Source: Branchinecta lynchi (taxonomy: Eukaryota; Arthropoda; Branchiopoda; Anostraca; Branchinectidae). Taken from it: 64,000 nt of DNA. Position 1 is the stretch's first letter. Each line of letters starts with the position of its first letter. The DNA is taken from NCBI GenBank assembly GCA_023053575.1, contig JAKZAP010000005.1, positions 1,798,001 to 1,862,000 of the forward strand, given 5' to 3'. Under the pieces are notes generated by a model, which worked only from the letters and a program-made list of their open reading frames with translations, did no database searches and was not told the DNA's origin. Shown in pieces: positions 1-64,000 of the stretch. A program made the translations under genes and the position numbers.

Positions 1-2106
1 CTCCATACGACGTCCAACACCACGACAAATTTTGTTATATTGAGAAGGTAACACGGACAGAGTCATAACTGAGACGAGGCTATGAAAAAATCAGATACTG
101 AAAAAAGGAGTGAATTACTATGTTGAGGATACACCGAAATAAGCTTGCGAAATATACTTTATTACGGAAAAAAACGTATATGCGCCACAGTTCTTCGGCG
201 AAAGAAGAGATTCGCACCTGACTGCGGAAATCGGACTGTGTGTACACATCTTAACCGTTGGCAATTCTAGATAGGGCGGGAAAACAAGATCGCAATGGCG
301 AAGACAAAATAGGGGAGCTTAAAATGTGAGCTGACCGTCACTGCAATCTGTTAGGTAATCAGCATAATTGTTCAAATTCTGGTCCCATCAGTTTGTTGCT
401 TGGGTCTTGGTTTCAAAAATACCTCTTCGATACGTCGTAAAATTCCAGACAATACTATGCGAATCAATGCCAGGTGGAACAAACTTCAATAAAAATGCAA
501 CTGAAGAAACTTCGACCGGGCAAGGATTGCCGAAGTCGTAAAAACACTAACTAAGCAAACGGTAAACCTTGGCGGCTTTCGGAAATCGGAAATTAAACAA
601 CCGCCGAACAAAAATTCGATCAAAATGCAACTTTTGCTTCGTCTGTCACTCACTAGATGCTGCGGAGACATCTGGCAACACTGTTTGTTGACGCGAGGTA
701 GCGTGCACGGTCCTTTTTGTACCACAGCGATCCGCCATGTTTTCAGAAGTTGGTGTTAGCTTCGTTCCAGTGGCTCCTTTTACCTGGATACAAGATTCAA
801 AAAAATAGTAGAAGTATACCAAAATATTCCTCTGAAGCAGGGCTATTTATTGCTGTAATCCTTAGACCTGACGAAGCAGTCGGTAAGCAGTAACTAATTC
901 TGATTTAGAAAGTGTAGTAGACTGGTAGACCTCTGGGGAAGAAGGGGTACACATACGTATGAGTACCCTACTCATACCTGGGGGCATGCCACCCCGTTTG
1001 TGAATGGGTGTCAAAAAAGGGCCTAGTGTACTAGACTGGGCCAGGTACCCCTCCTGTCCTACTATGGTAATAGTGACACAAGAAATATCAGTCTAAGTTT
1101 GTACCATGTTCGAAGTGGTCTTTATACTTTTCACTGCTTGTCCATGCGCAGAAAGACATATTCTTCAGCCCTTTTGCTGCCTCTTGTAATGCAGCTTTGC
1201 TAATTGGTGGCAGAACTGCTCGTAACATCCTTTCTTCGGATTAACTAAGGTTAACGTCGGTAACATCAATTGTCACTGTACAAGAAGAAGAAGCAGTAGA
1301 CACTACAAACACATCATCAAGCAGTATTGCCAGATGGGCTTGTTTCTCGCTCCATGGGCTTGTTTCTGTTGGCTGGGGCGTGCGATTTTGGCGGCGGGCT
1401 TGGGTCGGGAAAGTGGGCTTGTTTTGTTAAAATGTGGCTTGTTTTGGGCTTTTTCTTGGGACTCCAAGCTTTACCTAACTCAAAATCGAAACTTTTCAAT
1501 GTCCTACCTACACATACTACACAACTGTTGTATACTTCAGAACGTGGAGGCTGGCAACCATATACCATATCGCTTGGACCATTCTTATCCGGCTTATTTT
1601 ATATTCTAAGGTATAAAGCTGCAGGTATGGTTGTATATGAGCTTGTATTAATGAGGTTGTATTAATCGCTATTTCAAAATTCGACGCGCACTTTGACTTT
1701 ACTGACCTTTTTCCAGGCCGGAATCGTGTTGGACATATTTCTTTGGGTCCGACCGAACTGGGTTCTTATGACCGTCGGCTAGTTTTAGCTCGATAATCTT
1801 GGAGGTTGATATCAAGGCGTATCTATTAAATAACTATTTGACGATTATAATAATTGAGCTGTGCGTTACTAATCGTTTTAGTTTTTTTTGAAAAAGTTAG
1901 AACAGTTAAAATGTCTTCATCTCGGTTGATAACGGAATAATAAGCTCGATGGCCTAAAATGAGTGGAGCAATTCAGATGAAACTTCGGAGGGTTAAAACT
2001 TCATATTTCCCTGATTATCTAGTTTGGGGTCATCTTAATGTTACCTCCGCTACCCCTAAATATAGGGCCTGGACAGGCAATTTATGATAACATAGGTTGC
2101 CCTTAA
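1..2106. other. No recognisable gene; intergenic
   Basis: No reading frame here looks like a conserved protein. The three overlapping frames at 1317-1665 run on both strands through a G-rich, low-complexity stretch and have no splice or family support. The only structured item is a 20-base end at 1019-1038 that matches the right terminus of the hAT-A MITE at 7034-7734. Confidence 0.5.
1019..1038. mobile_element. Solo terminal sequence of the hAT-A MITE family
   Basis: The 20 bases here differ at one position from the right end of the element at 7034-7734 (both contain CTAGTGTACTAGACTG). I did not find the matching left end upstream, so this is probably a truncated copy. Confidence 0.4.
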
Positions 2107-2439
2107 TTGTTGCGAGAGCAACACCTTGGTTTTGTCATAGTTTATTTTTTTTTTTTCTATGCCGTCGATTTCAGCTCAATTGCTCGAAAATGGCAAGGGT
2201 CTAACCTGTGCGGTTAGTACGAAAAGTGTGGACCTTAGGCCGGATTGATGAATATGGCATTACATTTTGGAAAGCTCCGTGTAACTCTTGCCGGGGGCCA
2301 AAAAGGATGTTTTTGCTTGTCCTCGCCTACGATGTGCCATTTCGAGTTGCTCGCCATTTCGAGTGGAAAGCTCCTTTCTAGCAGGCAGGCACCAGTTTCA
2401 AGTTGCAAATGTACTAAGATCTATAAGTGCTAAACATAC

Positions 2440-3028
2440 CTTTTCCAATCCCTTGATGTTGTGACTTACCTTGGAATCCCCTATTGTTCAGTGAAACGTC
2501 ATTTTCAATCAACTGTAGTAAGAAATATTGAACTAAAAATCCGTAAGACGTTTGAAGCTTTAATCCACCTGAGGGGTAAGCTTAGACGTGATATTCTTAC
2601 CCGTATATACCAGTCAACTGTTTTACCAATAGTCATTTTTTCCAGCGGTGGTGGTGAATGGTTTTTATCGTGGTATGATTGCTAGTGTCCGTGTGTACTA
2701 TTTTAAATATTGTAAATTTTTGCTTGGATACCCTTTATTTTCTAGAAATACACCTCTAATTAATTCCCTTTCAGTTAAAGATCCTGCCCTGGCAATTCAG
2801 CAGAAATTTGATAATTTTGTAGCTAAAGCTAATAATATTCTGACTCTGAAGAATCTGTTTCCGTTTTTCGCTAAAAAGCTAATAGTTAAGTAAGTACAGT
2901 GCTTTGTTTAATGTACGTCAATTGTTATTTATTGTTATTAAAGTTATTTGTAACAGTGTTTTTTAAATTTATTTTACTACTCCTCATTATATATTCTTTG
3001 AGGGAAATAAATAAATGAATGAATGAAT
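2440..3028 (+). mobile_element. Non-LTR retrotransposon (LINE) 3' fragment, frameshifted
   Basis: Frame 2461-2685 contains VTYLGIPY and a following basic helical stretch, typical of the region just after the reverse transcriptase palm in Jockey/CR1-like LINEs. A second frame at 2648-2893 continues with YCKFLLGYPLFSRNTPL, typical of the C-terminal part of such ORF2 proteins. The two frames overlap, so at least one frameshift separates them. After a stop there is an AT-rich 3' UTR ending in an AAATAAAT/GAATGAAT repeat tail (3005-3027), the usual LINE 3' signature. The copy is 5' truncated and dead. It interrupts RepC, which resumes at about 3029. Confidence 0.65.
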
Positions 3029-3339
3029 ATGAGGCAGTTGTCAAGCGCCACAACCAAATCTTCTTTCAGTGATTAATAGAAAAATTTAGAGAAACAAAAA
3101 AGTGTCATTTTCCCACGCGTCCGAAAGTGCTGCCATCTATTCTTTCTCCCCATTTTTGTTCATGATTTCAGCTAATTTCGTCATTCCTTTTTTTCACCCG
3201 GGATTGCGAGAACTATTAAAATTTACAAGTTGTCTCAATGCTAAAGAAATTAGATCTTACCCTTTGCTCCTTTCTAAGCAGGGGCGGTTCGAAGGGGGGG
3301 GGCATGGGGGGTGACTACTCCCCCCCCCCCTACTACTCT

Positions 3340-3990
3340 CTACTCTCAGTTGTATGTTTTGAGCTTGTATGTATGACAGTGCTGTGTTTTGAGCTCTTCA
3401 TAGTGCTATACAGGCAGTAATCAAAGGTGAATTTCACCCACAAATCACATTTTTTAGTCGCATGGCTACGAAGAAATTTCTATTCGTATGTTTTCAGATT
3501 CACAGTTGTGTGTTCTGAGTTTTCTAGAATGAAAGTCGTATGTTTGAGCTTGCGAGATAAAGGCAGACAAAGCAGTTAGCTAATCGTGAACTTCGCCTTC
3601 AAATGACTTGTTTCTGGTCGTATTATTCCATAGAGATTTTAGCAGTATGTTTTTAGCTTGCCAGATTCGCAGTCTTGTGTTCTCAGTTTGTCAGAATCAC
3701 AGTCGTATGCAACTTCCCAGAATGACATCAACCGCGAATTTTCCCTGAAAAAGACTCATTTGTTGTCGTATTTTACGAAGAGATTTTCTACTCGTATATT
3801 AGCGACAGTCGTAAGTTTTGAGCTTGCCATATGAGGAAGTTGGGACAGCAAATGACCTATTTCTTGTCGTATGGTTGTATAGAGATTTTCTATAAGTAAT
3901 TACGTTACGAAATAGTGTGTTTTGAGCTTGTTAGAATGACAGTCGCATGTTTCGAACTTGTCAGAGTGACATAAATGCGATTAGCAAATC
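3340..3990. repeat. Decayed tandem repeat inside RepC
   Basis: A block with the phrases AGAGATTTTCTAT, TCGTATGTTTT and GAGCTTGCCAGA recurs with irregular spacing of roughly 100-160 bases (block starts near 3469, 3631, 3779 and 3881). The units are strongly diverged. No coding potential. Confidence 0.5.
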
Positions 3991-4436
3991 AGGATTTTCA
4001 CTTTATGGCGCTGAAAACAGGCTGATTTTCGAAAATTCCGCCGGCGGCGCGACGTTTAAACATTGTTCAATCTGGTTTTGTGCAAAAATCTCCTTATCTT
4101 AAAAAGATTTTTTTTTTTTTTTTTTTAAATGGCTTGCGGAGTAAGGAGGTTTTGTAACCACTATATGACGGGCCTGATGATTGCACTTTTTTTATAGTCT
4201 AAATTCAAAGTGGAAGCACTACCACGTACCAACTCCCGGGAAAAGATCATGCTCCGTTTGCGAGCTATCGGGGCACGGACAGATATGTGATATTGCAAAA
4301 CTACCTGCGCCGTCTTTCATAGTCGCCTACTCGCTATCTGGTTGAATGGCCCGTAATTTAGCTGAGATGTCAGGTCTAATATTTCAGCAAATGCCAGAAA
4401 AAGGTCGGATTACAAAAAAAATCGCCTGTGGCACTG

Positions 4437-4596
4437 AGTTTAAATTTGTCCTGGGTACATACGGCTGCTGCTGGGGATCTGAGCCACGTTAAAAGTAAGA
4501 GTTTGTGTTTTAATTGTGTAAGAGTTTAAATTTGTCCTGGGTACATACAGCTGCTGCTGGGGATCTGAGCTACGTTAAAAGTAAGAGTTTGTGTCG
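4437..4596. repeat. Two-copy direct repeat, about 80 bp
   Basis: The segment beginning GTTTAAATTTGTCCTGGG occurs twice in a row (about 4437-4516 and 4522-4596) with only a few differences, so it is a recent local duplication inside older repeat DNA. Confidence 0.7.
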
Positions 4597-5136
4597 GAAG
4601 TAGTCGAATATTGCCGAATAAAGGCAGATTAATTTTGCCTGCGGCTCTTTCCAAGTCCTACCCTATTTCTATCTAGTTGAAGTGTTCATCATTTATATGC
4701 GGTTTTAAGCTTGAGATTTGGGGTCTAAGCTACATTAAAAGGTATAAGTTATAGATTTTTGTTTTCAACGAGTTGATCAAAATGTGCAATCGGTTTCTTG
4801 GTACGAGGGGTTGACAAAGTATCGAGGGGTTGACAAGTCCAGTAGTAGGGTACACACTGAGACCAGAAATAGGCCAGTCCAATTGTGACACAGGTAGGGG
4901 ACTTACAAGCAACAATAATAGGCTGTTAGACCATAATCATCTTCGGCGATGAGGGGTTTGCAACTTTTGCTAGCTGGTGTACCTATTATATGTTTCCGGT
5001 GTATTTAGTGGTAAGAACAGTTTTGTCTCCCGATAGTAAGACATTTAGGGGACTTGTAAGTAACAATCGGCTGTTAGGCTATAATTACCTTCGGCGATGA
5101 GGGGCTTGCAACTTTTGCTAGTTAGTGTACCTATTA

Positions 5137-6042
5137 TTGGGATCCTAAAACGTAAGTGGAGGGATACCTATAACATCGCAAAAGTTGTCCGTCTGTACGT
5201 CTATTAGCACGATAACTCTCAAAGGAGACGAGATATTTTGATGAAACTTGGTCTGGGGATTCTTTGGGTCAAGGGTAAGGTCAAGTTCGTAGATGGGCTC
5301 CGTAGCCCTAGATTTAGGGGTGGGGGAGGGGGTTTCAGTTAAGGTGCAAACAAAAATATTTTCTAAAAGCTATTGAGATAGTTGATTTAGGGGTAAGGAG
5401 ACATGCTGAATCCGGATATGAAAGTTATTTTCTTGCCGGACAAGTAGTTCACCCAAAATCCGGCGAAAACTGGACAACAAAATTTGTCAACCAGTTTTCG
5501 GATCTGCGCGTGGATGCCGACATTCATTTGTTTATTCTGTGTAACGTCTGAGAGATCTAGTGTAATCGAAGGTCGAAGGGGTTGATATACAATGTTCAAA
5601 CGAGGAAATATCAAGCGAGGATGTTGTTCAATGAGGATTCACTGGTAAAGTACAGGTCAAGTTCGTAAATGGGTCCTTTAGTCCTATCTTTAGAGGCAGA
5701 AGAGGGATTTAGAATTTACGGCAAAAAAAATGTATGTTTTCTAAGCTAAGATGATATTCATTGAGGGGGTAAGAAGGTCCGCTGAATCCATATGTTAACT
5801 TAGTTTTCTTGCTGGACAAAAGGTTCATCGCGAATTCGGCTGAAACTGTAAATTGGTTGAAGCTCAAAGTTGTTTCTGAAATCAAGTAGAGATTCAGTAT
5901 TGGGGCAAGGAACAGGCTGAATCCATTTTTGAACTTTATTTTAACAGTAAAAATATTCAAGAAACCTGACGAAGACTTGACCCAATTGTTTGAATCAAAT
6001 GTTAGATTTTGGAATTCCATCGAAACCTTTGGTCTTGTTTGT
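5137..6042 (+). mobile_element. HelB copy 1 (GGGATCCC-headed satellite element)
   Basis: It starts with a GGGATCC variant of the HelB head, then GTAAGTGGAGGGATACC, CGATAACTCTC and GAGATATTTTGATGAAACTTGG. It ends in ATCGAAACCTTTGGTCTTG at about 6042. The interior holds degenerate ~137-bp units with CCGGAAT-type phrases. No protein is encoded. Family features are given under the better copy at 50807-52036. Confidence 0.65.
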
Positions 6043-6559
6043 TTTGAGGTATTTGATGTCTATCACGAGAAGAGGGACTTTTAATTAAGAATCGGTTGCT
6101 GGAGGGGGTTCATGCGGGGCTAATAACTTATGCTAATTGGTGCACAATTTATTCGATCTCTATAAATCTGAGGGTAAGAAAATTTGTCTATCAATGTAAC
6201 CTATAATTAAGTGTTTGCGCAAAGGGTGCAAATGATAATGTAAAACAATGAGTTATTGTCGCAACAATTGATAGTTTCATCGATGGTATTTTCATCTGAA
6301 AAGTTACGGATAGCTTTATAATACCAACTAGATTTATAAGACAATGTTCCAAGTTTTCATCCGTCAAGTCCAACGCTGAGGAATATCCTTTGTTCATGTG
6401 ATTACCGATTGTGTTCTTCTTGTAACATACCGTTTTGAAAGCTTCGACGGGTTGACAACTTCAGCATTTAACCGATAGCGAAGAGTGTTGCTCTCGCAAC
6501 ACTTTAGTTGGCGAAGCCGAACGAAGGTTTCCGCAACACTTCACGTTGCCCAGGTAAAG

Positions 6560-7025
6560 TGGATCTAATTTTATTGGGGATCCAAAAAAGATGCTCTGAT
6601 GATTAATGTTTCCAAAATGTTTGCCCCCCCCCCCCCCCCCCCCCGGATTTAATAAAACAGCCCCACTGGCTTGAACAGCAAAAATTTGGGGAAAATAATG
6701 CGGGCATTCTTTGGGCTTGTTTTCAAACGCCGTGGTCTTCTTTCTGCAAACACAGTCTGGCAAGTGGCAAGTGGCAACGCTGGTTTCGTAAATCTCACTA
6801 ATCTCACTCAGTGGATTATCCAGCCAGGTTTGTGACTGGTTCATGAAAGCAAGGTCTTAATTTTTAAGAAGGAAATCCTGTGAGCTTGGTCACACTTGGC
6901 TCATGTCCTGGCTTTTGGAGTTGCAAAAGTAGAAAAAAGAACAAGATACAACTAATTCTGAATATTGTCGTTTACAGGAATGCTAATTGACCCATAATTG
7001 CAGTCTGCTCATTATCCGCTAGCTG
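6560..7025. other. Intergenic; poly-C tract, no gene
   Basis: Nothing coding is visible. A run of about 22 C (6624-6644) lies here, and the minus-strand frame across it is an artefact of that tract. Confidence 0.4.
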
Positions 7026-7033
7026 CCACAAAG

Positions 7034-7734
7034 CAGTCTGGTACACTAGCCCCATTTCAGGCACGGTGCTCAAACGTCTAGCACCATGCCTAGGTGCTAG
7101 GCGTTCAAGCACTGTACCTTGGATTTCATGTATGGTGCATGGATTTCAGTATACAGTGCATACAGAAAAAACACAGTTTCTGTCATTACAACTGAGCACC
7201 GGCTCGGACAGGGCTGAAATTACTACTATGAATTAGATAAATCAAAGACAATCCTTTATATAATTTTCACAACAAAAACAAAAGGGCTCTAATGATGATG
7301 GAGATGAAAAACCTAACAGCACCCTATCTATTTTCCATGTATTTTCCCTATCTATTCCCCAAGAGCCAATATTCTGGTTGGCTGCTAGGTAGAAAAAGCT
7401 GAGGCACAGTACACTTTGCATGCAAAACCCTTGACTATGTAGAAAAGGAAATGAGGTTTTTCACATCTGTCATCAGCCCAGCCCTTTTGTTTTTGTTGTG
7501 AAAAATATATAAAGGATTGTCTTTGATTTCTCTAATTCATGGTAGTAATTTCAGCCCTGTCCGAGCTGGTGCTCAGTTGTTATGACAGAAACTGTGTTTT
7601 TGACGTATGCACTGTATACTGAAATCCATGCACCATACATGAAATCCAAGGTACAGTGCTTGAACGTCTAGCACCCAGGCATGGTGCTAGACGTTTGAGC
7701 ACCGTGCCTGAAAAGGGGCTAGTGTACTAGACTG
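7034..7734. mobile_element. hAT-A: foldback MITE with 8-bp target duplication
   Basis: The element begins CAGTCTGGTACACTAG and ends with the near-perfect complement. It is flanked by the perfect 8-bp direct repeat CCACAAAG (7026-7033 and 7735-7742). CAG-type ends with 8-bp duplications are the hallmark of hAT transposons. The inverted arms are long, about 250 bases each (to about 7290 and from about 7480), so the 701-bp element folds into one large hairpin around a ~190-bp loop. No transposase is encoded, so it is non-autonomous. Confidence 0.85.
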
Positions 7735-7742
7735 CCACAAAG

Positions 7743-8907
7743 CCGATCAAATCTCATGTCCCCGCAGGGATTTTCAGTAGTTTGTCCGATAGGTGGCTTT
7801 TTGAGCCCCCTGCTGTTTTATTAGTATTCCAGTAACTTATTATTAGCCTAGCTACAATTATTACTATTCTCGTTATTATTGCCATTCCAGAGCCCACCGT
7901 AATAAGTACATTGGCTCCTCCCACTTCTTCTTTTCGCCCGCAACTGTTACAATAGTTACAATTCACTTATGATGGTCGCAAGCACCATAAGTGATAATAA
8001 CTATAGCTTCTGCAGGAACTCTCGTAAGAGTGATGACATATGTTCGGGTTGTTATTATTTTAGTTCTATTATGTAAATATCGGAGCAGTGAATTAAGGCA
8101 TTGTCATCAGGTCTTCAACCCCATTTAGGTGAATCAGTGATAGGTAAATAGACTGTCATTTCGCTTAAACTTTAGTAGCCTATTAATTTTTATTACGGAT
8201 TCAAGATTGAACAAACAATCATGGGGGTAGGCTTCTCTGCTTGTAGAGATATGCTTATTTGAATGTTGGTTGGCTTTGAACTTTCTTAAGGGCCTCTGAA
8301 AACACCTGAGTAGGTATTTCAGATCTTCATTCTACCATTTAACCCAAAACTGCTTCACATTTAAGTAACTTCACATTTAATATCTGTTCAAATAAACACA
8401 CCTCTACTGTATTGTGCCTCAATGCATAAGCACTCTTCACCATTTCTCATATGTTGGGCGTTCCGGATTTTGGAGAAGCCCAAAAATTTAGGTTTTTAGA
8501 AGCTGACTGCAAATCATAGACATAGTTGGCTTCTCGAAACGGATATGTCAGTTGAATTTCTTTCAACCTCATTTTCGTCATTATTGGCAAAGGTTCTCCT
8601 CAGTCTGTAAGCTAGAAAAGTCAATCTGTGAAAAAATAAATAAAGCTTCTAGAAACTGTAAGTACAGGAGAGGTACCTCTTGTATCTGCTTTTGGTGACT
8701 TTCCTAGTAAGAATTGCTCAAAGTTAATGTTGGTGTAGAGATCTCGGTTTGGACAAGCAAAAAAACAGCAGCCGCTTGGGAAAACTACCTCCCTGTCCAA
8801 AAGGAAATCTCAGCACCAACTGTAAGCATTACAGTCAACAATGTTTTGCATGTCTGGTTAGAGTGCTCACATAGAATGGCATTGCCGACGTTACTGCCCT
8901 TTTGGTG
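7743..8907. other. Intergenic, no gene recognised
   Basis: No convincing coding frame or RNA gene. A diverged piece at 8128-8185 resembles the 62-bp module repeated at 62527, 63003 and 63118. Confidence 0.4.
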
Positions 8908-8915
8908 ATTGTATG

Positions 8916-9185
8916 CACGGCATCACAACTGGGGGGGGGGGGGGGAGGGGGGGGGGGGACCCCCCCCCCCAATGCTGTCTGCCAGTCGGTAAAAAATAAC
9001 CAAGTCAGCACGAGGCACCGTGATTTTTCGTCTAAACTGTTGATTTTTTTCCAAAATGTCAATTTTGTTGTTGAAAACAGTCGTTTTTTCTGCAGAAAAA
9101 GTCGGTAAAAATTACCAGCCAGTCGGTAAATGCCTCGTCCCCCCACCCCCACAAATAAAAAACATTTTGGCTAATAACGCCTCTG
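8916..9185. mobile_element. hAT-B MITE, copy 1
   Basis: Flanked by the perfect 8-bp direct repeat ATTGTATG (8908-8915 and 9186-9193). The right end reads AACGCCTCTG, the hAT-like terminus CAGAGGCGTT. The left end is a diverged version (CACGGCATCAC). The interior has a G tract running straight into a C tract (8931-8970) and several copies of AGTCGGTAAA. Related copies are at 12750-14889 and 26819-27144. Confidence 0.8.
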
Positions 9186-9193
9186 ATTGTATG

Positions 9194-9720
9194 TTTGGCT
9201 AATACTGTTCTCCATCAGTCTACCACACATACCTGATTTTTGGGCATACCTGATGATTATTATATGCTTTGGGTGAGTTGGAGGAGGGCAAAGGATGAGC
9301 CAAACAGTAAAGATTCGACCTTGACCGAACGAACCTTAGCTGGTTTACATGCTACCTACCCTTGCAAGTGCCAGCTCTTTTTTTAAATTCTGTGGTACAC
9401 AGCAAACCGTGAACCTGGAGTAGTGGATCTGCAGTGAGTTTGTATTATACTGTATGCTTAATTTTGGGTATTTTAACAATACGAACTTCTCTCACCATTG
9501 CGACCCGCTTCAAAATGTTTTGGTATTTTGTTGTTTGATATTGTTATATACTGCGCTGTAACGTTTTAATCTACGTATTGTGTTTTGTTAAAAATGTCCT
9601 GAGCTATGTGGTGCTATTTAGTCAGGTTGCAGCCCCAGCAAAAAAAATCTTTGCAGTCATTGGGTGAAAAAAAATTGATTCCGGTCTCCATAACTTTCAT
9701 TCTTCTAGTTAAAAGCCAAC
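9194..9720 (+). promoter_or_regulatory. Upstream and 5' UTR region of SRPRB
   Basis: No clear TATA box. TTCATTCTTCTAG, ending at 9708 just 12 bases before the start codon, is a good 3' splice site, so the 5' UTR is probably split and the true first exon lies further upstream. A consensus donor GTGAGT at 9432 could end that exon. Both are inferences from motifs. Confidence 0.3.
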
Positions 9721-9817
9721 ATGACTGTAGTGAATGATGGGATTCCGGACGTTTGGACTACCATATGGGACTCAAAAGAATTGCTCCTTGCAGTGCTTGC
9801 TGTTTTTATAACTGCTG
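9721..9817 (+). CDS. SRPRB: SRPRB coding exon 1
   Basis: Codes residues 1-32 plus the first base of codon 33: a short lumenal/N-terminal tail and most of the transmembrane anchor (LLLAVLAVFITA). The donor is G|GTAAGC at 9818. Confidence 0.93.
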
Positions 9818-12800
9818 GTAAGCTTTCTGACTTTCTTTATTGTATCTGTCATTGGTACAGAATAGTTGCGTTTTTGTTCCACTTTTCACTCGCCTTTTTG
9901 ACGGCTTTTGCGTTTTCGTAAAATGGTCCTAAGGCGTATTCTCGCCGTTCCCCGAGGACTCCACTTGAGGAGTCCCCGCGTTTTTGTTGTTCCCGGGGAT
10001 TCACTCCCCGTATTCTCGCGAGTCCCCACGGATGGGGAATGCTCCGATTATCATCACCATCATCAAAAAGGACTCCCTTTCAGATTCAGAGGGGAATCAA
10101 TTTTTTCTAGTGTTGGTGCAATGTAAAATTAATTAAAAACAATCAGTATAAACAAAAATAAAGTGGATCCAGACTAATTTCGTCAACATCATATTTATTT
10201 TAAGAAGAAAATTCATTTTGAAAGCACTCCTCGTGTTCTCGTTGTTTTCCGGAGGCGGAGTCCGCTTGGAGTGACTCCCTCTATTCTCGCCGTTCCCTTC
10301 GAGTCCCTGAGGAGTCCTAGGGGAACGGCGAGAATACGCCTCTAAGCACTGTTTGACAATTTTCCGTTTTTGTCAAAAAGGCAAACGCCGACTTTCGCCT
10401 TTTCCCTCGGCTTTTTGCAAAAAGGCTAACTTCGTAGGTGACCAAGTTACGCTCTCCTTTTGGCTTTTTGCCTCGCTACTTTAGCCAGTTTATCCCAAAA
10501 TCCAATAACAGAGGAATTTGATTCAAAGTGAAAATCAGTATTTAGAGACTGCCTCGGATTTTAAAATGAAAAATTTGAAATGGAAGTAAAATACAAATAA
10601 AATGGGATTTGTCAAAATAGTGTTTTCATCCGAGAAAATAGAAAAGTCCTTAGTAGTAACGGCAACTTGCGAAAACGTGAGAATGTTAAAAGAGGCCTGA
10701 AAACGATAAAAAGCCAAAGCTGAAAAGGGAAAGGCAAAAGCCGAACAAAAACGCAACTAATATATGGCTCGCCACGTTCAATTGTTTGTTTCAATGTGGT
10801 AATCAAGGGTATGTTCGAACTGCCTACTTATAGCAAGAAGAAATAATCAGATAAAACCTCCGTCTTAGGTCCTATGCAGTAGGCTGCAACTATGATACCC
10901 CATCTGAACTGAGCGGATAATGAGCCGTTGCTCATCACTGAGCAATAATTGCAGGAGTCATGCTGACCCGAGCTGGAGCGCGTCTGGAGAGTCAATCGGC
11001 TTTGACTTTGAAAGTTCTTTCTGCTCGGCTTCACAGCGATATAGCTATTTGTAGAGGTAACGAAACGTGATGTGCAGGGTAGCTCCTAACCTCCGCTTGT
11101 TTGCATCGGGTACGGGGAAATATTCGACTCCTCATGGTCGTATTACAGAGATAGGGAGACGGAGGTTCTATCTGATTATTTGTTCTTGCTTATAGTAACT
11201 GAAGTAAATACTATCTTAGTTCCAAGTGGTATACAAACTGGAACGAATGTAGTAGCTTTTGGAAACTATAGGTAGTTGAAAGTCGCCAGTGCAACTTGTA
11301 TTTTTGTAAAAATGGGTCTGGTCTGACATTGGAGTCACTGAAATAGTCTCTTATAGAACATTCTAGTGTTTGTCTTTATTATTTTTGGTTTCCTCTGTTC
11401 TGTTATATATATGGCATTAGTGGTTAAAATAAAGTTAATTATTGATTGACTTCCTTCTTTACAGCACTGTTATTGTGGCTGAAGCAGAGAAAGCAAAAGG
11501 GGAAAGCAGTTCTATTTGTTGGACTATCTGGCAGTGGAAAAACCCTTATCTTCAGCCAGTTCGTTCACAGAAGAGGATTACTTACCGTTACTTCAGTAAA
11601 GGAAAATGTGGGCACTTTAGACCTTGGGAATAAGGTAGGTAACATTTTTGGTCGAGTTTTCGGTTCACAGACGGTTTTTAGCATACAGGATTCCTGATTA
11701 CAGGAGAAGTGATTGCAAGGGGTTCTACCGAGAGAAAGGGATTGTAAAGGCTGCTTTAGGAATTTTTTGTCTGTAGAACACTGTCAGAAGTTTCATAACA
11801 GACAACTTGTTATGATCTAAATAATACTGACCTAACTACAAATATAAATAATTAGTAAAGATACAACATATGCACGCCATCAGATCCGCCAACCATAAAA
11901 AAAAACTCCACCCTAAAACAAAATAATAACAAGATCTACGAGCTCGTATTGCACTTGTTACGAGTAGGTGGTAGAAGAAAGTAGATGATAACGTCACAAC
12001 ATACACCCGCCATCCCAAAAATACGGTTCGGGCCTAGTAATAGGACATGTTGTTTCACTCAAGTCTGAGCATTTCCGGCATCGCCTGGGATCATCTGGGG
12101 CAAATGACTGTTCTGAATCCACTCATTTGATCTCTAGACGCGCGACAGAATTTCCGGTACCTCCCTCCAAATCCCCCTACGACGGCCCAATCTGGTTCGG
12201 ACTCGTGAATGGATCATCTGAAGCATCTTCTCTTACCACCCATCAAGTTTCACTCGTACAACCATCTTTCATTCTTTTGACGAGGAAAGGTTGATATCAT
12301 CATCTGTATGGTAATTTGATTATTTTGCGTGAGTTTTTCCTGGAGTAGCTGTGTTTTTTCTGTTACTCCTGAGTTTTAGTTCAGTCAGACCGACCTTCTG
12401 GTCTATCTTGTTATTCGAATGTTGTTTTTTCTTGAAAATCCAGGGCTGTCCGGCGGTATCCTGTCTTTTTCTGGATTATTTTTAACAGTTATGTGCTCTT
12501 TCAGAAGACACTGAAAGTCGTTGATGTACCAGGACAAGAAAGAGTTCGCCAGAAGTTCTTTGACGCATGGAAAGCTTCAGCCAAAGGCCTCGTCTTTGTT
12601 ATTGACTCGGTCAGCTTCAACAAGGATATCCGAGACATCACTGAGTAAGTTGTCTTCATATCTGTGTCGTATCCTTTCTTCCTACCCTCCTACCATTGAA
12701 GAGATCTGGGTGACGGACTGTTCAGTCCCTTCACCCTCGTAGGTACACGGGGGGGGGGGGGGGTTCGTCAAAACTGTCGGTTTTTATGGCACTTGCCCTT

Positions 12801-15800
12801 CGGCCAAGTGCCATATAGCGATCGCAATTTCTGTCCGTCCGTCGGTCTGTCCAGGTTTTGCTAGTTCGGGCACTTCCACATAAGCTAGGACGATAAAACT
12901 TGGCAGGCGTATCAGGGACACTAAATGATTAAGTTGGAAATATTCACTTCCCCCATCCGAGCACCGTGGAGGGAGGGGGAATCCGGAATCTTGAGGTATT
13001 TATAATTTTTGAACGGGTGACCGGATCTCGATGAAACTTGATATTTGGAACGACCTTATGCCTCAGACGACCCACTTAAAATCCGGACCGGATCCGGTAA
13101 CTTTTGGGAGGAGCTGGAGGGGGCAACCGGAAATCTTGGGAAACGCTATGAGTGGAGGGAACGAGATGAAACTTGGTGGGAAGACACCCTAGCAAACACT
13201 AGATACATCATTGACATAACCGAGTCGATTCGGGCACTGTGGGGGGAGTGGAGGGAGGGGGAATCTTGAGGTATTTATAACTTTTGAACGGGTGATCGGA
13301 GCTCTATGGAACTTGATATTTGGAAAGGCCTCATGCCTCAGACGACCCACTTAAAATCCGGACCGGACCCGGTGACTTTTGGGGGGAGCTGGAGGGGGCA
13401 ACCGGAAATCTTGGAAAACGCTACGAGTGGAGGGATCGAGAGGAAACTTGGTGGGAAGACACCTAGTAAACACTAGATACATCATTGACATGACCGAGCC
13501 GATTCGGGCACTGTCGGGGGAGTGGAGGGAGGGGGAATCCGGAATCTTGAGGTATTTATAACTTTTGAACGGGTGACCGGATCTCCATGAAACTTGATAT
13601 TTGGAAAGACCTCATGCCTCAGACGACCCACTTAAAATCCGGACCGGATCCGGTGACTTTTTGGGGGAGCTGGAGGGGGCAACCGGAAATATTTGAAAAC
13701 GCCATGAGTGGAGGGATCGAGATGAAACTTGGTGGGAAGACACCTAGCAAACACTAGATATAAGATAAGATAAGATTTATTCCACTAAAAGCACAGAGGC
13801 CATGGGAAAAAATAAACACAAACAAAAATAAAAAACACAAACCAAATAAATGCTAACTATTTTACATATTCCTTTACAGGAATCTTTCTCTGTGGTTCAT
13901 CGAGACCGAAAGGAATCTTCCCAAATTTTCCATATCACCAAATATTTTACTTCCGATTACTTTTACCAACCAATCCTCCCCCCCAAATATTAACACCAAA
14001 AATTTCCCCACGAAGATCTGAAAGCTCAGGACATACGCACATTACGTGAAAAATATTTTCGTCCAAATGTCCACACATTGGGCAAAAGTAAGGACCAGAC
14101 AACACTCTTACCTTACCCAAATATCTTCTACGCATTCCTAAAGGTAGACAATCACCTCGTAAACTCATTAACAACCTCAAATGATCTGCTGGAATCCCCG
14201 CCTTAAAATAAATTTCCTCCCCCCATGTCTCTTTGGCCTTCGCGTACAACCACAATGAATCAGATGCCTCCACCCCACACTGCCATAATTGTATTTCCTG
14301 GTCATGTAACCTAACCTCCACCTCCTTAGCAATACTCACACTATTACCTGTTCTAGGTCCTTTTCCATCACACCAAAAATGAGACAAACCGCTACTATCC
14401 AAAATACTTTTAACCTGTTTTGACCACGATTCCTTTGCTCCATCCTGGAGGGATTCCAGATATGCAGCCTTTAACGGTCTTACTCTCGGCAACGCTATTA
14501 TTTTTTCCCAAAACCGTATCATACTAACAAGACGCCTACTCCTTAATGAAAATAAACCTAAATCTCCTCTTATTACTAATGAATTAATCTTGCTACTAAG
14601 GCCTAGAACTCTTTTGAAGTAGCCTAATTGCACTTGTTCTAGCTTAATACTCGGACTATACCCCCAAATTTCCGCGGCGTAATGCATTACTGGAACTAGC
14701 TTAGACGAAAACACCTGTTTATGCATTCTTAAATTATTTATCTTGACATAACCGAGCCATGCCTACTCGTAACAAGTGCCATATGAGCTCGTAGCTCTTG
14801 TTCTGCAGAAACAATCCTTAAAAACGACCAGCCAGTCGGTAGATACCTTGCCCCCCTACCCCCAATCGTTTTGACTAGTAACGCCTCTGGGTACAGGATC
14901 GGCTTCTTGGGAGTTCCCCGCTCGTTTGGTTGGTTGAAAATTTAATGTTCGTATTTTTATTCTTTAGTTACTTGGTAAATTTGACTATCTTGCTTTTTGT
15001 TGTACGCACTCTCGCTCACTCATTTCAAATAGTTTGTTGTCTTTTTTCAGAGGAGTGAGGGGGTATTTGGTAGATAGCAGGGTATATTATATAGATATTC
15101 CTTCAGCCCAAGCTGAATTTGAGACATATATTCAAATAATGCATAAAATGGATACATAAATAACAAAACAAATACATCTCCTTGTCAGGAGGACCCCTGC
15201 CAAGAAGGGCAGAAATATCGCTGCCAAAGCATCGTAGCTGACATATCCATTTTATACATTATTTGAAGATTTTGTTAGAATTATCATAGATTTATAGGGT
15301 AAGTAGTTGTTGTAGTTGAGGTATAATCATTAATGTACAAATTTGTATTCTCTACAGTGCGTGTTTGCTATGGGGCAGAAGGGGGGGGGGGGGCAACTGC
15401 CCCCCCCCCCCCCCCCCAGCTGAAATTTAGCGTCTTCGAAACTCTCGTCGAAACTAAGATAAGCCTACAGAATTCAAGCATTGCACGTTTATGTCAGACG
15501 ACCGACTAAGTGATCTGTTGGTCATTGGTATACCCAACCTGAAAAAGCGAAGAAGCTTGACGTCAATCGCGCAGTGGACAGTTTTTCGAATTTGAAGAAG
15601 TTTCGCCTTGGTCCATTAGTAAAATTCTCCTTGTTTATTTGTTTTTATTACGTTTTTCTTCTTGAAATAAACTGCTAATTTTCACTCGACTTGGGAAAAT
15701 CGGCTCCAACTCCCCCCCCCCCCCCCAGAATTTTGACGAAATTACGCCCCTGTTGTTTAGTGTATTCGTAGGTTAGTGTAGGAAATTAAAAAACTTGAGC

Positions 15801-18800
15801 TTGATCAAGACTTCTAACCTGTTTCTCAATAGCTACTTGTACAACCTGCTAGTCGATCCGACAATTGCTTCCACGTGCCCATCAGTTCTTATTTTCTGCA
15901 ATAAGCAAGATCTGGCTGCAGCCAAGGGACAGCAGCTACTAAAAACTACGCTGGAGAAAGAGATGTAAGTTATTAAAAAAAAATTTACTTGTATAATATA
16001 CCCTATTCTGTCTATTTACGAACAACCGGTTAAAGTTAAGTACTCACAGATACCCAAGGCCGTATCCAGGGGGGGGGGGGTAGGGGGTTGACCCCCCCCC
16101 CCCGCCCGAAACCTACAAAAGTCATAATTTTACAGGCTTTTCCCTCTTATATTTATTCCAGCAATGTTTTCTACGGATACGTCAGCTAAGATTCTTCATA
16201 AGCGATATTTCGGCCCTTCTTGGCAAGGGTCCTCGTCAGGCTTCCAATCCTCTTGTTCAACTTCGGGGAAAGAAACAAACCTGTAATAAATAACTGAAGC
16301 TTCTACCGACTATAAATATCTTATTAAAGTAAATTATCTTCAAATACTACTACAATGAAAAAACTAGTCCTGAGATTTAATTTTTGACACCGACGCTGTT
16401 TTTGCTGCACGATTGGGGCGATGACAGGAAAGGGTTTTTTCTGCATTTTGATCAACTTCGGTTTTTCTATTAATAAGGGGCTGAAAACTTAAATATTATA
16501 ATATTTATCCCTTTTCTCCTTTTCCCTCTGATCTGTGTCTTTCTTGTCCGATCCGCAGGCAACCCCCCCCCCCCCCCGAAATACTTTCCTGGATACGCGC
16601 CTGCAGATACCATAGAACCCCGATTCTTGTACCGTTATCTAGGAAGTTTTGCTTTCCGGATGTGGGGGCGTAAGACGTATTCTCGCCGTACAACATCCTT
16701 ATTGTTTGCAAGTGCAATTTAAGGTAAAATTTAAGGTTCGCTGAGGTCTCCTCCGGGAATCAAAGGGAATGGCGAGAATAGAGGAAGTCACTCCACGCGG
16801 ACTCCGCGTACGGAAAACAGAGAGAACACCGGGACTGCTTGCAAAGTGGATTTTGTTAAACAAAAAATTATGCAGTTGATGAAATTAGTCTTGTTCCAGT
16901 TTATTTTTGGTTTTCTTTATTCTGACTGTTTTAATTAATTTTTCATGCACTACAAAAGCAAAAATTGATTCCCCTCCGAATCTGAAAGGGAGTCCTTTTT
17001 AATAATACAACTGCAGTAAAAAAAAAAAAGTGCCAAGAAGGGCCGAAATATCGCTGATGAAAAATCATAGCTGACGTATCCGTTGTAAACATTGTTAGAA
17101 TAAAAAGGCTTTCGCCTCTTTTGATGATGGTGATGATAATCGGAGCATTCCCCGTCCGTGGGGACTCGCGAGAATACGGGGAGTGAGCCCCCGGGACAAA
17201 CAAAAACGCAGGGAGTCCTCGGGGAACGACGAGAATAAGCTGATAGTCATATATGCGGAGAATGCGGGTGTGGGACCGTTGGCTTCGAATGCGAGCCGTT
17301 TCCTGCACAATGTATTCACTATGCGCCACTGCTTTACTGTTTACCTCCTTGAACTTTATTGGGGGACATTTTGGGGAGTAGACGTTATCCAGACAATCCC
17401 TTGAGAAGTGATTACCTAGACCGTTTTAGCTAGACTTGTAGCGAAAACAGGGAAACAATTTACATGACCGGTTCCTGGTGGAAAAACTTCTCAGAGACAA
17501 CCGTCGACAGCGTGATACACATCGAAGTTAGGAAAACACGGCAAGTGAGAAAATCAGCGTGGTTTTGTTAAAGGGGTTAGATATTTTTTAGATATTTAAT
17601 GCATAAAAGCCAACAAGGGCCATCGCACCACAACAACAAAGAAAAAAAAAGATATAACAACAATAACACTGTGTCAATATCTAAATTTACAGGGATATAC
17701 AATTTTCCCTGTGTACTAACCCTATCCGGAGGAACCTTCCAAATAGTTGAATGTACCGTACGAAATTTGGGTCCCCGGGTTTAGAAATATATGGAGTGAT
17801 TATGGAAGTAGGTTGCATTAGTATTATAGGTAAGACAGGTCCTTTAATATAATTCTACCCTATCAATCTTCTCCCTTAGTCCCTGTATCTCTCTCTGCAT
17901 CCACATGGCATACACCTCTGGCATGCATCCTCATACAGTGCCGTAACATGACCTAAAATAATGTTGAAATTTCGGATTTGCTTCGGCTTCGCTGTTGGCG
18001 CAAGTTATCACGATGCTCGGATGTCGCGCAAAATGCCTTCGCACTCAGGTATTTCCCTGAGAGAGAGAGAGAGATCGGTATATTTAGAAACCATAGCATA
18101 AAAAACAAGAGCTACGAGCTCATATGGCACTTGTACGAGTAGGCTGTACAAGAAAGTAGATGAGAACGTCACAGAATACACCCGCCATCCAAAAATGCGG
18201 TTAGGAAATAGAAATAGGATATTTAGTTTCACTCATTTCTGAGCAGCTCCTGCATCGTCTCGATTGTCTGTAGCAAATGCATATGACCGTTCAAACTTTC
18301 ATCCCAATAAATCCATTTGTTTGATCCCGAGACGTGCTACACGATTTCCGGTACTCACTCTATTTCCACCTACCGTGGCCGAATCTGGTTCGGAATAAAA
18401 AAAAAAATCGACCACCTAAAGCATCTTCGTTTATACCATCTATCAAGTTTCACTCGAATCTGAGCATTTTTGGAAAGTTCCGGTACCCCCCCCCCCCCTT
18501 CCACCAACATTGTCGGAGCCGGTTCGGGCCCAATCTCTTAATTCCCTGTTGCTGTCCATCAAGTTTGACTGAAATTGGAGCATAGCCTATCTGCAAGTTT
18601 CCAGTACCCCCCCCCCTACCTTGGCCGAATCCGGCCCGGACGCCAAATAACAAATCTAGGCCGCATAAACTCGGCACTGTCGAATTGCATCTCATTCGGT
18701 CCATCCGTTTGGTTTTTGTGCATGTCAAAAGTCCACCCACCCCCAATTCCCCTAATCGTGGTCGCATATGGTTCGGACGCATATTTTACATGTCGAGGCC

Positions 18801-21800
18801 ATCAATTCGTATCACCCATGAAGTTTCACTCGAATCAGACCACTCGTTCGCAATTTATAGAAGTCAATTTCCATATTTCTCTTCTCTTGCTCCCCTAAAA
18901 TGCTCGGATCTAGGAACGGAAGTTTCCGGGGGTATGTTGTGTCAGGTTCTTAAGTCAAGATAATTCGGGTCGCTAGTATGCCTGCAAAGTTTCGTTGTCG
19001 TTTTACATCTGGAACTATTCTAACTCACGACTACCGGAATTCCAGGAAACCCCCTCCAACTCCCCCCACAGAGCCCCGAAACCATCTGGCTCCGTCAATT
19101 TCATCTAGGCCTAATGCTTGTTCCATCCATTAAGTTTCGTCCCAGTCCCTCTGCTTTTAGAGTTTCTTGAGTTTTCCACCCCCCCCCCATCCCCACAGGC
19201 ATCGGGCCCGACCCGGACGTGACACTGAACGTCCGAGGCGATAGCTCATCAGACAAGTTTCATTCAAATCCGATCACCCGTTCAAAAGTTATGCACGCCA
19301 CTAGATTCCGGATTCCCCATCCACCCACTCCCCCCACGATGGTCGGGTCGGGGAAACGGCTGTTCTCAAGTCAATCTGTTCGGATCCCTGACAGACCTGC
19401 CAAGTTTCATCGCCCTAGGACATCAGGAAATATGCCGAACTCGCGGGATCGCTAGAAATCCGGACCCCCACCCCAACTCCCCCACAGTGCCCTGATCCGG
19501 ACCGGTTATGTCAATGACGTGTCTAGGACATGTGCTTGTTTTTCCCACCAAGTTTCATCCCGATCCCTCCACTTTAAGCGTTTCTCAAAATTTCCGGTTC
19601 CCTCCTCCAACTCCCCCCCAGTGTCATCGGATCCGGCCCGGATTTAAAGTGAGATGTCTGAGACACAAGGTCATCCTAAATATCAATTTTCATCAAGATC
19701 CGATCACCCGTTCGCAAGCTAAAAATACCTCAAATTTTGGCTTCACCCTTCCTCCACCCCCCCCCCAGATGGTCGAATCGGGGAATTGACTATTTCCTAT
19801 TTAATCTGGTCGGGTCCCAGACATGCCTGTCAATTTCCATCGTCCCAGCACATCAGGAAGCACGGAACTCGCGGGATCACTACAAATTCGGACTTCTCCC
19901 CCCCCCCCAACTCCCCCAAAGTGAGCGGATCCGTTCCGGTTATATCAGTCACGTATCTAGAACTTTTGCTTGTACTTTCCACCAAGTTTCATCCGGATCC
20001 CTCCACTCTAAGTGTTTTCCAAGATTTCCGGTTTTCCCCTCCAACTCCCCCCAGTGTCACCGGATCCGGTCTGAATTTAAAATGGAGGGTCTGAGACACG
20101 AAGTCCTTCCATATATCAAGTTTCATTAAGATCCGATCACCCGTTCGTAACCTAAAAATATCTCATTTTTCCTATTTTTTCCGGATTCCCCCTCCCTCCA
20201 CTCCCCTCCAGATGGTCGGATCGAGGAAGCGATAATTTCTAATTTAATCTGGTCCAGTTCCTGATATGCCTGCCAAGTTTCATCGTCCTAGCTTATCTGG
20301 AAGTGCCCGAACTAGCAAAACCGGGACCGACAGACCGACTGACGGACAGAAATTACAATCGCTATATGGCACTTGAGTAAGCTCAAGTGCCATAAAAATC
20401 AGTTTCTTACAAATTATAAATAACAAACACATACTACGATTCAGCATTGAAAACCGAAGTAAACAAGACCAAAGGTGTCGATGGGATCCCAAAAATCTAA
20501 GATTTGAGACAGACAATCGGGTCTTGTCTTCGCCAGTTCCAGTCTTTGTCAGGCTAATGATCAGAGAAAACCAAGTTCAGATATACCTCTATAGGCCATA
20601 TCTATTTTGATGATACTGACCGAGACTTCCTGCTTTACTTCTGCCAAGTTTCGGGTTTAGCCCGAAAGTCCAGCAAAAAAAGAAAATTCAGAAACAAATC
20701 CAGCGTATCCCCTTATCCCTTTAAAGAACATCTAATCAACTTTGAATAAAAGTTTGACTTAAAAAAAAAAATCCGGTTACAACCGGATTCCGGACTAATT
20801 ATATGTCCGGGTAAAAAATTATTGTCATGTACAGACTCAGCCTCTCTTCTTACCCCTTAATCTGTCATCTAATCGAACTTTTGCTTTTAACAGATTTTCC
20901 GGTTTTGGCCGGATTCCGGGCGAACTAGTTGTCCGGCGAGAAAATGGTTTTCACCATCGTATTCAACATATTGTTTTACCACTCAATCGAACATTTAATC
21001 AACTTCAAATGAAACTTTTACTTTTAACCAACTTTCCGGTTTCCACCGGATTCTGGACGAACTACTTGTTCGGCGAGAAAAATGGTCTTTTTACCTCTAA
21101 ATCAATCGCTTAATCAACTTCAAATAAATCTTCTACTTTTAACCGTTTTTTCAGGTTTTTGCCCGATTCCGGACTAACTACTTGTTCGGCGAGAAAACTG
21201 TTTTCACTATCGTGCTCACCATGCCTTCTTACCCCACAATCGACTATCACATTAGCTGTTTAAAAATATGTTGTTTGTCCCTTAATTTGAACCCCCACCC
21301 CTAAATGTAGAGCTACATAGCCCATCTACGAACTTCACCTTACCCTTGACCCAGTGAATCCTCACACCAAGTTTCATCAAAATACCTCATTCCCTTCGAG
21401 AGTTATCGTGCTCACAGACAGACGGACATTTTTGCGATGTCATAGGTATCCCTCCACTTACGTTTTGGGATCCCAAAAAGGGCACAAACGAGTTCCCATA
21501 ACGACTAGTGCGGACTTTATAGGGTAGAAGTTTATTTTGCAATCGAGTTCGATTATTGGGAGGGGCTGTTTTCGGTAGAAGGTGCGTCGTATTGGCTAGG
21601 ATAGATTTACCAAACTGCAAAATCAGGTATTTAAGCCGGACTTCAGCCCTGTGACTTTTTCTCTGGGCAAACCATCTCAGGGCAGCCCCCCCCCCCCCCA
21701 CCGAAACCTATGTGCGCTAGCTTAATATATATTTTTCCCCGCAGGAACCTTCTAAGGGAAAATCGAAGCAAATTGTTGGACAGTTCTGGAGCCTCGAACA

Positions 21801-21976
21801 ATAACACGTTCCTTGGGAAAAGGGGAAAAGATTTTGCGTTCAGTGACCTCAAACCCATTCGAATTTCCTTTGCTGAAGGCTATGCCACGAATAAGACTAT
21901 CAGTTCAAATGATGAAGGTGAAGTAACTTGTGACCTCGAATCTCTGTCTCAGTTTGTGTCGAAGTTACGAGTGTAA
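9721..21976 (+). CDS. SRPRB: Signal recognition particle receptor subunit beta (five exons)
   Basis: SRbeta is a membrane-anchored small GTPase. It holds the SRP receptor alpha subunit on the ER and helps hand ribosome-nascent-chain complexes to the translocon. Coding exons are 9721-9817, 11465-11634, 12505-12644, 15833-15964 and 21745-21976. All introns are GT-AG and phases match (1, 0, 2, 2), giving 256 residues; human SRPRB is 271. A hydrophobic anchor spans about residues 21-38. The G1 P-loop GLSGSGKT is at 52-59, the G3 motif DVPGQ at 96-100 and G4 NKQD at 159-162. The C-terminal GKRGKDFAFSDL and final coiled segment also fit the family. The start is the first in-frame ATG before the anchor. 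Nothing is broken, so the gene should be functional. Introns 1 to 4 are full of transposons. Confidence 0.95.
9865..10757. mobile_element. TA-flanked MITE in SRPRB intron 1
   Basis: The terminal inverted repeat GTTGCGTTTTTGTTC and its complement lie at the two ends, each bordered by TA (9863-9864, 10758-10759), the Tc1/mariner-type target. The arms are rich in TTTTTGCC-type phrases. A second element (9932-10341) sits inside it. No transposase frame. Confidence 0.65.
9932..10341. mobile_element. MITE with AGGCGTATTCTCGCC ends, copy 1
   Basis: The ends AGGCGTATTCTCGCCGTTCC and complement are nearly perfect over about 20 bases. The 3-bp direct repeat CTA flanks both sides (9929-9931, 10342-10344), as for PIF/Harbinger-type insertions, though a 3-bp match alone is weak. 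It is inserted in the TA-flanked MITE above. A second copy lies in intron 4 (16673-17236). Confidence 0.7.
10760..11464. other. Rest of SRPRB intron 1, nothing recognised
   Basis: No repeat family from the rest of the window and no coding frame were recognised here, apart from the branch/acceptor region before 11465. Confidence 0.4.
11465..11634 (+). CDS. SRPRB: SRPRB coding exon 2 (P-loop)
   Basis: The acceptor TTCTTTACAG ends at 11464. It codes the end of the anchor (ALLLWLKQRK), the P-loop GLSGSGKT and the switch I region up to residue 89. The donor is AAG|GTAGGT at 11635. Confidence 0.95.
11779..11804. mobile_element. Solo end of the CACTGTCAGAAG MITE family
   Basis: CACTGTCAGAAGTTTCATAA followed by CAGA matches the terminal repeat of the element at 41697-42072. 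No partner end is seen nearby. Confidence 0.5.
11926..12285 (-). mobile_element. HelA fragment in SRPRB intron 2
   Basis: The plus strand shows the complement of a HelA 3' end (AAGATCTACGAGCTC then GCACTTGTTACGAGTAGG), followed by HelA interior phrases (CATCAAGTTTCACTCG). The unit is short and strongly diverged. Confidence 0.55.
12505..12644 (+). CDS. SRPRB: SRPRB coding exon 3 (switch II)
   Basis: The acceptor GCTCTTTCAG ends at 12504. It codes KTLKVVDVPGQERVR with the G3 DxxG motif, then GLVFVIDSVSF, a core beta strand of the GTPase fold. The donor is GA|GTAAGT at 12645. Confidence 0.95.
12781..14802 (+). mobile_element. HelA copy inside the hAT-B MITE (intron 3)
   Basis: The head is TTTTTATGGCACTTG with the hairpin GGCACTTG / CAAGTGCC, then CTGTCCGTCCGTCGG. 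About two and a half ~281-bp tandem units follow. The tail is AACAAGTGCCATATGAGC, hairpin GAGCT-CGT-AGCTC, then CTTGTT at 14797-14802. It entered the MITE inside its run of T before CTGCAG and left no target duplication. A LINE 3' end (13759-14741) interrupts it. Confidence 0.75.
13759..14741 (-). mobile_element. 5'-truncated LINE, 3' end of ORF2
   Basis: The minus-strand frame (stop side 13947, open to the truncation at about 14741) gives 259 residues of the ORF2 C-terminus. It has VMHYAAEIWGYSPS, then a Cys/His motif CPMCGHLDENIFHVMCVCPE near the end, as in the C-terminal zinc knuckle of many non-LTR elements. Frame intact, so the insertion is fairly young. The 3' UTR ends in a repeated AAGAT tail (13760-13776, plus-strand sense). 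The target is HelA between ACTAGATA and TTGACATAACC. Same family as 63234-64000. Confidence 0.8.
15095..15300 (+). mobile_element. Decayed Penelope-like ribozyme element
   Basis: Left arm: CCTTCAGCCCAAGCTGAATT and ATTCAAATAATGCATAAAAT. Right arm: the complement CCATTTTATACATTATTTGA. Between them is AGGACCCCTGCCAAGAAGG, a worn version of the hammerhead-like helix II, with GAAATATCGCTG. The CTGANGA core is lost (GTCAGGA), so it is not expected to be active. Confidence 0.5.
15360..15760. repeat. G/C homopolymer-bearing repeat in intron 3
   Basis: Long G then C runs (15380-15418) and another C run (15712-15726) followed by ATTACGCCCCTG, a hAT-like terminus. I could not find a matching left end or target duplication. 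Confidence 0.35.
15833..15964 (+). CDS. SRPRB: SRPRB coding exon 4 (NKQD motif)
   Basis: The acceptor TTTCTCAATAG ends at 15832. It completes D136, then codes YLYNLLVDP and the guanine-specificity motif in VLIFCNKQDLAAAKG. The donor is AT|GTAAGT at 15965. Confidence 0.95.
16148..16519 (-). mobile_element. Penelope-like ribozyme element in hAT-C
   Basis: Flanked by a 10-bp direct repeat TTTTCCCTCT (16138-16147, 16520-16529) made from the MITE sequence. Holds one hammerhead-like motif on the minus strand (16190-16250). It is followed by a body segment that is also seen, diverged, at 42460-42540 (GCTGTTTTTGCTG and TCTGCATTTTGAT). Confidence 0.75.
16190..16250 (-). ncRNA. Hammerhead-ribozyme-like motif (helix I AAGC/GCTT)
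   Basis: Minus strand: helix I strand AAGC, core CTGACGA, helix II GG-A-CCCTT, loop GCCAAG and AAGGGCC, then GAAA, TATC and GCTT. The outer helix I pairs GATT with AATC across an internal loop. All conserved hammerhead core bases are present. Helix III would be only the A-U pair with two loop bases, as in the minimal hammerheads of Penelope-like elements. Confidence 0.65.
16673..17236. mobile_element. MITE with AGGCGTATTCTCGCC ends, copy 2
   Basis: The left end AGACGTATTCTCGCCG and right end GGGGAACGACGAGAATA are diverged relatives of the ends at 9932-10341. The interior matches that copy in opposite orientation. It carries a truncated ribozyme-element piece at 17030-17100. No clear target duplication. 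Confidence 0.6.
17030..17100 (+). mobile_element. Truncated ribozyme-element 3' piece
   Basis: Follows a run of A and starts in the middle of helix II (TGCCAAGAAGGGCCGAAA), then TATCGCTGATGAAAAATC and the family's AGCTGACGTATCCG. The CTGANGA half is missing, so no ribozyme can form from this copy alone. Confidence 0.6.
17400..17847. mobile_element. TTAA-type MITE relative in intron 4
   Basis: Reverse-orientation copy of the repeat at 58490-58775: ACACGGCAAGTGAGAAAATC, GTAGGTTGCATTAGTATTAT and the end GACAGGTCCT followed by TTAA at 17844. The other end is truncated. Confidence 0.55.
18104..20399 (-). mobile_element. HelA copy in SRPRB intron 4
   Basis: The plus strand starts with the complement of the HelA tail (AACAAGAGCTACGAGCTC, ATGGCACTTG) and ends with the complement of the head hairpin (GCTCAAGTGCCATAAAAA). 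The interior is about 2 kb of diverged tandem units with phrases AAGTTTCATC, GATCCGATCACCCGTTC and CCAACTCCCCCC. More diverged than the copy at 23387, so older. Confidence 0.75.
20465..21480 (-). mobile_element. HelB copy in SRPRB intron 4
   Basis: The plus strand begins AAGACCAAAGGTGTCGATGG then GATCCC, and ends ACTTACGTTTTGGGATCCC. In between are ~120-140-bp units containing CCGGATTCCGG and AACTACTTGTTCGGCGAGAA. No coding frame. Confidence 0.75.
21745..21976 (+). CDS. SRPRB: SRPRB coding exon 5 (C-terminus)
   Basis: The acceptor TTTTTCCCCGCAG ends at 21744. It completes M180 and codes residues 181-256 (LLRENRSK through FVSKLRV), then stop TAA at 21974-21976. LGKRGKDFAFSDL matches the conserved SRbeta C-terminal segment. 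Confidence 0.94.
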
Positions 21977-22263
21977 GAGTGTCAAATTTGAAAAAATCCT
22001 GTTGATTTGTATAATTGGTGTTTCGGAAAGTGAAATAAGAAGTTTCTTTCTGTCATTCTTTTTTTACTAATATAAAATATTTTTTTGTGGAATAACCGAA
22101 ACTGCTGGATCTTAGCTACTCCAAGGCCCACTGTTCGGTAGCCGGCTCTCAAAAAGGAAATTGAAAATAAGAGGTATTCAGCTTATCAGCGTTTAGCTCA
22201 TCACACGCCTCTACCGGACCTTTTTCCCACTGTCATGCACTGGATACCACAGCAGTCTATGAG
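21977..22263 (+). other. SRPRB 3' UTR and downstream flank
   Basis: AT-rich sequence after the stop. No exact AATAAA is seen; AATATAAAATAT (22069-22080) could hold a variant polyadenylation signal. The end of the transcript cannot be placed. Confidence 0.35.
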
Positions 22264-22520
22264 CGTGTTCCATCCTATTACCGTAGTTACTACGCATGAC
22301 GTCACGAATTCTGTTTTTTTGCCGTCAAGGCTGGAACGATTTTTCTATTTTCCAGCAGGATCTCACGCCAGGGGCGAATCCGACCAATCACGTTACAGAG
22401 ATGCGTAGTTACTACGCTCCCGAGCATGGTAAGCAAATAGTAACTGGTTGGAACGGTCAGCGTAGTAACTTTTCGTGAGGATGGAACGGAAATAGTAACT
22501 AATAGTAACTATTGTCCAGC
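22264..22520. mobile_element. MITE with GCGTGTTCCATCC ends, copy 1 (right end lost)
   Basis: Matches 54728-55028 over most of its length (TACCGTAGTTACTACGCATG, CAGCAGGATCTCACGCC, AACTAATAGTAACTATTG). The right terminal repeat is missing. Confidence 0.65.
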
Positions 22521-23386
22521 AGATTCCGTTTCTGAGTGTTTGCCACGGAAACATGGGTTGTTACTGAAAGGTTCAGGTTCTGTCTTCGGTATTTCATGCC
22601 TCTTCACTGAGAGAATGTGAAGTAATCATGTTAACGATAGGAATAGCTGCGATAAAATCACGGTCGTGAATTACAAAAGTTAGGTAAGCGATTCTCACTT
22701 TCCGGTTAATTCGGTGAGATTCATTTGGTGGTAATTCACCGGATTTTTCTTTAGTCCGTTTCTATTACTAGACTTGCCGAACTCGGTTGTTTAAGGCGGT
22801 TCTGACAAGAGTTCTATCCATTACGAAATTCGGTTGTTATACCGCTCTCGATCTGTTCCTTATTTTTTTTTTGGTTAGTTTTTCGGTATAGTAAGAATTT
22901 ATTATTTGCTTCAACCTAGTTACTGAGTTCGGTAACTTAAGTTGCATTTGTTTAGCTCTCGTTCTTTACCCTTTACGGTAGCTTCAGGGGTTGCTGTTCA
23001 TTATTTTACTTCTTAGGATTGCAGTACTTCAGGAATAAGCATGTCTCTTTACGTGAAAACTAGCCTACTTTTGTTTGCTGCAAATTCCGAACAAATGTAC
23101 TTTGCATCTACTTTACCCTGGATCGCCCCTTTCGTTTCGCCAGACAGCTCTGGGTAATAGGTAATCTTGGGATCGCAAAATGGCACATTTATCGTCGGTG
23201 TTTCCACAAATTTTCGCCTGTGGCGCATTTCGCAGTCTTCACTAGTTAGACAAAAGGTGCGTCATTTAGTTGGCGTTTTAGGCTGGAATTTTGGGGGGCT
23301 TTAACCATGTTAAAAGCTAGAATTTGCATGGGATGTAGTTGAATTTTGCCAGAAAAAGAGGCGGATTCAAAAAAAATTTTGTCGTG
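22521..23386. other. Intergenic, no gene
   Basis: No coding frame. From about 23260 the sequence resembles a RepC interior piece (compare GCCAGAAAAA and GGCGGATT with 4390-4420). Confidence 0.4.
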
Positions 23387-25846
23387 TTTTTATGGCACTT
23401 GCCCTTCGGCCAAGTGCCATATAGCGATCGCAATTTCTGTCCGTCCGTCGGTCTGTCGGTCTGTCCAGGTTTTGCTAGTTCGGGCACTTCCAGATAAGCT
23501 AGGACGATAAAACTTGGCAAGCGTATCAGGGACCCCAAATGATTAAGTTGGAAATAGTCACTTCCCCGATCCGAGCACCGTGGGGGGAGTGGAGGAAGGG
23601 GGAATCCGGAATCTTGAGGTATTTTTAACTTTTGAACGGGTGATCGGATCTCGATGAAACTTGATATTTGGAACGAACTCATGCCTCAGACGACTCACTT
23701 AAAATCCGGACCGGATCCGGTGACTTTTGGGGGGAGCTGGAGGGGGCAACCGGAAATCTTGGGAAACGCTATGAGTGGAGGGATCGAGATGAAACTTGGT
23801 GGGAAGACACCTAGCAAACACTAGATACATCATTGACATAACCGAGCCGATTCGGGCACTGTGGGGGGAGTGGAGGGAGGGGGAATCCGGAACCTTGAGG
23901 TATTTATAACTTTTGAACAGGTGATCGGATCTCGATGGAACTTGATATTTGGAAAGACCTCATGCCTCAGACGACGTACTTAAAATCCGGACCGGATCCG
24001 GTGACTTTTGGGGGGAGCTGGAGGGGGCAACCGGAAATCTTGGGAAACGCTATGAGTGGAGGGATCGAGATGAAACTTGGTGGGAAGACACCTAGCAAAC
24101 ACTAGATACATCATTGACATAACCGAGCCGATTCGGGTACTGTGGGGGGGGAGTGGAGGGAGGGGGAATCCGGAATCTTGAGGTATTTATAACTTTTGAA
24201 CGGGTGATCGGATCTCGATGAAACTTGATATTTGGAACGACCTCATGCCTCAGACGACCCACTTAAAATCCGGACCGGATCCGGTGACTTTTGGGGGGAG
24301 CTGGAGGGGGCAACCGGAAATCTTGGGAAACGCTATGAGTGGAGAGATCGAGATGAAACTTGGTGGGAATACACCTAGCAAACACTAGATACATCATTGA
24401 CATAACCGAGCCGATTCGGGCACTGTGGGGGGAGTGGAGGGAGGGGGAATCCGGAACCTTGAGGTATTTATAACTTTTGAACGGGTGATCGGATGTCGAT
24501 GGAACTTGATATTTGGAAAGACCTCATGCCTCAAACGACGTACTTAAAATCCGGACCGGATCCGGTGACTTTTGGGGGGAGCTGGAGGGGGCAACCGGAA
24601 ATCTTGGGAAACGCTATGAGTGGAGGGATCGAGATGAAACTTGGTGGGAAGACACCTAGCAAACACTAGATACATCATTGACATAACCGAGCCGATTCGG
24701 GTACTGTGGGGGGGGGGGGAGTGGAGGGAGGGGGAATCCGGAATCTTGAGGTATTTATAACTTTTTAACGGGTGATCGGATCTCGATGGAACTTGATATT
24801 TGGAAAGACCTCATGCCTCAGACGACCCACTTAAAATCCGGACCGGATCCGGTGACTTTTGGGGGGAGCTGGAGGAGGTAACCGGAAATCTTGGGAAACG
24901 CTATGAGTGGAGGGGTCGGGATGAAACTTGGTGGGAAGACACCTAGTAAACACTAGATACATCATTGACATGACCGAGCCGATTCGGGCACTGTCGGGGG
25001 AGTGGAGGGAGGGGAATCCGGAATCTTGAGGTATTTATAACTTTTTAACGGGTGACCGGATCTCGATGAAAATTGATAATTGGAACGACCTCATGCCTCA
25101 GACGACCCACTTAAAATCCGGACCGGATCCGGTGACTTTTTGGGGAGCTGGAGTGGTTAACCGGAAATCTCGGGAAACGCTATGAGTGGAGGGATCGAGA
25201 TGAAACTTGGTGGGAAGATACATCATTGACATAACCGAGCCAATTCGGGCACTGTGGGGGGAGTGGAGGGAGGGGGAATCCGGAATCTTGAGGTATTTAT
25301 AACTTTTGAACGGGTGATCGGATCTCGATGGAACTTGATATTTGGAAAGGCCTCATGCCTCAGACGACCCACTTCAAATCCGGACCGGATCCGGTGACTT
25401 TTTGGGGAGCTGGAGGGGTTAACCGGAAATCTCGGGAAACGCTATGAGTGGAGGGATCGAGATGAAACTTGGTGGGAAGACACCTAGCAAACACTAGATA
25501 CATCATTGACATGACCGAGCCGATTCGGGCACTCTTGGGGGAGTGGAGGGAGGGGGAATCCGGAATCTTGAGGTATTTATAACTTTTGAACGGGTGACCG
25601 GATCTCGATGAAACTTGATATTTGGAAAGACCTCATGCCTCAGACGACCCACTTAAAATCCGGACCGGATCCGGTGAATTTTGGGGGGAGCTGGAGGGGA
25701 GAACCGGAAATATTGGAAAATGCTATGGGTGGAGGGATCGAGATGAAACTTGGTGGGAAGACACCTAGCAAACACTAGACATATCATTGACATAACCGAG
25801 CCGTGCCTACTCGTAACAAGTGCCATATGAGCTCGTAGCTCTTGTT
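23387..25846 (+). mobile_element. HelA, best copy, with 281-bp tandem array
   Basis: Complete head (TTTTTATGGCACTTG, hairpin with CAAGTGCC, CTGTCCGTCCG) and tail (GAGCTCGTAGCTC, CTTGTT). About eight tandem units: GCCGATTCGGG or its equivalent recurs at 23846, 24127, 24410, 24691, 24978, 25239, 25519 and 25800, giving spacings of 281, 283, 281, 287, 261, 280 and 281. Each unit is two related ~140-bp halves, both with GATGAAACTTG and a GGGGGGAG tract. Units are nearly identical, so homogenised recently. No protein. Structure recalls non-autonomous Helentron-type elements. Confidence 0.8.
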
Positions 25847-27500
25847 TTTATTTTTTTTTCCTAGTCACTCGATTTCTTCTTATTACTAGAAGACGGTAAG
25901 GGTCTAACGAGTGTGTTTTTTACGGAAAGTGTGGACCTTAGGGCGAATTGATGAATATGGCATTACATTTCGGAAAGCTCCGTAGAACTCTTGCCTGGGG
26001 CCAAAAAGGATGGTTTTTGCTTGTAATTGAGCCAGAGCCTACGCTGGGTGAAATGAAGTGATGTTGTATAGCCTATGTCGGAGAAGACTATCTGAAGTTA
26101 TGCAGCCAAGCTTTCTTTTCATCAAACCGTGTTGCTGCTTTCGAGTGGAAAGCTCCGTTCGAGCAGGCGAGCAGACAGGCACCAGTTTCAAATTGAAGAC
26201 GGACAAAAATCTGTAAGTGCCAAATACGGGAGACAGTTCCGCGGCCCCACATCCAGTACATCTTCTTTGAGTGATAAATAGAAAAAATTACAGAAACAAA
26301 AAAGTAGCATTTTCCCATGGGTCCGAAAGTGCTGCCATCTATTGTTTCTACCCATTTCTCTTCGAGATTTCAGCTGAGTTTGTAATTTTTTTTTTGCACT
26401 TGGGATCGAAATAGAGAAATCAGATGTGCCTCTTAAGCTTTAAAAGTTCTTTCACTTAAATTAGAGCTTGTACTTTGCTCCTTTCTAAGTGGTGATATTA
26501 GAAAGTTGGCCTACGGCAAAAAAAGTCAACTTTTGAACTAATGCAGATATAATTTTTTTTTTCAACGCCAATTGATAGACCTTGATGAGCTGATTAAAGT
26601 ATATGTCATCCGTATTCTGGTGCAAAAATTCCTTCAGGAGATACAACAGTTTGAAAGCTCACAGGCGTTGACAACTTCAGTAGTAAGATACACACTGAAA
26701 CCAAAAATAGGCCGATCCCAATCCCGAGACAAGTGGGGACTTGTAAGCAAAGCAACACTCGGCTGTTAGACCATAATCCTCTTCGGCGATGAGGGGTTAG
26801 CAACTTTGGTAGTTGGTGCAGAGGCGTTACTATCCAAAATGTTTTTTTTTGGGGGGACGAGGCATTTACCGACTTGCTGGTACTTTTTACCGACTTTTTC
26901 TGCAGAAAAAACGACTGTTTTCAACAACAAAAATGGCATTTTTGAAAAAAAATCGACTGATTTTCAGAAAAATCCACTGATTTCAGAAAAACCGACTATT
27001 TTGACAAAAAATCGACCAATTTTCAGAAAAACCGACTGTTTTGACGAAAAACTGCGGCGCTTCGCGCCGACTCGGTTATTTTTTACCGACTAGCCGACAG
27101 CATTGGGGGGGGGGAGGGCCTCCCCACCAGTCGTGACGCCCCTGAGTTTGTGTACCTAATCATAGTATTTGTTTCTGGTGTATTTGATCGTGAGAACAAT
27201 TTGGTGTCATGTCTATCAAGGGGAGATGGACGCGTAAGTAAGAATCGGTTGCTAGAACGGATTCATGAGGGGCTAGAAACTTGTGCCAATTGGTGCACAT
27301 TTTATTTGATCTCTATAAATCTGAGAGTAAGAAAATTAGTCCCCATGGTATATCACTGTAACGTAGAATTAAGTGTTTGGGGGTTGACAAGTTTTAGTGG
27401 TAGGGTACATACTCGAACAAAGAATAGACGGAACCCAATTGTAAGACATGTCAGGGACTTGTAAGTAACAATCGGCTGTTAGACCATAATCATCTTCGGC
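25847..27500 (+). mobile_element. RepC, copy 2
   Basis: Matches RepC from its CTAG...CTCGATTTC start through TGGACCTTAGG, GATGAATATGGCATTACATT and the later GACCATAATC block. It directly follows the HelA tail, so HelA may have entered its T-rich start. A hAT-B MITE (26819-27144) is inserted in it. Confidence 0.6.
26819..27144. mobile_element. hAT-B MITE, copy 3
   Basis: Begins CAGAGGCGTTAC and ends GTGACGCCCCTG. The flanks AGTTGGTG and AGTTTGTG (26811-26818, 27145-27152) form a 7/8 target duplication inside RepC. The interior repeats AAAACCGACT-type units several times. Confidence 0.8.
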
Positions 27501-27552
27501 GGTGAGGGGTTTCTGACTTTTCTGAGTTTGTTCACCTATTTTGTTTCCGGTG

Positions 27553-28013
27553 TTTTGGGGATCCCAAAATGTAAGTGGAGGGATACCTATGACATCGCAA
27601 AAGTTGTCCGTCCGTCTGTAAGCACGATAACTCTCGAAGGGAATGAGATATTTTGATGAAATTTGGTGTGAGGATTGTTTGCGTCAAGGTTCGTAGATGG
27701 GCTCTGTAGCCCTATATTTGGGGGTGGGTGGTGAGTTTCAAATTAAGGGACAAACGAAATATTTTTAAACAGCTAATGTGATAGTCGATTATGGGTAAGA
27801 AGACATGCTGAACACGATGGTGAAAACCGTTTTCTCGCTGGACAAGTAGTTCGTCCGGAATCCGGCAAAAACCGGAAAGCTGGTTAGAAGTAAAAGTTTC
27901 ATTTGAAGTTGATTAAATGTTTGATTTAGGGGTAAGAAGAGGCGCTGAGTCTGTAGATGACAATCATTATTTACCCGGACATATAATTAGTCCGGAAGCC
28001 GGTTGTACCCGCA
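27553..28013 (+). mobile_element. HelB, 5' half, cut by HelA
   Basis: Starts GGGATCCCAAAATGTAAGTG with the full HelB head and one and a half internal units. It ends where a HelA head begins at 28014; the HelB 3' end is not seen beyond it. Confidence 0.65.
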
Positions 28014-28464
28014 TTTTTATGGCACTTGAGCTTACTCAAGTGCCATATATCGATTGTAATTTCTGTCCGTCACTCGGTCCCGGTTTTGCTAGTTCGGGCA
28101 CTTCCAGATAAGCTAGGACGATGAAACTTGGCAGGCATATCAGGAACTGGACCAGATTAAATTAGAAATTGTCGCTTCCTCGATCCGACCATCTGGAGGG
28201 GAGTGGAGGGAGGGGGAATCCGGAAAAAATAGGAAAAATGAGATATTTTTAGCTTACGAACGGGTTACGTACGGGCAATAGTACGGCACTCCTAGGAATC
28301 AAACGAGTACGGTGAACATTTGCCCTAGATTATCCGAGGAAATGCTCATTAGATACCTTATTTCTAGGTCAAGTCCTAGGAGGGTTGAAGGGGGGATACA
28401 TTCTCATCTACTTTCTTGTACCACCTACTCGTAACAAGTGCCATATGAGCTCGCAGCTTTTGTT
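28014..28464 (+). mobile_element. Short HelA copy
   Basis: Head ATTTTTATGGCACTTGAGC with hairpin, CTAGTTCGGGCACTTCCAG, and tail CAAGTGCCATATGAGC. It ends in CTTTTGTT instead of CTTGTT. It lacks the large tandem array, so it is a deletion derivative. Confidence 0.7.
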
Positions 28465-28589
28465 CTCTTTAGTATATACTCTGCAACTTTTTATGTTGTA
28501 GTTTCATGAAGGCAGCTCGCTTTGTTTTTAGAATTTTTTTTATTAATTCAGTAAAAATCCGGTACCGATCGGTCAATTTTACCAGGTTC

Positions 28590-28590
28590 G

Positions 28591-28624
<34 letters not shown>
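28590..28624. repeat. Poly-C tract, about 34 bases
   Basis: An uninterrupted C run, followed by GATGAAG and GACGCCCCTGG, so probably the core of a damaged hAT-B-like MITE (28510-28655). Confidence 0.6.
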
Positions 28625-28664
28625 ATGAAGAAAGACTCAGGACGCCCCTGGCGATTGCCATATC

Positions 28665-29840
28665 TGAACTAAAACGAACCCCTACTAAAAGTTAATCCCT
28701 AGCAGCTTTCAGGCCTGGATTATCTTGGAGAACAAGCATGACGTGTTGAACTAAACTCGGGAAAAAAAGGATCTCTGTTGGCTTGGTTGTCATTTTTGCG
28801 TCTTGACTATCTCAGACCTGAGGGCATAAATACTCTAGTGAGCTAATCGTCGATACTCAACGTTATAGGCCAGTTCAGTTGGACAAGTAGAAACGTAGCC
28901 ATTTTGCGTACGCCTCGAATTTGATGTTTACTGGGAGTATGTTCACGCGCACAGAGTGAGCATGCGAAACCCAACTGAGCTGCTCAAAGACGCTGAACAT
29001 AATCTCAATTATTCATGCCCAGGACAGCTCTTTATTAACTCGAAAGAACCTGGCCGTTTTAGCACAGTTACGTTATACGACAGGCTCCCACGATAAATCA
29101 TGGGAGGCTTGATTTGAAACATTCAAAGCACGAATAAAACCTTTGGTGGTGATTAGACACGGAACTGTTTGAAGAAAACGTAACAATTCCCGCGGATTTC
29201 TTGCGAAGTCTAATAATAACGTTCCACATGGCAAAGCAGAAGTGCCTCGACTACTCCGTCGTGATTCTACCGTGGATGGCGTCAAATTCGCGTTCCCACC
29301 ATCTTTTCCGCCAGTGGAAAATCCACTTTATTCGTGTATGTTCCTCACCCTCCCCGCGTAGTTTTGGTCAGATGTCTTTTTTGTGAAACGATTTGTTCGC
29401 ACACGATAGCGGTATGTTATTCTTAAAGTATTGAAATGACGAGCGAAACTTATTATCGGAGGTAGCAGATCGAAACAAGCGTTGGATGTCCTCATCAACT
29501 CTGTTATTAGGCTACGTTTGAGTATTCTGAGATTACTGTAACTTGAAGACAGTTAAGTTAATAGAATCCCATCCCGAGCCTAAAGTGAACTCAGGCTCAG
29601 TTGGCCTGGAACCGAAAGTGTCTTGGCGGTATGAAATGCAACTATAGTCGCGCAGGCTTGTAGTTTGTATTTTGAGGGGGTAATCCCCTCACTTTGTCAC
29701 GGTACGAATCTCTTATGAAGTGCCATCTAAGTAATACTTATTATTTTCCGTGACATCTTACTTTCGGGCGGCATGGAATCACTGTTACTATGGCCGGCTT
29801 CCATCGGAATACTTTAGTGATTTTCGATCTATGTCCACCA
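28665..29840. other. Intergenic; possible minus-strand 3' exon, unidentified
   Basis: Mostly not shared with other repeats in the window. A minus-strand frame (about 29335 down to stop at 29073) ends SHDLSWEPVV, and AATAAA follows on the minus strand near 29035. It has no family signature and no good acceptor, so it is recorded only as a weak candidate. Confidence 0.2.
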
Positions 29841-29915
29841 GCCGTCTGATAGCTCAGTAGGTAGAGCAGTCACCTGGTAAGCGAGGACCCTGGGTTCAAA
29901 TCTCGGCTAAGGAGC
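29841..29915 (+). pseudogene. tRNA-like sequence (Thr GGT-type), degraded or SINE head
   Basis: TAGCTCAGTAGGTAGAGC fits the A box and D arm. GGGTTCAAATCT fits the B box, with a pairable T stem (CTGGG/CTCGG). The anticodon loop would be CTGGTAA, giving GGT. The acceptor strands do not pair and the anticodon stem has mismatches. It is therefore more likely a tRNA-derived SINE head or pseudogene than a working tRNA gene. Confidence 0.6.
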
Positions 29916-30045
29916 ATTTTCGTCGTTTAGTTTACTAGCGGGAGTTCACTTAAAACTTGAATTTTGACAGAAGTAAAAAATGATTGTCAAGTCTTCGTCC
30001 AGGTCCTTCGGTCATGCCAGGTGTTGAAAAAATTGTATTTTTAGG

Positions 30046-31262
30046 TACCAAGACCAAAGGTTTCGATGGGATCCCAAATATTGAATATTTTTTGGAGTGT
30101 AGATTTCTGATCTTCGCCAAACCTTTTGTAGCCTATAACCAAGATGTGTATTCAGCATGCATGTTTACTCCAACATCTCATCTCTAATCGACTTTAGACC
30201 AACTTGGCCACTTGACCAAATTCCTCCTTTTAGCAGTAGGCTACTTTCGGCAAACTGCCTGCAGAGCAAAAGACCTGGTGACACTGAGATGCGAACCTTT
30301 CGATCCAAATTTCCAAGTTCTGGCAAACTTTGTCAGCTTATCAAGTTCAAAAAATAAAGTTCAATCAGTACGTCTCCTGACGATACCGACTCCCTCATCG
30401 GTCTTTCATATATTCGAAAGCTGCAACAGCATGTTTCCTCACCCTAACTGTATCATTGGGTTTTAAAACTTCATTCTAAATTCCCGGTTGTGGCTGGATT
30501 CCGGCCAACTATTTGTATGGCAAGAAAATAATGTTCATGTTCGGGTTCAGCATGTCTCCTTACCTGTAAACCAAATCTCTAATCAGCTTCAGGTTAAACT
30601 TCAACTTTTCACAAATTTCCCGGTTTTACCGGATGCCGGGTGAACCACTTGTACGACAAGAAAACAAATTTCATATTCGGGTTCGGCATGTCTCTCAAAC
30701 CCCATATCGAGCCTCTAATCAACTTCAGATCAAACTTTTACTTTTCACACATTTTCCGGTTTCTGCCGGATTCCGTATGAACTACTTGTCCAGCGAGAAA
30801 ACAATTTCCATACTCGGATTCAATATGTTTCCCTGCCCCTAAACGACTATCTCATTGCCTTTTAAAAAATATTTTGCTCGTCTCTTAATTTGAAACCCCT
30901 CCCCCACCCCTAAATGTAGAGCTACAGAGTCCATCTTGGAACTCGACACCAGGCCCGTATCCAGGAATTTATTGCAGGAGGAGGGGACTTTCGGGGGGGG
31001 GGGAGGTTGCCTGCGGGTCGCACAAAAAAGTCAATCAGAGGGAAAAGCCTATAAAAATGAGTATTTTTGTATGTTTCGGGGGGGGGGGTCAACCCCCTAA
31101 CCCCCCTGTATACGGCCTTGCTTGACATTTACTTTGACCCAAAGAGTCCTCATGCTAAGTTTGAATAAAACATCTCGATCTTTTCGAGAGTTATCGTGCT
31201 AACAGACGAACAATTTGTACGAAATCGTAGGTATCCTGTCACTTACGTTTTAGGATCCCAAA
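30046..31262 (-). mobile_element. HelB copy with hAT-C insertion
   Basis: The plus strand begins CCAAGACCAAAGGTTTCGAT then GGGATCCC, and ends ACTTACGTTTTAGGATCCC. Units contain CCGGATTCCG, ACTTGTCCAGCGAGAAAACA and GGTTCAGCATGT. The hAT-C MITE at 30950-31120 sits near its head. Confidence 0.75.
30950..31120. mobile_element. hAT-C MITE (171 bp)
   Basis: Begins CAGGCCCGTATCCAGG and ends GTATACGGCCTTG. The flanks CTCGACAC and CTTGACAT (30942-30949, 31121-31128) match at 6 of 8, an aged duplication. Internal G and C tracts and CGGGTCGCACAAAAAAG as in the other hAT-C copies. Confidence 0.7.
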
Positions 31263-31384
31263 TAAACGCTTGGTCAGGCTTCGGTTCCGGAGGGTAAAGG
31301 TGCACTGGGGATCAGAATCGCCAAGCAAATAATTTGAAATACAGAAACCGAGGGGTTGCTCACTCCCAAAAACGATGTACACCA

Positions 31385-31490
31385 AGTGGCGCGTGCCGCG
31401 GTGCCGTGTCGGTGCCGCGGTGCCGAGCCGGTGCCGTGCCGGTGCCGAGCCGGTGCCGAGCCGGTGCCGCGGTGCCAAGCCGGTGCAGCG
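31385..31490. repeat. GGTGCC minisatellite (hAT-K left)
   Basis: GGTGCCGAGCC/GGTGCCGTGCC units of about 11 bases with CCGCGG joints. The non-multiple-of-three unit keeps several frames open, giving false Arg/Ala-rich proteins. Confidence 0.85.
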
Positions 31491-34400
31491 GTTTTTTTTA
31501 CTTCAAATTACAGTATTGTGATAAAGCACGATTTCTGATGTACATGTAAACAAATTTCATCAGATATTGGCCAAGAATGAAGTCGGCAATGTGTGTTGAA
31601 TACAAGAGCTAGCAGCTCATATGGTACTTGCAAGGCTGGGTCAGAGGATGAAATTTAGGAATTTGTAAATTCTTGGGTTTCTTGTGTTTAATTATAAGCC
31701 ATACCCTTGAAATAAGAATGATTGTGGGCCCTTGGAAATCAAGAGAATGATCTGGTGAAAAGTATTTTATTTTTGCACTTTAAGGGCACTAGAAATTCAT
31801 GTGAAAGCAAAACCCTTTAGGCAAAAGTGACTATGGGCTCATGATGGGGATCACGTAGTTGTATATTTTGCTCAAAACTAATGCAACCTATAATACTAAT
31901 GCAACCTACTTCCGTAATCATTACATATATTTCTAAACCCGGAGACCCACGTTTCGTGCGGTACATTCTAACCCCTCTAACAAAACCTCGCTGATTTTCT
32001 CACTTGCCGTGTTTTGCTACCTTCGATGTGTATCACGCTGTTGACGGTTCGAGACGGTTGTCTGCGAGAATTTTTTCCATCAGGAAAATCGGTTATGCAA
32101 ATTGTTTCCCTGTTTCGCTAGAAGTCAACGGGTCTCGGAAAAGGCTTAAAACAGCCAAAACAGTTAGTTATTTATTGAAAGCACAGCATAGTTAAAGTAT
32201 TCAAATACTTTAAAATACTGTAAGTTGAAGAGTGATTAGTGCGAGGGGTCCTTTAAGGGAGCTGGAAATTCATTTTGAAGCAAAACCCTTGTTTCACAAA
32301 TAATCATGGGCTCATGAGGAGCATGAAAATATATGTTTTGCTCCAAAGTATTTTCTATACTTTGTGGTTATGATGAGTACTTTAAGGAATGTGGTTGGCT
32401 CTATAAAAGAATTTATGAACCAATCTTTTCCTTCCTTGACTACCTACTTAGGCTAACTGGTACATATATTTAGCCACAGCAAGTGCATGAAAATGGCAAA
32501 GTTCGAAGCACGAACGTTCAAATAAGCATACCTCTATTGCACTCCCAGAGTGTCTGATGGGGAAATTGACTTTTTCCAAGTTAAATATGCCTGCCAAGTA
32601 TCATTCTTAGCACACTCTACAAATATGAAAAAAAGATTGGTCGCCACCAGGGGGGCACTGGTCTTAAATTCCAGGGTATTGGGCTGGGTGGGGGTGGGTC
32701 CTTTGGTGCTCCAAAAGGTACTTTTCATACCAAGGTGGGGTGATCCAAAATATTATGTGTATTATTATTTTCATACCTATTTTGGGGGTGGGGTGTCAAA
32801 TTTCACTGAAAAACAAGAATTTCTTCCAAAAAAAAAACAATTTCATACCAACATTTTCCCAACATTTTCGTAACAAAATTAAATTTAACCAAACTGATCG
32901 GGTTTATTGCAAAAAAATGAAAGACTTTTTCAAATAGTGTTTGAAAACAATTTGTTACCACTAACACAACACATAAACAATGTATAACCTGAACTAGCTT
33001 ATCATAACAATGAACAAGGCCTTAAAATACGACTAGTTTCACCTGGATCTCCCAGTTTTAGAACTGAGAACAGCATAGTGCGATGATTCAAGATTCAAGA
33101 CGAGATCAAAGTCAAGGGCCGTCCAAGTAGAGAAAGCAGCAGAAAGAGAAATGATATTTCCGTCTACCACCGAGTTCTGTTAAGTATTTTTCAGGTCACA
33201 TAGATTTCTTTACTGAAAGAACTGAATTAGACTTTAGACACTCTTATAGTAAAACTATTTCCCAAAGGAAACATTCAAGTAATCACAAATTTGTGGCACG
33301 TTCTAATGGGTTGTTGTGACTCCCGGCTCTTTTATAAGACTTGTCTTTCATAGGCCTGGTTGCATAGTCTTGGGATGAGATCTTCACAAAAATAAACTGG
33401 CCCATTGCAGTATCGAAGCAGAAAAACCACAAACATATTGCAGATAAGGTTGATACATGAATAAGTCGGTGATCGAAAATCCTTCGCACAAGTAGCTTAC
33501 CACTTTCTGATCGTTATGCACATAATTCTGATCTTCAAAAACTGTCTTTCTAGGACAAACTAGAGCTACCCAAAGTGGCACAAGTGTAACAGGGCTAGAA
33601 GAACCATGTAATGTTAATTTCAGTCCAATTCGATGCTATCTGAGACCACAGTTGCCGACGATCCGAAATAGGTAACGTTCTGAAAGTGGTTCGCTACCTC
33701 TAGTTTTTTCAAATCACCAAAACGCACTTTATAATTAAAGGAAACTAACACCCAGCGAACACCCTATCAATTATGATTTGTAGACTGGTCACCTTTAAAG
33801 CAAAAAAGCATCACTACTTCTTCTTCGTTTTCACAACAACACAATGCAACGCCAAGAAAAGTTGGGAAATGAGTATCTTTCCTGCTGTTCCATTATTTTT
33901 TCATCACAGTATATGCATCAATTTCTTTCTGGGAAAAAAAAACTTTTGGTGGGCAATCGTGCTCACTATGTTTCTGCAGATAATGCTCCTTCAAGCCATA
34001 CCTCCAAAAGGTTCGGAATAAGGGTCGGCACCATTTCTGTTTTTGGCTAAAACAGAAACGGTAAAAAACGGCAAATAAAAAACGGAACAGAAACAGAAAC
34101 GGTGATAAAAAAAAAGGAAAACCGATTCTGTTTTTCCTTTTTTTTTTTCGGAAAAACAGAAACGGACCGTTTTTACAAAAAAAACGGCCGTTTTAACAGG
34201 TATTTCTGTTTTTTTTTCCTACTTCCTTGGGTTCATAAGATAACAGTAAGGCGACCATTTGGAACGGTAAGGCGGCTGTTGGAAAGTGAATAGCGTGAGG
34301 AGGGGCAGCGTGACAGGAGAAGGTTGTGAGAGAAGGTCGAGTATAATTGTGTAAGGTAAAAAAAAAGGACTCTGCAACTGTCTAGTAAACTAAGCCCTTT

Positions 34401-34639
34401 TTTATATCCATGGTCAAATGCTGGGGTATGCTGGCAGGGGTGACGTATGTGTACCCCTACCCCAGAAGGGTACCAGGAACCTTTAAAAGCAAAATATTTT
34501 AAGGTCAAAAATTAATACCAAATTGTTTTAGTTGCCAAAGTACTGTATACTGATATCCCTATGCGGAATAAGGGGTACAATTACATGTTAGAACCATGGT
34601 CACCCCTGTTAGCATGCCCCAGCGTTTTGCATGGGCTTC

Positions 34640-35640
34640 ATTCAAGTGCCATATACCGATCACTTTTCTGTCGGTCGGTCCACTGTTCCCGAGTTAGGGT
34701 ACTTCCAGATGTGCTAGGACGATGAAACTTGGCAGACATATCAGGGATCTGACCAAACTAACTTGGAAATAGTCACTTCGACGATCCAACGACCGTGGGG
34801 GGAGTGGTGTGAGGGGGAATCCGAAATATTGACGTATGTATATATATAACTTTGGGATAGGTGATCGGATCTTAATGAAACTTGATATTTCGAACGATCC
34901 CGTGTCTCAGACGTTCCATTTCAAGTCCGGTTCGGATACGATGAATGTGGGGGGGGGGGACGGAAATCCTGTGACATGCTTAAAATTTAGCGATCACGAT
35001 TAAACTTGGTGGGAAGAACAAGCACAAGCCCTTGGTACATCATAGACAGAACTGGACCGGATTTGGGCACTTTGGGGGAATTTGGGGGGGGGGGTCCGGA
35101 AATCCGGTGATCCGGAGTTAAGGTACTCCTAGGTGGGCTAGGACGATGAAACTTGGCAGGAATCAAAGACCCGACCAAATTAACTTGGAAATAGTCAGTT
35201 CCCCGATCCGGGCATCGTGGTGGAGTACAGGGAGGAGGAATCCGGAATCTTGAGGTATTGTAACTTTCGAACGGGTGATCGGATCTTTATGAACCTTGAT
35301 ATTTGGATAGACCTTGTTTCTCGGATGTCCCATTTAAGTACGGACCGGATCCCATGAATGTGGGGGGGGGGGGTGGACGGGAGTACTGGAAATCTTGTGC
35401 CACGCTTAGAATGGACTAATCGGGAAGAAACTTGGTGGGAAGAACAAGCAGAAGAACTAGGTACACCCGAGACAGAACGGACTGGATTCGTGCACTGTGG
35501 GGGAGGTTGGAGGGGTCCGGAATTCCGGTGATCGCGAGTTAAGGTACTTCCAGGTGTGCTAGAAGGACGAAACTTGTCTGGAACATTAGAGTCTCGATAA
35601 GACCTGGTTCACAAATTGTCAATTTCCAGATCCGACCATC
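34640..35640 (+). mobile_element. HelA fragment inside hAT-T
   Basis: Starts inside the head hairpin (TTCAAGTGCCATATACCG, CTGTCGGTCGG) and runs through two to three diverged units (GATCGGATC, GATGAAACTTG, GGGGGGGG tracts). The tail was not found. Confidence 0.65.
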
Positions 35641-35789
35641 CCTTGAAGTACAGAAATGAACTGAAAGCTCCCTTAAAGTGCGCACCTTAACAGCAAAGTG
35701 AAAAATTACTTTTGACAAACTTTACATTTCATGATCCCCCGAGGGTCCATGACCATTTGCGCCAGAACGGTTTTGCTTAAAAATTAACT

Positions 35790-38700
35790 AGACCTACGTT
35801 GCCGGGGCAACGTGAAGTGTTGCGGCAACCTTTGTCCGGCTTCGTCGACTAAAGTGTTGCGAGAGCAACACTTTGGTTTTGTTTCTTCGCTGTCGGTTAA
35901 ATGCTGAAATTGTCAACTTATCGAAGCTTTTAAAACGGTATGTTCTAAAAAGAATAATCACATGATCAAAAGCTGTTCTTTAGCGTTGTAAAACCAACAA
36001 CAAAACAATATCGGAAGAAGGGACTAAATTGACTTGGCGGTCAGTTGAACTTTATCCTTTTCAATCGTAGATATCGTGACGGATGAAAACTTGGAACAAT
36101 ATCTTATATAATCTAGTTGGTATTATAAAGCTATCCGTAACGTTTCAGGACTAAAATACCATAGATGACACTATTAATTATTACAAAACTACCTTATTGT
36201 TTTAGATTACCGTATCGTTTGTACCCGTTGTGTAAACAGTTAATTTTCGGTTATAGCGATAGACCATCGATACAAACTTTCTTACCGTCATATTTACAGA
36301 TATCGAATACAATGTGCACCAATTTTCAAAAATTTCTAGCCCCTCGTGAACCGATTCTTACCCTCTCCCGTGATTGACATCAAATTCATCGGAACAAATA
36401 ATGGATACACCAGCTATTAAAAGTTGCAAACCCCTCATCGCTGAAGATGATTATAGCATAAAAGCCGTTTTGGCTTTTTGGGAACAAAATTGTTCTTACC
36501 ATCTAATACACCTGATACAAATAACAGGTATACCAACTAGCAAAAGCTGCAAACTCCTCATTGCCGAAGATGATTATGAGCTAACAGTCGACTGTTGCTT
36601 ACAAGTCCCTTACATGTCTCACAACTGGTATCGCCTATTTTTGGTTTCAGTGTGTACCTTACTCCTGAAGTTGTCAACCCCTTGAAACTTTCAAACTGGT
36701 TTATCTCATGAAGGATTTTTGTTCAAAAAAATTGGATGACATATACTTTGATCAGCTCATCAAGGGCATCGATTGCCCTAACCACAACAAAAGAATATCG
36801 GAAAAAGGGACTAAATTGACTTTGCAGTCAGTTGAACTTTATCCTTTTCAATCGTAGACATCGTGACGGATGAAAACTTGGAACAATATCCTATATAATC
36901 TAGTTGGTATTATAAAGCTATCCGTAACTTTTCAGGATTAAAATACCATAGATGACACTATTAATTATTACGAAACTACCTTATTTTACATTATCGTTTG
37001 TACCCGTTGCGAAAACAGTAAATCCTAGGATACAGCGAGAGACCATCGATACAAACTTTCTTACCGTCAGTTTTATATAAATCGAATACAATGTGCAACA
37101 ATTTGCACAAATTTCTAGCCCCTCGTGCACCGATTCTACTGACAAAGTCCCTTTCCCGTGATAGACATCAAGTTCACCGGATAAAAATAATGGGTACACC
37201 GGCTAGCAAAAGTTTCAAACCCCTCATCGCTGAAGATTTTTGTAGCATAACAGCCTATTATTACTGACAAGTCCCTTGCATGTCTTACAATTGGGAGCCT
37301 AATTGTTCTTACCATCAAATGACAGGTACGCCAACTAGCGAAAGCTGCAAACCCCTTATTGCCGAAGATGATTATGAGCTAACACTCGACTGCCGCGTAC
37401 AAGTCCCCTACATGTCTCACAACTGGTATCACCTATTTTTGGTTTCAGTGTGTACCTTACTACTGAAGTTGTCAACCCCTTGAAACTTTCAAACTGGTGT
37501 ATCTCATGAAGGAATTTGTGTACCAAAAAATGGATGAGATATACTTTGATCAGCTCATCAGCGGCTATCGATTGCCGTCGAAAAAAAAAATTCTACCTGT
37601 CTTAGTTCAAAAGTTGACTTTTTTGCCGTAGGCCAACTTTCTAACGTCACCACTTAGAAAGGAGCAAAGGATAAGCTCTAGTTTCTTTAGCAATGAGAGA
37701 ACTTCTAAAGTTTAAGAGGTACATCTGATACCATTTCTCTACCGCAAACCCAAGTGCAAAAAAACGAATGATAAACTCAGCTGAAATCGCGTACACAAAT
37801 GGAACCAAATTGTTCTTACCATCGAATACACCGGAAACAAATAACAGGTACACCAACTAGCAAAAGCTGCAAGGCCCTCATTACCGAAGATGATTATGAG
37901 CTAACAGTCGACTGTTGCTTAAAAGTCCCCTACATGGCTCATAACTGCTATCGCCTATTTTTGGTTTCAATGTACCTTACTACTGAAGTTGTCAACCCCT
38001 TTGAAATTTTCAAACTGGTGTATCTCATGAAGGAATTTTTGTACCAAAAAATGGATGACATATACTTTGATCAGCTCATCAGTGGCTATCGATTGCTGTC
38101 GAAAAAAAAATTCTACCTGTCTTAGTTCAAAAGTTGACTTTTTTGCCGTAGGCCAACTTTCTAACGTCACGACTTAGAAAGGAGCAAAGGATAAGCTCTA
38201 GTTTCTTTAGCAATGAGAGAACTTTTAAAGTTTAAGGGGCACATCTGATACCGTTACTCTACCGCAAACCCAAGTGCAAAAAAAAAAAAATTATAAACTC
38301 AGCTGGAATCGTCACAGACATGGACAGAAACAATAGATGGCAGCACTTTCGGACCCGTGGGAAAAAGCCACTTTTTTGTCTCTGTAGATTTTTCTATTTA
38401 TCACTCAAAGAAGATATGTTGGCTGTGGGGCCGGGTAACTGCCGCATATATTTAACACTTATAGATTTTAGTCCATCTTCAATTTGAAACTGGTGCCTGC
38501 CTGCTAGCGTGCTAGAACGGAGCTTTCCACTCGAAAGCAGAAACATGGTTTGATGAAACGAAAGGTTCGCTACACAACTTGAGATGGTCCTCTCCGACAT
38601 AGGCTATACAACTCCACTTCACTTCGCAAACCGTAGGCTCTGGCTCGATGACAAGCAAAAACCATCCTTATTGGCCCCAGGCAAGAGTTCTACAGAGCTT

Positions 38701-38876
38701 TCCAAAATGTAATGTCATATTCATCAATCCGGCCTAAGGTCCACACTTTCCGTAAAAACCGCACAGGTTAGACCCTTCCCAGTTACCAGGAATAAAATGA
38801 AATCGGAGTCATAGGAAAAAAAAAAAAAAAAAAAAAAAAAAACGAGGACAAAACCAAAGTGTTGCTCTCGCAACAC
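35790..38876 (-). mobile_element. RepC, copy 3, longest readable
   Basis: The plus strand opens with the complement of the RepC tail: hairpin CGTTGCCGGGGCAACG, AGTGTTGCGGCAACC, then GTGTTGCGAGAGCAACAC (35854-35871). It closes with GTGTTGCTCTCGCAACAC ending at 38876, so the outer hairpin is present at both ends. A ~250-bp block beginning CACCAACTAGCAAAAGCTGC recurs at about 36528, 37330 and 37851. No coding frame. Confidence 0.65.
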
Positions 38877-39751
38877 AATTCCTAGCACCCTGAAAGTGCA
38901 CATCTTTACAGAAAAGTGAAAAAAAATACTTTTGAACATTGGAAAAGTTCGGTGGCTCTTTCTTAGTTGTATAATTACAGCTTTGTAGAAAAGTTTCATC
39001 AGAAATTGGAGCTTGAAGGCTTCAAGCTTTCAGTACAATACGATTCGTGCTTCCTACTGGTTGGATTTCAAAAAATGCGTCTTAACCGACCAATGGGATG
39101 ATTGGGAGGCGAGACTACGTTTCGCAAAAGTGTCATTATACCAAAAAGAAATAGCCAGATTAACGTTTCCAGCAAAAGTATTATTGTACCAACAAGAAAT
39201 AGCAAGATTAACGTTTTCAGCAATTAACCATCTCAGAATGGTTATCAAAGGCCGATAATTTAGTCTATAAGTCGAAAGTCCTATACCTCCTAATGTTAAT
39301 TTTGTTGTTATATGCTTCATTTAATGATGGTGGAAAAATATCCGTTTCGTCAGGTAGGGTGCAATCTCTCTATTCTGACTCAAAAATCTTTCATTCCGAA
39401 AAGCAGAAAATATCGGTAGATGGCATAATCTGCCGGGAGAATAAAACCCGCTAGATTATACCAGGACGCCACGCGTACAAGTCGGAACAAAAATCGGAAA
39501 TTTGGAAAAAACAGGTAAAATAAAAACAGAAACTGCTAAAACGGTCATATAAAAAACGGAACAGAAACAGAAACGGCATTAAAAAAACGGCTACCTGTTT
39601 TCTGTTATTTAAAAAAAAAAACAGAACAGAAAACGGTAGTAAGAAAACAGAAACAGAAAAAGAAACAGAAACGGTGCCGACCCTTAGTTCGGAACTCAAT
39701 TTCAGAAGGACTTTTCGCACATGCCACTGGGTAGTTGGCGACAGGCCGTGG

Positions 39752-39862
39752 GGCGGGGGGGGGGGTCATTTTGAAAATTTCAGATTTTGGACGTGGGGTG
39801 GGGGGGGGGTCATTTTGAAAAGTTGAGATTTTGGACGTGGGGTGGGGGGGGGTCATTTTAGA
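39752..39862. repeat. Short tandem repeat, ~50-bp unit
   Basis: GTCATTTTGAAAA followed by AGATTTTGGACGTGGGGTGG recurs about three times, each unit with a G tract of varying length. Lies in the right arm of hAT-N. Confidence 0.6.
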
Positions 39863-40849
39863 AAGTCAAAATTTTGTATGTAGGTCAAGGGGTGGGGTGG
39901 GTGGGTTGTAGAAAGAATGACCTATTTAGGAGTGTATACCCTAGGATTTCATACCAGTGCCCCCCTGGTCGCCACTGAATTACCTTCACCAGAAGCAAAA
40001 TATACTGAAGCTGACTCAAGTTTTGGGCGATATTCGATACCGATAACGATATATCCATGTATCGGACAAAATATCGATATCGAAAGTAAATATCGATATC
40101 GATAACGATATTTGTTCATTCGTAAAGATTGCAATTAATCCAACATAACCCACACTTATATATACGAAATTGGAGCAATGTGTATTCCGCAATTCCTTTC
40201 TTATTTATCCGGAGTTCGAGATGATCCAGTATGCGATATATCGGATATCGATCGATCGATATATCGCACCGAATATCGATATCGAAACGTAAATATCGCT
40301 ATCGAAAACGATATTTGTTCATCGTAATTATTGTAAATAATCCGAACTAACCTACACTTATATATCCGAAATTGGACAATATGTTTTCCCTAATTCATTT
40401 CTCATTTATTCTGAGTTTGAAATGATCCAAGATGCTATTTAATGAAAATTTGGTTCTTAGATTTTGGCGAAACGAAGCATGGTAAGCAAATATCAATATC
40501 GATATATCGATTATCGAATATCGAAAGTGAAAATATCGATATATCGATTGTTGAATATCGAAAGCGGAAATATCGATATATCGATTATCTAATATCGAAA
40601 GTGAAAATATCGATATATCGAAAAATCCAAGTATCGCCAAGCACCAGTACCAAACCATGGTTGACCACTTTGCGCATTTGGTCAACAGCATCTCCTCATA
40701 TCTAGTTCAGCTTCTTCTTCGGTTGCATGTTTTCAATAATTCTTTCATTCAAGTACCTTCGTTATTGGGCGCCAGATACCAGATACCAGATGGCGAAGAG
40801 TAATCTGCAGAAAATTTGTCCGTGGCCGGCGTATCGTGCTAGAGGCGCG

Positions 40850-40925
40850 CCGGTGCCGTGCCGGTGCCGCGGTGCCGTGCCGGTGCCGCGGTGCCGTGCC
40901 GGTGCCGTGTCGGTGCCGTGTCGAG
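40850..40925. repeat. GGTGCC minisatellite (hAT-K right)
   Basis: Short array of GGTGCCGTGCC units. The equivalent array in copy 2 (49655-49925) is about 270 bases, so unit number differs strongly between two otherwise near-identical copies. Confidence 0.85.
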
Positions 40926-41147
40926 GTGTACACCGGTGGCGGAGAGAGAGCAACCCCTCGACAGAAACGATGTCTGTAGAAAAGCTCAAGAGATCGCAGT
41001 GTTACTTTTCTGCCGTTCACAACACCCCGGCCATCGCAATTGCTAACTGCATTTTTCTGTTCATTCGCTCGTCTGTCATACCCTGCGATTTCTTCTTTTG
41101 TCTGAATTCCGCTTTAGACCTAGTCTAGGCGGAGCATAGCCGTGTGA

Positions 41148-41486
41148 GCCGATGACCAAACGTGGGTCGAAGTCTCCGGCGCGTTTCTCTGGAATGATCC
41201 AGCTGTGCCTTCGCTTGATGTTCCTGTAAAACCCTCTAGATATCACACGAAACAGGCCACGTTCATCTTAACCACAGTTGGAGCAGAAATTAATTCGAAG
41301 TTATTCATCTTTCCAGTATTAAATCAGGCTCAGGATTTGGACAACCTGACATCGGTGACCGGAAATGGTCCACGACTGCTTTTCTCTCCTACAGTTGTTG
41401 TGGCAGCACGTCTCCCCCACGTGACTGTAACGAAACTTTTCGTGCATAGGACTACGGGCAGGCGACTTGATGGACGGCAACAATGA
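41148..41486 (+). CDS. Unidentified open frame, possible exon
   Basis: The frame is open from just after a TGA at 41145-41147 to a stop at 41484-41486, with no ATG near its start. The composition looks protein-like (WVEVSGAFLWNDP, then FILTTVGAEINSKLFIFPV) rather than repeat-derived. The sequence is not shared with the repeat families of the window. I recognise no family. It could be an exon fragment, a pseudogene or chance. Confidence 0.2.
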   Translation, partial: ADDQTWVEVSGAFLWNDPAVPSLDVPVKPSRYHTKQATFILTTVGAEINSKLFIFPVLNQAQDLDNLTSVTGNGPRLLFSPTVVVAARLPHVTVTKLFVHRTTGRRLDGRQQ

Positions 41487-41696
41487 TCGGGTCAGTCGAC
41501 TGAGTCGCCAAGGTGTCGATGATACGATCCATTGATCTCGACTCTAAAGGTTTCATGAAAGCCTATGAACGTGATTACTTCGGTTGTAACGCACAGTGGC
41601 CTCTTTGTGAGCGAAGAACTATTTTCATAGATTTGTACTTGTTAGTCCCCTGGTTCAGGATCGTTTACCTAAGATTCCAAGTGGGAGGTCCTGCTA

Positions 41697-42072
41697 CACT
41701 GTCAGAAGTTTCATAACAGATTGCGCATAACACTTTCAAGAATAACACCTTTTCACTTAGAAATAAAGTGTTATGACCAATTAAGTTTATACTATTTCGT
41801 GCCTAGACAACACCTTCAATAGGTAAAAATACTACACTGTCAGAAGTTACATAACGACAACAGAAGGATGCGCGGTTTCAACAGATAACACTTTGGGATG
41901 TTATCTGTTATGTTTCTTTCGTTCCCGTTAGTCTTTTTACCAATTGAAGGTGTTGTTGGAGATCCAGGCATGAAATAGTGTAAACTTAATTGGTCATAGC
42001 ACTTTATTCCTAAGTGAAAAGGTGATATTCTTGAAATGTTATCCGCTATCTGTTATGAAATTTCTGACAGTG
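41697..42072. mobile_element. TA-flanked MITE with CACTGTCAGAA ends
   Basis: Ends CACTGTCAGAAGTTTCATAA (left) and a complement with one change (right), each bordered by TA (41695-41696, 42073-42074). A third internal copy of the end lies at 41836. The arms are complementary over much of their length (AACTTAATTGGTCATA against its complement), so the 376-bp element folds back. Mariner-type MITE by target, no transposase. Confidence 0.75.
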
Positions 42073-42312
42073 TAGTAACCTACAGAATTCCGGACGTCCC
42101 TGATCAACGAAATGTCATGTCTTGGACAGAATGGCAGGCAGTGAAGCCCCCCCCCCCCCCAACCCCTCGCAACTTATCTCCTAATAAGTTTTTTACTTGA
42201 CCGTGCGCCTTCTAGTGAGACAACAGTAAACTAAGTAGACAGTCCTTCAGCCCAAGCTGACTGCGAATCATATTTGACGATGTAAAACGGATAAGTCAGC
42301 TACATTTTATTC

Positions 42313-42356
42313 GAGCTATATTTCGGCCCTTTTTAGCAAGGGTCCTCTTCAGGCTC
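42313..42356 (-). ncRNA. Hammerhead-like motif (helix I GAGC/GCTC)
   Basis: Minus strand: GAGC, CTGAAGA, helix II GG-A-CCCTT with loop GCTAAA and AAGGGCC, GAAA, TATA, GCTC. All core bases fit; the predicted cleavage triplet would be AUA. Loop II differs from the other copies (GCTAAA rather than GCCAAG). Confidence 0.65.
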
Positions 42357-42667
42357 AAGCTGGAAAATGAACTTGTGAAAAACAATTAAAGATTCTTCCT
42401 TAAATATCTGATTTTATGAACTTCTCTGAAAATTGGTTGGAGTTAAAGCTGGTGCTGTGATTTCGTTCTGGACACTACTGCTGTTTTTGCTGTTCGACTG
42501 GGTCGTCGAAAGGGTAGAGATTCTTCTGCATTTTGATTTTGGAGTCACACAATTTGAGTTCCGTATTGTGGTTATAGATAGTCCTTCAGCCCAAGCTGAC
42601 TGCGAATCATATTTGACGATGCAAAATATTATTTTTTCACAAATTGGTTTTCCAGCTTGAGCGGCTT

Positions 42668-42711
42668 GAGCTTGAAGAGGACCCTTGCCAAGAAGGGCCG
42701 AAATATAGCTC
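42668..42711 (+). ncRNA. Hammerhead-like motif, core C to T
   Basis: GAGC, then TTGAAGA instead of CTGANGA, intact helix II, GAAA, TATA, GCTC. The first core C is changed, which should abolish or weaken self-cleavage. Confidence 0.6.
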
Positions 42712-43100
42712 GAATAAAATGTAACTAAGTAGTGTCACCATTGTGTGCCATTTTTGTTTTGCTGAATGTTCAACATGCCCAAAATTACGAGTTGGTGCAG
42801 AGACCGCATCAACACACTCCTAAACGAAAGATTAATTGTGTTGCGGAGCAACACTGGTTTTGTCGGGTTTTCCTTTATTTTTTCCTAGTTTTATGTTCAG
42901 TGCTAGAAGTCTAACCTCCGTGGTTTTCACGAATAATTTGACCCCCAGGCCGGATTGATAAATCTGATAATATTATATTTTGGAAAGCTTCGTAGCACTC
43001 TTGCCTTTGACCAAAAATAAGGTATTTTGAATATTCTTTGAGCCCAAGCTGACTTTGAAACATTTATTCCAGCAATGTTTTCAACGGATACATCAGCTAA

Positions 43101-43163
43101 GATTCTTCATAAGCGATATTTCGGCCCTTCTTGGCAAGGGTCCTCGTCAGGCTTTCAGTCCTC
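43101..43163 (-). ncRNA. Hammerhead-like motif (AAGC/GCTT)
   Basis: Core at 43111-43154 on the minus strand: AAGC, CTGACGA, intact helix II with GCCAAG loop, GAAA, TATC, GCTT. Core bases complete. Confidence 0.65.
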
Positions 43164-43290
43164 TTGTTCAACTTCGGGGAAAGAAACATACCTGTAATAA
43201 ATAACTGAAGCTTCTACCGACTATAAATATCTTATTAAAATATCTTATTATATTTATTCAATCAATGTTTACAACGGATACGTCAGCTCT

Positions 43291-43345
43291 GATTTTTCAT
43301 CAGCGATATTTCGGCCCTTCTTGGCAAGGGTCCTCGTCAGGATTA
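43291..43345 (-). ncRNA. Hammerhead-like motif with lost helix I strand
   Basis: Core CTGACGA, helix II and GAAA TATC GCTG are present. The sequence before the core is TGTAATC rather than GACAGC, so the CAGC strand that should pair with GCTG has been deleted. Confidence 0.55.
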
Positions 43346-43379
43346 CAGGTTTGTTTCCTTCCCCGAAGTTGAACAAGAA

Positions 43380-43439
43380 GATTGACAGCCTGACGAGGAC
43401 CCTTGCCAAGAAGGGCCGAAATATCGCTGATGAAAAATC
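43380..43439 (+). ncRNA. Hammerhead-like motif (CAGC/GCTG)
   Basis: Outer helix I GATT (43380-43383) with AATC (43436-43439), inner helix I CAGC (43386-43389) with GCTG (43426-43429), core CTGACGA, intact helix II, GAAA, TATC. The C-G outer pair of inner helix I differs from both other types, a third compensatory combination. Confidence 0.68.
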
Positions 43440-43637
43440 ACAGCTGACGTATCCGTTGTAAACATTGATTGAATAAATGTTTCAAAGTCAGCTTGGGCTC
43501 AAAGAATATTTATCTTATTATAGTCTACCGACTATAAATATCTTATTAAAATATCTTATTTTAATAAGATATTTATAGTCGGTAGAAGCTTCAGTTATTT
43601 ATTACAGGTATGTTTCTTTCCCCGAAGTTGAACAAGA

Positions 43638-43700
43638 GGACTGAAAGCCTGACGAGGACCCTTGCCAAGAAGGGCCGAAATATCGCTTATGAAGAATCTT
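43638..43700 (+). ncRNA. Hammerhead-like motif (AAGC/GCTT)
   Basis: AAGC 43645-43648, CTGACGA 43649-43655, GAAA 43677-43680, TATC, GCTT 43685-43688. The outer GATT is GACT here, weakening that part of helix I. Confidence 0.65.
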
Positions 43701-43894
43701 AGCTGATGTATCCGTTGAAAACATTGCTGGTATAAGGTATTTTGCTTGTCTTCGACCCACAGCTTACAGTGTGTGAAGTGAAGTGACATGCCTACGCAGT
43801 CTATACAAGAAAGGATTGTCTGAAGTTACGCAGCCAAGCTCCCTTTTCTTCGAACCGTCTATCGTCTTTCGAGTAGAAAGCTCGGTTCTAAATG

Positions 43895-44450
43895 GTCACT
43901 GTCACTAGTCCCGAACGTCAGTTCGCACAAACGTCATTTGGCCCGACAGTTCTCACTCAAACGTTCTCAAGACTCAAACGTCAGTTCATTCACACGTCAC
44001 TTCAGCCACACGTCAATTCGCGTCAGTTCCTTCACGCGTCAATTCGCCCACACGTCAGTTCGTTCCCCGTCAGTTGCACCACCGCCAGTTGACGAAGTTG
44101 ACAAAAACGTCACTTGACACAAACGTCAGTTACCACAAATGCCAGTTCAGCTGCAAAATTCGTCACAGAATCCGAAGCACTGACGGGTTTTCCCTAGACA
44201 GCGAATAAAGTGTCAACGCGTAACGGGGGCTCACTTTCCGCTCGCCTCTATATAATCTTTTCGTAAAAACAAATTTTGATTGCCAAAGTTTGGACCTAGT
44301 GGCGTCTGTTTCTACTGACGTTTGTGCCAACTGACATTTGTGTTAACTGACGGATTTTCATCGGTGAACTGACGTTTGGGCTAACAATCGGAGTTTAGGA
44401 TTGGGTGAACTGACCTGTGGACGAACTGACGTGTGGAAGAAATGATGTAA
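43895..44450. repeat. Inverted degenerate array of CGTCAGTT motifs
   Basis: From 43895 to about 44150 the phrase ACGTCAGTTC recurs roughly every 15-20 bases with variable spacers such as GCACAAA, GCCCACA and ATTCACA. From about 44315 to 44450 the complement GAACTGACGT recurs. The middle ~165 bases lack it. The whole is a spaced foldback of short motifs, with no coding frame worth trusting. Confidence 0.7.
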
Positions 44451-44459
44451 GCGAATTAA

Positions 44460-45080
44460 CCGTGGGCCAAGGTTAATTAGAAGGTTAAAAAGAAAATTAA
44501 CTTATGTAGCTGACTAAGCACAGTAACACACAAATCCTCAATTTTGGGACATGGTGCTCCGAAGTTCGGGTCGACATGCGCGGGAGCAAGGACACAGTAC
44601 TCTAATAAAATTGCCATTCTAAATTTCAATACAACAAACTTTTATGTGGGTACCATGCCCTTCGCATCTAAAAAATAAAATAGATTAATCCCTTATAACA
44701 AGTGCGCAAGCTCTCAGACTTGAAGTGTGAAAGTATGAATCGACTTAAGTAGATTTCTCCCTTAGCGTAATGCGTAACTCGTATCGCGTACCTAGATTGC
44801 CGTCAACAATTGAGCTGTCAGTAGTCCCCGAAGCTGCGCCGCCGGAAACTTTTCGGCGCGCAACCGTTGCCGGTAAAATTTTGACGCGAATCTTTTTAGG
44901 TGATGTGTTTCAGATTCTCTTTCCATTGAGTTTTATCTTCCCGAGTCTCCAGTTCTAGTCCCCTAGTTCTTCTGTTTTTGCTCATCAGCAAGTGCACAAC
45001 AGAAAAGTCTTGGGTTGTGGCAGCAGCGCAGGAATTACAGTTTCTACCAAAAATTGTATGTTGGCTCCAAACTGTCTAAA
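44460..45080. other. Intergenic, no gene recognised
   Basis: Short anonymous frames only (44770-44958 among them), no family signature and no splice support. Confidence 0.35.
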
Positions 45081-45560
45081 AAAAGTGCCAAATAGCGTGC
45101 CTGTTGGTTCGTCACTCCTTCCAACGTTTGCTAGTTCAGACACGTCCGGACAAGCTAGGATGGTGAAACTTGTCATTCTTTCTGGACGATAGCGTAGTTT
45201 CAATGAACGTTGGCAAACTTTGGAATTCCCTTGAAAACCTCGATTGCTGGAGAATTGCGTTTTCCCCAGAAATGCCCTCAGCTACTGGAGATTCCTCCGT
45301 CGAACAAGTTCTACTTATAGTACCACAACAGGTAGGCTATAGCTTAAATATTCGAGGATTGTATGGCCCTTACAGCCTTCAACTCAAGCGCCATGTAGCG
45401 ACCATGATCTCTCTCCGTCGATTCATCTATCCCTATGCCTAGCTTTGCTGGTTCCGGCATTTTCAGATAAGCTATCACTATGAACGACTATAAAGGACCT
45501 GACTCAGCGAAACCTTCTTTTCCGGATCCGACCATCCGGGTGTGGGTGGAGGGAGGGGGA
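45080..45560 (+). mobile_element. Degraded HelA relative
   Basis: Contains TTTGCTAGTTCAGACACGTC, AAGCTAGGATGGTGAAACTT and GGGTGGAGGGAGGGGGAAT, recognisable but strongly diverged HelA head and unit phrases. Confidence 0.5.
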
Positions 45561-45607
45561 ATACAGGACCGCGTGACCTGCGTGCATCGCGGAAACGGTC
45601 ATGGGTC

Positions 45608-45676
45608 CTAGACAGCCTGGATTTGAACCTAGGACCTCCGGCTTTCAAGGCCACTGCTCTACCAGTACAGAGGGGC
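45608..45676 (-). pseudogene. tRNA-like sequence, degraded or SINE head
   Basis: The minus strand has TGGTAGAGCAG (partial A box), an anticodon-like loop CTTGAAA on a short stem, and GGTTCAAATCC (B box). The loop would read TGA (Ser), but the long variable arm of serine tRNAs is missing and the 5' part is incomplete. A tRNA-derived repeat is more likely. Confidence 0.5.
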
Positions 45677-45889
45677 TTTTGAACTTAGTTCGTAAACCAC
45701 TATAATGGTCACGAACAAAGAGGCGAAAGGAACAGTGATCCCGCCGAAGACAAATGTATCTAAGCACTTCCCATCCCCATGTCACGGGATTAGATAGTAG
45801 ATGGAATTTTACACGAGGGACTTGTCCTGTGACAAATAAACCAGCTGATTTGTCACGGTAAAGTCACTTGAGTAGTATTCCATCTACAT

Positions 45890-47315
45890 AGTATCAGGTC
45901 GCATCCGGTCCAGACTCCAGACCTCAAATGGCACATCCGGGTCCATGTCATGCGTGCCTTCCAAGTTTCTCACTCTCTTCTTTTGGTTCGTGTGCGCATA
46001 AGAAAAATCTCCGGAACCTCCCTCAACAACCACCGTGTCCACAAAACATATCACAAAAATATCATATCTAGGGAATTTGCTCCTATCACCCACCGGGTCA
46101 CTTGAGTGGAAGCCCTTCCGGATCTTGGACCCGTTACGTTTGCACAATCCAACCTTCATCCCAATCCCTCTATCCATCTTGTCCCTACGCATGTTACCGA
46201 GCCTCTCCGTCAATCCCACCACCATAGTCGGATGCGATTCTGACACGCAAATGTTGCATCTACGGCACTTCCTACCGAACAATTCGGCCTTGAATCCGGA
46301 GAACATCCAGAAAATTTTTGGTGACACCCAACTCCCACCGACGAGACCGGATCCGGTCTCGACCTCAAAATAACATGTCTAGGTTCCTTGACCTTTGGAC
46401 GCTACGTAAGTTAAACGATATCCGGGCCTCCCCCCCCCCCCCGAAGTCGGATGTGATTCGAAAAATGTATGTCACATCTAGACCTACCACAAAGGCCTTT
46501 TTCCGCGACAAAATTGTGGGCCACACACTTCTGGGTGTTTGTCGCCACGATTGTGTGTCACACAGTCGAGCCACGAGTTGAAACTCGCAGAAACGCCGTT
46601 TTGTCTATTTTTTGGCGGAAATTTCAAATATCTGAAAATAAAAACAAAATTCATGTAAAACCTCAGTAAATAGAACTCCCGGCTTATTTCCTTACCATTA
46701 TGTGCAAAAGGGGTCTCCAGTTTTAAGTCTATATGCTTGAAAAAGTAGTTAACTTTATTGTTTAGACACTATTTTGCTGCTTAATTTGAATTTCCCGCCA
46801 GAATCGAGCCACAAAATCGACAATCACCTCGCCAGTTGTTTGTCGAATTTGAGCCACAAAGCGAGCCACGAAAATCTTGTTGGTCGCGGAAACGCAGTTG
46901 TGGGACGCACAAAACACCGCGGAAACACTCTTTTCAAGCCACAATCGACCCACAAAGTGTTTGTGGGAGCACGAAAAAACGCCTCAAGTTTCTCCCGAAT
47001 CGAAGTACGGCCCTTCCAGCTCTCCGCACCAAGGTCGTATTAGGTCCGGACTTCAAAATCAAATATCTGACACCCATAATCTTTGTATCGTCCTAGTTTC
47101 ATCCCAATCCCTATATTCCTTTGCAACGAATGTTCCCAGATTGTTCGCATGTTCCAAATATGGAATCCTTGTATTCAACCGCAACGTTCCAAAATTCCAA
47201 AATTCATTATAAACGGAATATCGGTCTGCTCCTGTGAATCGGATCACGAGGGTCACAAGTTTCCGTATTCCCCCTCCTCCACCGCCACACAGATTACTGG
47301 ACGTGATCCGGGAAA
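45890..47315 (-). mobile_element. HelA-related debris with an inverted GCCACAAA repeat
   Basis: Plus-strand phrases such as TTCATCCCAATCCCT and ATGTCTAGG recall HelA in reverse. Inside, 46490-46615 and 46800-46985 carry mutually inverted runs of GAGCCACAAA and TTTGTGGG-type motifs, a small foldback of its own. The frames here are on both strands and are not convincing. Confidence 0.4.
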
Positions 47316-47505
47316 CAGGCCCATATCCAGTAATTTTTTTTTTTTTTTGGGGGGGGGGGTGCCTTTCGGGGGGGAGGGGGAGGCCTGCGGATCGCACAAA
47401 AAAGTCCAAAAAGACAGAGATTAGAGGGAAAAGCCTATAAAAATGAATATTTTTGTATGTTTCGGTGGGGGTTTCAAGCCCCCCCCCCCCCTGGATACGG
47501 CTTTG
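47316..47505. mobile_element. hAT-C MITE with perfect target duplication
   Basis: Begins CAGGCCCATATCCAG, ends CTGGATACGGCTTTG, and is flanked by the perfect 8-bp repeat CCGGGAAA (47308-47315, 47506-47513). Contains T, G and C homopolymers and TATAAAAATGAATATTTTTG. Confidence 0.88.
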
Positions 47506-47519
47506 CCGGGAAAACACAG

Positions 47520-49050
47520 TTTCGCTGTGCATTCATAAGCATATCAAGTGTCATCGCCTTAGCTTCCGTGTATGTGTTTGTTTTGTTTTTTCTTTTTTGA
47601 TGTGTTTATGCTGCTAAAAATCAAATTTTTAGTACTGAAGAAAATTAAATGAAACAAAATAAAACTTCAACCCCTCTCAGATTCCACCCTCAATGCAAAA
47701 ATACATGTTGTGTTAATAGAAGTGCAAACCCTTCACGCCAGATAGATAACGCGCAACGTGTAGTTATAATTGCCGCCAACAAGACAGTGAGCTCAACAAT
47801 AGACAAAGGCCTCAATGACAACAACCTTTCAGATATCACCTCGATATCTGTGGTGTTATGCAAGCCTGAAAACCGGACCCAATATTATCAAGATACCAAA
47901 CTTTAATTTGATATCTGGAATAGTTCTCGTGTAACTCGCGGGTAATCTAGACCCAGTTGCCCATGGACAGGGAGGGGGGGGGAGGTGCAAATCTAAAATT
48001 CTCTTTCCAACCCTAAGATCTATAGGTGCAACAAATTCCATCGCCTAACCGTCCTTACTCAAGCCGTGGTCAAGTTACGATCTTAAGTCGTTGGGCAATT
48101 TGGGCCTTGTTGCCCGTGAACTTGTAACGTGAGGCAATCTGGGTCCAATAGCCACTGAACCGCGTGGGTTGGGGAGTAGGGAGCCCCCAAAAAGGCACAA
48201 CTAAAGAAGTATATGAACAGAAATTATACAAGTATGAACACAAGAATACGAAGTTGCAACTTGATACGTATCATGGTTCACGAGCTATGGGCTCCACGAA
48301 AACAGTGAAAACTGGACACCCAAAGCTGATAAACCGCTTGCAAGAGTGGATTGTCCATAAATTAACACTCCACTAAAAACGAGTATGTCGACTCCTTTCG
48401 CTTATGAATTGTTCAGTGGGTCCGACAGCATACGATAGATTATCGGACACGGCTTTTCTGCTTGAACCCTTGGCTAATTTCTAGGCCGGAATGATGTAAA
48501 ATCCGCGAAACAAATTGTTCAAAAAAGTCAATACTGTCAGATGGATTTTTAATTCATAAACGAGCAAAATTTTTGCTGGATGTTCTAGTTCAGGTCTTCT
48601 TTTATCTTGTTCAAGGGATTGCTTCCGGGTGGTGCCATATACACCGCCACCAAGGTCTTACCAGGTCCTGGTCTGAACTGGCGACTTGGATGGGGGCGAT
48701 CTGGACGTGATTAACTGATAAACCGCTTCCGATTCAAATACAAGATTTTGTTGTCTGTGGTACAACACGACAAGATTAACAGTCAAAGCTGTAGATTGAT
48801 TCAAAGAATCTTTGCCGTCATTCGAGATATATTTTCTGTGCTATCCTTTACTATATTTTTACGACCCGTTTAGCAAGTAAGCTTTTAGCAGCCATCTCAA
48901 AGAAGCCGAAACAGCTTCGCTTCACCGTTTGCACTAGCAGCCAATAGGAAGCCGTGATTCGTCAGCTGATAAATCATTGGCCATTCTAAGAGTATTTTGA
49001 ACTGCCAGGGTAATTCAGCAGTTGGTTAATTTGGAAATTTGACCACCGGA
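47520..49050. other. Intergenic, no gene recognised
   Basis: No frame with a family signature. A G tract lies at about 47970-47985. The 48164-48376 frame is charged but anonymous and has no splice support. Confidence 0.35.
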
Positions 49051-49179
49051 GGAAAATTGACGGTAGCGTAGAATTTCGCTCTCTCGTTTGATCAATCAGT
49101 GTCGACAGCATCAGTTCACTAGTGATACTCATCTCTGCTTCTCTGTTCGACCAATCGGGGTCATTATTCGTGATCGCTT

Positions 49180-49330
49180 CATCAAGCTCATTGGGACTGG
49201 TTAGTCTGGAATATTATAAGAGTTGAGGTCAGGGTGAGTTCTATTCTTTTAACAGCAAAGTGAGTTTCTTGTGTTGACAGCTTGACGGAAGCTAAGGAGT
49301 AGAACGCGTCGTTAACAAGGTGAGATCATA
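49180..49330 (+). promoter_or_regulatory. Possible promoter and first non-coding exon
   Basis: CCAATCGGGG at about 49171, a TATA-like ATTATAAGAG at 49214-49223, and an exon-like segment ending AACAAG|GTGAGA with the donor at 49319. If real, it could be the 5' UTR exon of the SAND gene 7 kb downstream on the same strand. This rests on motif spacing only. Confidence 0.25.
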
Positions 49331-49654
49331 TCGGATCGAGATCTCTGCCGAGGTTCACTCAGAATACACATTGCCTTGTATTTCGGCATAGCATCCTTTC
49401 TCGAAAATCGGCAGAAGAAATCACTTTTCTTTGCAGGGCTAAGATTTAAAAAAAAAAAATTAATGTTAGTTGCGTTTTCGCAGATACTATGGTATCTGAT
49501 ACCACGGTCAAAAGTCGTATTTGCAGTTACTGAGCATCTGACCCTACAAAATTTGTAGCCTGCGTAGTTGTATGATAGTTGTACGAAAAAGTTGCATGTA
49601 TTGATATGTAATGGCGAGGGGTTGCTCACTCTCCGCCACCGGTGTACACCTCGA

Positions 49655-49925
49655 CACGGCACCGACACGGCACCGGCACGGCACCGGCACGGCACCGCGG
49701 CACCGGCACGGCACCGGCACGGCACCGCGGCACCGGCACGGCACCGGCACGGCACCGCGGCACCGGAACGGCACCGCGGCACCGGCACGGCAAAGGCACG
49801 GCAACGGCGCAACACCGCGGCACCAGCTCGGCACCGCACGGCACCGGCACGGCACCGGCACGGCACCGCACGGCACCGGCACGGCACCGCACGGCACCGG
49901 CACGGCACCGCACGGCACCGGCGAC
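49655..49925. repeat. GGCACC minisatellite (hAT-K copy 2, left)
   Basis: About 24 units of GGCACCGGCAC with CCGCGG joints. Long frames open in several registers on both strands are a by-product of the 11-base unit, not genes. Confidence 0.9.
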
Positions 49926-50806
49926 AATTTTTCCGGCCACGGACAAATTTTCTGCAGATTACTCTTCGCCATCTGGTATCTGGTATCTGGCGCCCAATAA
50001 CGAAGGTACTTGAATGAAAGAATTATTGAAAACATGCAACCGAAGAAGAAGCTGAACTAGATATGAGGAGATGCTGTTGACCAAATGCGCAAAGTGGTCA
50101 ACCATGGTTTGGTACTGGTGCTTGGCGATACTTGGATTTTTCGATATATCGATATTTTCACTTTCGATATTAGATAATCGATATATCGATATTTCCGCTT
50201 TCGATATTCAACAATCGATACATCGATATTTTCACTTTCGATATTCGATAATCGATATATCGATATTGATATTTGCTTACCATGCTTCGTTTCGCCAAAA
50301 TCTAAGAACGAAATTTTCATTAAATAGCATCTTGGATCATTTCAAACTCAGAATAAATGAGAAATGAATTAGGGAAAACATATTGTCCAATTTCGGATAT
50401 ATAAGTGTAGGTTAGTTCGGATTATTTACAATAATTACGATGAACAAATATCGTTTTGGATAGCGATACTTACGTTTCGATATCGATATTTGGTGCGATA
50501 TATCGATCGATCGATATCCGATATATCGCATACTGGATCATCTCGAACTCCGGATAAATAAGAAAGGAATTGCGGAATACACATTGCTCCAATTTCGTAT
50601 ATATAAGTGTGGGTTATGTTGGATTAATTGCAATCTTTACGAATGAACAAATATCGTTATCGATATCGATATTTACTTTCGATATCGATATTTTGTCCGA
50701 TACATGGATATATCGTTATCGGTATCGAATATCGCCCAAAACTTGAGTCAGCTTCAGTATATTTTGCTTCTGGTGAAGGTAATTCAGTGGCGACCAATCT
50801 TTTTTT

Positions 50807-52036
50807 GGGATCCCAAAACGTAAGTAGAGGGATACCTATGACATCGCAAAAGTTGTCCGTCTGTCCGTCCGTCCGTCCGTCTGTAAGCACGATAACTCTC
50901 GAAGGGAATGAGATATTTTGATGAAACTTGGTGTGAGGGTTCGTTGGGTCGTCGGACCAGTCAAGTTCGTAGATGGGCTTTGTAGCTCTACATTTAGGGG
51001 TGGGGGAGGGGATTCAAATTAAGGGACAAACAAAATGTTTTGAAACAGCTAATGTGATAGTCGATTATGGGGTAAGAAGACATGCTGAACACGATGTTGA
51101 AAACCATTTTGTCATCGGACAAGTAGTCCGAGAGCCCGGAATCCGGCCAAAACCGGAAAGTTTGTTGAAAGTAAAAGTTTTATTTGAAGTTGATTAGATG
51201 TTCGATTTAGGGGTAGGAAGACATGCTGAAGACGATGGTGAAAATTATTTTCTCGACGGACAAGTATTTCGCCCGGAATCCGGCCCAAACCGGAAAGTTT
51301 GTTGAAAGTAAAAGTTTTATTTGAAATTGATTAGATGTTCGATTTAGGGGTAGGAAGACATGCTGAAGACGATGGTGAAAACTATTTTCTCGACGGACAA
51401 GTATTTCGCCCGGAATCCGGCCCAAACCGGAAAGTTTGTTGAAAGTAAAAGTTTTATTTGAAGTTGATTAGATGTTCGATTTAGAGGTAGGAAGACATGC
51501 TGAAGACGATGGTGAAAACTATTTTCTCGACGGACAAGTATTTCGACCGGAATCCTGCCCAAACCGGAAGTTTGTCAAAATTAAAAGTTTTATTTGGAGT
51601 TGATTAGATGTTCGATTTAGGGCAAGAAGACATGCTGAACACTTATGTGAAAACAAGTTTCTACCCGGACATGTATAGTTCGTCCGGAATCCGGCCAAAA
51701 CCGGAAAACTGTTGGAAGTCAAAGTTTTATTTCTAGTTGATTAGATAAGCGATTTAGGGATAAGAAGAGATTCTGAGTCCCTGTATGACAATCATATTTT
51801 ACCCGGACATATAGTTCGACCGGAATCCGGCTGGAATCGGAAAATTTGTTATAAGCTAAATTTCTATTTGAAGTTGATTAGATGTTCATTACTGGGGAAA
51901 GAAGATACCCTGATTTCGTGTTTGAGCTTTCTTTTTTCGCCGGACAAGTAGTTCTGGAGTTCGGCTAAGACAAGACCCTGTTGTCTGGATCAGATATTGA
52001 ATTTTTGGGATCCCATCGAAACCTTTGGTCTTGTTT
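50807..52036 (+). mobile_element. HelB, best copy
   Basis: Head GGGATCCCAAAACGTAAG, a CCGT run, CGATAACTCTCGAAGGG, GAGATATTTTGATGAAACTTGG. Then six to seven units of about 137 bases (GTTCGATTTAGG near 51200, 51338, 51474, 51611). Tail GGGATCCCATCGAAACC, TTTGGTCTTGTTT. It lies in a T tract of hAT-K; the same site is empty in copy 1 (32619-32640). No target duplication. No protein. Confidence 0.82.
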
Positions 52037-53177
52037 ATATTTGTAGAGTGTGATAAGAATGATACTTGGCAGGCATATGTAACTTGGAAAAAGTCAATTT
52101 CCCCATCAGACTCTCTGGGAGTGCAATAGAGGTATGCTTATTTGAACGTTCGTGCTTCGAACTTTGCCATTTTCATGCACTTGCTGTGGCTAAATATATG
52201 TACCAGTTAGCCTAAGTAGGTAGTCAAGGAAGGAAAAGATTGGTTCATAAATTCTTTTATAGAGCCAACCACATTCCTTAAAGTACTCATCATAACCACA
52301 AAGTACAGAAAATACTTTGGAGCAAAACATATATTTTCATGATCCCCATGAGCCCATGATTATTTGTGAAACAAGGGTTTTGCTTCAAAATGAATTTCCA
52401 GCTCCCTTAAAGGACCCCTCGCACTAATCACTCTTCAACTTACAGTATTTTAAAGTATTTGAATACTTTAACTATGCTGTGCTTCAATAAATAACCAACT
52501 GTTTTGGCTGTTTTAAGCCTTTTCCGAGACCCGTTGACTTCTAGCGAAACAGGGAAACAATTTGCATAACCGATTTTCCTGATGGAAAAAATTCTCGCAG
52601 ACAACCGTCGCGCAACCGTTTCGAACCGTCGACAGCGTGATACACATCGAAGGTAGCAAAACACGGCAAGTGAGAAAATCAGCGAGGTTTTGTTAGAGGG
52701 GTTAGAATGTACCGCACGAAACGTGGGTCTCCGGGTTTAGAAATATATGTAATGATTACGGAAGTAGGTTGCATTAGTATTATAGGTTGCATTAGTTTGA
52801 GCAAAATATACAACTACATGATCCCCATGAGCCCATAGTCACTTTTGCCTAAAGGGTTTTGCTTTCACATGAATTTCTAGTGCCCTTAAAGTGCAAAAAT
52901 AAAATACTTTTCACCAGATCATTCTCTTGATTTCCAAGGGCCCACAATCATTCTTATTTCAAGGGTATGGCTTATAATTAAACACAAGAAACCCAAGAAT
53001 TTACAAATTCCTAAATTTCATCCTCTGACCCAGCCTTGCAAGTACCATATGAGCTGCTAGCTCTTGTATTCAACACACATTGCCGACTTCATTCTCGGCC
53101 AATATCTGATGAAATTTTTTTACATGTACATCAGAAATCGTGCTTTATCACAATACTGTAATTTGAAGTAAAAAAAC

Positions 53178-53384
53178 CTCGGCACCGGCTTGGCACCGGC
53201 ACGGCACCGGCTCGGCACCGCGGCACCGGCACGGCACCGGCTCGGCACCGGCACGGCACCGGCACGGCACCGGCACGGCACCGCGGCACCGGCACGGCAC
53301 CGGCACGGCACCGCGGCACCGGCTCGGCACCGCGGCACCGGCACGGCACCGCGGCACCGCGGCACCGGCTCGGCACCGCGGCAC
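53178..53384. repeat. GGCACC minisatellite (hAT-K copy 2, right)
   Basis: GGCACCGGCAC and GGCACCGGCTC units with CCGCGG joints, about 207 bases against about 105 in copy 1. Confidence 0.88.
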
Positions 53385-53436
53385 GCGCCACTTGGTGTAC
53401 ATCGTTTTTGGGAGTGAGCAACCCCTCGTGTAATGG

Positions 53437-54210
53437 TACAGAATACTATCATTTAATGTGCCTCAGACTGGTCTAATCTTAAGCAGTAGTACCCAGTAGC
53501 ATCCTGTCTTACTAATAAAAGCATCAGTTCGTACTGCGTGCTACTTTTTCGTACAACTTCGTACTACTATTCTGAGATAAATTTTGCATCGGGGACTACT
53601 TACAGGGGCATCTGATATTCAGATACCACGGTTCCGACCATGGTAACTGACCGTGGTATCTGCGAAATTCATCTCACTTTCATCATCACCAACATAACAG
53701 CCTAGGATTTTGTCAAATTTAGTAGGAAAGAATTTCGGCACTCGTGATGTGAGTAGAGGTAAGTATTTCTTCTAGGATGACTTCTAAAAGCGCGAACTCA
53801 GCAATTGTAGATTTTGCAAGGCAACCGTAGGATCAGATATCACGGTAAGTGCAAAAAACGACTAAACGCAGGTCCAGTTACCGTGGTATCAGATACCATG
53901 GTATCTGCAAAAGTACAACTATTGCAACTCTACGTAACACGAAATTCGGGAGTTTCCTGCGTTGAAGCTAGGATAATCGTCCTCCTCCATTGCCGTGCTA
54001 TGTTGCATGTTTTCTACATTCCAGGCTCGTGGACAAGTTATTGAATGATTTGTTTGTTGCCCGTGATCCGCTGCAGTAGAAAGAAACCCTCGACTTTCCT
54101 TAAAAAAAAACCTTAACATCACGACAAAATGCCTAGAATGAGATAATCTGAAGTGTAGCACTGCAGAAAGTTACATCGCTCATTTGAAGAAGAAACGCGA
54201 AAGTACTGAT
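53437..54210. repeat. Anonymous region with GGTATCTGATACC palindromes
   Basis: ATGGTATCTGATACCACGGT-type phrases and their inverted versions recur at 53625-53660 and 53830-53910, and once at 49487-49506. They look like a small palindrome-rich repeat. No gene. Confidence 0.4.
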
Positions 54211-54214
54211 TACA

Positions 54215-54316
54215 ACAAGACAGAAGGTTTTGATGGGATCCAAGAAACGGAATATTTATTGGACTTCTTGATCCAGACAATCGAGTCTTGTAGATTTCCG
54301 GTCTTTGCCAGACCCC
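54215..54316 (-). mobile_element. HelB terminal fragment
   Basis: Plus strand ACAAGACAGAAGGTTTTGAT then GGGATCC is the complement of a HelB tail. The rest is lost. Confidence 0.55.
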
Positions 54317-54399
54317 GTCAGAATATTAAATATTCTTTGAGCCCATGCTGACTTTGAAACATTTATTCCAGCAATGTTTTCTACGGATACGTCAGCTAA

Positions 54400-54454
54400 G
54401 ATTCTTCATAAGCGATATTTCGGCCCTTCAAGGGTCCTCGTCAGGCTTCCAATC
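54400..54454 (-). ncRNA. Hammerhead-like motif, shortened helix II loop
   Basis: As the AAGC/GCTT type, but five bases of loop II (TTGGC, plus-strand sense) are deleted, leaving a tight CCCTTGAAGGG hairpin. The core is intact. Confidence 0.6.
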
Positions 54455-54526
54455 CTCTTGTTCAACTTCGGGGAAAGAAACAAACTTTATTACAGGTTTG
54501 TTTCTTTCCCCGAAGTTGAACAAGAG

Positions 54527-54586
54527 GATTGGAAGCCTGACGAGGACCCTTGCCAAGAAGGGCCGAAATATCGCTTATGAAGAATC
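54527..54586 (+). ncRNA. Hammerhead-like motif (AAGC/GCTT), intact
   Basis: GATT 54527-54530 with AATC 54583-54586, AAGC 54533-54536 with GCTT 54573-54576, CTGACGA 54537-54543, GAAA 54565-54568, TATC. The cleanest copy of this type. Confidence 0.68.
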
Positions 54587-54727
54587 TTAGCTGACGTACC
54601 CGTAGAAAACATTGCTGGAATAAATGTCAGAATATTACTATTTATCCCTAATAACCGCTAGAAATTATACAAAAAATGATACCGAAAAGAGTTTTTGATA
54701 AATTAAGGCCAAACTGCAAACCCGAAG

Positions 54728-55028
54728 CGTGTTCCATCCTACTTACCGTAGTTACTACGCATGACGTCACGAATTCTGGCTTTTTGCCGTCAAGGCTGGA
54801 ACGATTTTTCTATTTTCCAGCAGGATCTCACGCCAGGGGCGAATCCGACCAATCACGTTCCAGAGATGCGTAGTTACGACGCTTACCACGCTCCCGAGCA
54901 TGGTAAGCAAATAGTAACTATTAGTTACTATTCCGACAAGGTTGGAACGGTCAGCGTAGTAACTTTTCGTGAGGATGGAACGGAAATAGTAACTAATAGT
55001 AACTATTGTTACAAGGGTGGAACACGCT
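54728..55028. mobile_element. MITE with AGCGTGTTCCA ends, copy 2
   Basis: Left end AGCGTGTTCCATCCT and right end AGGGTGGAACACGCT are inverted. CCCGA occurs at both flanks and may be a 5-bp duplication. The interior holds short palindromes (ATAGTAACTATTAGTTACTA). The related copy is at 22264-22520. Confidence 0.65.
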
Positions 55029-55066
55029 CCCGATAAGGATCCAACATATATGCTCACCCCTATATA

Positions 55067-55204
55067 CAGGGCCATATCCAGGGGGGTCTACCCACCCCCA
55101 GCAACGTACAAAAATAATCGTTTTTATAGGCTTTAACCTTCTACTTTCTGGTGCGACCCGCGGGTAGCCCCACCCCCCGAAATAAATTGTTGAATTCGGA
55201 CCTG
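55067..55204. mobile_element. hAT-C MITE, short copy
   Basis: Begins CAGGGCCATATCCAGG and ends AATTCGGACCTG. The flanks CCTATATA and CCTCTATA (55059-55066, 55205-55212) match at 7 of 8. Confidence 0.7.
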
Positions 55205-55523
55205 CCTCTATATATCTCTAATAACAAGAAAATAAACTTCAGAAACGGATTTGCCGTTTGTTCTTATCTTTGATATAAGCCTTTAATCGACTTAGGAATG
55301 AACTTCTTCTTTTATTCAATTTCTACCGCAGACGAAGACCTCATATTTTGCATTGTCGCTTGTCCAGTGACAAACGGTATGACGATGTCTTACAAGTGAA
55401 GACGTGGAAGTTTCATAGTAAACAACAATATAAAAAATAAAATATAAACATAAAAAAAAAATATTAATAAAAAAGAATGTATATTTGATGGTGCAAAACG
55501 GATACGTCAGCTGAATTTTATTG

Positions 55524-55567
55524 GAGCTATATTTCGGCCCTTCTTGGCAAGGGTCCTCTTCAGGCTC
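55524..55567 (-). ncRNA. Hammerhead-like motif (GAGC/GCTC), intact
   Basis: Minus strand: GAGC, CTGAAGA, helix II with GCCAAG loop, GAAA, TATA, GCTC. Core bases complete. Confidence 0.66.
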
Positions 55568-55807
55568 AAAACCGCTCAAGTTGTAAAAACGAACTAGTGG
55601 GGAAGACAAAACTAAAGATTCTAGGATAGCGTTAAGTATTTGACTTCGTATTCCTTCGTGAGACTCAATATAACAAAACATATTAATATTTAAATACTTA
55701 ACTTCGTGAGTCTCAGGAAGGAATTTACGAAGTTAAATACTTAACGCTAGGCTAGAATCTTTAGTTTTGTTTTCCCACAAGTTCATTTTTCCAACTTGAG
55801 CGGTTTT

Positions 55808-55851
55808 GAGCCTGAATAGGACCCTTGCCAAGAAGGGCCGAAATATAGCTC
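55808..55851 (+). ncRNA. Hammerhead-like motif, catalytic G lost
   Basis: GAGC, then CTGAATA: the core G that acts in catalysis in hammerheads is T here. Helix II, GAAA and GCTC are intact. Expected to be inactive. Confidence 0.6.
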
Positions 55852-56029
55852 CAATAAAATTTCGCTGACGTATCCGTTTTGCACCATCAAATGTGATTCG
55901 CAGTCAGATTCGGCTGAAGGAATATTTAAAAAATATATAATATAAAATAGATAAAAAAAATTATAATAAAAGAATTACATTTATTTTTGTTTTGTTTTTT
56001 ATGGTTTTCAAAAACCGTTAAATAAAAGA

Positions 56030-56060
56030 AATTGAAATTGAAATTGAAATTGAATTGAAT
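56030..56060. repeat. GAAATT microsatellite
   Basis: Short run of the hexamer GAAATT followed by GAATTGAA, AT-rich surroundings. Confidence 0.75.
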
Positions 56061-56517
56061 TTAAAAATACAACTTGAAAAGATAGTCGCCATATCGAGAA
56101 ATACAATCAGTTCAGTCACTGCAAATTATTGATTCGTTATGTTTAGAGTTCATTACGCAAGACTTTCCTCATGCACGCGTTTCCATCGTGGCAGAATGTA
56201 AGGGTGGGATGATTAACGCTCCGACATCGCGTATCAGAAATTTTGCATCTGCGAAAAACAGCGCCCTTCTGCTGTAACAACCTGGTAACTCCTAGGTGGT
56301 AATTACCTCATTTCTTTCTAGCTGAAACGGCATCTGGCGATATTGGATTAATGCTCAACACTCAATTGAGATTTACGAGACATACACGAAATAAATTAAT
56401 TATCCACTACATGAGATTCAAAGCAGCAAGTGTCACCTTAAGGTACTGTGATTAATAAACTAGACAATAAATCAGAAACAGTAGCAAAAATCCTCTATTG
56501 TGATATTCTGCCTCTAG

Positions 56518-56951
56518 CGAAAATCCACATCCGAAACACATACACCATGTCAGCCATCATGAAGAGTATAGTCGAGTGGCAAATGCAGAATGACTTTGCG
56601 AGGGCCTATTGTATTTCAAATTCAAAGTTCCTGCGAAGCGCTATTGAAGACTACATCAGACCCATCTTTCAACACGGAGATATCGTGCTGGAAATTGAAT
56701 GCGGCGCCAACAATGGATATATGTACCTGTCTAAGCTCTGTCAAGGATCCCGAGGTCCTTGCATCTTCTACCAGGGGAGTTGGCTGACACCAAACGAGTT
56801 CCAATTCGTCAGCGGACGAGAAACGGCGAAGGACTGGAAGAGGTCAATTCGCCACTGCGGAAAGAGTATGAAGCTGCTTCTCAATAAAGGGATCCTTTCA
56901 ACGCACCCGGTTGCATGCGACTGTGATGCTTGCCGTACTGCCACCAGGATT
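56518..56951 (+). CDS. SAND-domain protein, single recognisable exon
   Basis: SAND domains bind DNA in transcription regulators such as DEAF-1, GMEB and Sp100 (nucleus). From ATG at 56547 (good context CACC before it), 135 codons end at ATT|GTAAGT, donor at 56952. The domain spans about residues 48-129: LEIECGANNGYMYLSK, then CIFYQGSWLTPNEFQFVSG, the signature KDWKRSIRHCGKSM (95-108) and GILSTHPVACDCDACR. An acceptor CTGCCTCTAG ends at 56517; the frame is also open upstream without ATG. The N-terminal 47 residues match nothing I know. Downstream exons were not found, so this may be a small protein, a truncated gene, or one whose next exon lies beyond the window. Confidence 0.8.
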
Positions 56952-57450
56952 GTAAGTATCCGTATTTGTACCTCGTTTGTTCTTGCCCGTCTGTTTAATA
57001 TAGTAATCACACATTACGTACTCTATGTTTCGCCACTAAATAAAATAACACATAATACTAAATAAAATACCAAAGAAAAATACGCACCACGTACTACAAG
57101 TACGCAAAATTTTTGCTTGGCGTCTCTCTCCGAAGTTCAAACACGGGGTTATTATCAACATACAAAATAATAAACATAAACCCCACCAAAAAAATACATA
57201 AGATAAAGAGCTTTAAATGCTTGCGCAGACCATACACTAACTCAATTCGTGGTATGGATTTTAGTATTACGTTTAGTGCGTGCATATATTTTCTTTAGTT
57301 TCTTTTCTTTTTCTTTGTGTACTCCGCTTTTTCCCTTTTGTAAGCGGGCAAAAACATATTTAGTTCGCAGTCCGTTTTAGAAAATTAAAAAAAAAGAACA
57401 AAATAAATAACAGCTCCTACGAAGCTCCATGGTCCGTTACCATAGGGATG

Positions 57451-57451
<1 letters not shown>

Positions 57452-57486
<35 letters not shown>
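57452..57486. repeat. Poly-A tract, about 35 bases
   Basis: Long A run. It follows ordinary AT-rich sequence without a recognisable retroposed gene in front of it. Confidence 0.6.
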
Positions 57487-57489
<3 letters not shown>

Positions 57490-57775
57490 CCGAAAACATC
57501 AAAACAAAAAAATAAGAACTGAACACACCCGGAAGTATACGCCCAGGTCTACGATATACTCTGAACCTTACTGGGAAACGTCAGGCACTCTCCTACACTG
57601 AACGTGATGCCTGTGTAGCGAACAGCGATTTTGGAAATGGTTATTTCTTCTCACTGACACAAGGGTCTTTCACCATACTATCCCAATTTCTCGGCGAATG
57701 GTTTCAGCGCCACACCAGCCAGATAGTAGACAAAAGTGACCTGAAAGTAACTATAGTTAAAGACAGTCTGTGAAA

Positions 57776-58000
57776 GGCTCTGTGAATAATTCTGGTGTTC
57801 TTACGGATTCGCTTTCCGATAATCCTCCTCCTTTAATACTCTATATGAGTCCAAAATACGCCAGTGATCCTCAGGAAGAAGGAGTAAACGTGTCCGTAAC
57901 GACTCAGACTCAACGACTCAAATCCTGTGTCAAACGACCGCGGCGATCTTTCGAAGCAGCTGTGACACCGTTTCTTCATTTCTTCTGTAGGTATCCGGAG
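57776..58000 (+). CDS. Weak candidate exon downstream of the SAND exon
   Basis: The frame MSPKYASDPQEEGVNV followed by a basic patch CVKRPRRSF reads more like protein than repeat, is on the same strand as the SAND exon, and could be a later exon of it. No confident acceptor, donor or family match, so it stays a suggestion. Confidence 0.15.
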
Positions 58001-58489
58001 ATTCTGCATCGGCAGGGAGGGATATTCATCAAGAGTATACATTTGTGTGTATATTTAACCTTAGTATTTCTTTCTTTTTTATTTACTCCAGTTATTTTTC
58101 CTCTCTAATTTGTAATTTTCTCCACGCGCAGGGATTCTTGTAAAGCTTTTCCGGCTAGCCAACTTCCAGTATCACTTTCCAATCACATCGCGGATTCGCT
58201 TTCCGGAAAAATCACTTAGCTTTCCGACAATGGCGACACGGCGGTTTGGAAACTCCGCTAGTTTCTGCACCTGCTGTTTTCGGCAAAAACTCCCTTCGCT
58301 TCCCAGAGCTGTTATGGCGATTCACTAGTTTCGGAATCGGAAGCGAAACGAGTGGTTCTGGAGCGCGGACCCACGACGTGAATGGAAAGTTGAACGGCCG
58401 GAACCGCTTTCCGTGAATTCTGGTCCGCGGCTAAGTTTCGGTTTGCTTTTCGGAATGCGAATCGGTGAGAACGCCAGAATCTACCTTAA

Positions 58490-58775
58490 AGGACCTGTCT
58501 TACCTATAATACTAACGCAACCTACTTCCATAATCACTCCACATATTTCTAACCCGGAAACCCCAATTTCGTACGGTACATTCTAACCCCTCTAACAAAA
58601 CCACGCAGATTTTCTCTAAAATGCTTCTATGTTTTCGCTCAAGTCAACGGGTCTAGGTAAAGACTTAAAACAGCCAAAACCGTGGGTTATTTGTTGAAAG
58701 CACAGCCTATACTTTTAAAGTATTCGAATATTTGAAGATACTGTAAGTTAAAGAGTAAATAGTGAGAGGGGTCCT
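58490..58775. mobile_element. TTAA-flanked MITE (piggyBac-type target)
   Basis: TTAA at both borders (58486-58489, 58776-58779). Ends AGGACCTGTC and AGGACCCCTC are inverted. 286 bp, no frame. Related sequence is inside hAT-K (31880-32245 and its mirror) and at 17400-17847. The end motif is not the usual piggyBac CCY, so the class rests on the target site. Confidence 0.6.
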
Positions 58776-58802
58776 TTAACCAAGGTATGAACAATTTATT
58801 GA

Positions 58803-58890
58803 GTATTCTTTCAGCCAAAGCAGACGGCAAACCGTGTCTGGTGGCGCTAAACGCCAAACATGAATATATTTCATGAACCCTTGCAAGAAG
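58803..58890. mobile_element. Possible worn ribozyme-element remnant
   Basis: AGTATTCTTTCAGCC and AACCCTTGCAAGAAGG resemble the start and helix II of the ribozyme elements, but the core is unrecognisable. Confidence 0.25.
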
Positions 58891-58929
58891 GTTTATTAAC
58901 GGTTATGGTATGGATGAGAATCCCCCAAA

Positions 58930-59352
58930 GTGTCTTCGAGGAATCGGGGGTTTGTATTCGAGAATCTATCAAAAGTCTTCGACATTGTTTAAATGAAATA
59001 AGAACTCAAAAATGACACAAATGTATTCGAGAAAGATAAAACTACAAAAAGTAATCGAGAAAAGATAAAAAGTATTCGATAACGTTTTAAAAGTATTTGA
59101 CATTTAAACTGAAGTTAGGTACTCGAGAATAACATAAATATATTTGAGAATTTCATTTTTTAAATTCTCGAATGTATATCCTTGTCATGTCGATTACATT
59201 TGTGTCATTCTTGAGTTCTTATTTCAATTTAAATGTCAAGTATATTTTAGAAATTCTTGAATACTTTTTATCTTTTCTCGACTACTTTTAGTTGTTTCTC
59301 GAAAACCTAACAAAAATGTCGAAAACTTCTCGTCGATTCTCGAATACATTTT
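58930..59352. repeat. Foldback repeat rich in TTCGAGAA motifs
   Basis: AAATAAGAACTCAAAAATGA (58998) is mirrored by its near-complement TCATTCTTGAGTTCTTATTT (59207). Around both are many ATTCGAGAA/TTCTCGAAT copies, in opposite senses in the two arms. About 420 bases, imperfect. No coding frame. Confidence 0.65.
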
Positions 59353-59904
59353 CGACGTATTTAGCCTCAAATCAATTCCATACGTGGTTCTACAAATAGC
59401 GGTCACTCATTAGAAAAAAATGAACTTAGAGACGTTGCTTACCGAACTCACTGAAGCAAAGCCAAATTTGTCGTGGGAAAAAACAGGATTTGATTGACGG
59501 TCTGAAATACTACAATTTCTCGCCAATCGCCCGACTCGGGACGAAAATTGACAAAAATCGAAAAGACGTGCGCGTCAACTAAGCAAGTTTTTCGCTCTTT
59601 AGTATGAATCAGCCTTATAATTACATCTGGATAGGTTTCCGACGCAAATTGTTATCGATTAGGAAGTTCTCACGACTCTAAGCGATCTGTTTTTATTGAA
59701 ATAAGCTTTTAGTCAGGCTGTTATACCGTAATTAGATCAGACGACGATTGACTTGCTGGTCATTATGATTTAAGGACTCACGATGCTCGTAGTGACTCAA
59801 GTCCGTGGGTTAGGTTAGGGCAGAACGTAAGGTGTAAGGCAGAACATAGGTCCAATATGCTTACTCTTGACAGGCGCAAGCCGGGCATAGCTGGGACTAC
59901 TGTT

Positions 59905-62066
59905 TTTTTATTGTTGTTTTTTTCTAGTACCTCGATTTCAGCTTATTACTAGAAAGTGGTAAGGGTCTAGCCTGTGTGATTTTTACAGAAACTGTGGACC
60001 TTAGGCCGGATTGATGAATATGACCTTACATTTTGCAAAGCTCTCTTGCCTGGGGCGAAAAAGGATGGTTTTTGCATGTAATTGAGCCAGAGCCTACAGT
60101 CTGTGAAGTGAAGTGGAGTTGTAAAGCCTAGGTCAGAGCTGACTGTCCGAAATTATGCAGCCAAGCTTCCGTTTTATCAAACCGTGTTTCTGCTTTCGAG
60201 TTGAAAGCTCATTCTAACAGGCACGCAGACAGGCACCAGTTTTAATTGAAGATGGGCTAAAATCTATAATTGCTAAATATGTGCGGCAGTTCCCCGGCCC
60301 CTCAGCCAATATATTTTCTTTGAGTTCTAAATAGAAAAATTTACAGAATAAAAAGTGACATTTTCCTACATTTTCCTACAGAATCATTTGTTTCTACCCA
60401 TTTCTGTTCGTGATTTCAGCCCAGTTTATAATTTCATTTCTTACACTTGGGATTGAGGAAGAGAAATGACATTAGATGGGTCTCTTATAGTTTAAAAGTT
60501 CTCTCGTTGCTAGAGAAATTAGGGCTTGTGTTTTGCTTCTTTCTAAGCGGTGATATTAGAAAGTTGGCATATGGCAAGAAAGTCAACTTTTAAACTAATA
60601 CATATAGAATTTGTTTTTTGTTTTTTTTTCAGTGGCAATCGATAGACCTTGACTAGGTAATCAAAGCATATGCCATTTTTTTTTTTTTTACAAAAACCTT
60701 CATGAGATACAATAGTTTGAAAGTTTAGAGGGGTTGACAATTTCAGTGGTAAGGCTCACATTGAAACCAAAACTAGGCCGACCCCGATAGTGAGACAAGC
60801 AGGGGACTTTGTAAGCAACAATTGGCAGTTAAACCATAATCATTTTCGATGAGGGGTTTGCAACTTTTACTATTTGGTGTACCTAATAAATCCTATTATT
60901 TGTTTCACAAAAAAGCTTTTCTGGTGTATTTGATGGTAAGAACAATTTAGTCACCACCGACATGGGGAGAGTAAGAATCGGGTATTAGAAGGGTGCACTG
61001 AGGGGTTAGAAACTTATGCAAATTAATTCACGTTTTATTTGGTCTCCAACAGGTCTCCATATATCTGAGGGTAAGAACATTAGTCTCTTTGGTCTCACTG
61101 TCACGAAGTCTTTACGCAACGAATACAAATAGTAATGTAAGACGATAAAGTAGTTTCGAAATAATTTGTACAGTAGCATTTGTGGTATTTTGATCCTGAA
61201 AAGTTACGGATAGCTTTATCATACCAACTAGGTTATACAAGATAATGTTCCAAGTTTTCACCAACCACGATGTCTACGACTGAAACGGATAAAGTTAATC
61301 CGTCTGTAACGTCAATTTATTTCCTTTTTCCGACATTCTATTTTTTCCCAATGTCCAGGGGTTGACAACTTCAGTGGTAGGGTATATACTCTAATAAAAA
61401 TACTCGGAACGTGAGACATGTCAGGGACTTAAAATTAATAACCGGCTGTTAGCATAATCAGCTTCGGAGGTGAGGGGTTTCCAACTTGTCCGTGTACCTG
61501 TTTTGCTTCTGGTGTTTTTGATGATAAGAAAAGTTTGGTTCCATGTCTATCACGGCGAAAGGGACTTGGAAGCAAAAATCGATTACTATAGCATTGTGAT
61601 GTTCATGAGATGCTAGAATGGTCTATGGTGGTGGTCAATTCGAGAATTCAGTGTTTACGCAACGGATACAAACAATAATGCAAAACAATGGCATAGTTTC
61701 ACAATAATTAGAAAAGCATCTACAGTATTTTGATCCTGAAAAGTTACGGACTGCTTTATAATACCAACTGGCTATATAAGATAATATTCCAAGCTTTCAC
61801 CGGTCCGGATTTCTAAGATAGAAAAGGATAAAGTTCAATTGGCTGCAAAGTCAATTTAGTCCGCACATCCGATATTCTCTTTTTTCTTCAAACCCTGGGG
61901 TATAGCCATGTGACAACAGATTCTGTCTTCAGTTCAGAAACAAAAAAGTATTCTTGGAACATACCATTTTCAAAACCTCGATGGGTTGACAACTTCAGCA
62001 TTTCATACTCTCGCAACACTTTAGTCGGCGTAGCCGAACAAAGGTTGCTGCAACAGTTCACGTTGC
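59905..62066 (+). mobile_element. RepC, copy 5
   Basis: Starts near TTTTTTTCTAGTACCTCGAT, continues with GGTAAGGGTCTAGCCTG, TGGACCTTAGGCCGG and the GAGGGGTTTGCAAC blocks, and ends ACTCTCGCAACACTTTAGTC, CGGCGTAGCCGAAC, TTCACGTTGC. The first hairpin is lost. Confidence 0.6.
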
Positions 62067-62526
62067 TTAGGGAACGTAGGGATTTAGTTACTTTTCATTT
62101 TGAATTGCCATCATTAGAAATAGATAAAAAATACTTAAAGTTTAACTGAAAAGCGAACTTATTTTTGCCTCATTAGCTGAATCCACTGCATTATTTGGAT
62201 TGTGTTAATTTTGATTTTTTTCCTCTATTTCTCAAAATGACGTTCAGCGCAAAATTCTACTAAGTTGTGAATAGTTGTGATGTGGAAAACTTCAATCTCA
62301 ATACAAACGCGGCTTTTCAGTGACCAGTGATCAGCTCGTGGAAGGTAGCTCACTGAGTAAGCACTTCTTTTTCGTAAATCGTTTTCATCAAGCATAAAAC
62401 ACAGGTACAAGCGCATAAATGTACCACGAACAAAAAAAAAATTCCACTTCATGAAAACTGATTATTCGTGAATAGCGGAACAAAGAAGTAACGCGTTTTC
62501 ACCGGGTCTTCTAGCCTCTTTAAGTG

Positions 62527-63180
62527 AATAAGTGAGGGGTAATTAGATTGTCCTATCTCAGCCCTTTTCGGTTAAACTTTAAAGTTTAACTGAACAGGCA
62601 ACTTATTTTTACATCTTAGATTCAAATACATTGAATTATTACAACACCTATTGGGGATTTTCATTCTGTCCACAGTAGTCTTCAGTAGGGACGTTGGGAA
62701 TGTGGACGCTTTCCCATGGTGAATCCGTCCACAGTTCGCCCGCGAAAATCACTAAACTATCACTACACAAGACACCTCACTAGCTAACTAGTTTTTGGCA
62801 CTGCAGACTGCAGACACTTCTTTGTTTATTTGATACACAATTTATTTACTCGTTTGCTGCTGGTATTGTTGCCAAATGTTCCAGGCACCATAGAGATATC
62901 ACACAAACGGGAAGAGCGGCAAGCACAATGGGATAATCGATTATTTGGAAATATCAGAAAAACAAACTAACGCTTTTTCATCGGGTTTTCAAGAATATTT
63001 AAGCGAACAAGTGATGGGTAACTAGACTGTCGTATCCTAGCCCTTTTCGGTTAAACTTTAAGGGATTAACAAGTACGTCTCTTAGTCTGCCAAAGTTTAT
63101 CAACGTTTGCGCATAGTAGTGAATAAGTGAGGGGTAACTAGATTGTACTGTCTCAGCCCTTTTCGGTTAAACTTTAGGTT
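62527..63180. repeat. 62-bp module repeated three times
   Basis: AATAAGTGAGGGGTAA through CCCTTTTCGGTTAAACTTTA occurs at about 62527, 63003 and 63118. Another module (TTTAACTGAAAAGCGAACTT) occurs at 62141 and 62583. The rest of 62067-63233 holds no recognisable gene. Confidence 0.55.
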
Positions 63181-63233
63181 CATGAACGGAGACTGATTTA
63201 AATAAAATAACTCTATAAACGTGTACAGCTCAC

Positions 63234-64000
63234 ATAAGATAAGATAAGATAAGATAAGATTTAATTGCACAAAAAAGCCAAAAGGCCATGGCAACAAGAT
63301 AAACAAAACAAAAAAAGAACAAAGATCTATACCGTAACCTACTTACTATAGGCATAATTTTCGGTGTTGAAAAGCGACCCTGAGGAATCTTGCCAGCCTC
63401 CTCACATCACCAAACTGCCGGCTACCAATCATACTACACATCCATTCCTCATCGAACACCCTCACGCATTCTCCAAACACTTCATTCCTTAACTCTCTTA
63501 ATTCTTCACATTCACGCATGACATGCACCACACTTTCATTCTCATCTCCACACATTGGACAGGAGAAATACTGACCAGAACGTTCGGAAGAACTTCCAAT
63601 ATATGTTCTTCTTCTCCCAAGCAGTAAACAATCTGCCCTGAGACACCACACCAACTTTACTTCCTCCTTTTTTAAAAACACCTTGAAAAATATTTCCTCC
63701 CCCCACACCTCTTTAGCCTTTGCATAATACCTCAATGAATGTGACAGATCCTTTGCAACCTGCCAACTCTGAATTTCTTGGTCTAAAAGCCTAGCCTCCA
63801 CCTCTTTTTTTATTTTTCCCAATTGCAAACCAGGACCTACGCCATCATTCCACCACATTGACAATCCACAACCATCTAAAATACATCTTATTTCTGAAGA
63901 CCACGAATCTATTCTAGTATCTAAAATACTTTCTTTATAAGCCGCCTTGAGGATCCTTACTCTCGGCAGCATCAAAATCTTTTCCCAAAAACCTATCATA
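63234..64000 (-). mobile_element. LINE 3' end, second copy, runs off the window
   Basis: An AAGAT tail of about six units (63235-63261), a 3' UTR, then a minus-strand ORF2 C-terminus (stop side 63346, open to 63999). It has IGFWEKILMLPRVRILKAAY and CPMCGDENESVVHVMRECEE, clearly related to 13759-14741 but a different subfamily. The frame is intact as far as visible, 217 residues, and continues past the window edge. Confidence 0.8.

Follow-up and report, generated by a model that had tools for sequence, protein, structure and literature searches.

Hammerhead ribozymes of the kind described here are already known from Penelope-like elements (PLEs). According to the parts of PMC7761336 and PMC6155905 that summarise them, the minimal hammerheads of PLEs (Cervera and de la Pena 2014; Lunse, Weinberg and Breaker 2017) are of type I, have nearly no helix III, lie in PLE pseudo-LTRs and number thousands of copies, a description that also suits the motif analysed here; the likeness is by description only. 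PAc, a Poseidon-type PLE of Anolis carolinensis, has a protein-assisted hammerhead, an internal start of reverse transcription and an insertion reaction in which both DNA strands are cut and extended (PMC11167929). In common with the element described here, PAc is a GIY-YIG PLE with tandem repeats and a hammerhead at the pLTR–ORF junction, and further points of likeness are the two reverse transcription start sites that define its tail and the uncut RNA that is its main substrate (PMC11167929). The two differ in detail: PAc is cut 26 bp inside the ORF, whereas the cut here is predicted 50 nt before it, and reverse transcription of PAc starts 111–118 bp into the ORF (PMC11167929), whereas the inserts here end near the start codon and ~34 nt inside.

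A further parallel is the Penelope of Adineta vaga, for which the relevant part of PMC3846280 describes head-to-head inverted pLTRs, short target duplications and an ORF similar in length to that found here, together with an optional tail of ~31 bp within the ORF start; the two preferred insert ends of the present element are ~34 nt apart, in keeping with the optional tail of ~30–40 bp expected of endonuclease-bearing PLEs. The same part of PMC3846280 gives the Adineta element a low copy number, in contrast to the thousands of motif copies here, and proposes self-priming on an antisense template, whereas two-sided priming is our preferred reading for the present element. Metazoan non-LTR retrozymes, in the sections of PMC7229834 that deal with them, likewise have type I hammerheads in non-coding sequence present in repeated copies, but those copies are short, lie in direct tandem and are expressed as circles, whilst the copies here are truncated PLE ends, mostly inverted.

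The window analysed is a 64,000-nt stretch of the Branchinecta lynchi genome, in which an earlier note had listed 11 copies of a hammerhead-like motif and two worn ones. That the motif is repeated is confirmed: all 11 listed copies were recovered as cores and both worn copies are also present. They are given below together with the inserts and coding scraps associated with them, F1 and F2 being the two main subfamilies.

15184..15218, plus strand: worn copy with four mismatches and an F3-type 3′ flank
16205..16239, minus strand: core, F1 type, helix I AAGC/GCTT, single arm of a PLE end
16370..16483, minus strand: C-terminal scrap of the PLE ORF, residues 825–862, 84% identical, upstream of core 16205
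17031..17104, plus strand: worn copy, a 5′-cut arm starting within the helix II loop and lacking the 5′ half of the core
42318..42352, minus strand: core, F2 type, GAGC/GCTC, H17 = A
42452..42538, minus strand: C-terminal scrap of a PLE ORF, residues 835–863, 62% identical, upstream of core 42318
42672..42706, plus strand: core, F2 type, C3 changed to T
43116..43150, minus strand: core, F1 type, AAGC/GCTT, outer arm of a nested head-to-head insert
43306..43340, minus strand: core, F1 type, 5′ strand of helix I cut off at a junction
43390..43424, plus strand: core, F1 type, CAGC/GCTG, inner arm
43649..43683, plus strand: core, F1 type, AAGC/GCTT, outer arm
54326..54627, no strand assigned: head-to-head PLE insert with cores 54415 and 54537, flanking repeat GTCAGAATATTA
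54415..54444, minus strand: core, F1 type, helix II loop 5 nt shorter
54537..54571, plus strand: core, F1 type, AAGC/GCTT
55481..55931, no strand assigned: head-to-head F2 PLE insert with cores 55529 and 55812, no clear flanking repeat (best 6 nt)
55529..55563, minus strand: core, F2 type, GAGC/GCTC, H17 = A
55812..55846, plus strand: core, F2 type, G8 changed to T

The window copies are 5′-truncated, mostly head-to-head PLE ends. Core changes such as those at C3 (42672) and G8 (55812) are expected to inactivate a hammerhead.

Across the assembly the motif has 10,405 exact matches (5,179 + 5,226), whilst a reversed-pattern control run over the whole assembly gave none, and PLE pieces are scattered through the genome in their thousands. 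More detailed counts come from a 264-kb sample made up of the window and 20 loci of 10 kb picked around motif matches on contig C1, which is hence enriched. This sample holds 62 copies at seven or fewer mismatches; reversed and complemented controls produced two matches in it, both at nine mismatches and none at seven or fewer. The reading of the motif as a chance occurrence is rejected. A search of viral contigs with peptide patterns matched 48 stretches, none of them a relative; the one DNA match (L055) is missing the 5′ half of the core and was put down to chance.

The earlier note placed the motif in elements with no visible reverse transcriptase, and in this it was mistaken: in near-identical copies elsewhere in the genome the motif is followed immediately by an 863-aa PLE ORF, and the window itself has the two C-terminal scraps listed above. 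Its suggested link to PLEs, on the other hand, is borne out by the type of this ORF (reverse transcriptase plus GIY-YIG). At locus L034, 302 of 808 residues (37%) are identical to those of the PLE protein P0001, in an alignment that covers the RVT_1 (325–520) and GIY-YIG (686–736; Pfam score below cut-off) regions of P0001; a Pfam search of the 863-aa ORF itself gave no match. The 863-aa frame is found in 22 of 86 scored matches, and since 18 of these have no stop within the match, the PLE was apparently active recently. In 15 of 18 loci the ORF is immediately preceded by a whole core with at most one mismatch. The predicted cut site falls 50 nt upstream of the start codon, and at L034 the monomers are in tandem with a period of 3,019 nt (91% identity over 1,182 positions). 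Judged by sequence, the motif belongs to an endonuclease-bearing PLE and lies in its pseudo-LTR. A Pfam GIY-YIG search of the genome returned two matches, one of which (locus L030) has a worn motif copy.

The motif has the conserved core CUGANGA ... GAAA ... UH, with a complete set of hammerhead core positions and NUH cut triplets. Position H17 is C in 46 of 67 units, A in 17, T in four and G in none. Between F1 and F2 the 36-nt core differs at N7 and H17 only, and these are the two core positions left free in hammerheads. In the covariation analysis 94.9% of 612 cells are paired, a value reached by none of 500 shuffles, with slid versions attaining at most 51.6%. The compensatory change previously seen in helix I is evident at pair 11–54, which is C–G, G–C, A–U or U–G in 46 of 51 distinct copies (25, 15, four and two, respectively, with five others), although the covariation counts follow subfamilies, so that no more than two independent changes may lie behind them. 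Pairing is found in 92.6% of inner and 63.7% of outer helix I cells (51 distinct rows); helix II, which includes a bulged A, is 96.1% paired but has next to no covariation, a point against the hammerhead reading, with double changes at two of its seven pairs, one sequence each, in the 51 distinct copies.

Two more specific statements about helix I stood in part. The four bases flanking the core, said to pair in every intact copy, do so in 10 of the 11 window copies but not at 43306 (AATC/GCTG), whose 5′ strand ends at an element junction; and the outer GATT/AATC pairing holds for the F1/F3 type only, F2 having a different outer pairing, CAGCT/AGCTG, in its fold. Helix III consists of A-UA-U only, and AUAU is a self-complementary run of four bases. 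With its complete core, covarying helix I and PLE pseudo-LTR location, the motif matches the minimal type I hammerhead with nearly absent helix III that was originally proposed. We consider it probable that this is what it is, a ribozyme in the pseudo-LTR of an endonuclease-bearing PLE that is able to cut under some condition, and our verdict is that the sequences represent a new PLE family carrying an already known kind of ribozyme.

The ends of the inserts bear on how such a ribozyme might be used. Flanking repeats of 8–13 nt are present in 12 of 25 arm pairs, compared with repeats of at least 8 nt in 9 of 600 controls, and in 18 of the 25 pairs a short end stands opposite a long one. The conserved sequence at the outer ends consists of the first codons of the PLE ORF, with two preferred positions ~34 nt apart, one near the start codon and the other ~34 nt inside the ORF, whilst the palindrome centres, judged by eye, vary between loci. 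No footprint of the cut site was found at insertion junctions in the sample: 71 of the 86 arms run across the cut, and the junctions show no clustering at that point. Such a lack of clustering is expected if uncut RNA is what integrates, and uncut RNA of the Anolis PLE was integrated in vitro (PMC11167929). A single arm start of 21 falls at 33–39 (L033:3841), within a 4-nt GCTC microhomology, and so is ambiguous. One arm end (L025:5478–5559) lies 4 nt past the cut by BLAST, ~1 nt by eye, and could be a cut-site junction. Some arm starts are in the helix II loop (14, 16, 17 and 20; ~18 in L042), in an excess too small to claim.

Junctions that ignore the cut would also suit a motif that is a PLE hammerhead by descent but no longer cuts, its hairpin being retained so that the PLE protein can bind it or recognise the template by it, as would the near-invariance of the 36-nt core, loop included, between subfamilies, which goes beyond the needs of catalysis alone. 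We nevertheless think such a vestigial ribozyme unlikely: that F1 and F2 cores differ only at N7 and H17, and that helix I stays paired while its letters change, is what selection on cleavage would leave.

Model searches were silent. The Rfam hammerhead search called for by the earlier note gave no match at the gathering threshold in the whole window, and there was no hammerhead match in 42000–44200 at E ≤ 10; over the genome, RF00163 (Hammerhead_1) rose no higher than 20.4 bits, the cut-off being 34, with 72 of 91,239 candidates scored. The lack of any hammerhead model match even at a low threshold, which the earlier note had named as a refutation, was the outcome with Rfam for the sequence searched. 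Helix I folds in four of five window stretches, and no fold z-score of the five exceeds −2.3. The Rfam results, along with high conservation throughout the motif, might be taken to mean that it is an unrelated conserved PLE RNA or DNA hairpin that resembles a hammerhead. Rfam silence weighs little, however, because published PLE hammerheads are described without helix III (parts of PMC7761336 and PMC6155905), and the full set of core positions, the NUH cut triplets, the covarying helix I and the location in a PLE pseudo-LTR, the place of published hammerheads (PMC11167929), make this reading very improbable.

Smaller still is the chance that the motif marks a retrozyme, that is, a small non-autonomous element amplified via circular RNA. 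A type I hammerhead in short non-coding copies would fit, but the units run on into the PLE ORF on both sides and the 28 neighbour pairs in the sample comprise 18 head-to-head, six tandem (at least two of them arising from nesting) and four convergent pairs, as against the direct tandem repeats of 150–450 bp described in the pertinent part of PMC7229834; the retrozyme is rejected on this arrangement. A fold-back DNA transposon (MITE) whose inverted repeats contain the motif would account for palindromic inserts with flanking repeats, but given the unequal arms, the shifting palindrome centres and outer ends that proved to be ORF codons, it is rejected as having next to no likelihood.

If the motif is, as we prefer, a PLE hammerhead able to cut, then in a transcript through tandem monomers it would cut after H17 and so detach the RNA that carries the ORF, headed by a 50-nt leader, from the preceding monomer. 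A single copy would probably cut poorly, helix III being only A-UA-U, and pairing of the self-complementary AUAU between two copies could give them a longer, common helix III. The title of the 2017 study by Lunse, Weinberg and Breaker reportedly states dimer cutting. The predicted dimer fold of the motif is stabler than two monomers, yet it pairs other bases in place of AUAU and so lends no support to this idea. The PLE protein could also assist cutting, as reported for the Anolis element. Integration would use mostly uncut RNA, the protein nicking both DNA strands and reverse transcription starting internally on both, which would yield head-to-head inserts.

More tentatively, and with considerable doubt, the absence of a cut-site footprint at the junctions could mean that the selected job of the ribozyme is not to shape the insertion template but to separate coding from copying, with AUAU-paired tandem copies as the switch. 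Were this so, cleavage 50 nt upstream of the start codon would free ORF-bearing RNA from the preceding monomer, whilst RNA held by the PLE protein would stay uncut and serve two-sided insertion.

An apparently recently active PLE whose motif occurs more than 10,000 times and whose insertion ends can be read makes natural data informative on these points. In the sample, the insertion ends give no sign of cut RNA being integrated, and the head-to-head orientation of the inserts is consistent with priming on two strands, which the Anolis element is reported to show in vitro (PMC11167929).

The hammerhead-like motif appears from its sequence to belong to a new family of Penelope-like elements (PLEs) that carries minimal hammerheads, a kind of ribozyme and a setting that are already known. 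This family was not found described in the literature searched on hammerheads of PLEs and transposons, two founding PLE–hammerhead papers lying outside that search. The carrier, in which the earlier note had seen no reverse transcriptase, was reached from longer copies: the sequence on the upstream side of their motif led to L032, a locus elsewhere in the genome with a 497-amino acid frame related to PLE proteins. This frame has 436 homologues among 7,995 scored candidates, the best being 43% identical and the best named, from Artemia franciscana, 41%. A genome search with the same frame gave 86 scored matches from 5,893 first-look candidates; 22 of the 86 contain an 863-amino acid frame, 18 of these with no stop within the match. 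At locus L034, which carries two like-oriented motif copies at a 3,019-nt period, the ORF is identical at 302 of 808 positions to P0001, a homologous PLE protein, in an alignment running through the reverse transcriptase (RT) and GIY-YIG regions placed by Pfam on P0001 (GIY-YIG under its cut-off). A Pfam search of the L034 ORF itself gave no match.

Scans of the window recovered all 11 copies listed in the earlier note, together with its two worn ones. At up to seven mismatches, 62 motif copies were found in a 264-kb sample that is enriched, comprising the window and 20 loci of 10 kb picked around motif hits; reversed and complemented control patterns gave two hits, each with nine mismatches. 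The assembly comprises 575.7 Mb in 216 contigs; searched in full, it gave 10,405 exact motif matches (control 0) and, at up to three mismatches, 9,369 matches to a 60-mer of subfamily F1 (control 0). The copy number of the family is very high. With five units from L030, L032 and L033, the 62 copies make a set of 67 units, divided by their 3′ flank into subfamilies F1 (40), F2 (19) and F3 (8).

The core can be read as a type I layout: helix I, CUGANGA, helix II with a bulged A, GAA, A15.1, UA, U16.1, H17 and helix I, in hammerhead numbering. A comparison of F1 with F2 shows their cores to be identical at all but two of 36 positions, N7 and H17, the two core positions that hammerheads leave free; given two random changes in 36 positions, the chance of this exact pair is 1 in 630. 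G is found at H17 in none of the 67 units. The earlier note had looked to an Rfam hammerhead search, and Rfam did not recognise the motif. Folded singly, five window stretches gave helices I and II in four cases and helix II alone in one, with z-scores of −0.58 to −2.23. Between GAA and H17 lies the self-complementary stretch AUAU, which would lend itself to a longer helix III shared by two copies; it was not used for pairing in the computed dimer fold. Lunse et al. 2017, a paper cited in PMC7761336, names cutting as dimers in its title.

The inner strands of helix I are CAGC/GCTG in 27 of the 67 units, GAGC/GCTC in 15 and AAGC/GCTT in 10, with 15 other combinations once each. Covariation was counted on 62 of these units (four of different core length and L030 were excluded), yielding 51 distinct rows, in which 94.9% of 612 cells are paired; in slid versions the figure reached at most 51.6%. 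The percentage paired, the both-sides-changed cells and the covariation score each exceeded all 500 shuffles, the number of pairs with a double change was matched by one of the 500 and that of further pair types by three. At helix I pair 11–54 the 51 rows have CG 25 times, GC 15, AU four and UG two, five being unpaired, and in helix II a double change is seen at two pairs, in one sequence each. The covariation counts follow the subfamilies, so the independent changes could number as few as two. The outer GATT/AATC pairing, which the earlier note added to helix I, is present in F1 and F3 and is specific to them rather than general.

The predicted cut lies 50 nt upstream of the ATG at L034, and among 18 single loci collected from the upstream side of near-full ORFs, 15 have the whole core, with at most one mismatch, at that place. 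Of the exceptions, L042 and L048 have truncations that fall within the core or past it, and L051 is without an ORF start. Two further loci are centres of head-to-head inserts, each half of which we call an arm: in L035 the core is kept in one arm and absent from the other, and in L036 an ORF start was found for one arm, whose own start is a few nt upstream of the cut. The F2 spacing from cut to ORF is 45 nt in a composite string assembled from several copies, whose first ORF codons are MIRSQLGLKEYLS as against MFQSQLGLKEYLS in F1. It follows that the palindromes of the window have ORF codons at their conserved outer ends. Whereas the Anolis element has its cut inside the ORF, in the Branchinecta lynchi family the predicted cut comes before it.

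No neighbour lies within 1 kb of 15 of the 62 copies, and the 28 neighbouring pairs within that distance are head-to-head (18), tandem (six) or convergent (four). Common flanking stretches of at least 8 nt were found in 12 of 25 head-to-head arm pairs (controls, 9 of 600). Ends are unequal in 18 of the 25: on a reference unit that itself stops at +125, the short end falls within +79 to +91 and the long end within +112 to +125; the others are four short–short and three long–long pairs, some of them nested inserts mispaired by the pairing rule. Two RT start sites are described as defining the tail, with both strands cut and extended (PMC11167929), and head-to-head pseudo-LTRs are reported in PMC3846280. 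The inserts seen here agree with both accounts. As an alternative, PMC3846280 offers self-priming on an antisense template, and the inserts may have arisen in this way or by two-strand extension. Several arms begin inside the nearly palindromic helix II loop (CTTGCCAAG), in L014, L033, L042 and at window 17031, and this loop may be a preferred joining point. Other features recorded are:

Window 31393–31563 and 53106–53391: 43-nt stretch CTGATGAAATTT...ATCAGAAATCGTGCTTTAT, adjacent at both places to arrays whose 11-nt unit is of the CGGCACCG type
Window 12966–13760 (2.9 copies) and 23566–25803 (8 copies): tandem array of a 281-bp unit
Window 43900–44149: degenerate array of a 16-base ACGTCAGTTC-rich unit, adjoining nested PLE inserts
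Locus L023, 7400–8216: sequence that by eye resembles a worn reverse transcriptase of a LINE, immediately upstream of the PLE arm whose core is listed at 8263 (+)

The 43-nt stretch looks like a further dispersed repeat that is accompanied by a minisatellite, distinct from the hammerhead family.

The cut is spanned by 71 of 86 arms, and just one of the 21 arm starts lying between 0 and 80 falls at 33–39, where an even spread predicts about 1.8. No arm end placed by BLAST lies at 33–39 either, although one arm (L025) stops by eye about 1 nt past the cut. With arms spanning the cut and no pile-up there, this sample thus gives no sign of regular cutting of integrated templates. In the fold of L019 4436–4741, none of the 36 core bases is left unpaired, and 35 pair with the opposite arm; on this model the core would be buried in RNA transcribed from a head-to-head insert, and cutting, if any, should be looked for in transcripts of tandem or single arms. 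Rfam microRNA families matched the palindromes at window 43294–43435 and nearby below threshold (at most 90 bits, cut-off 230). The long inverted repeats account for these matches and are a likely origin of false microRNA calls.
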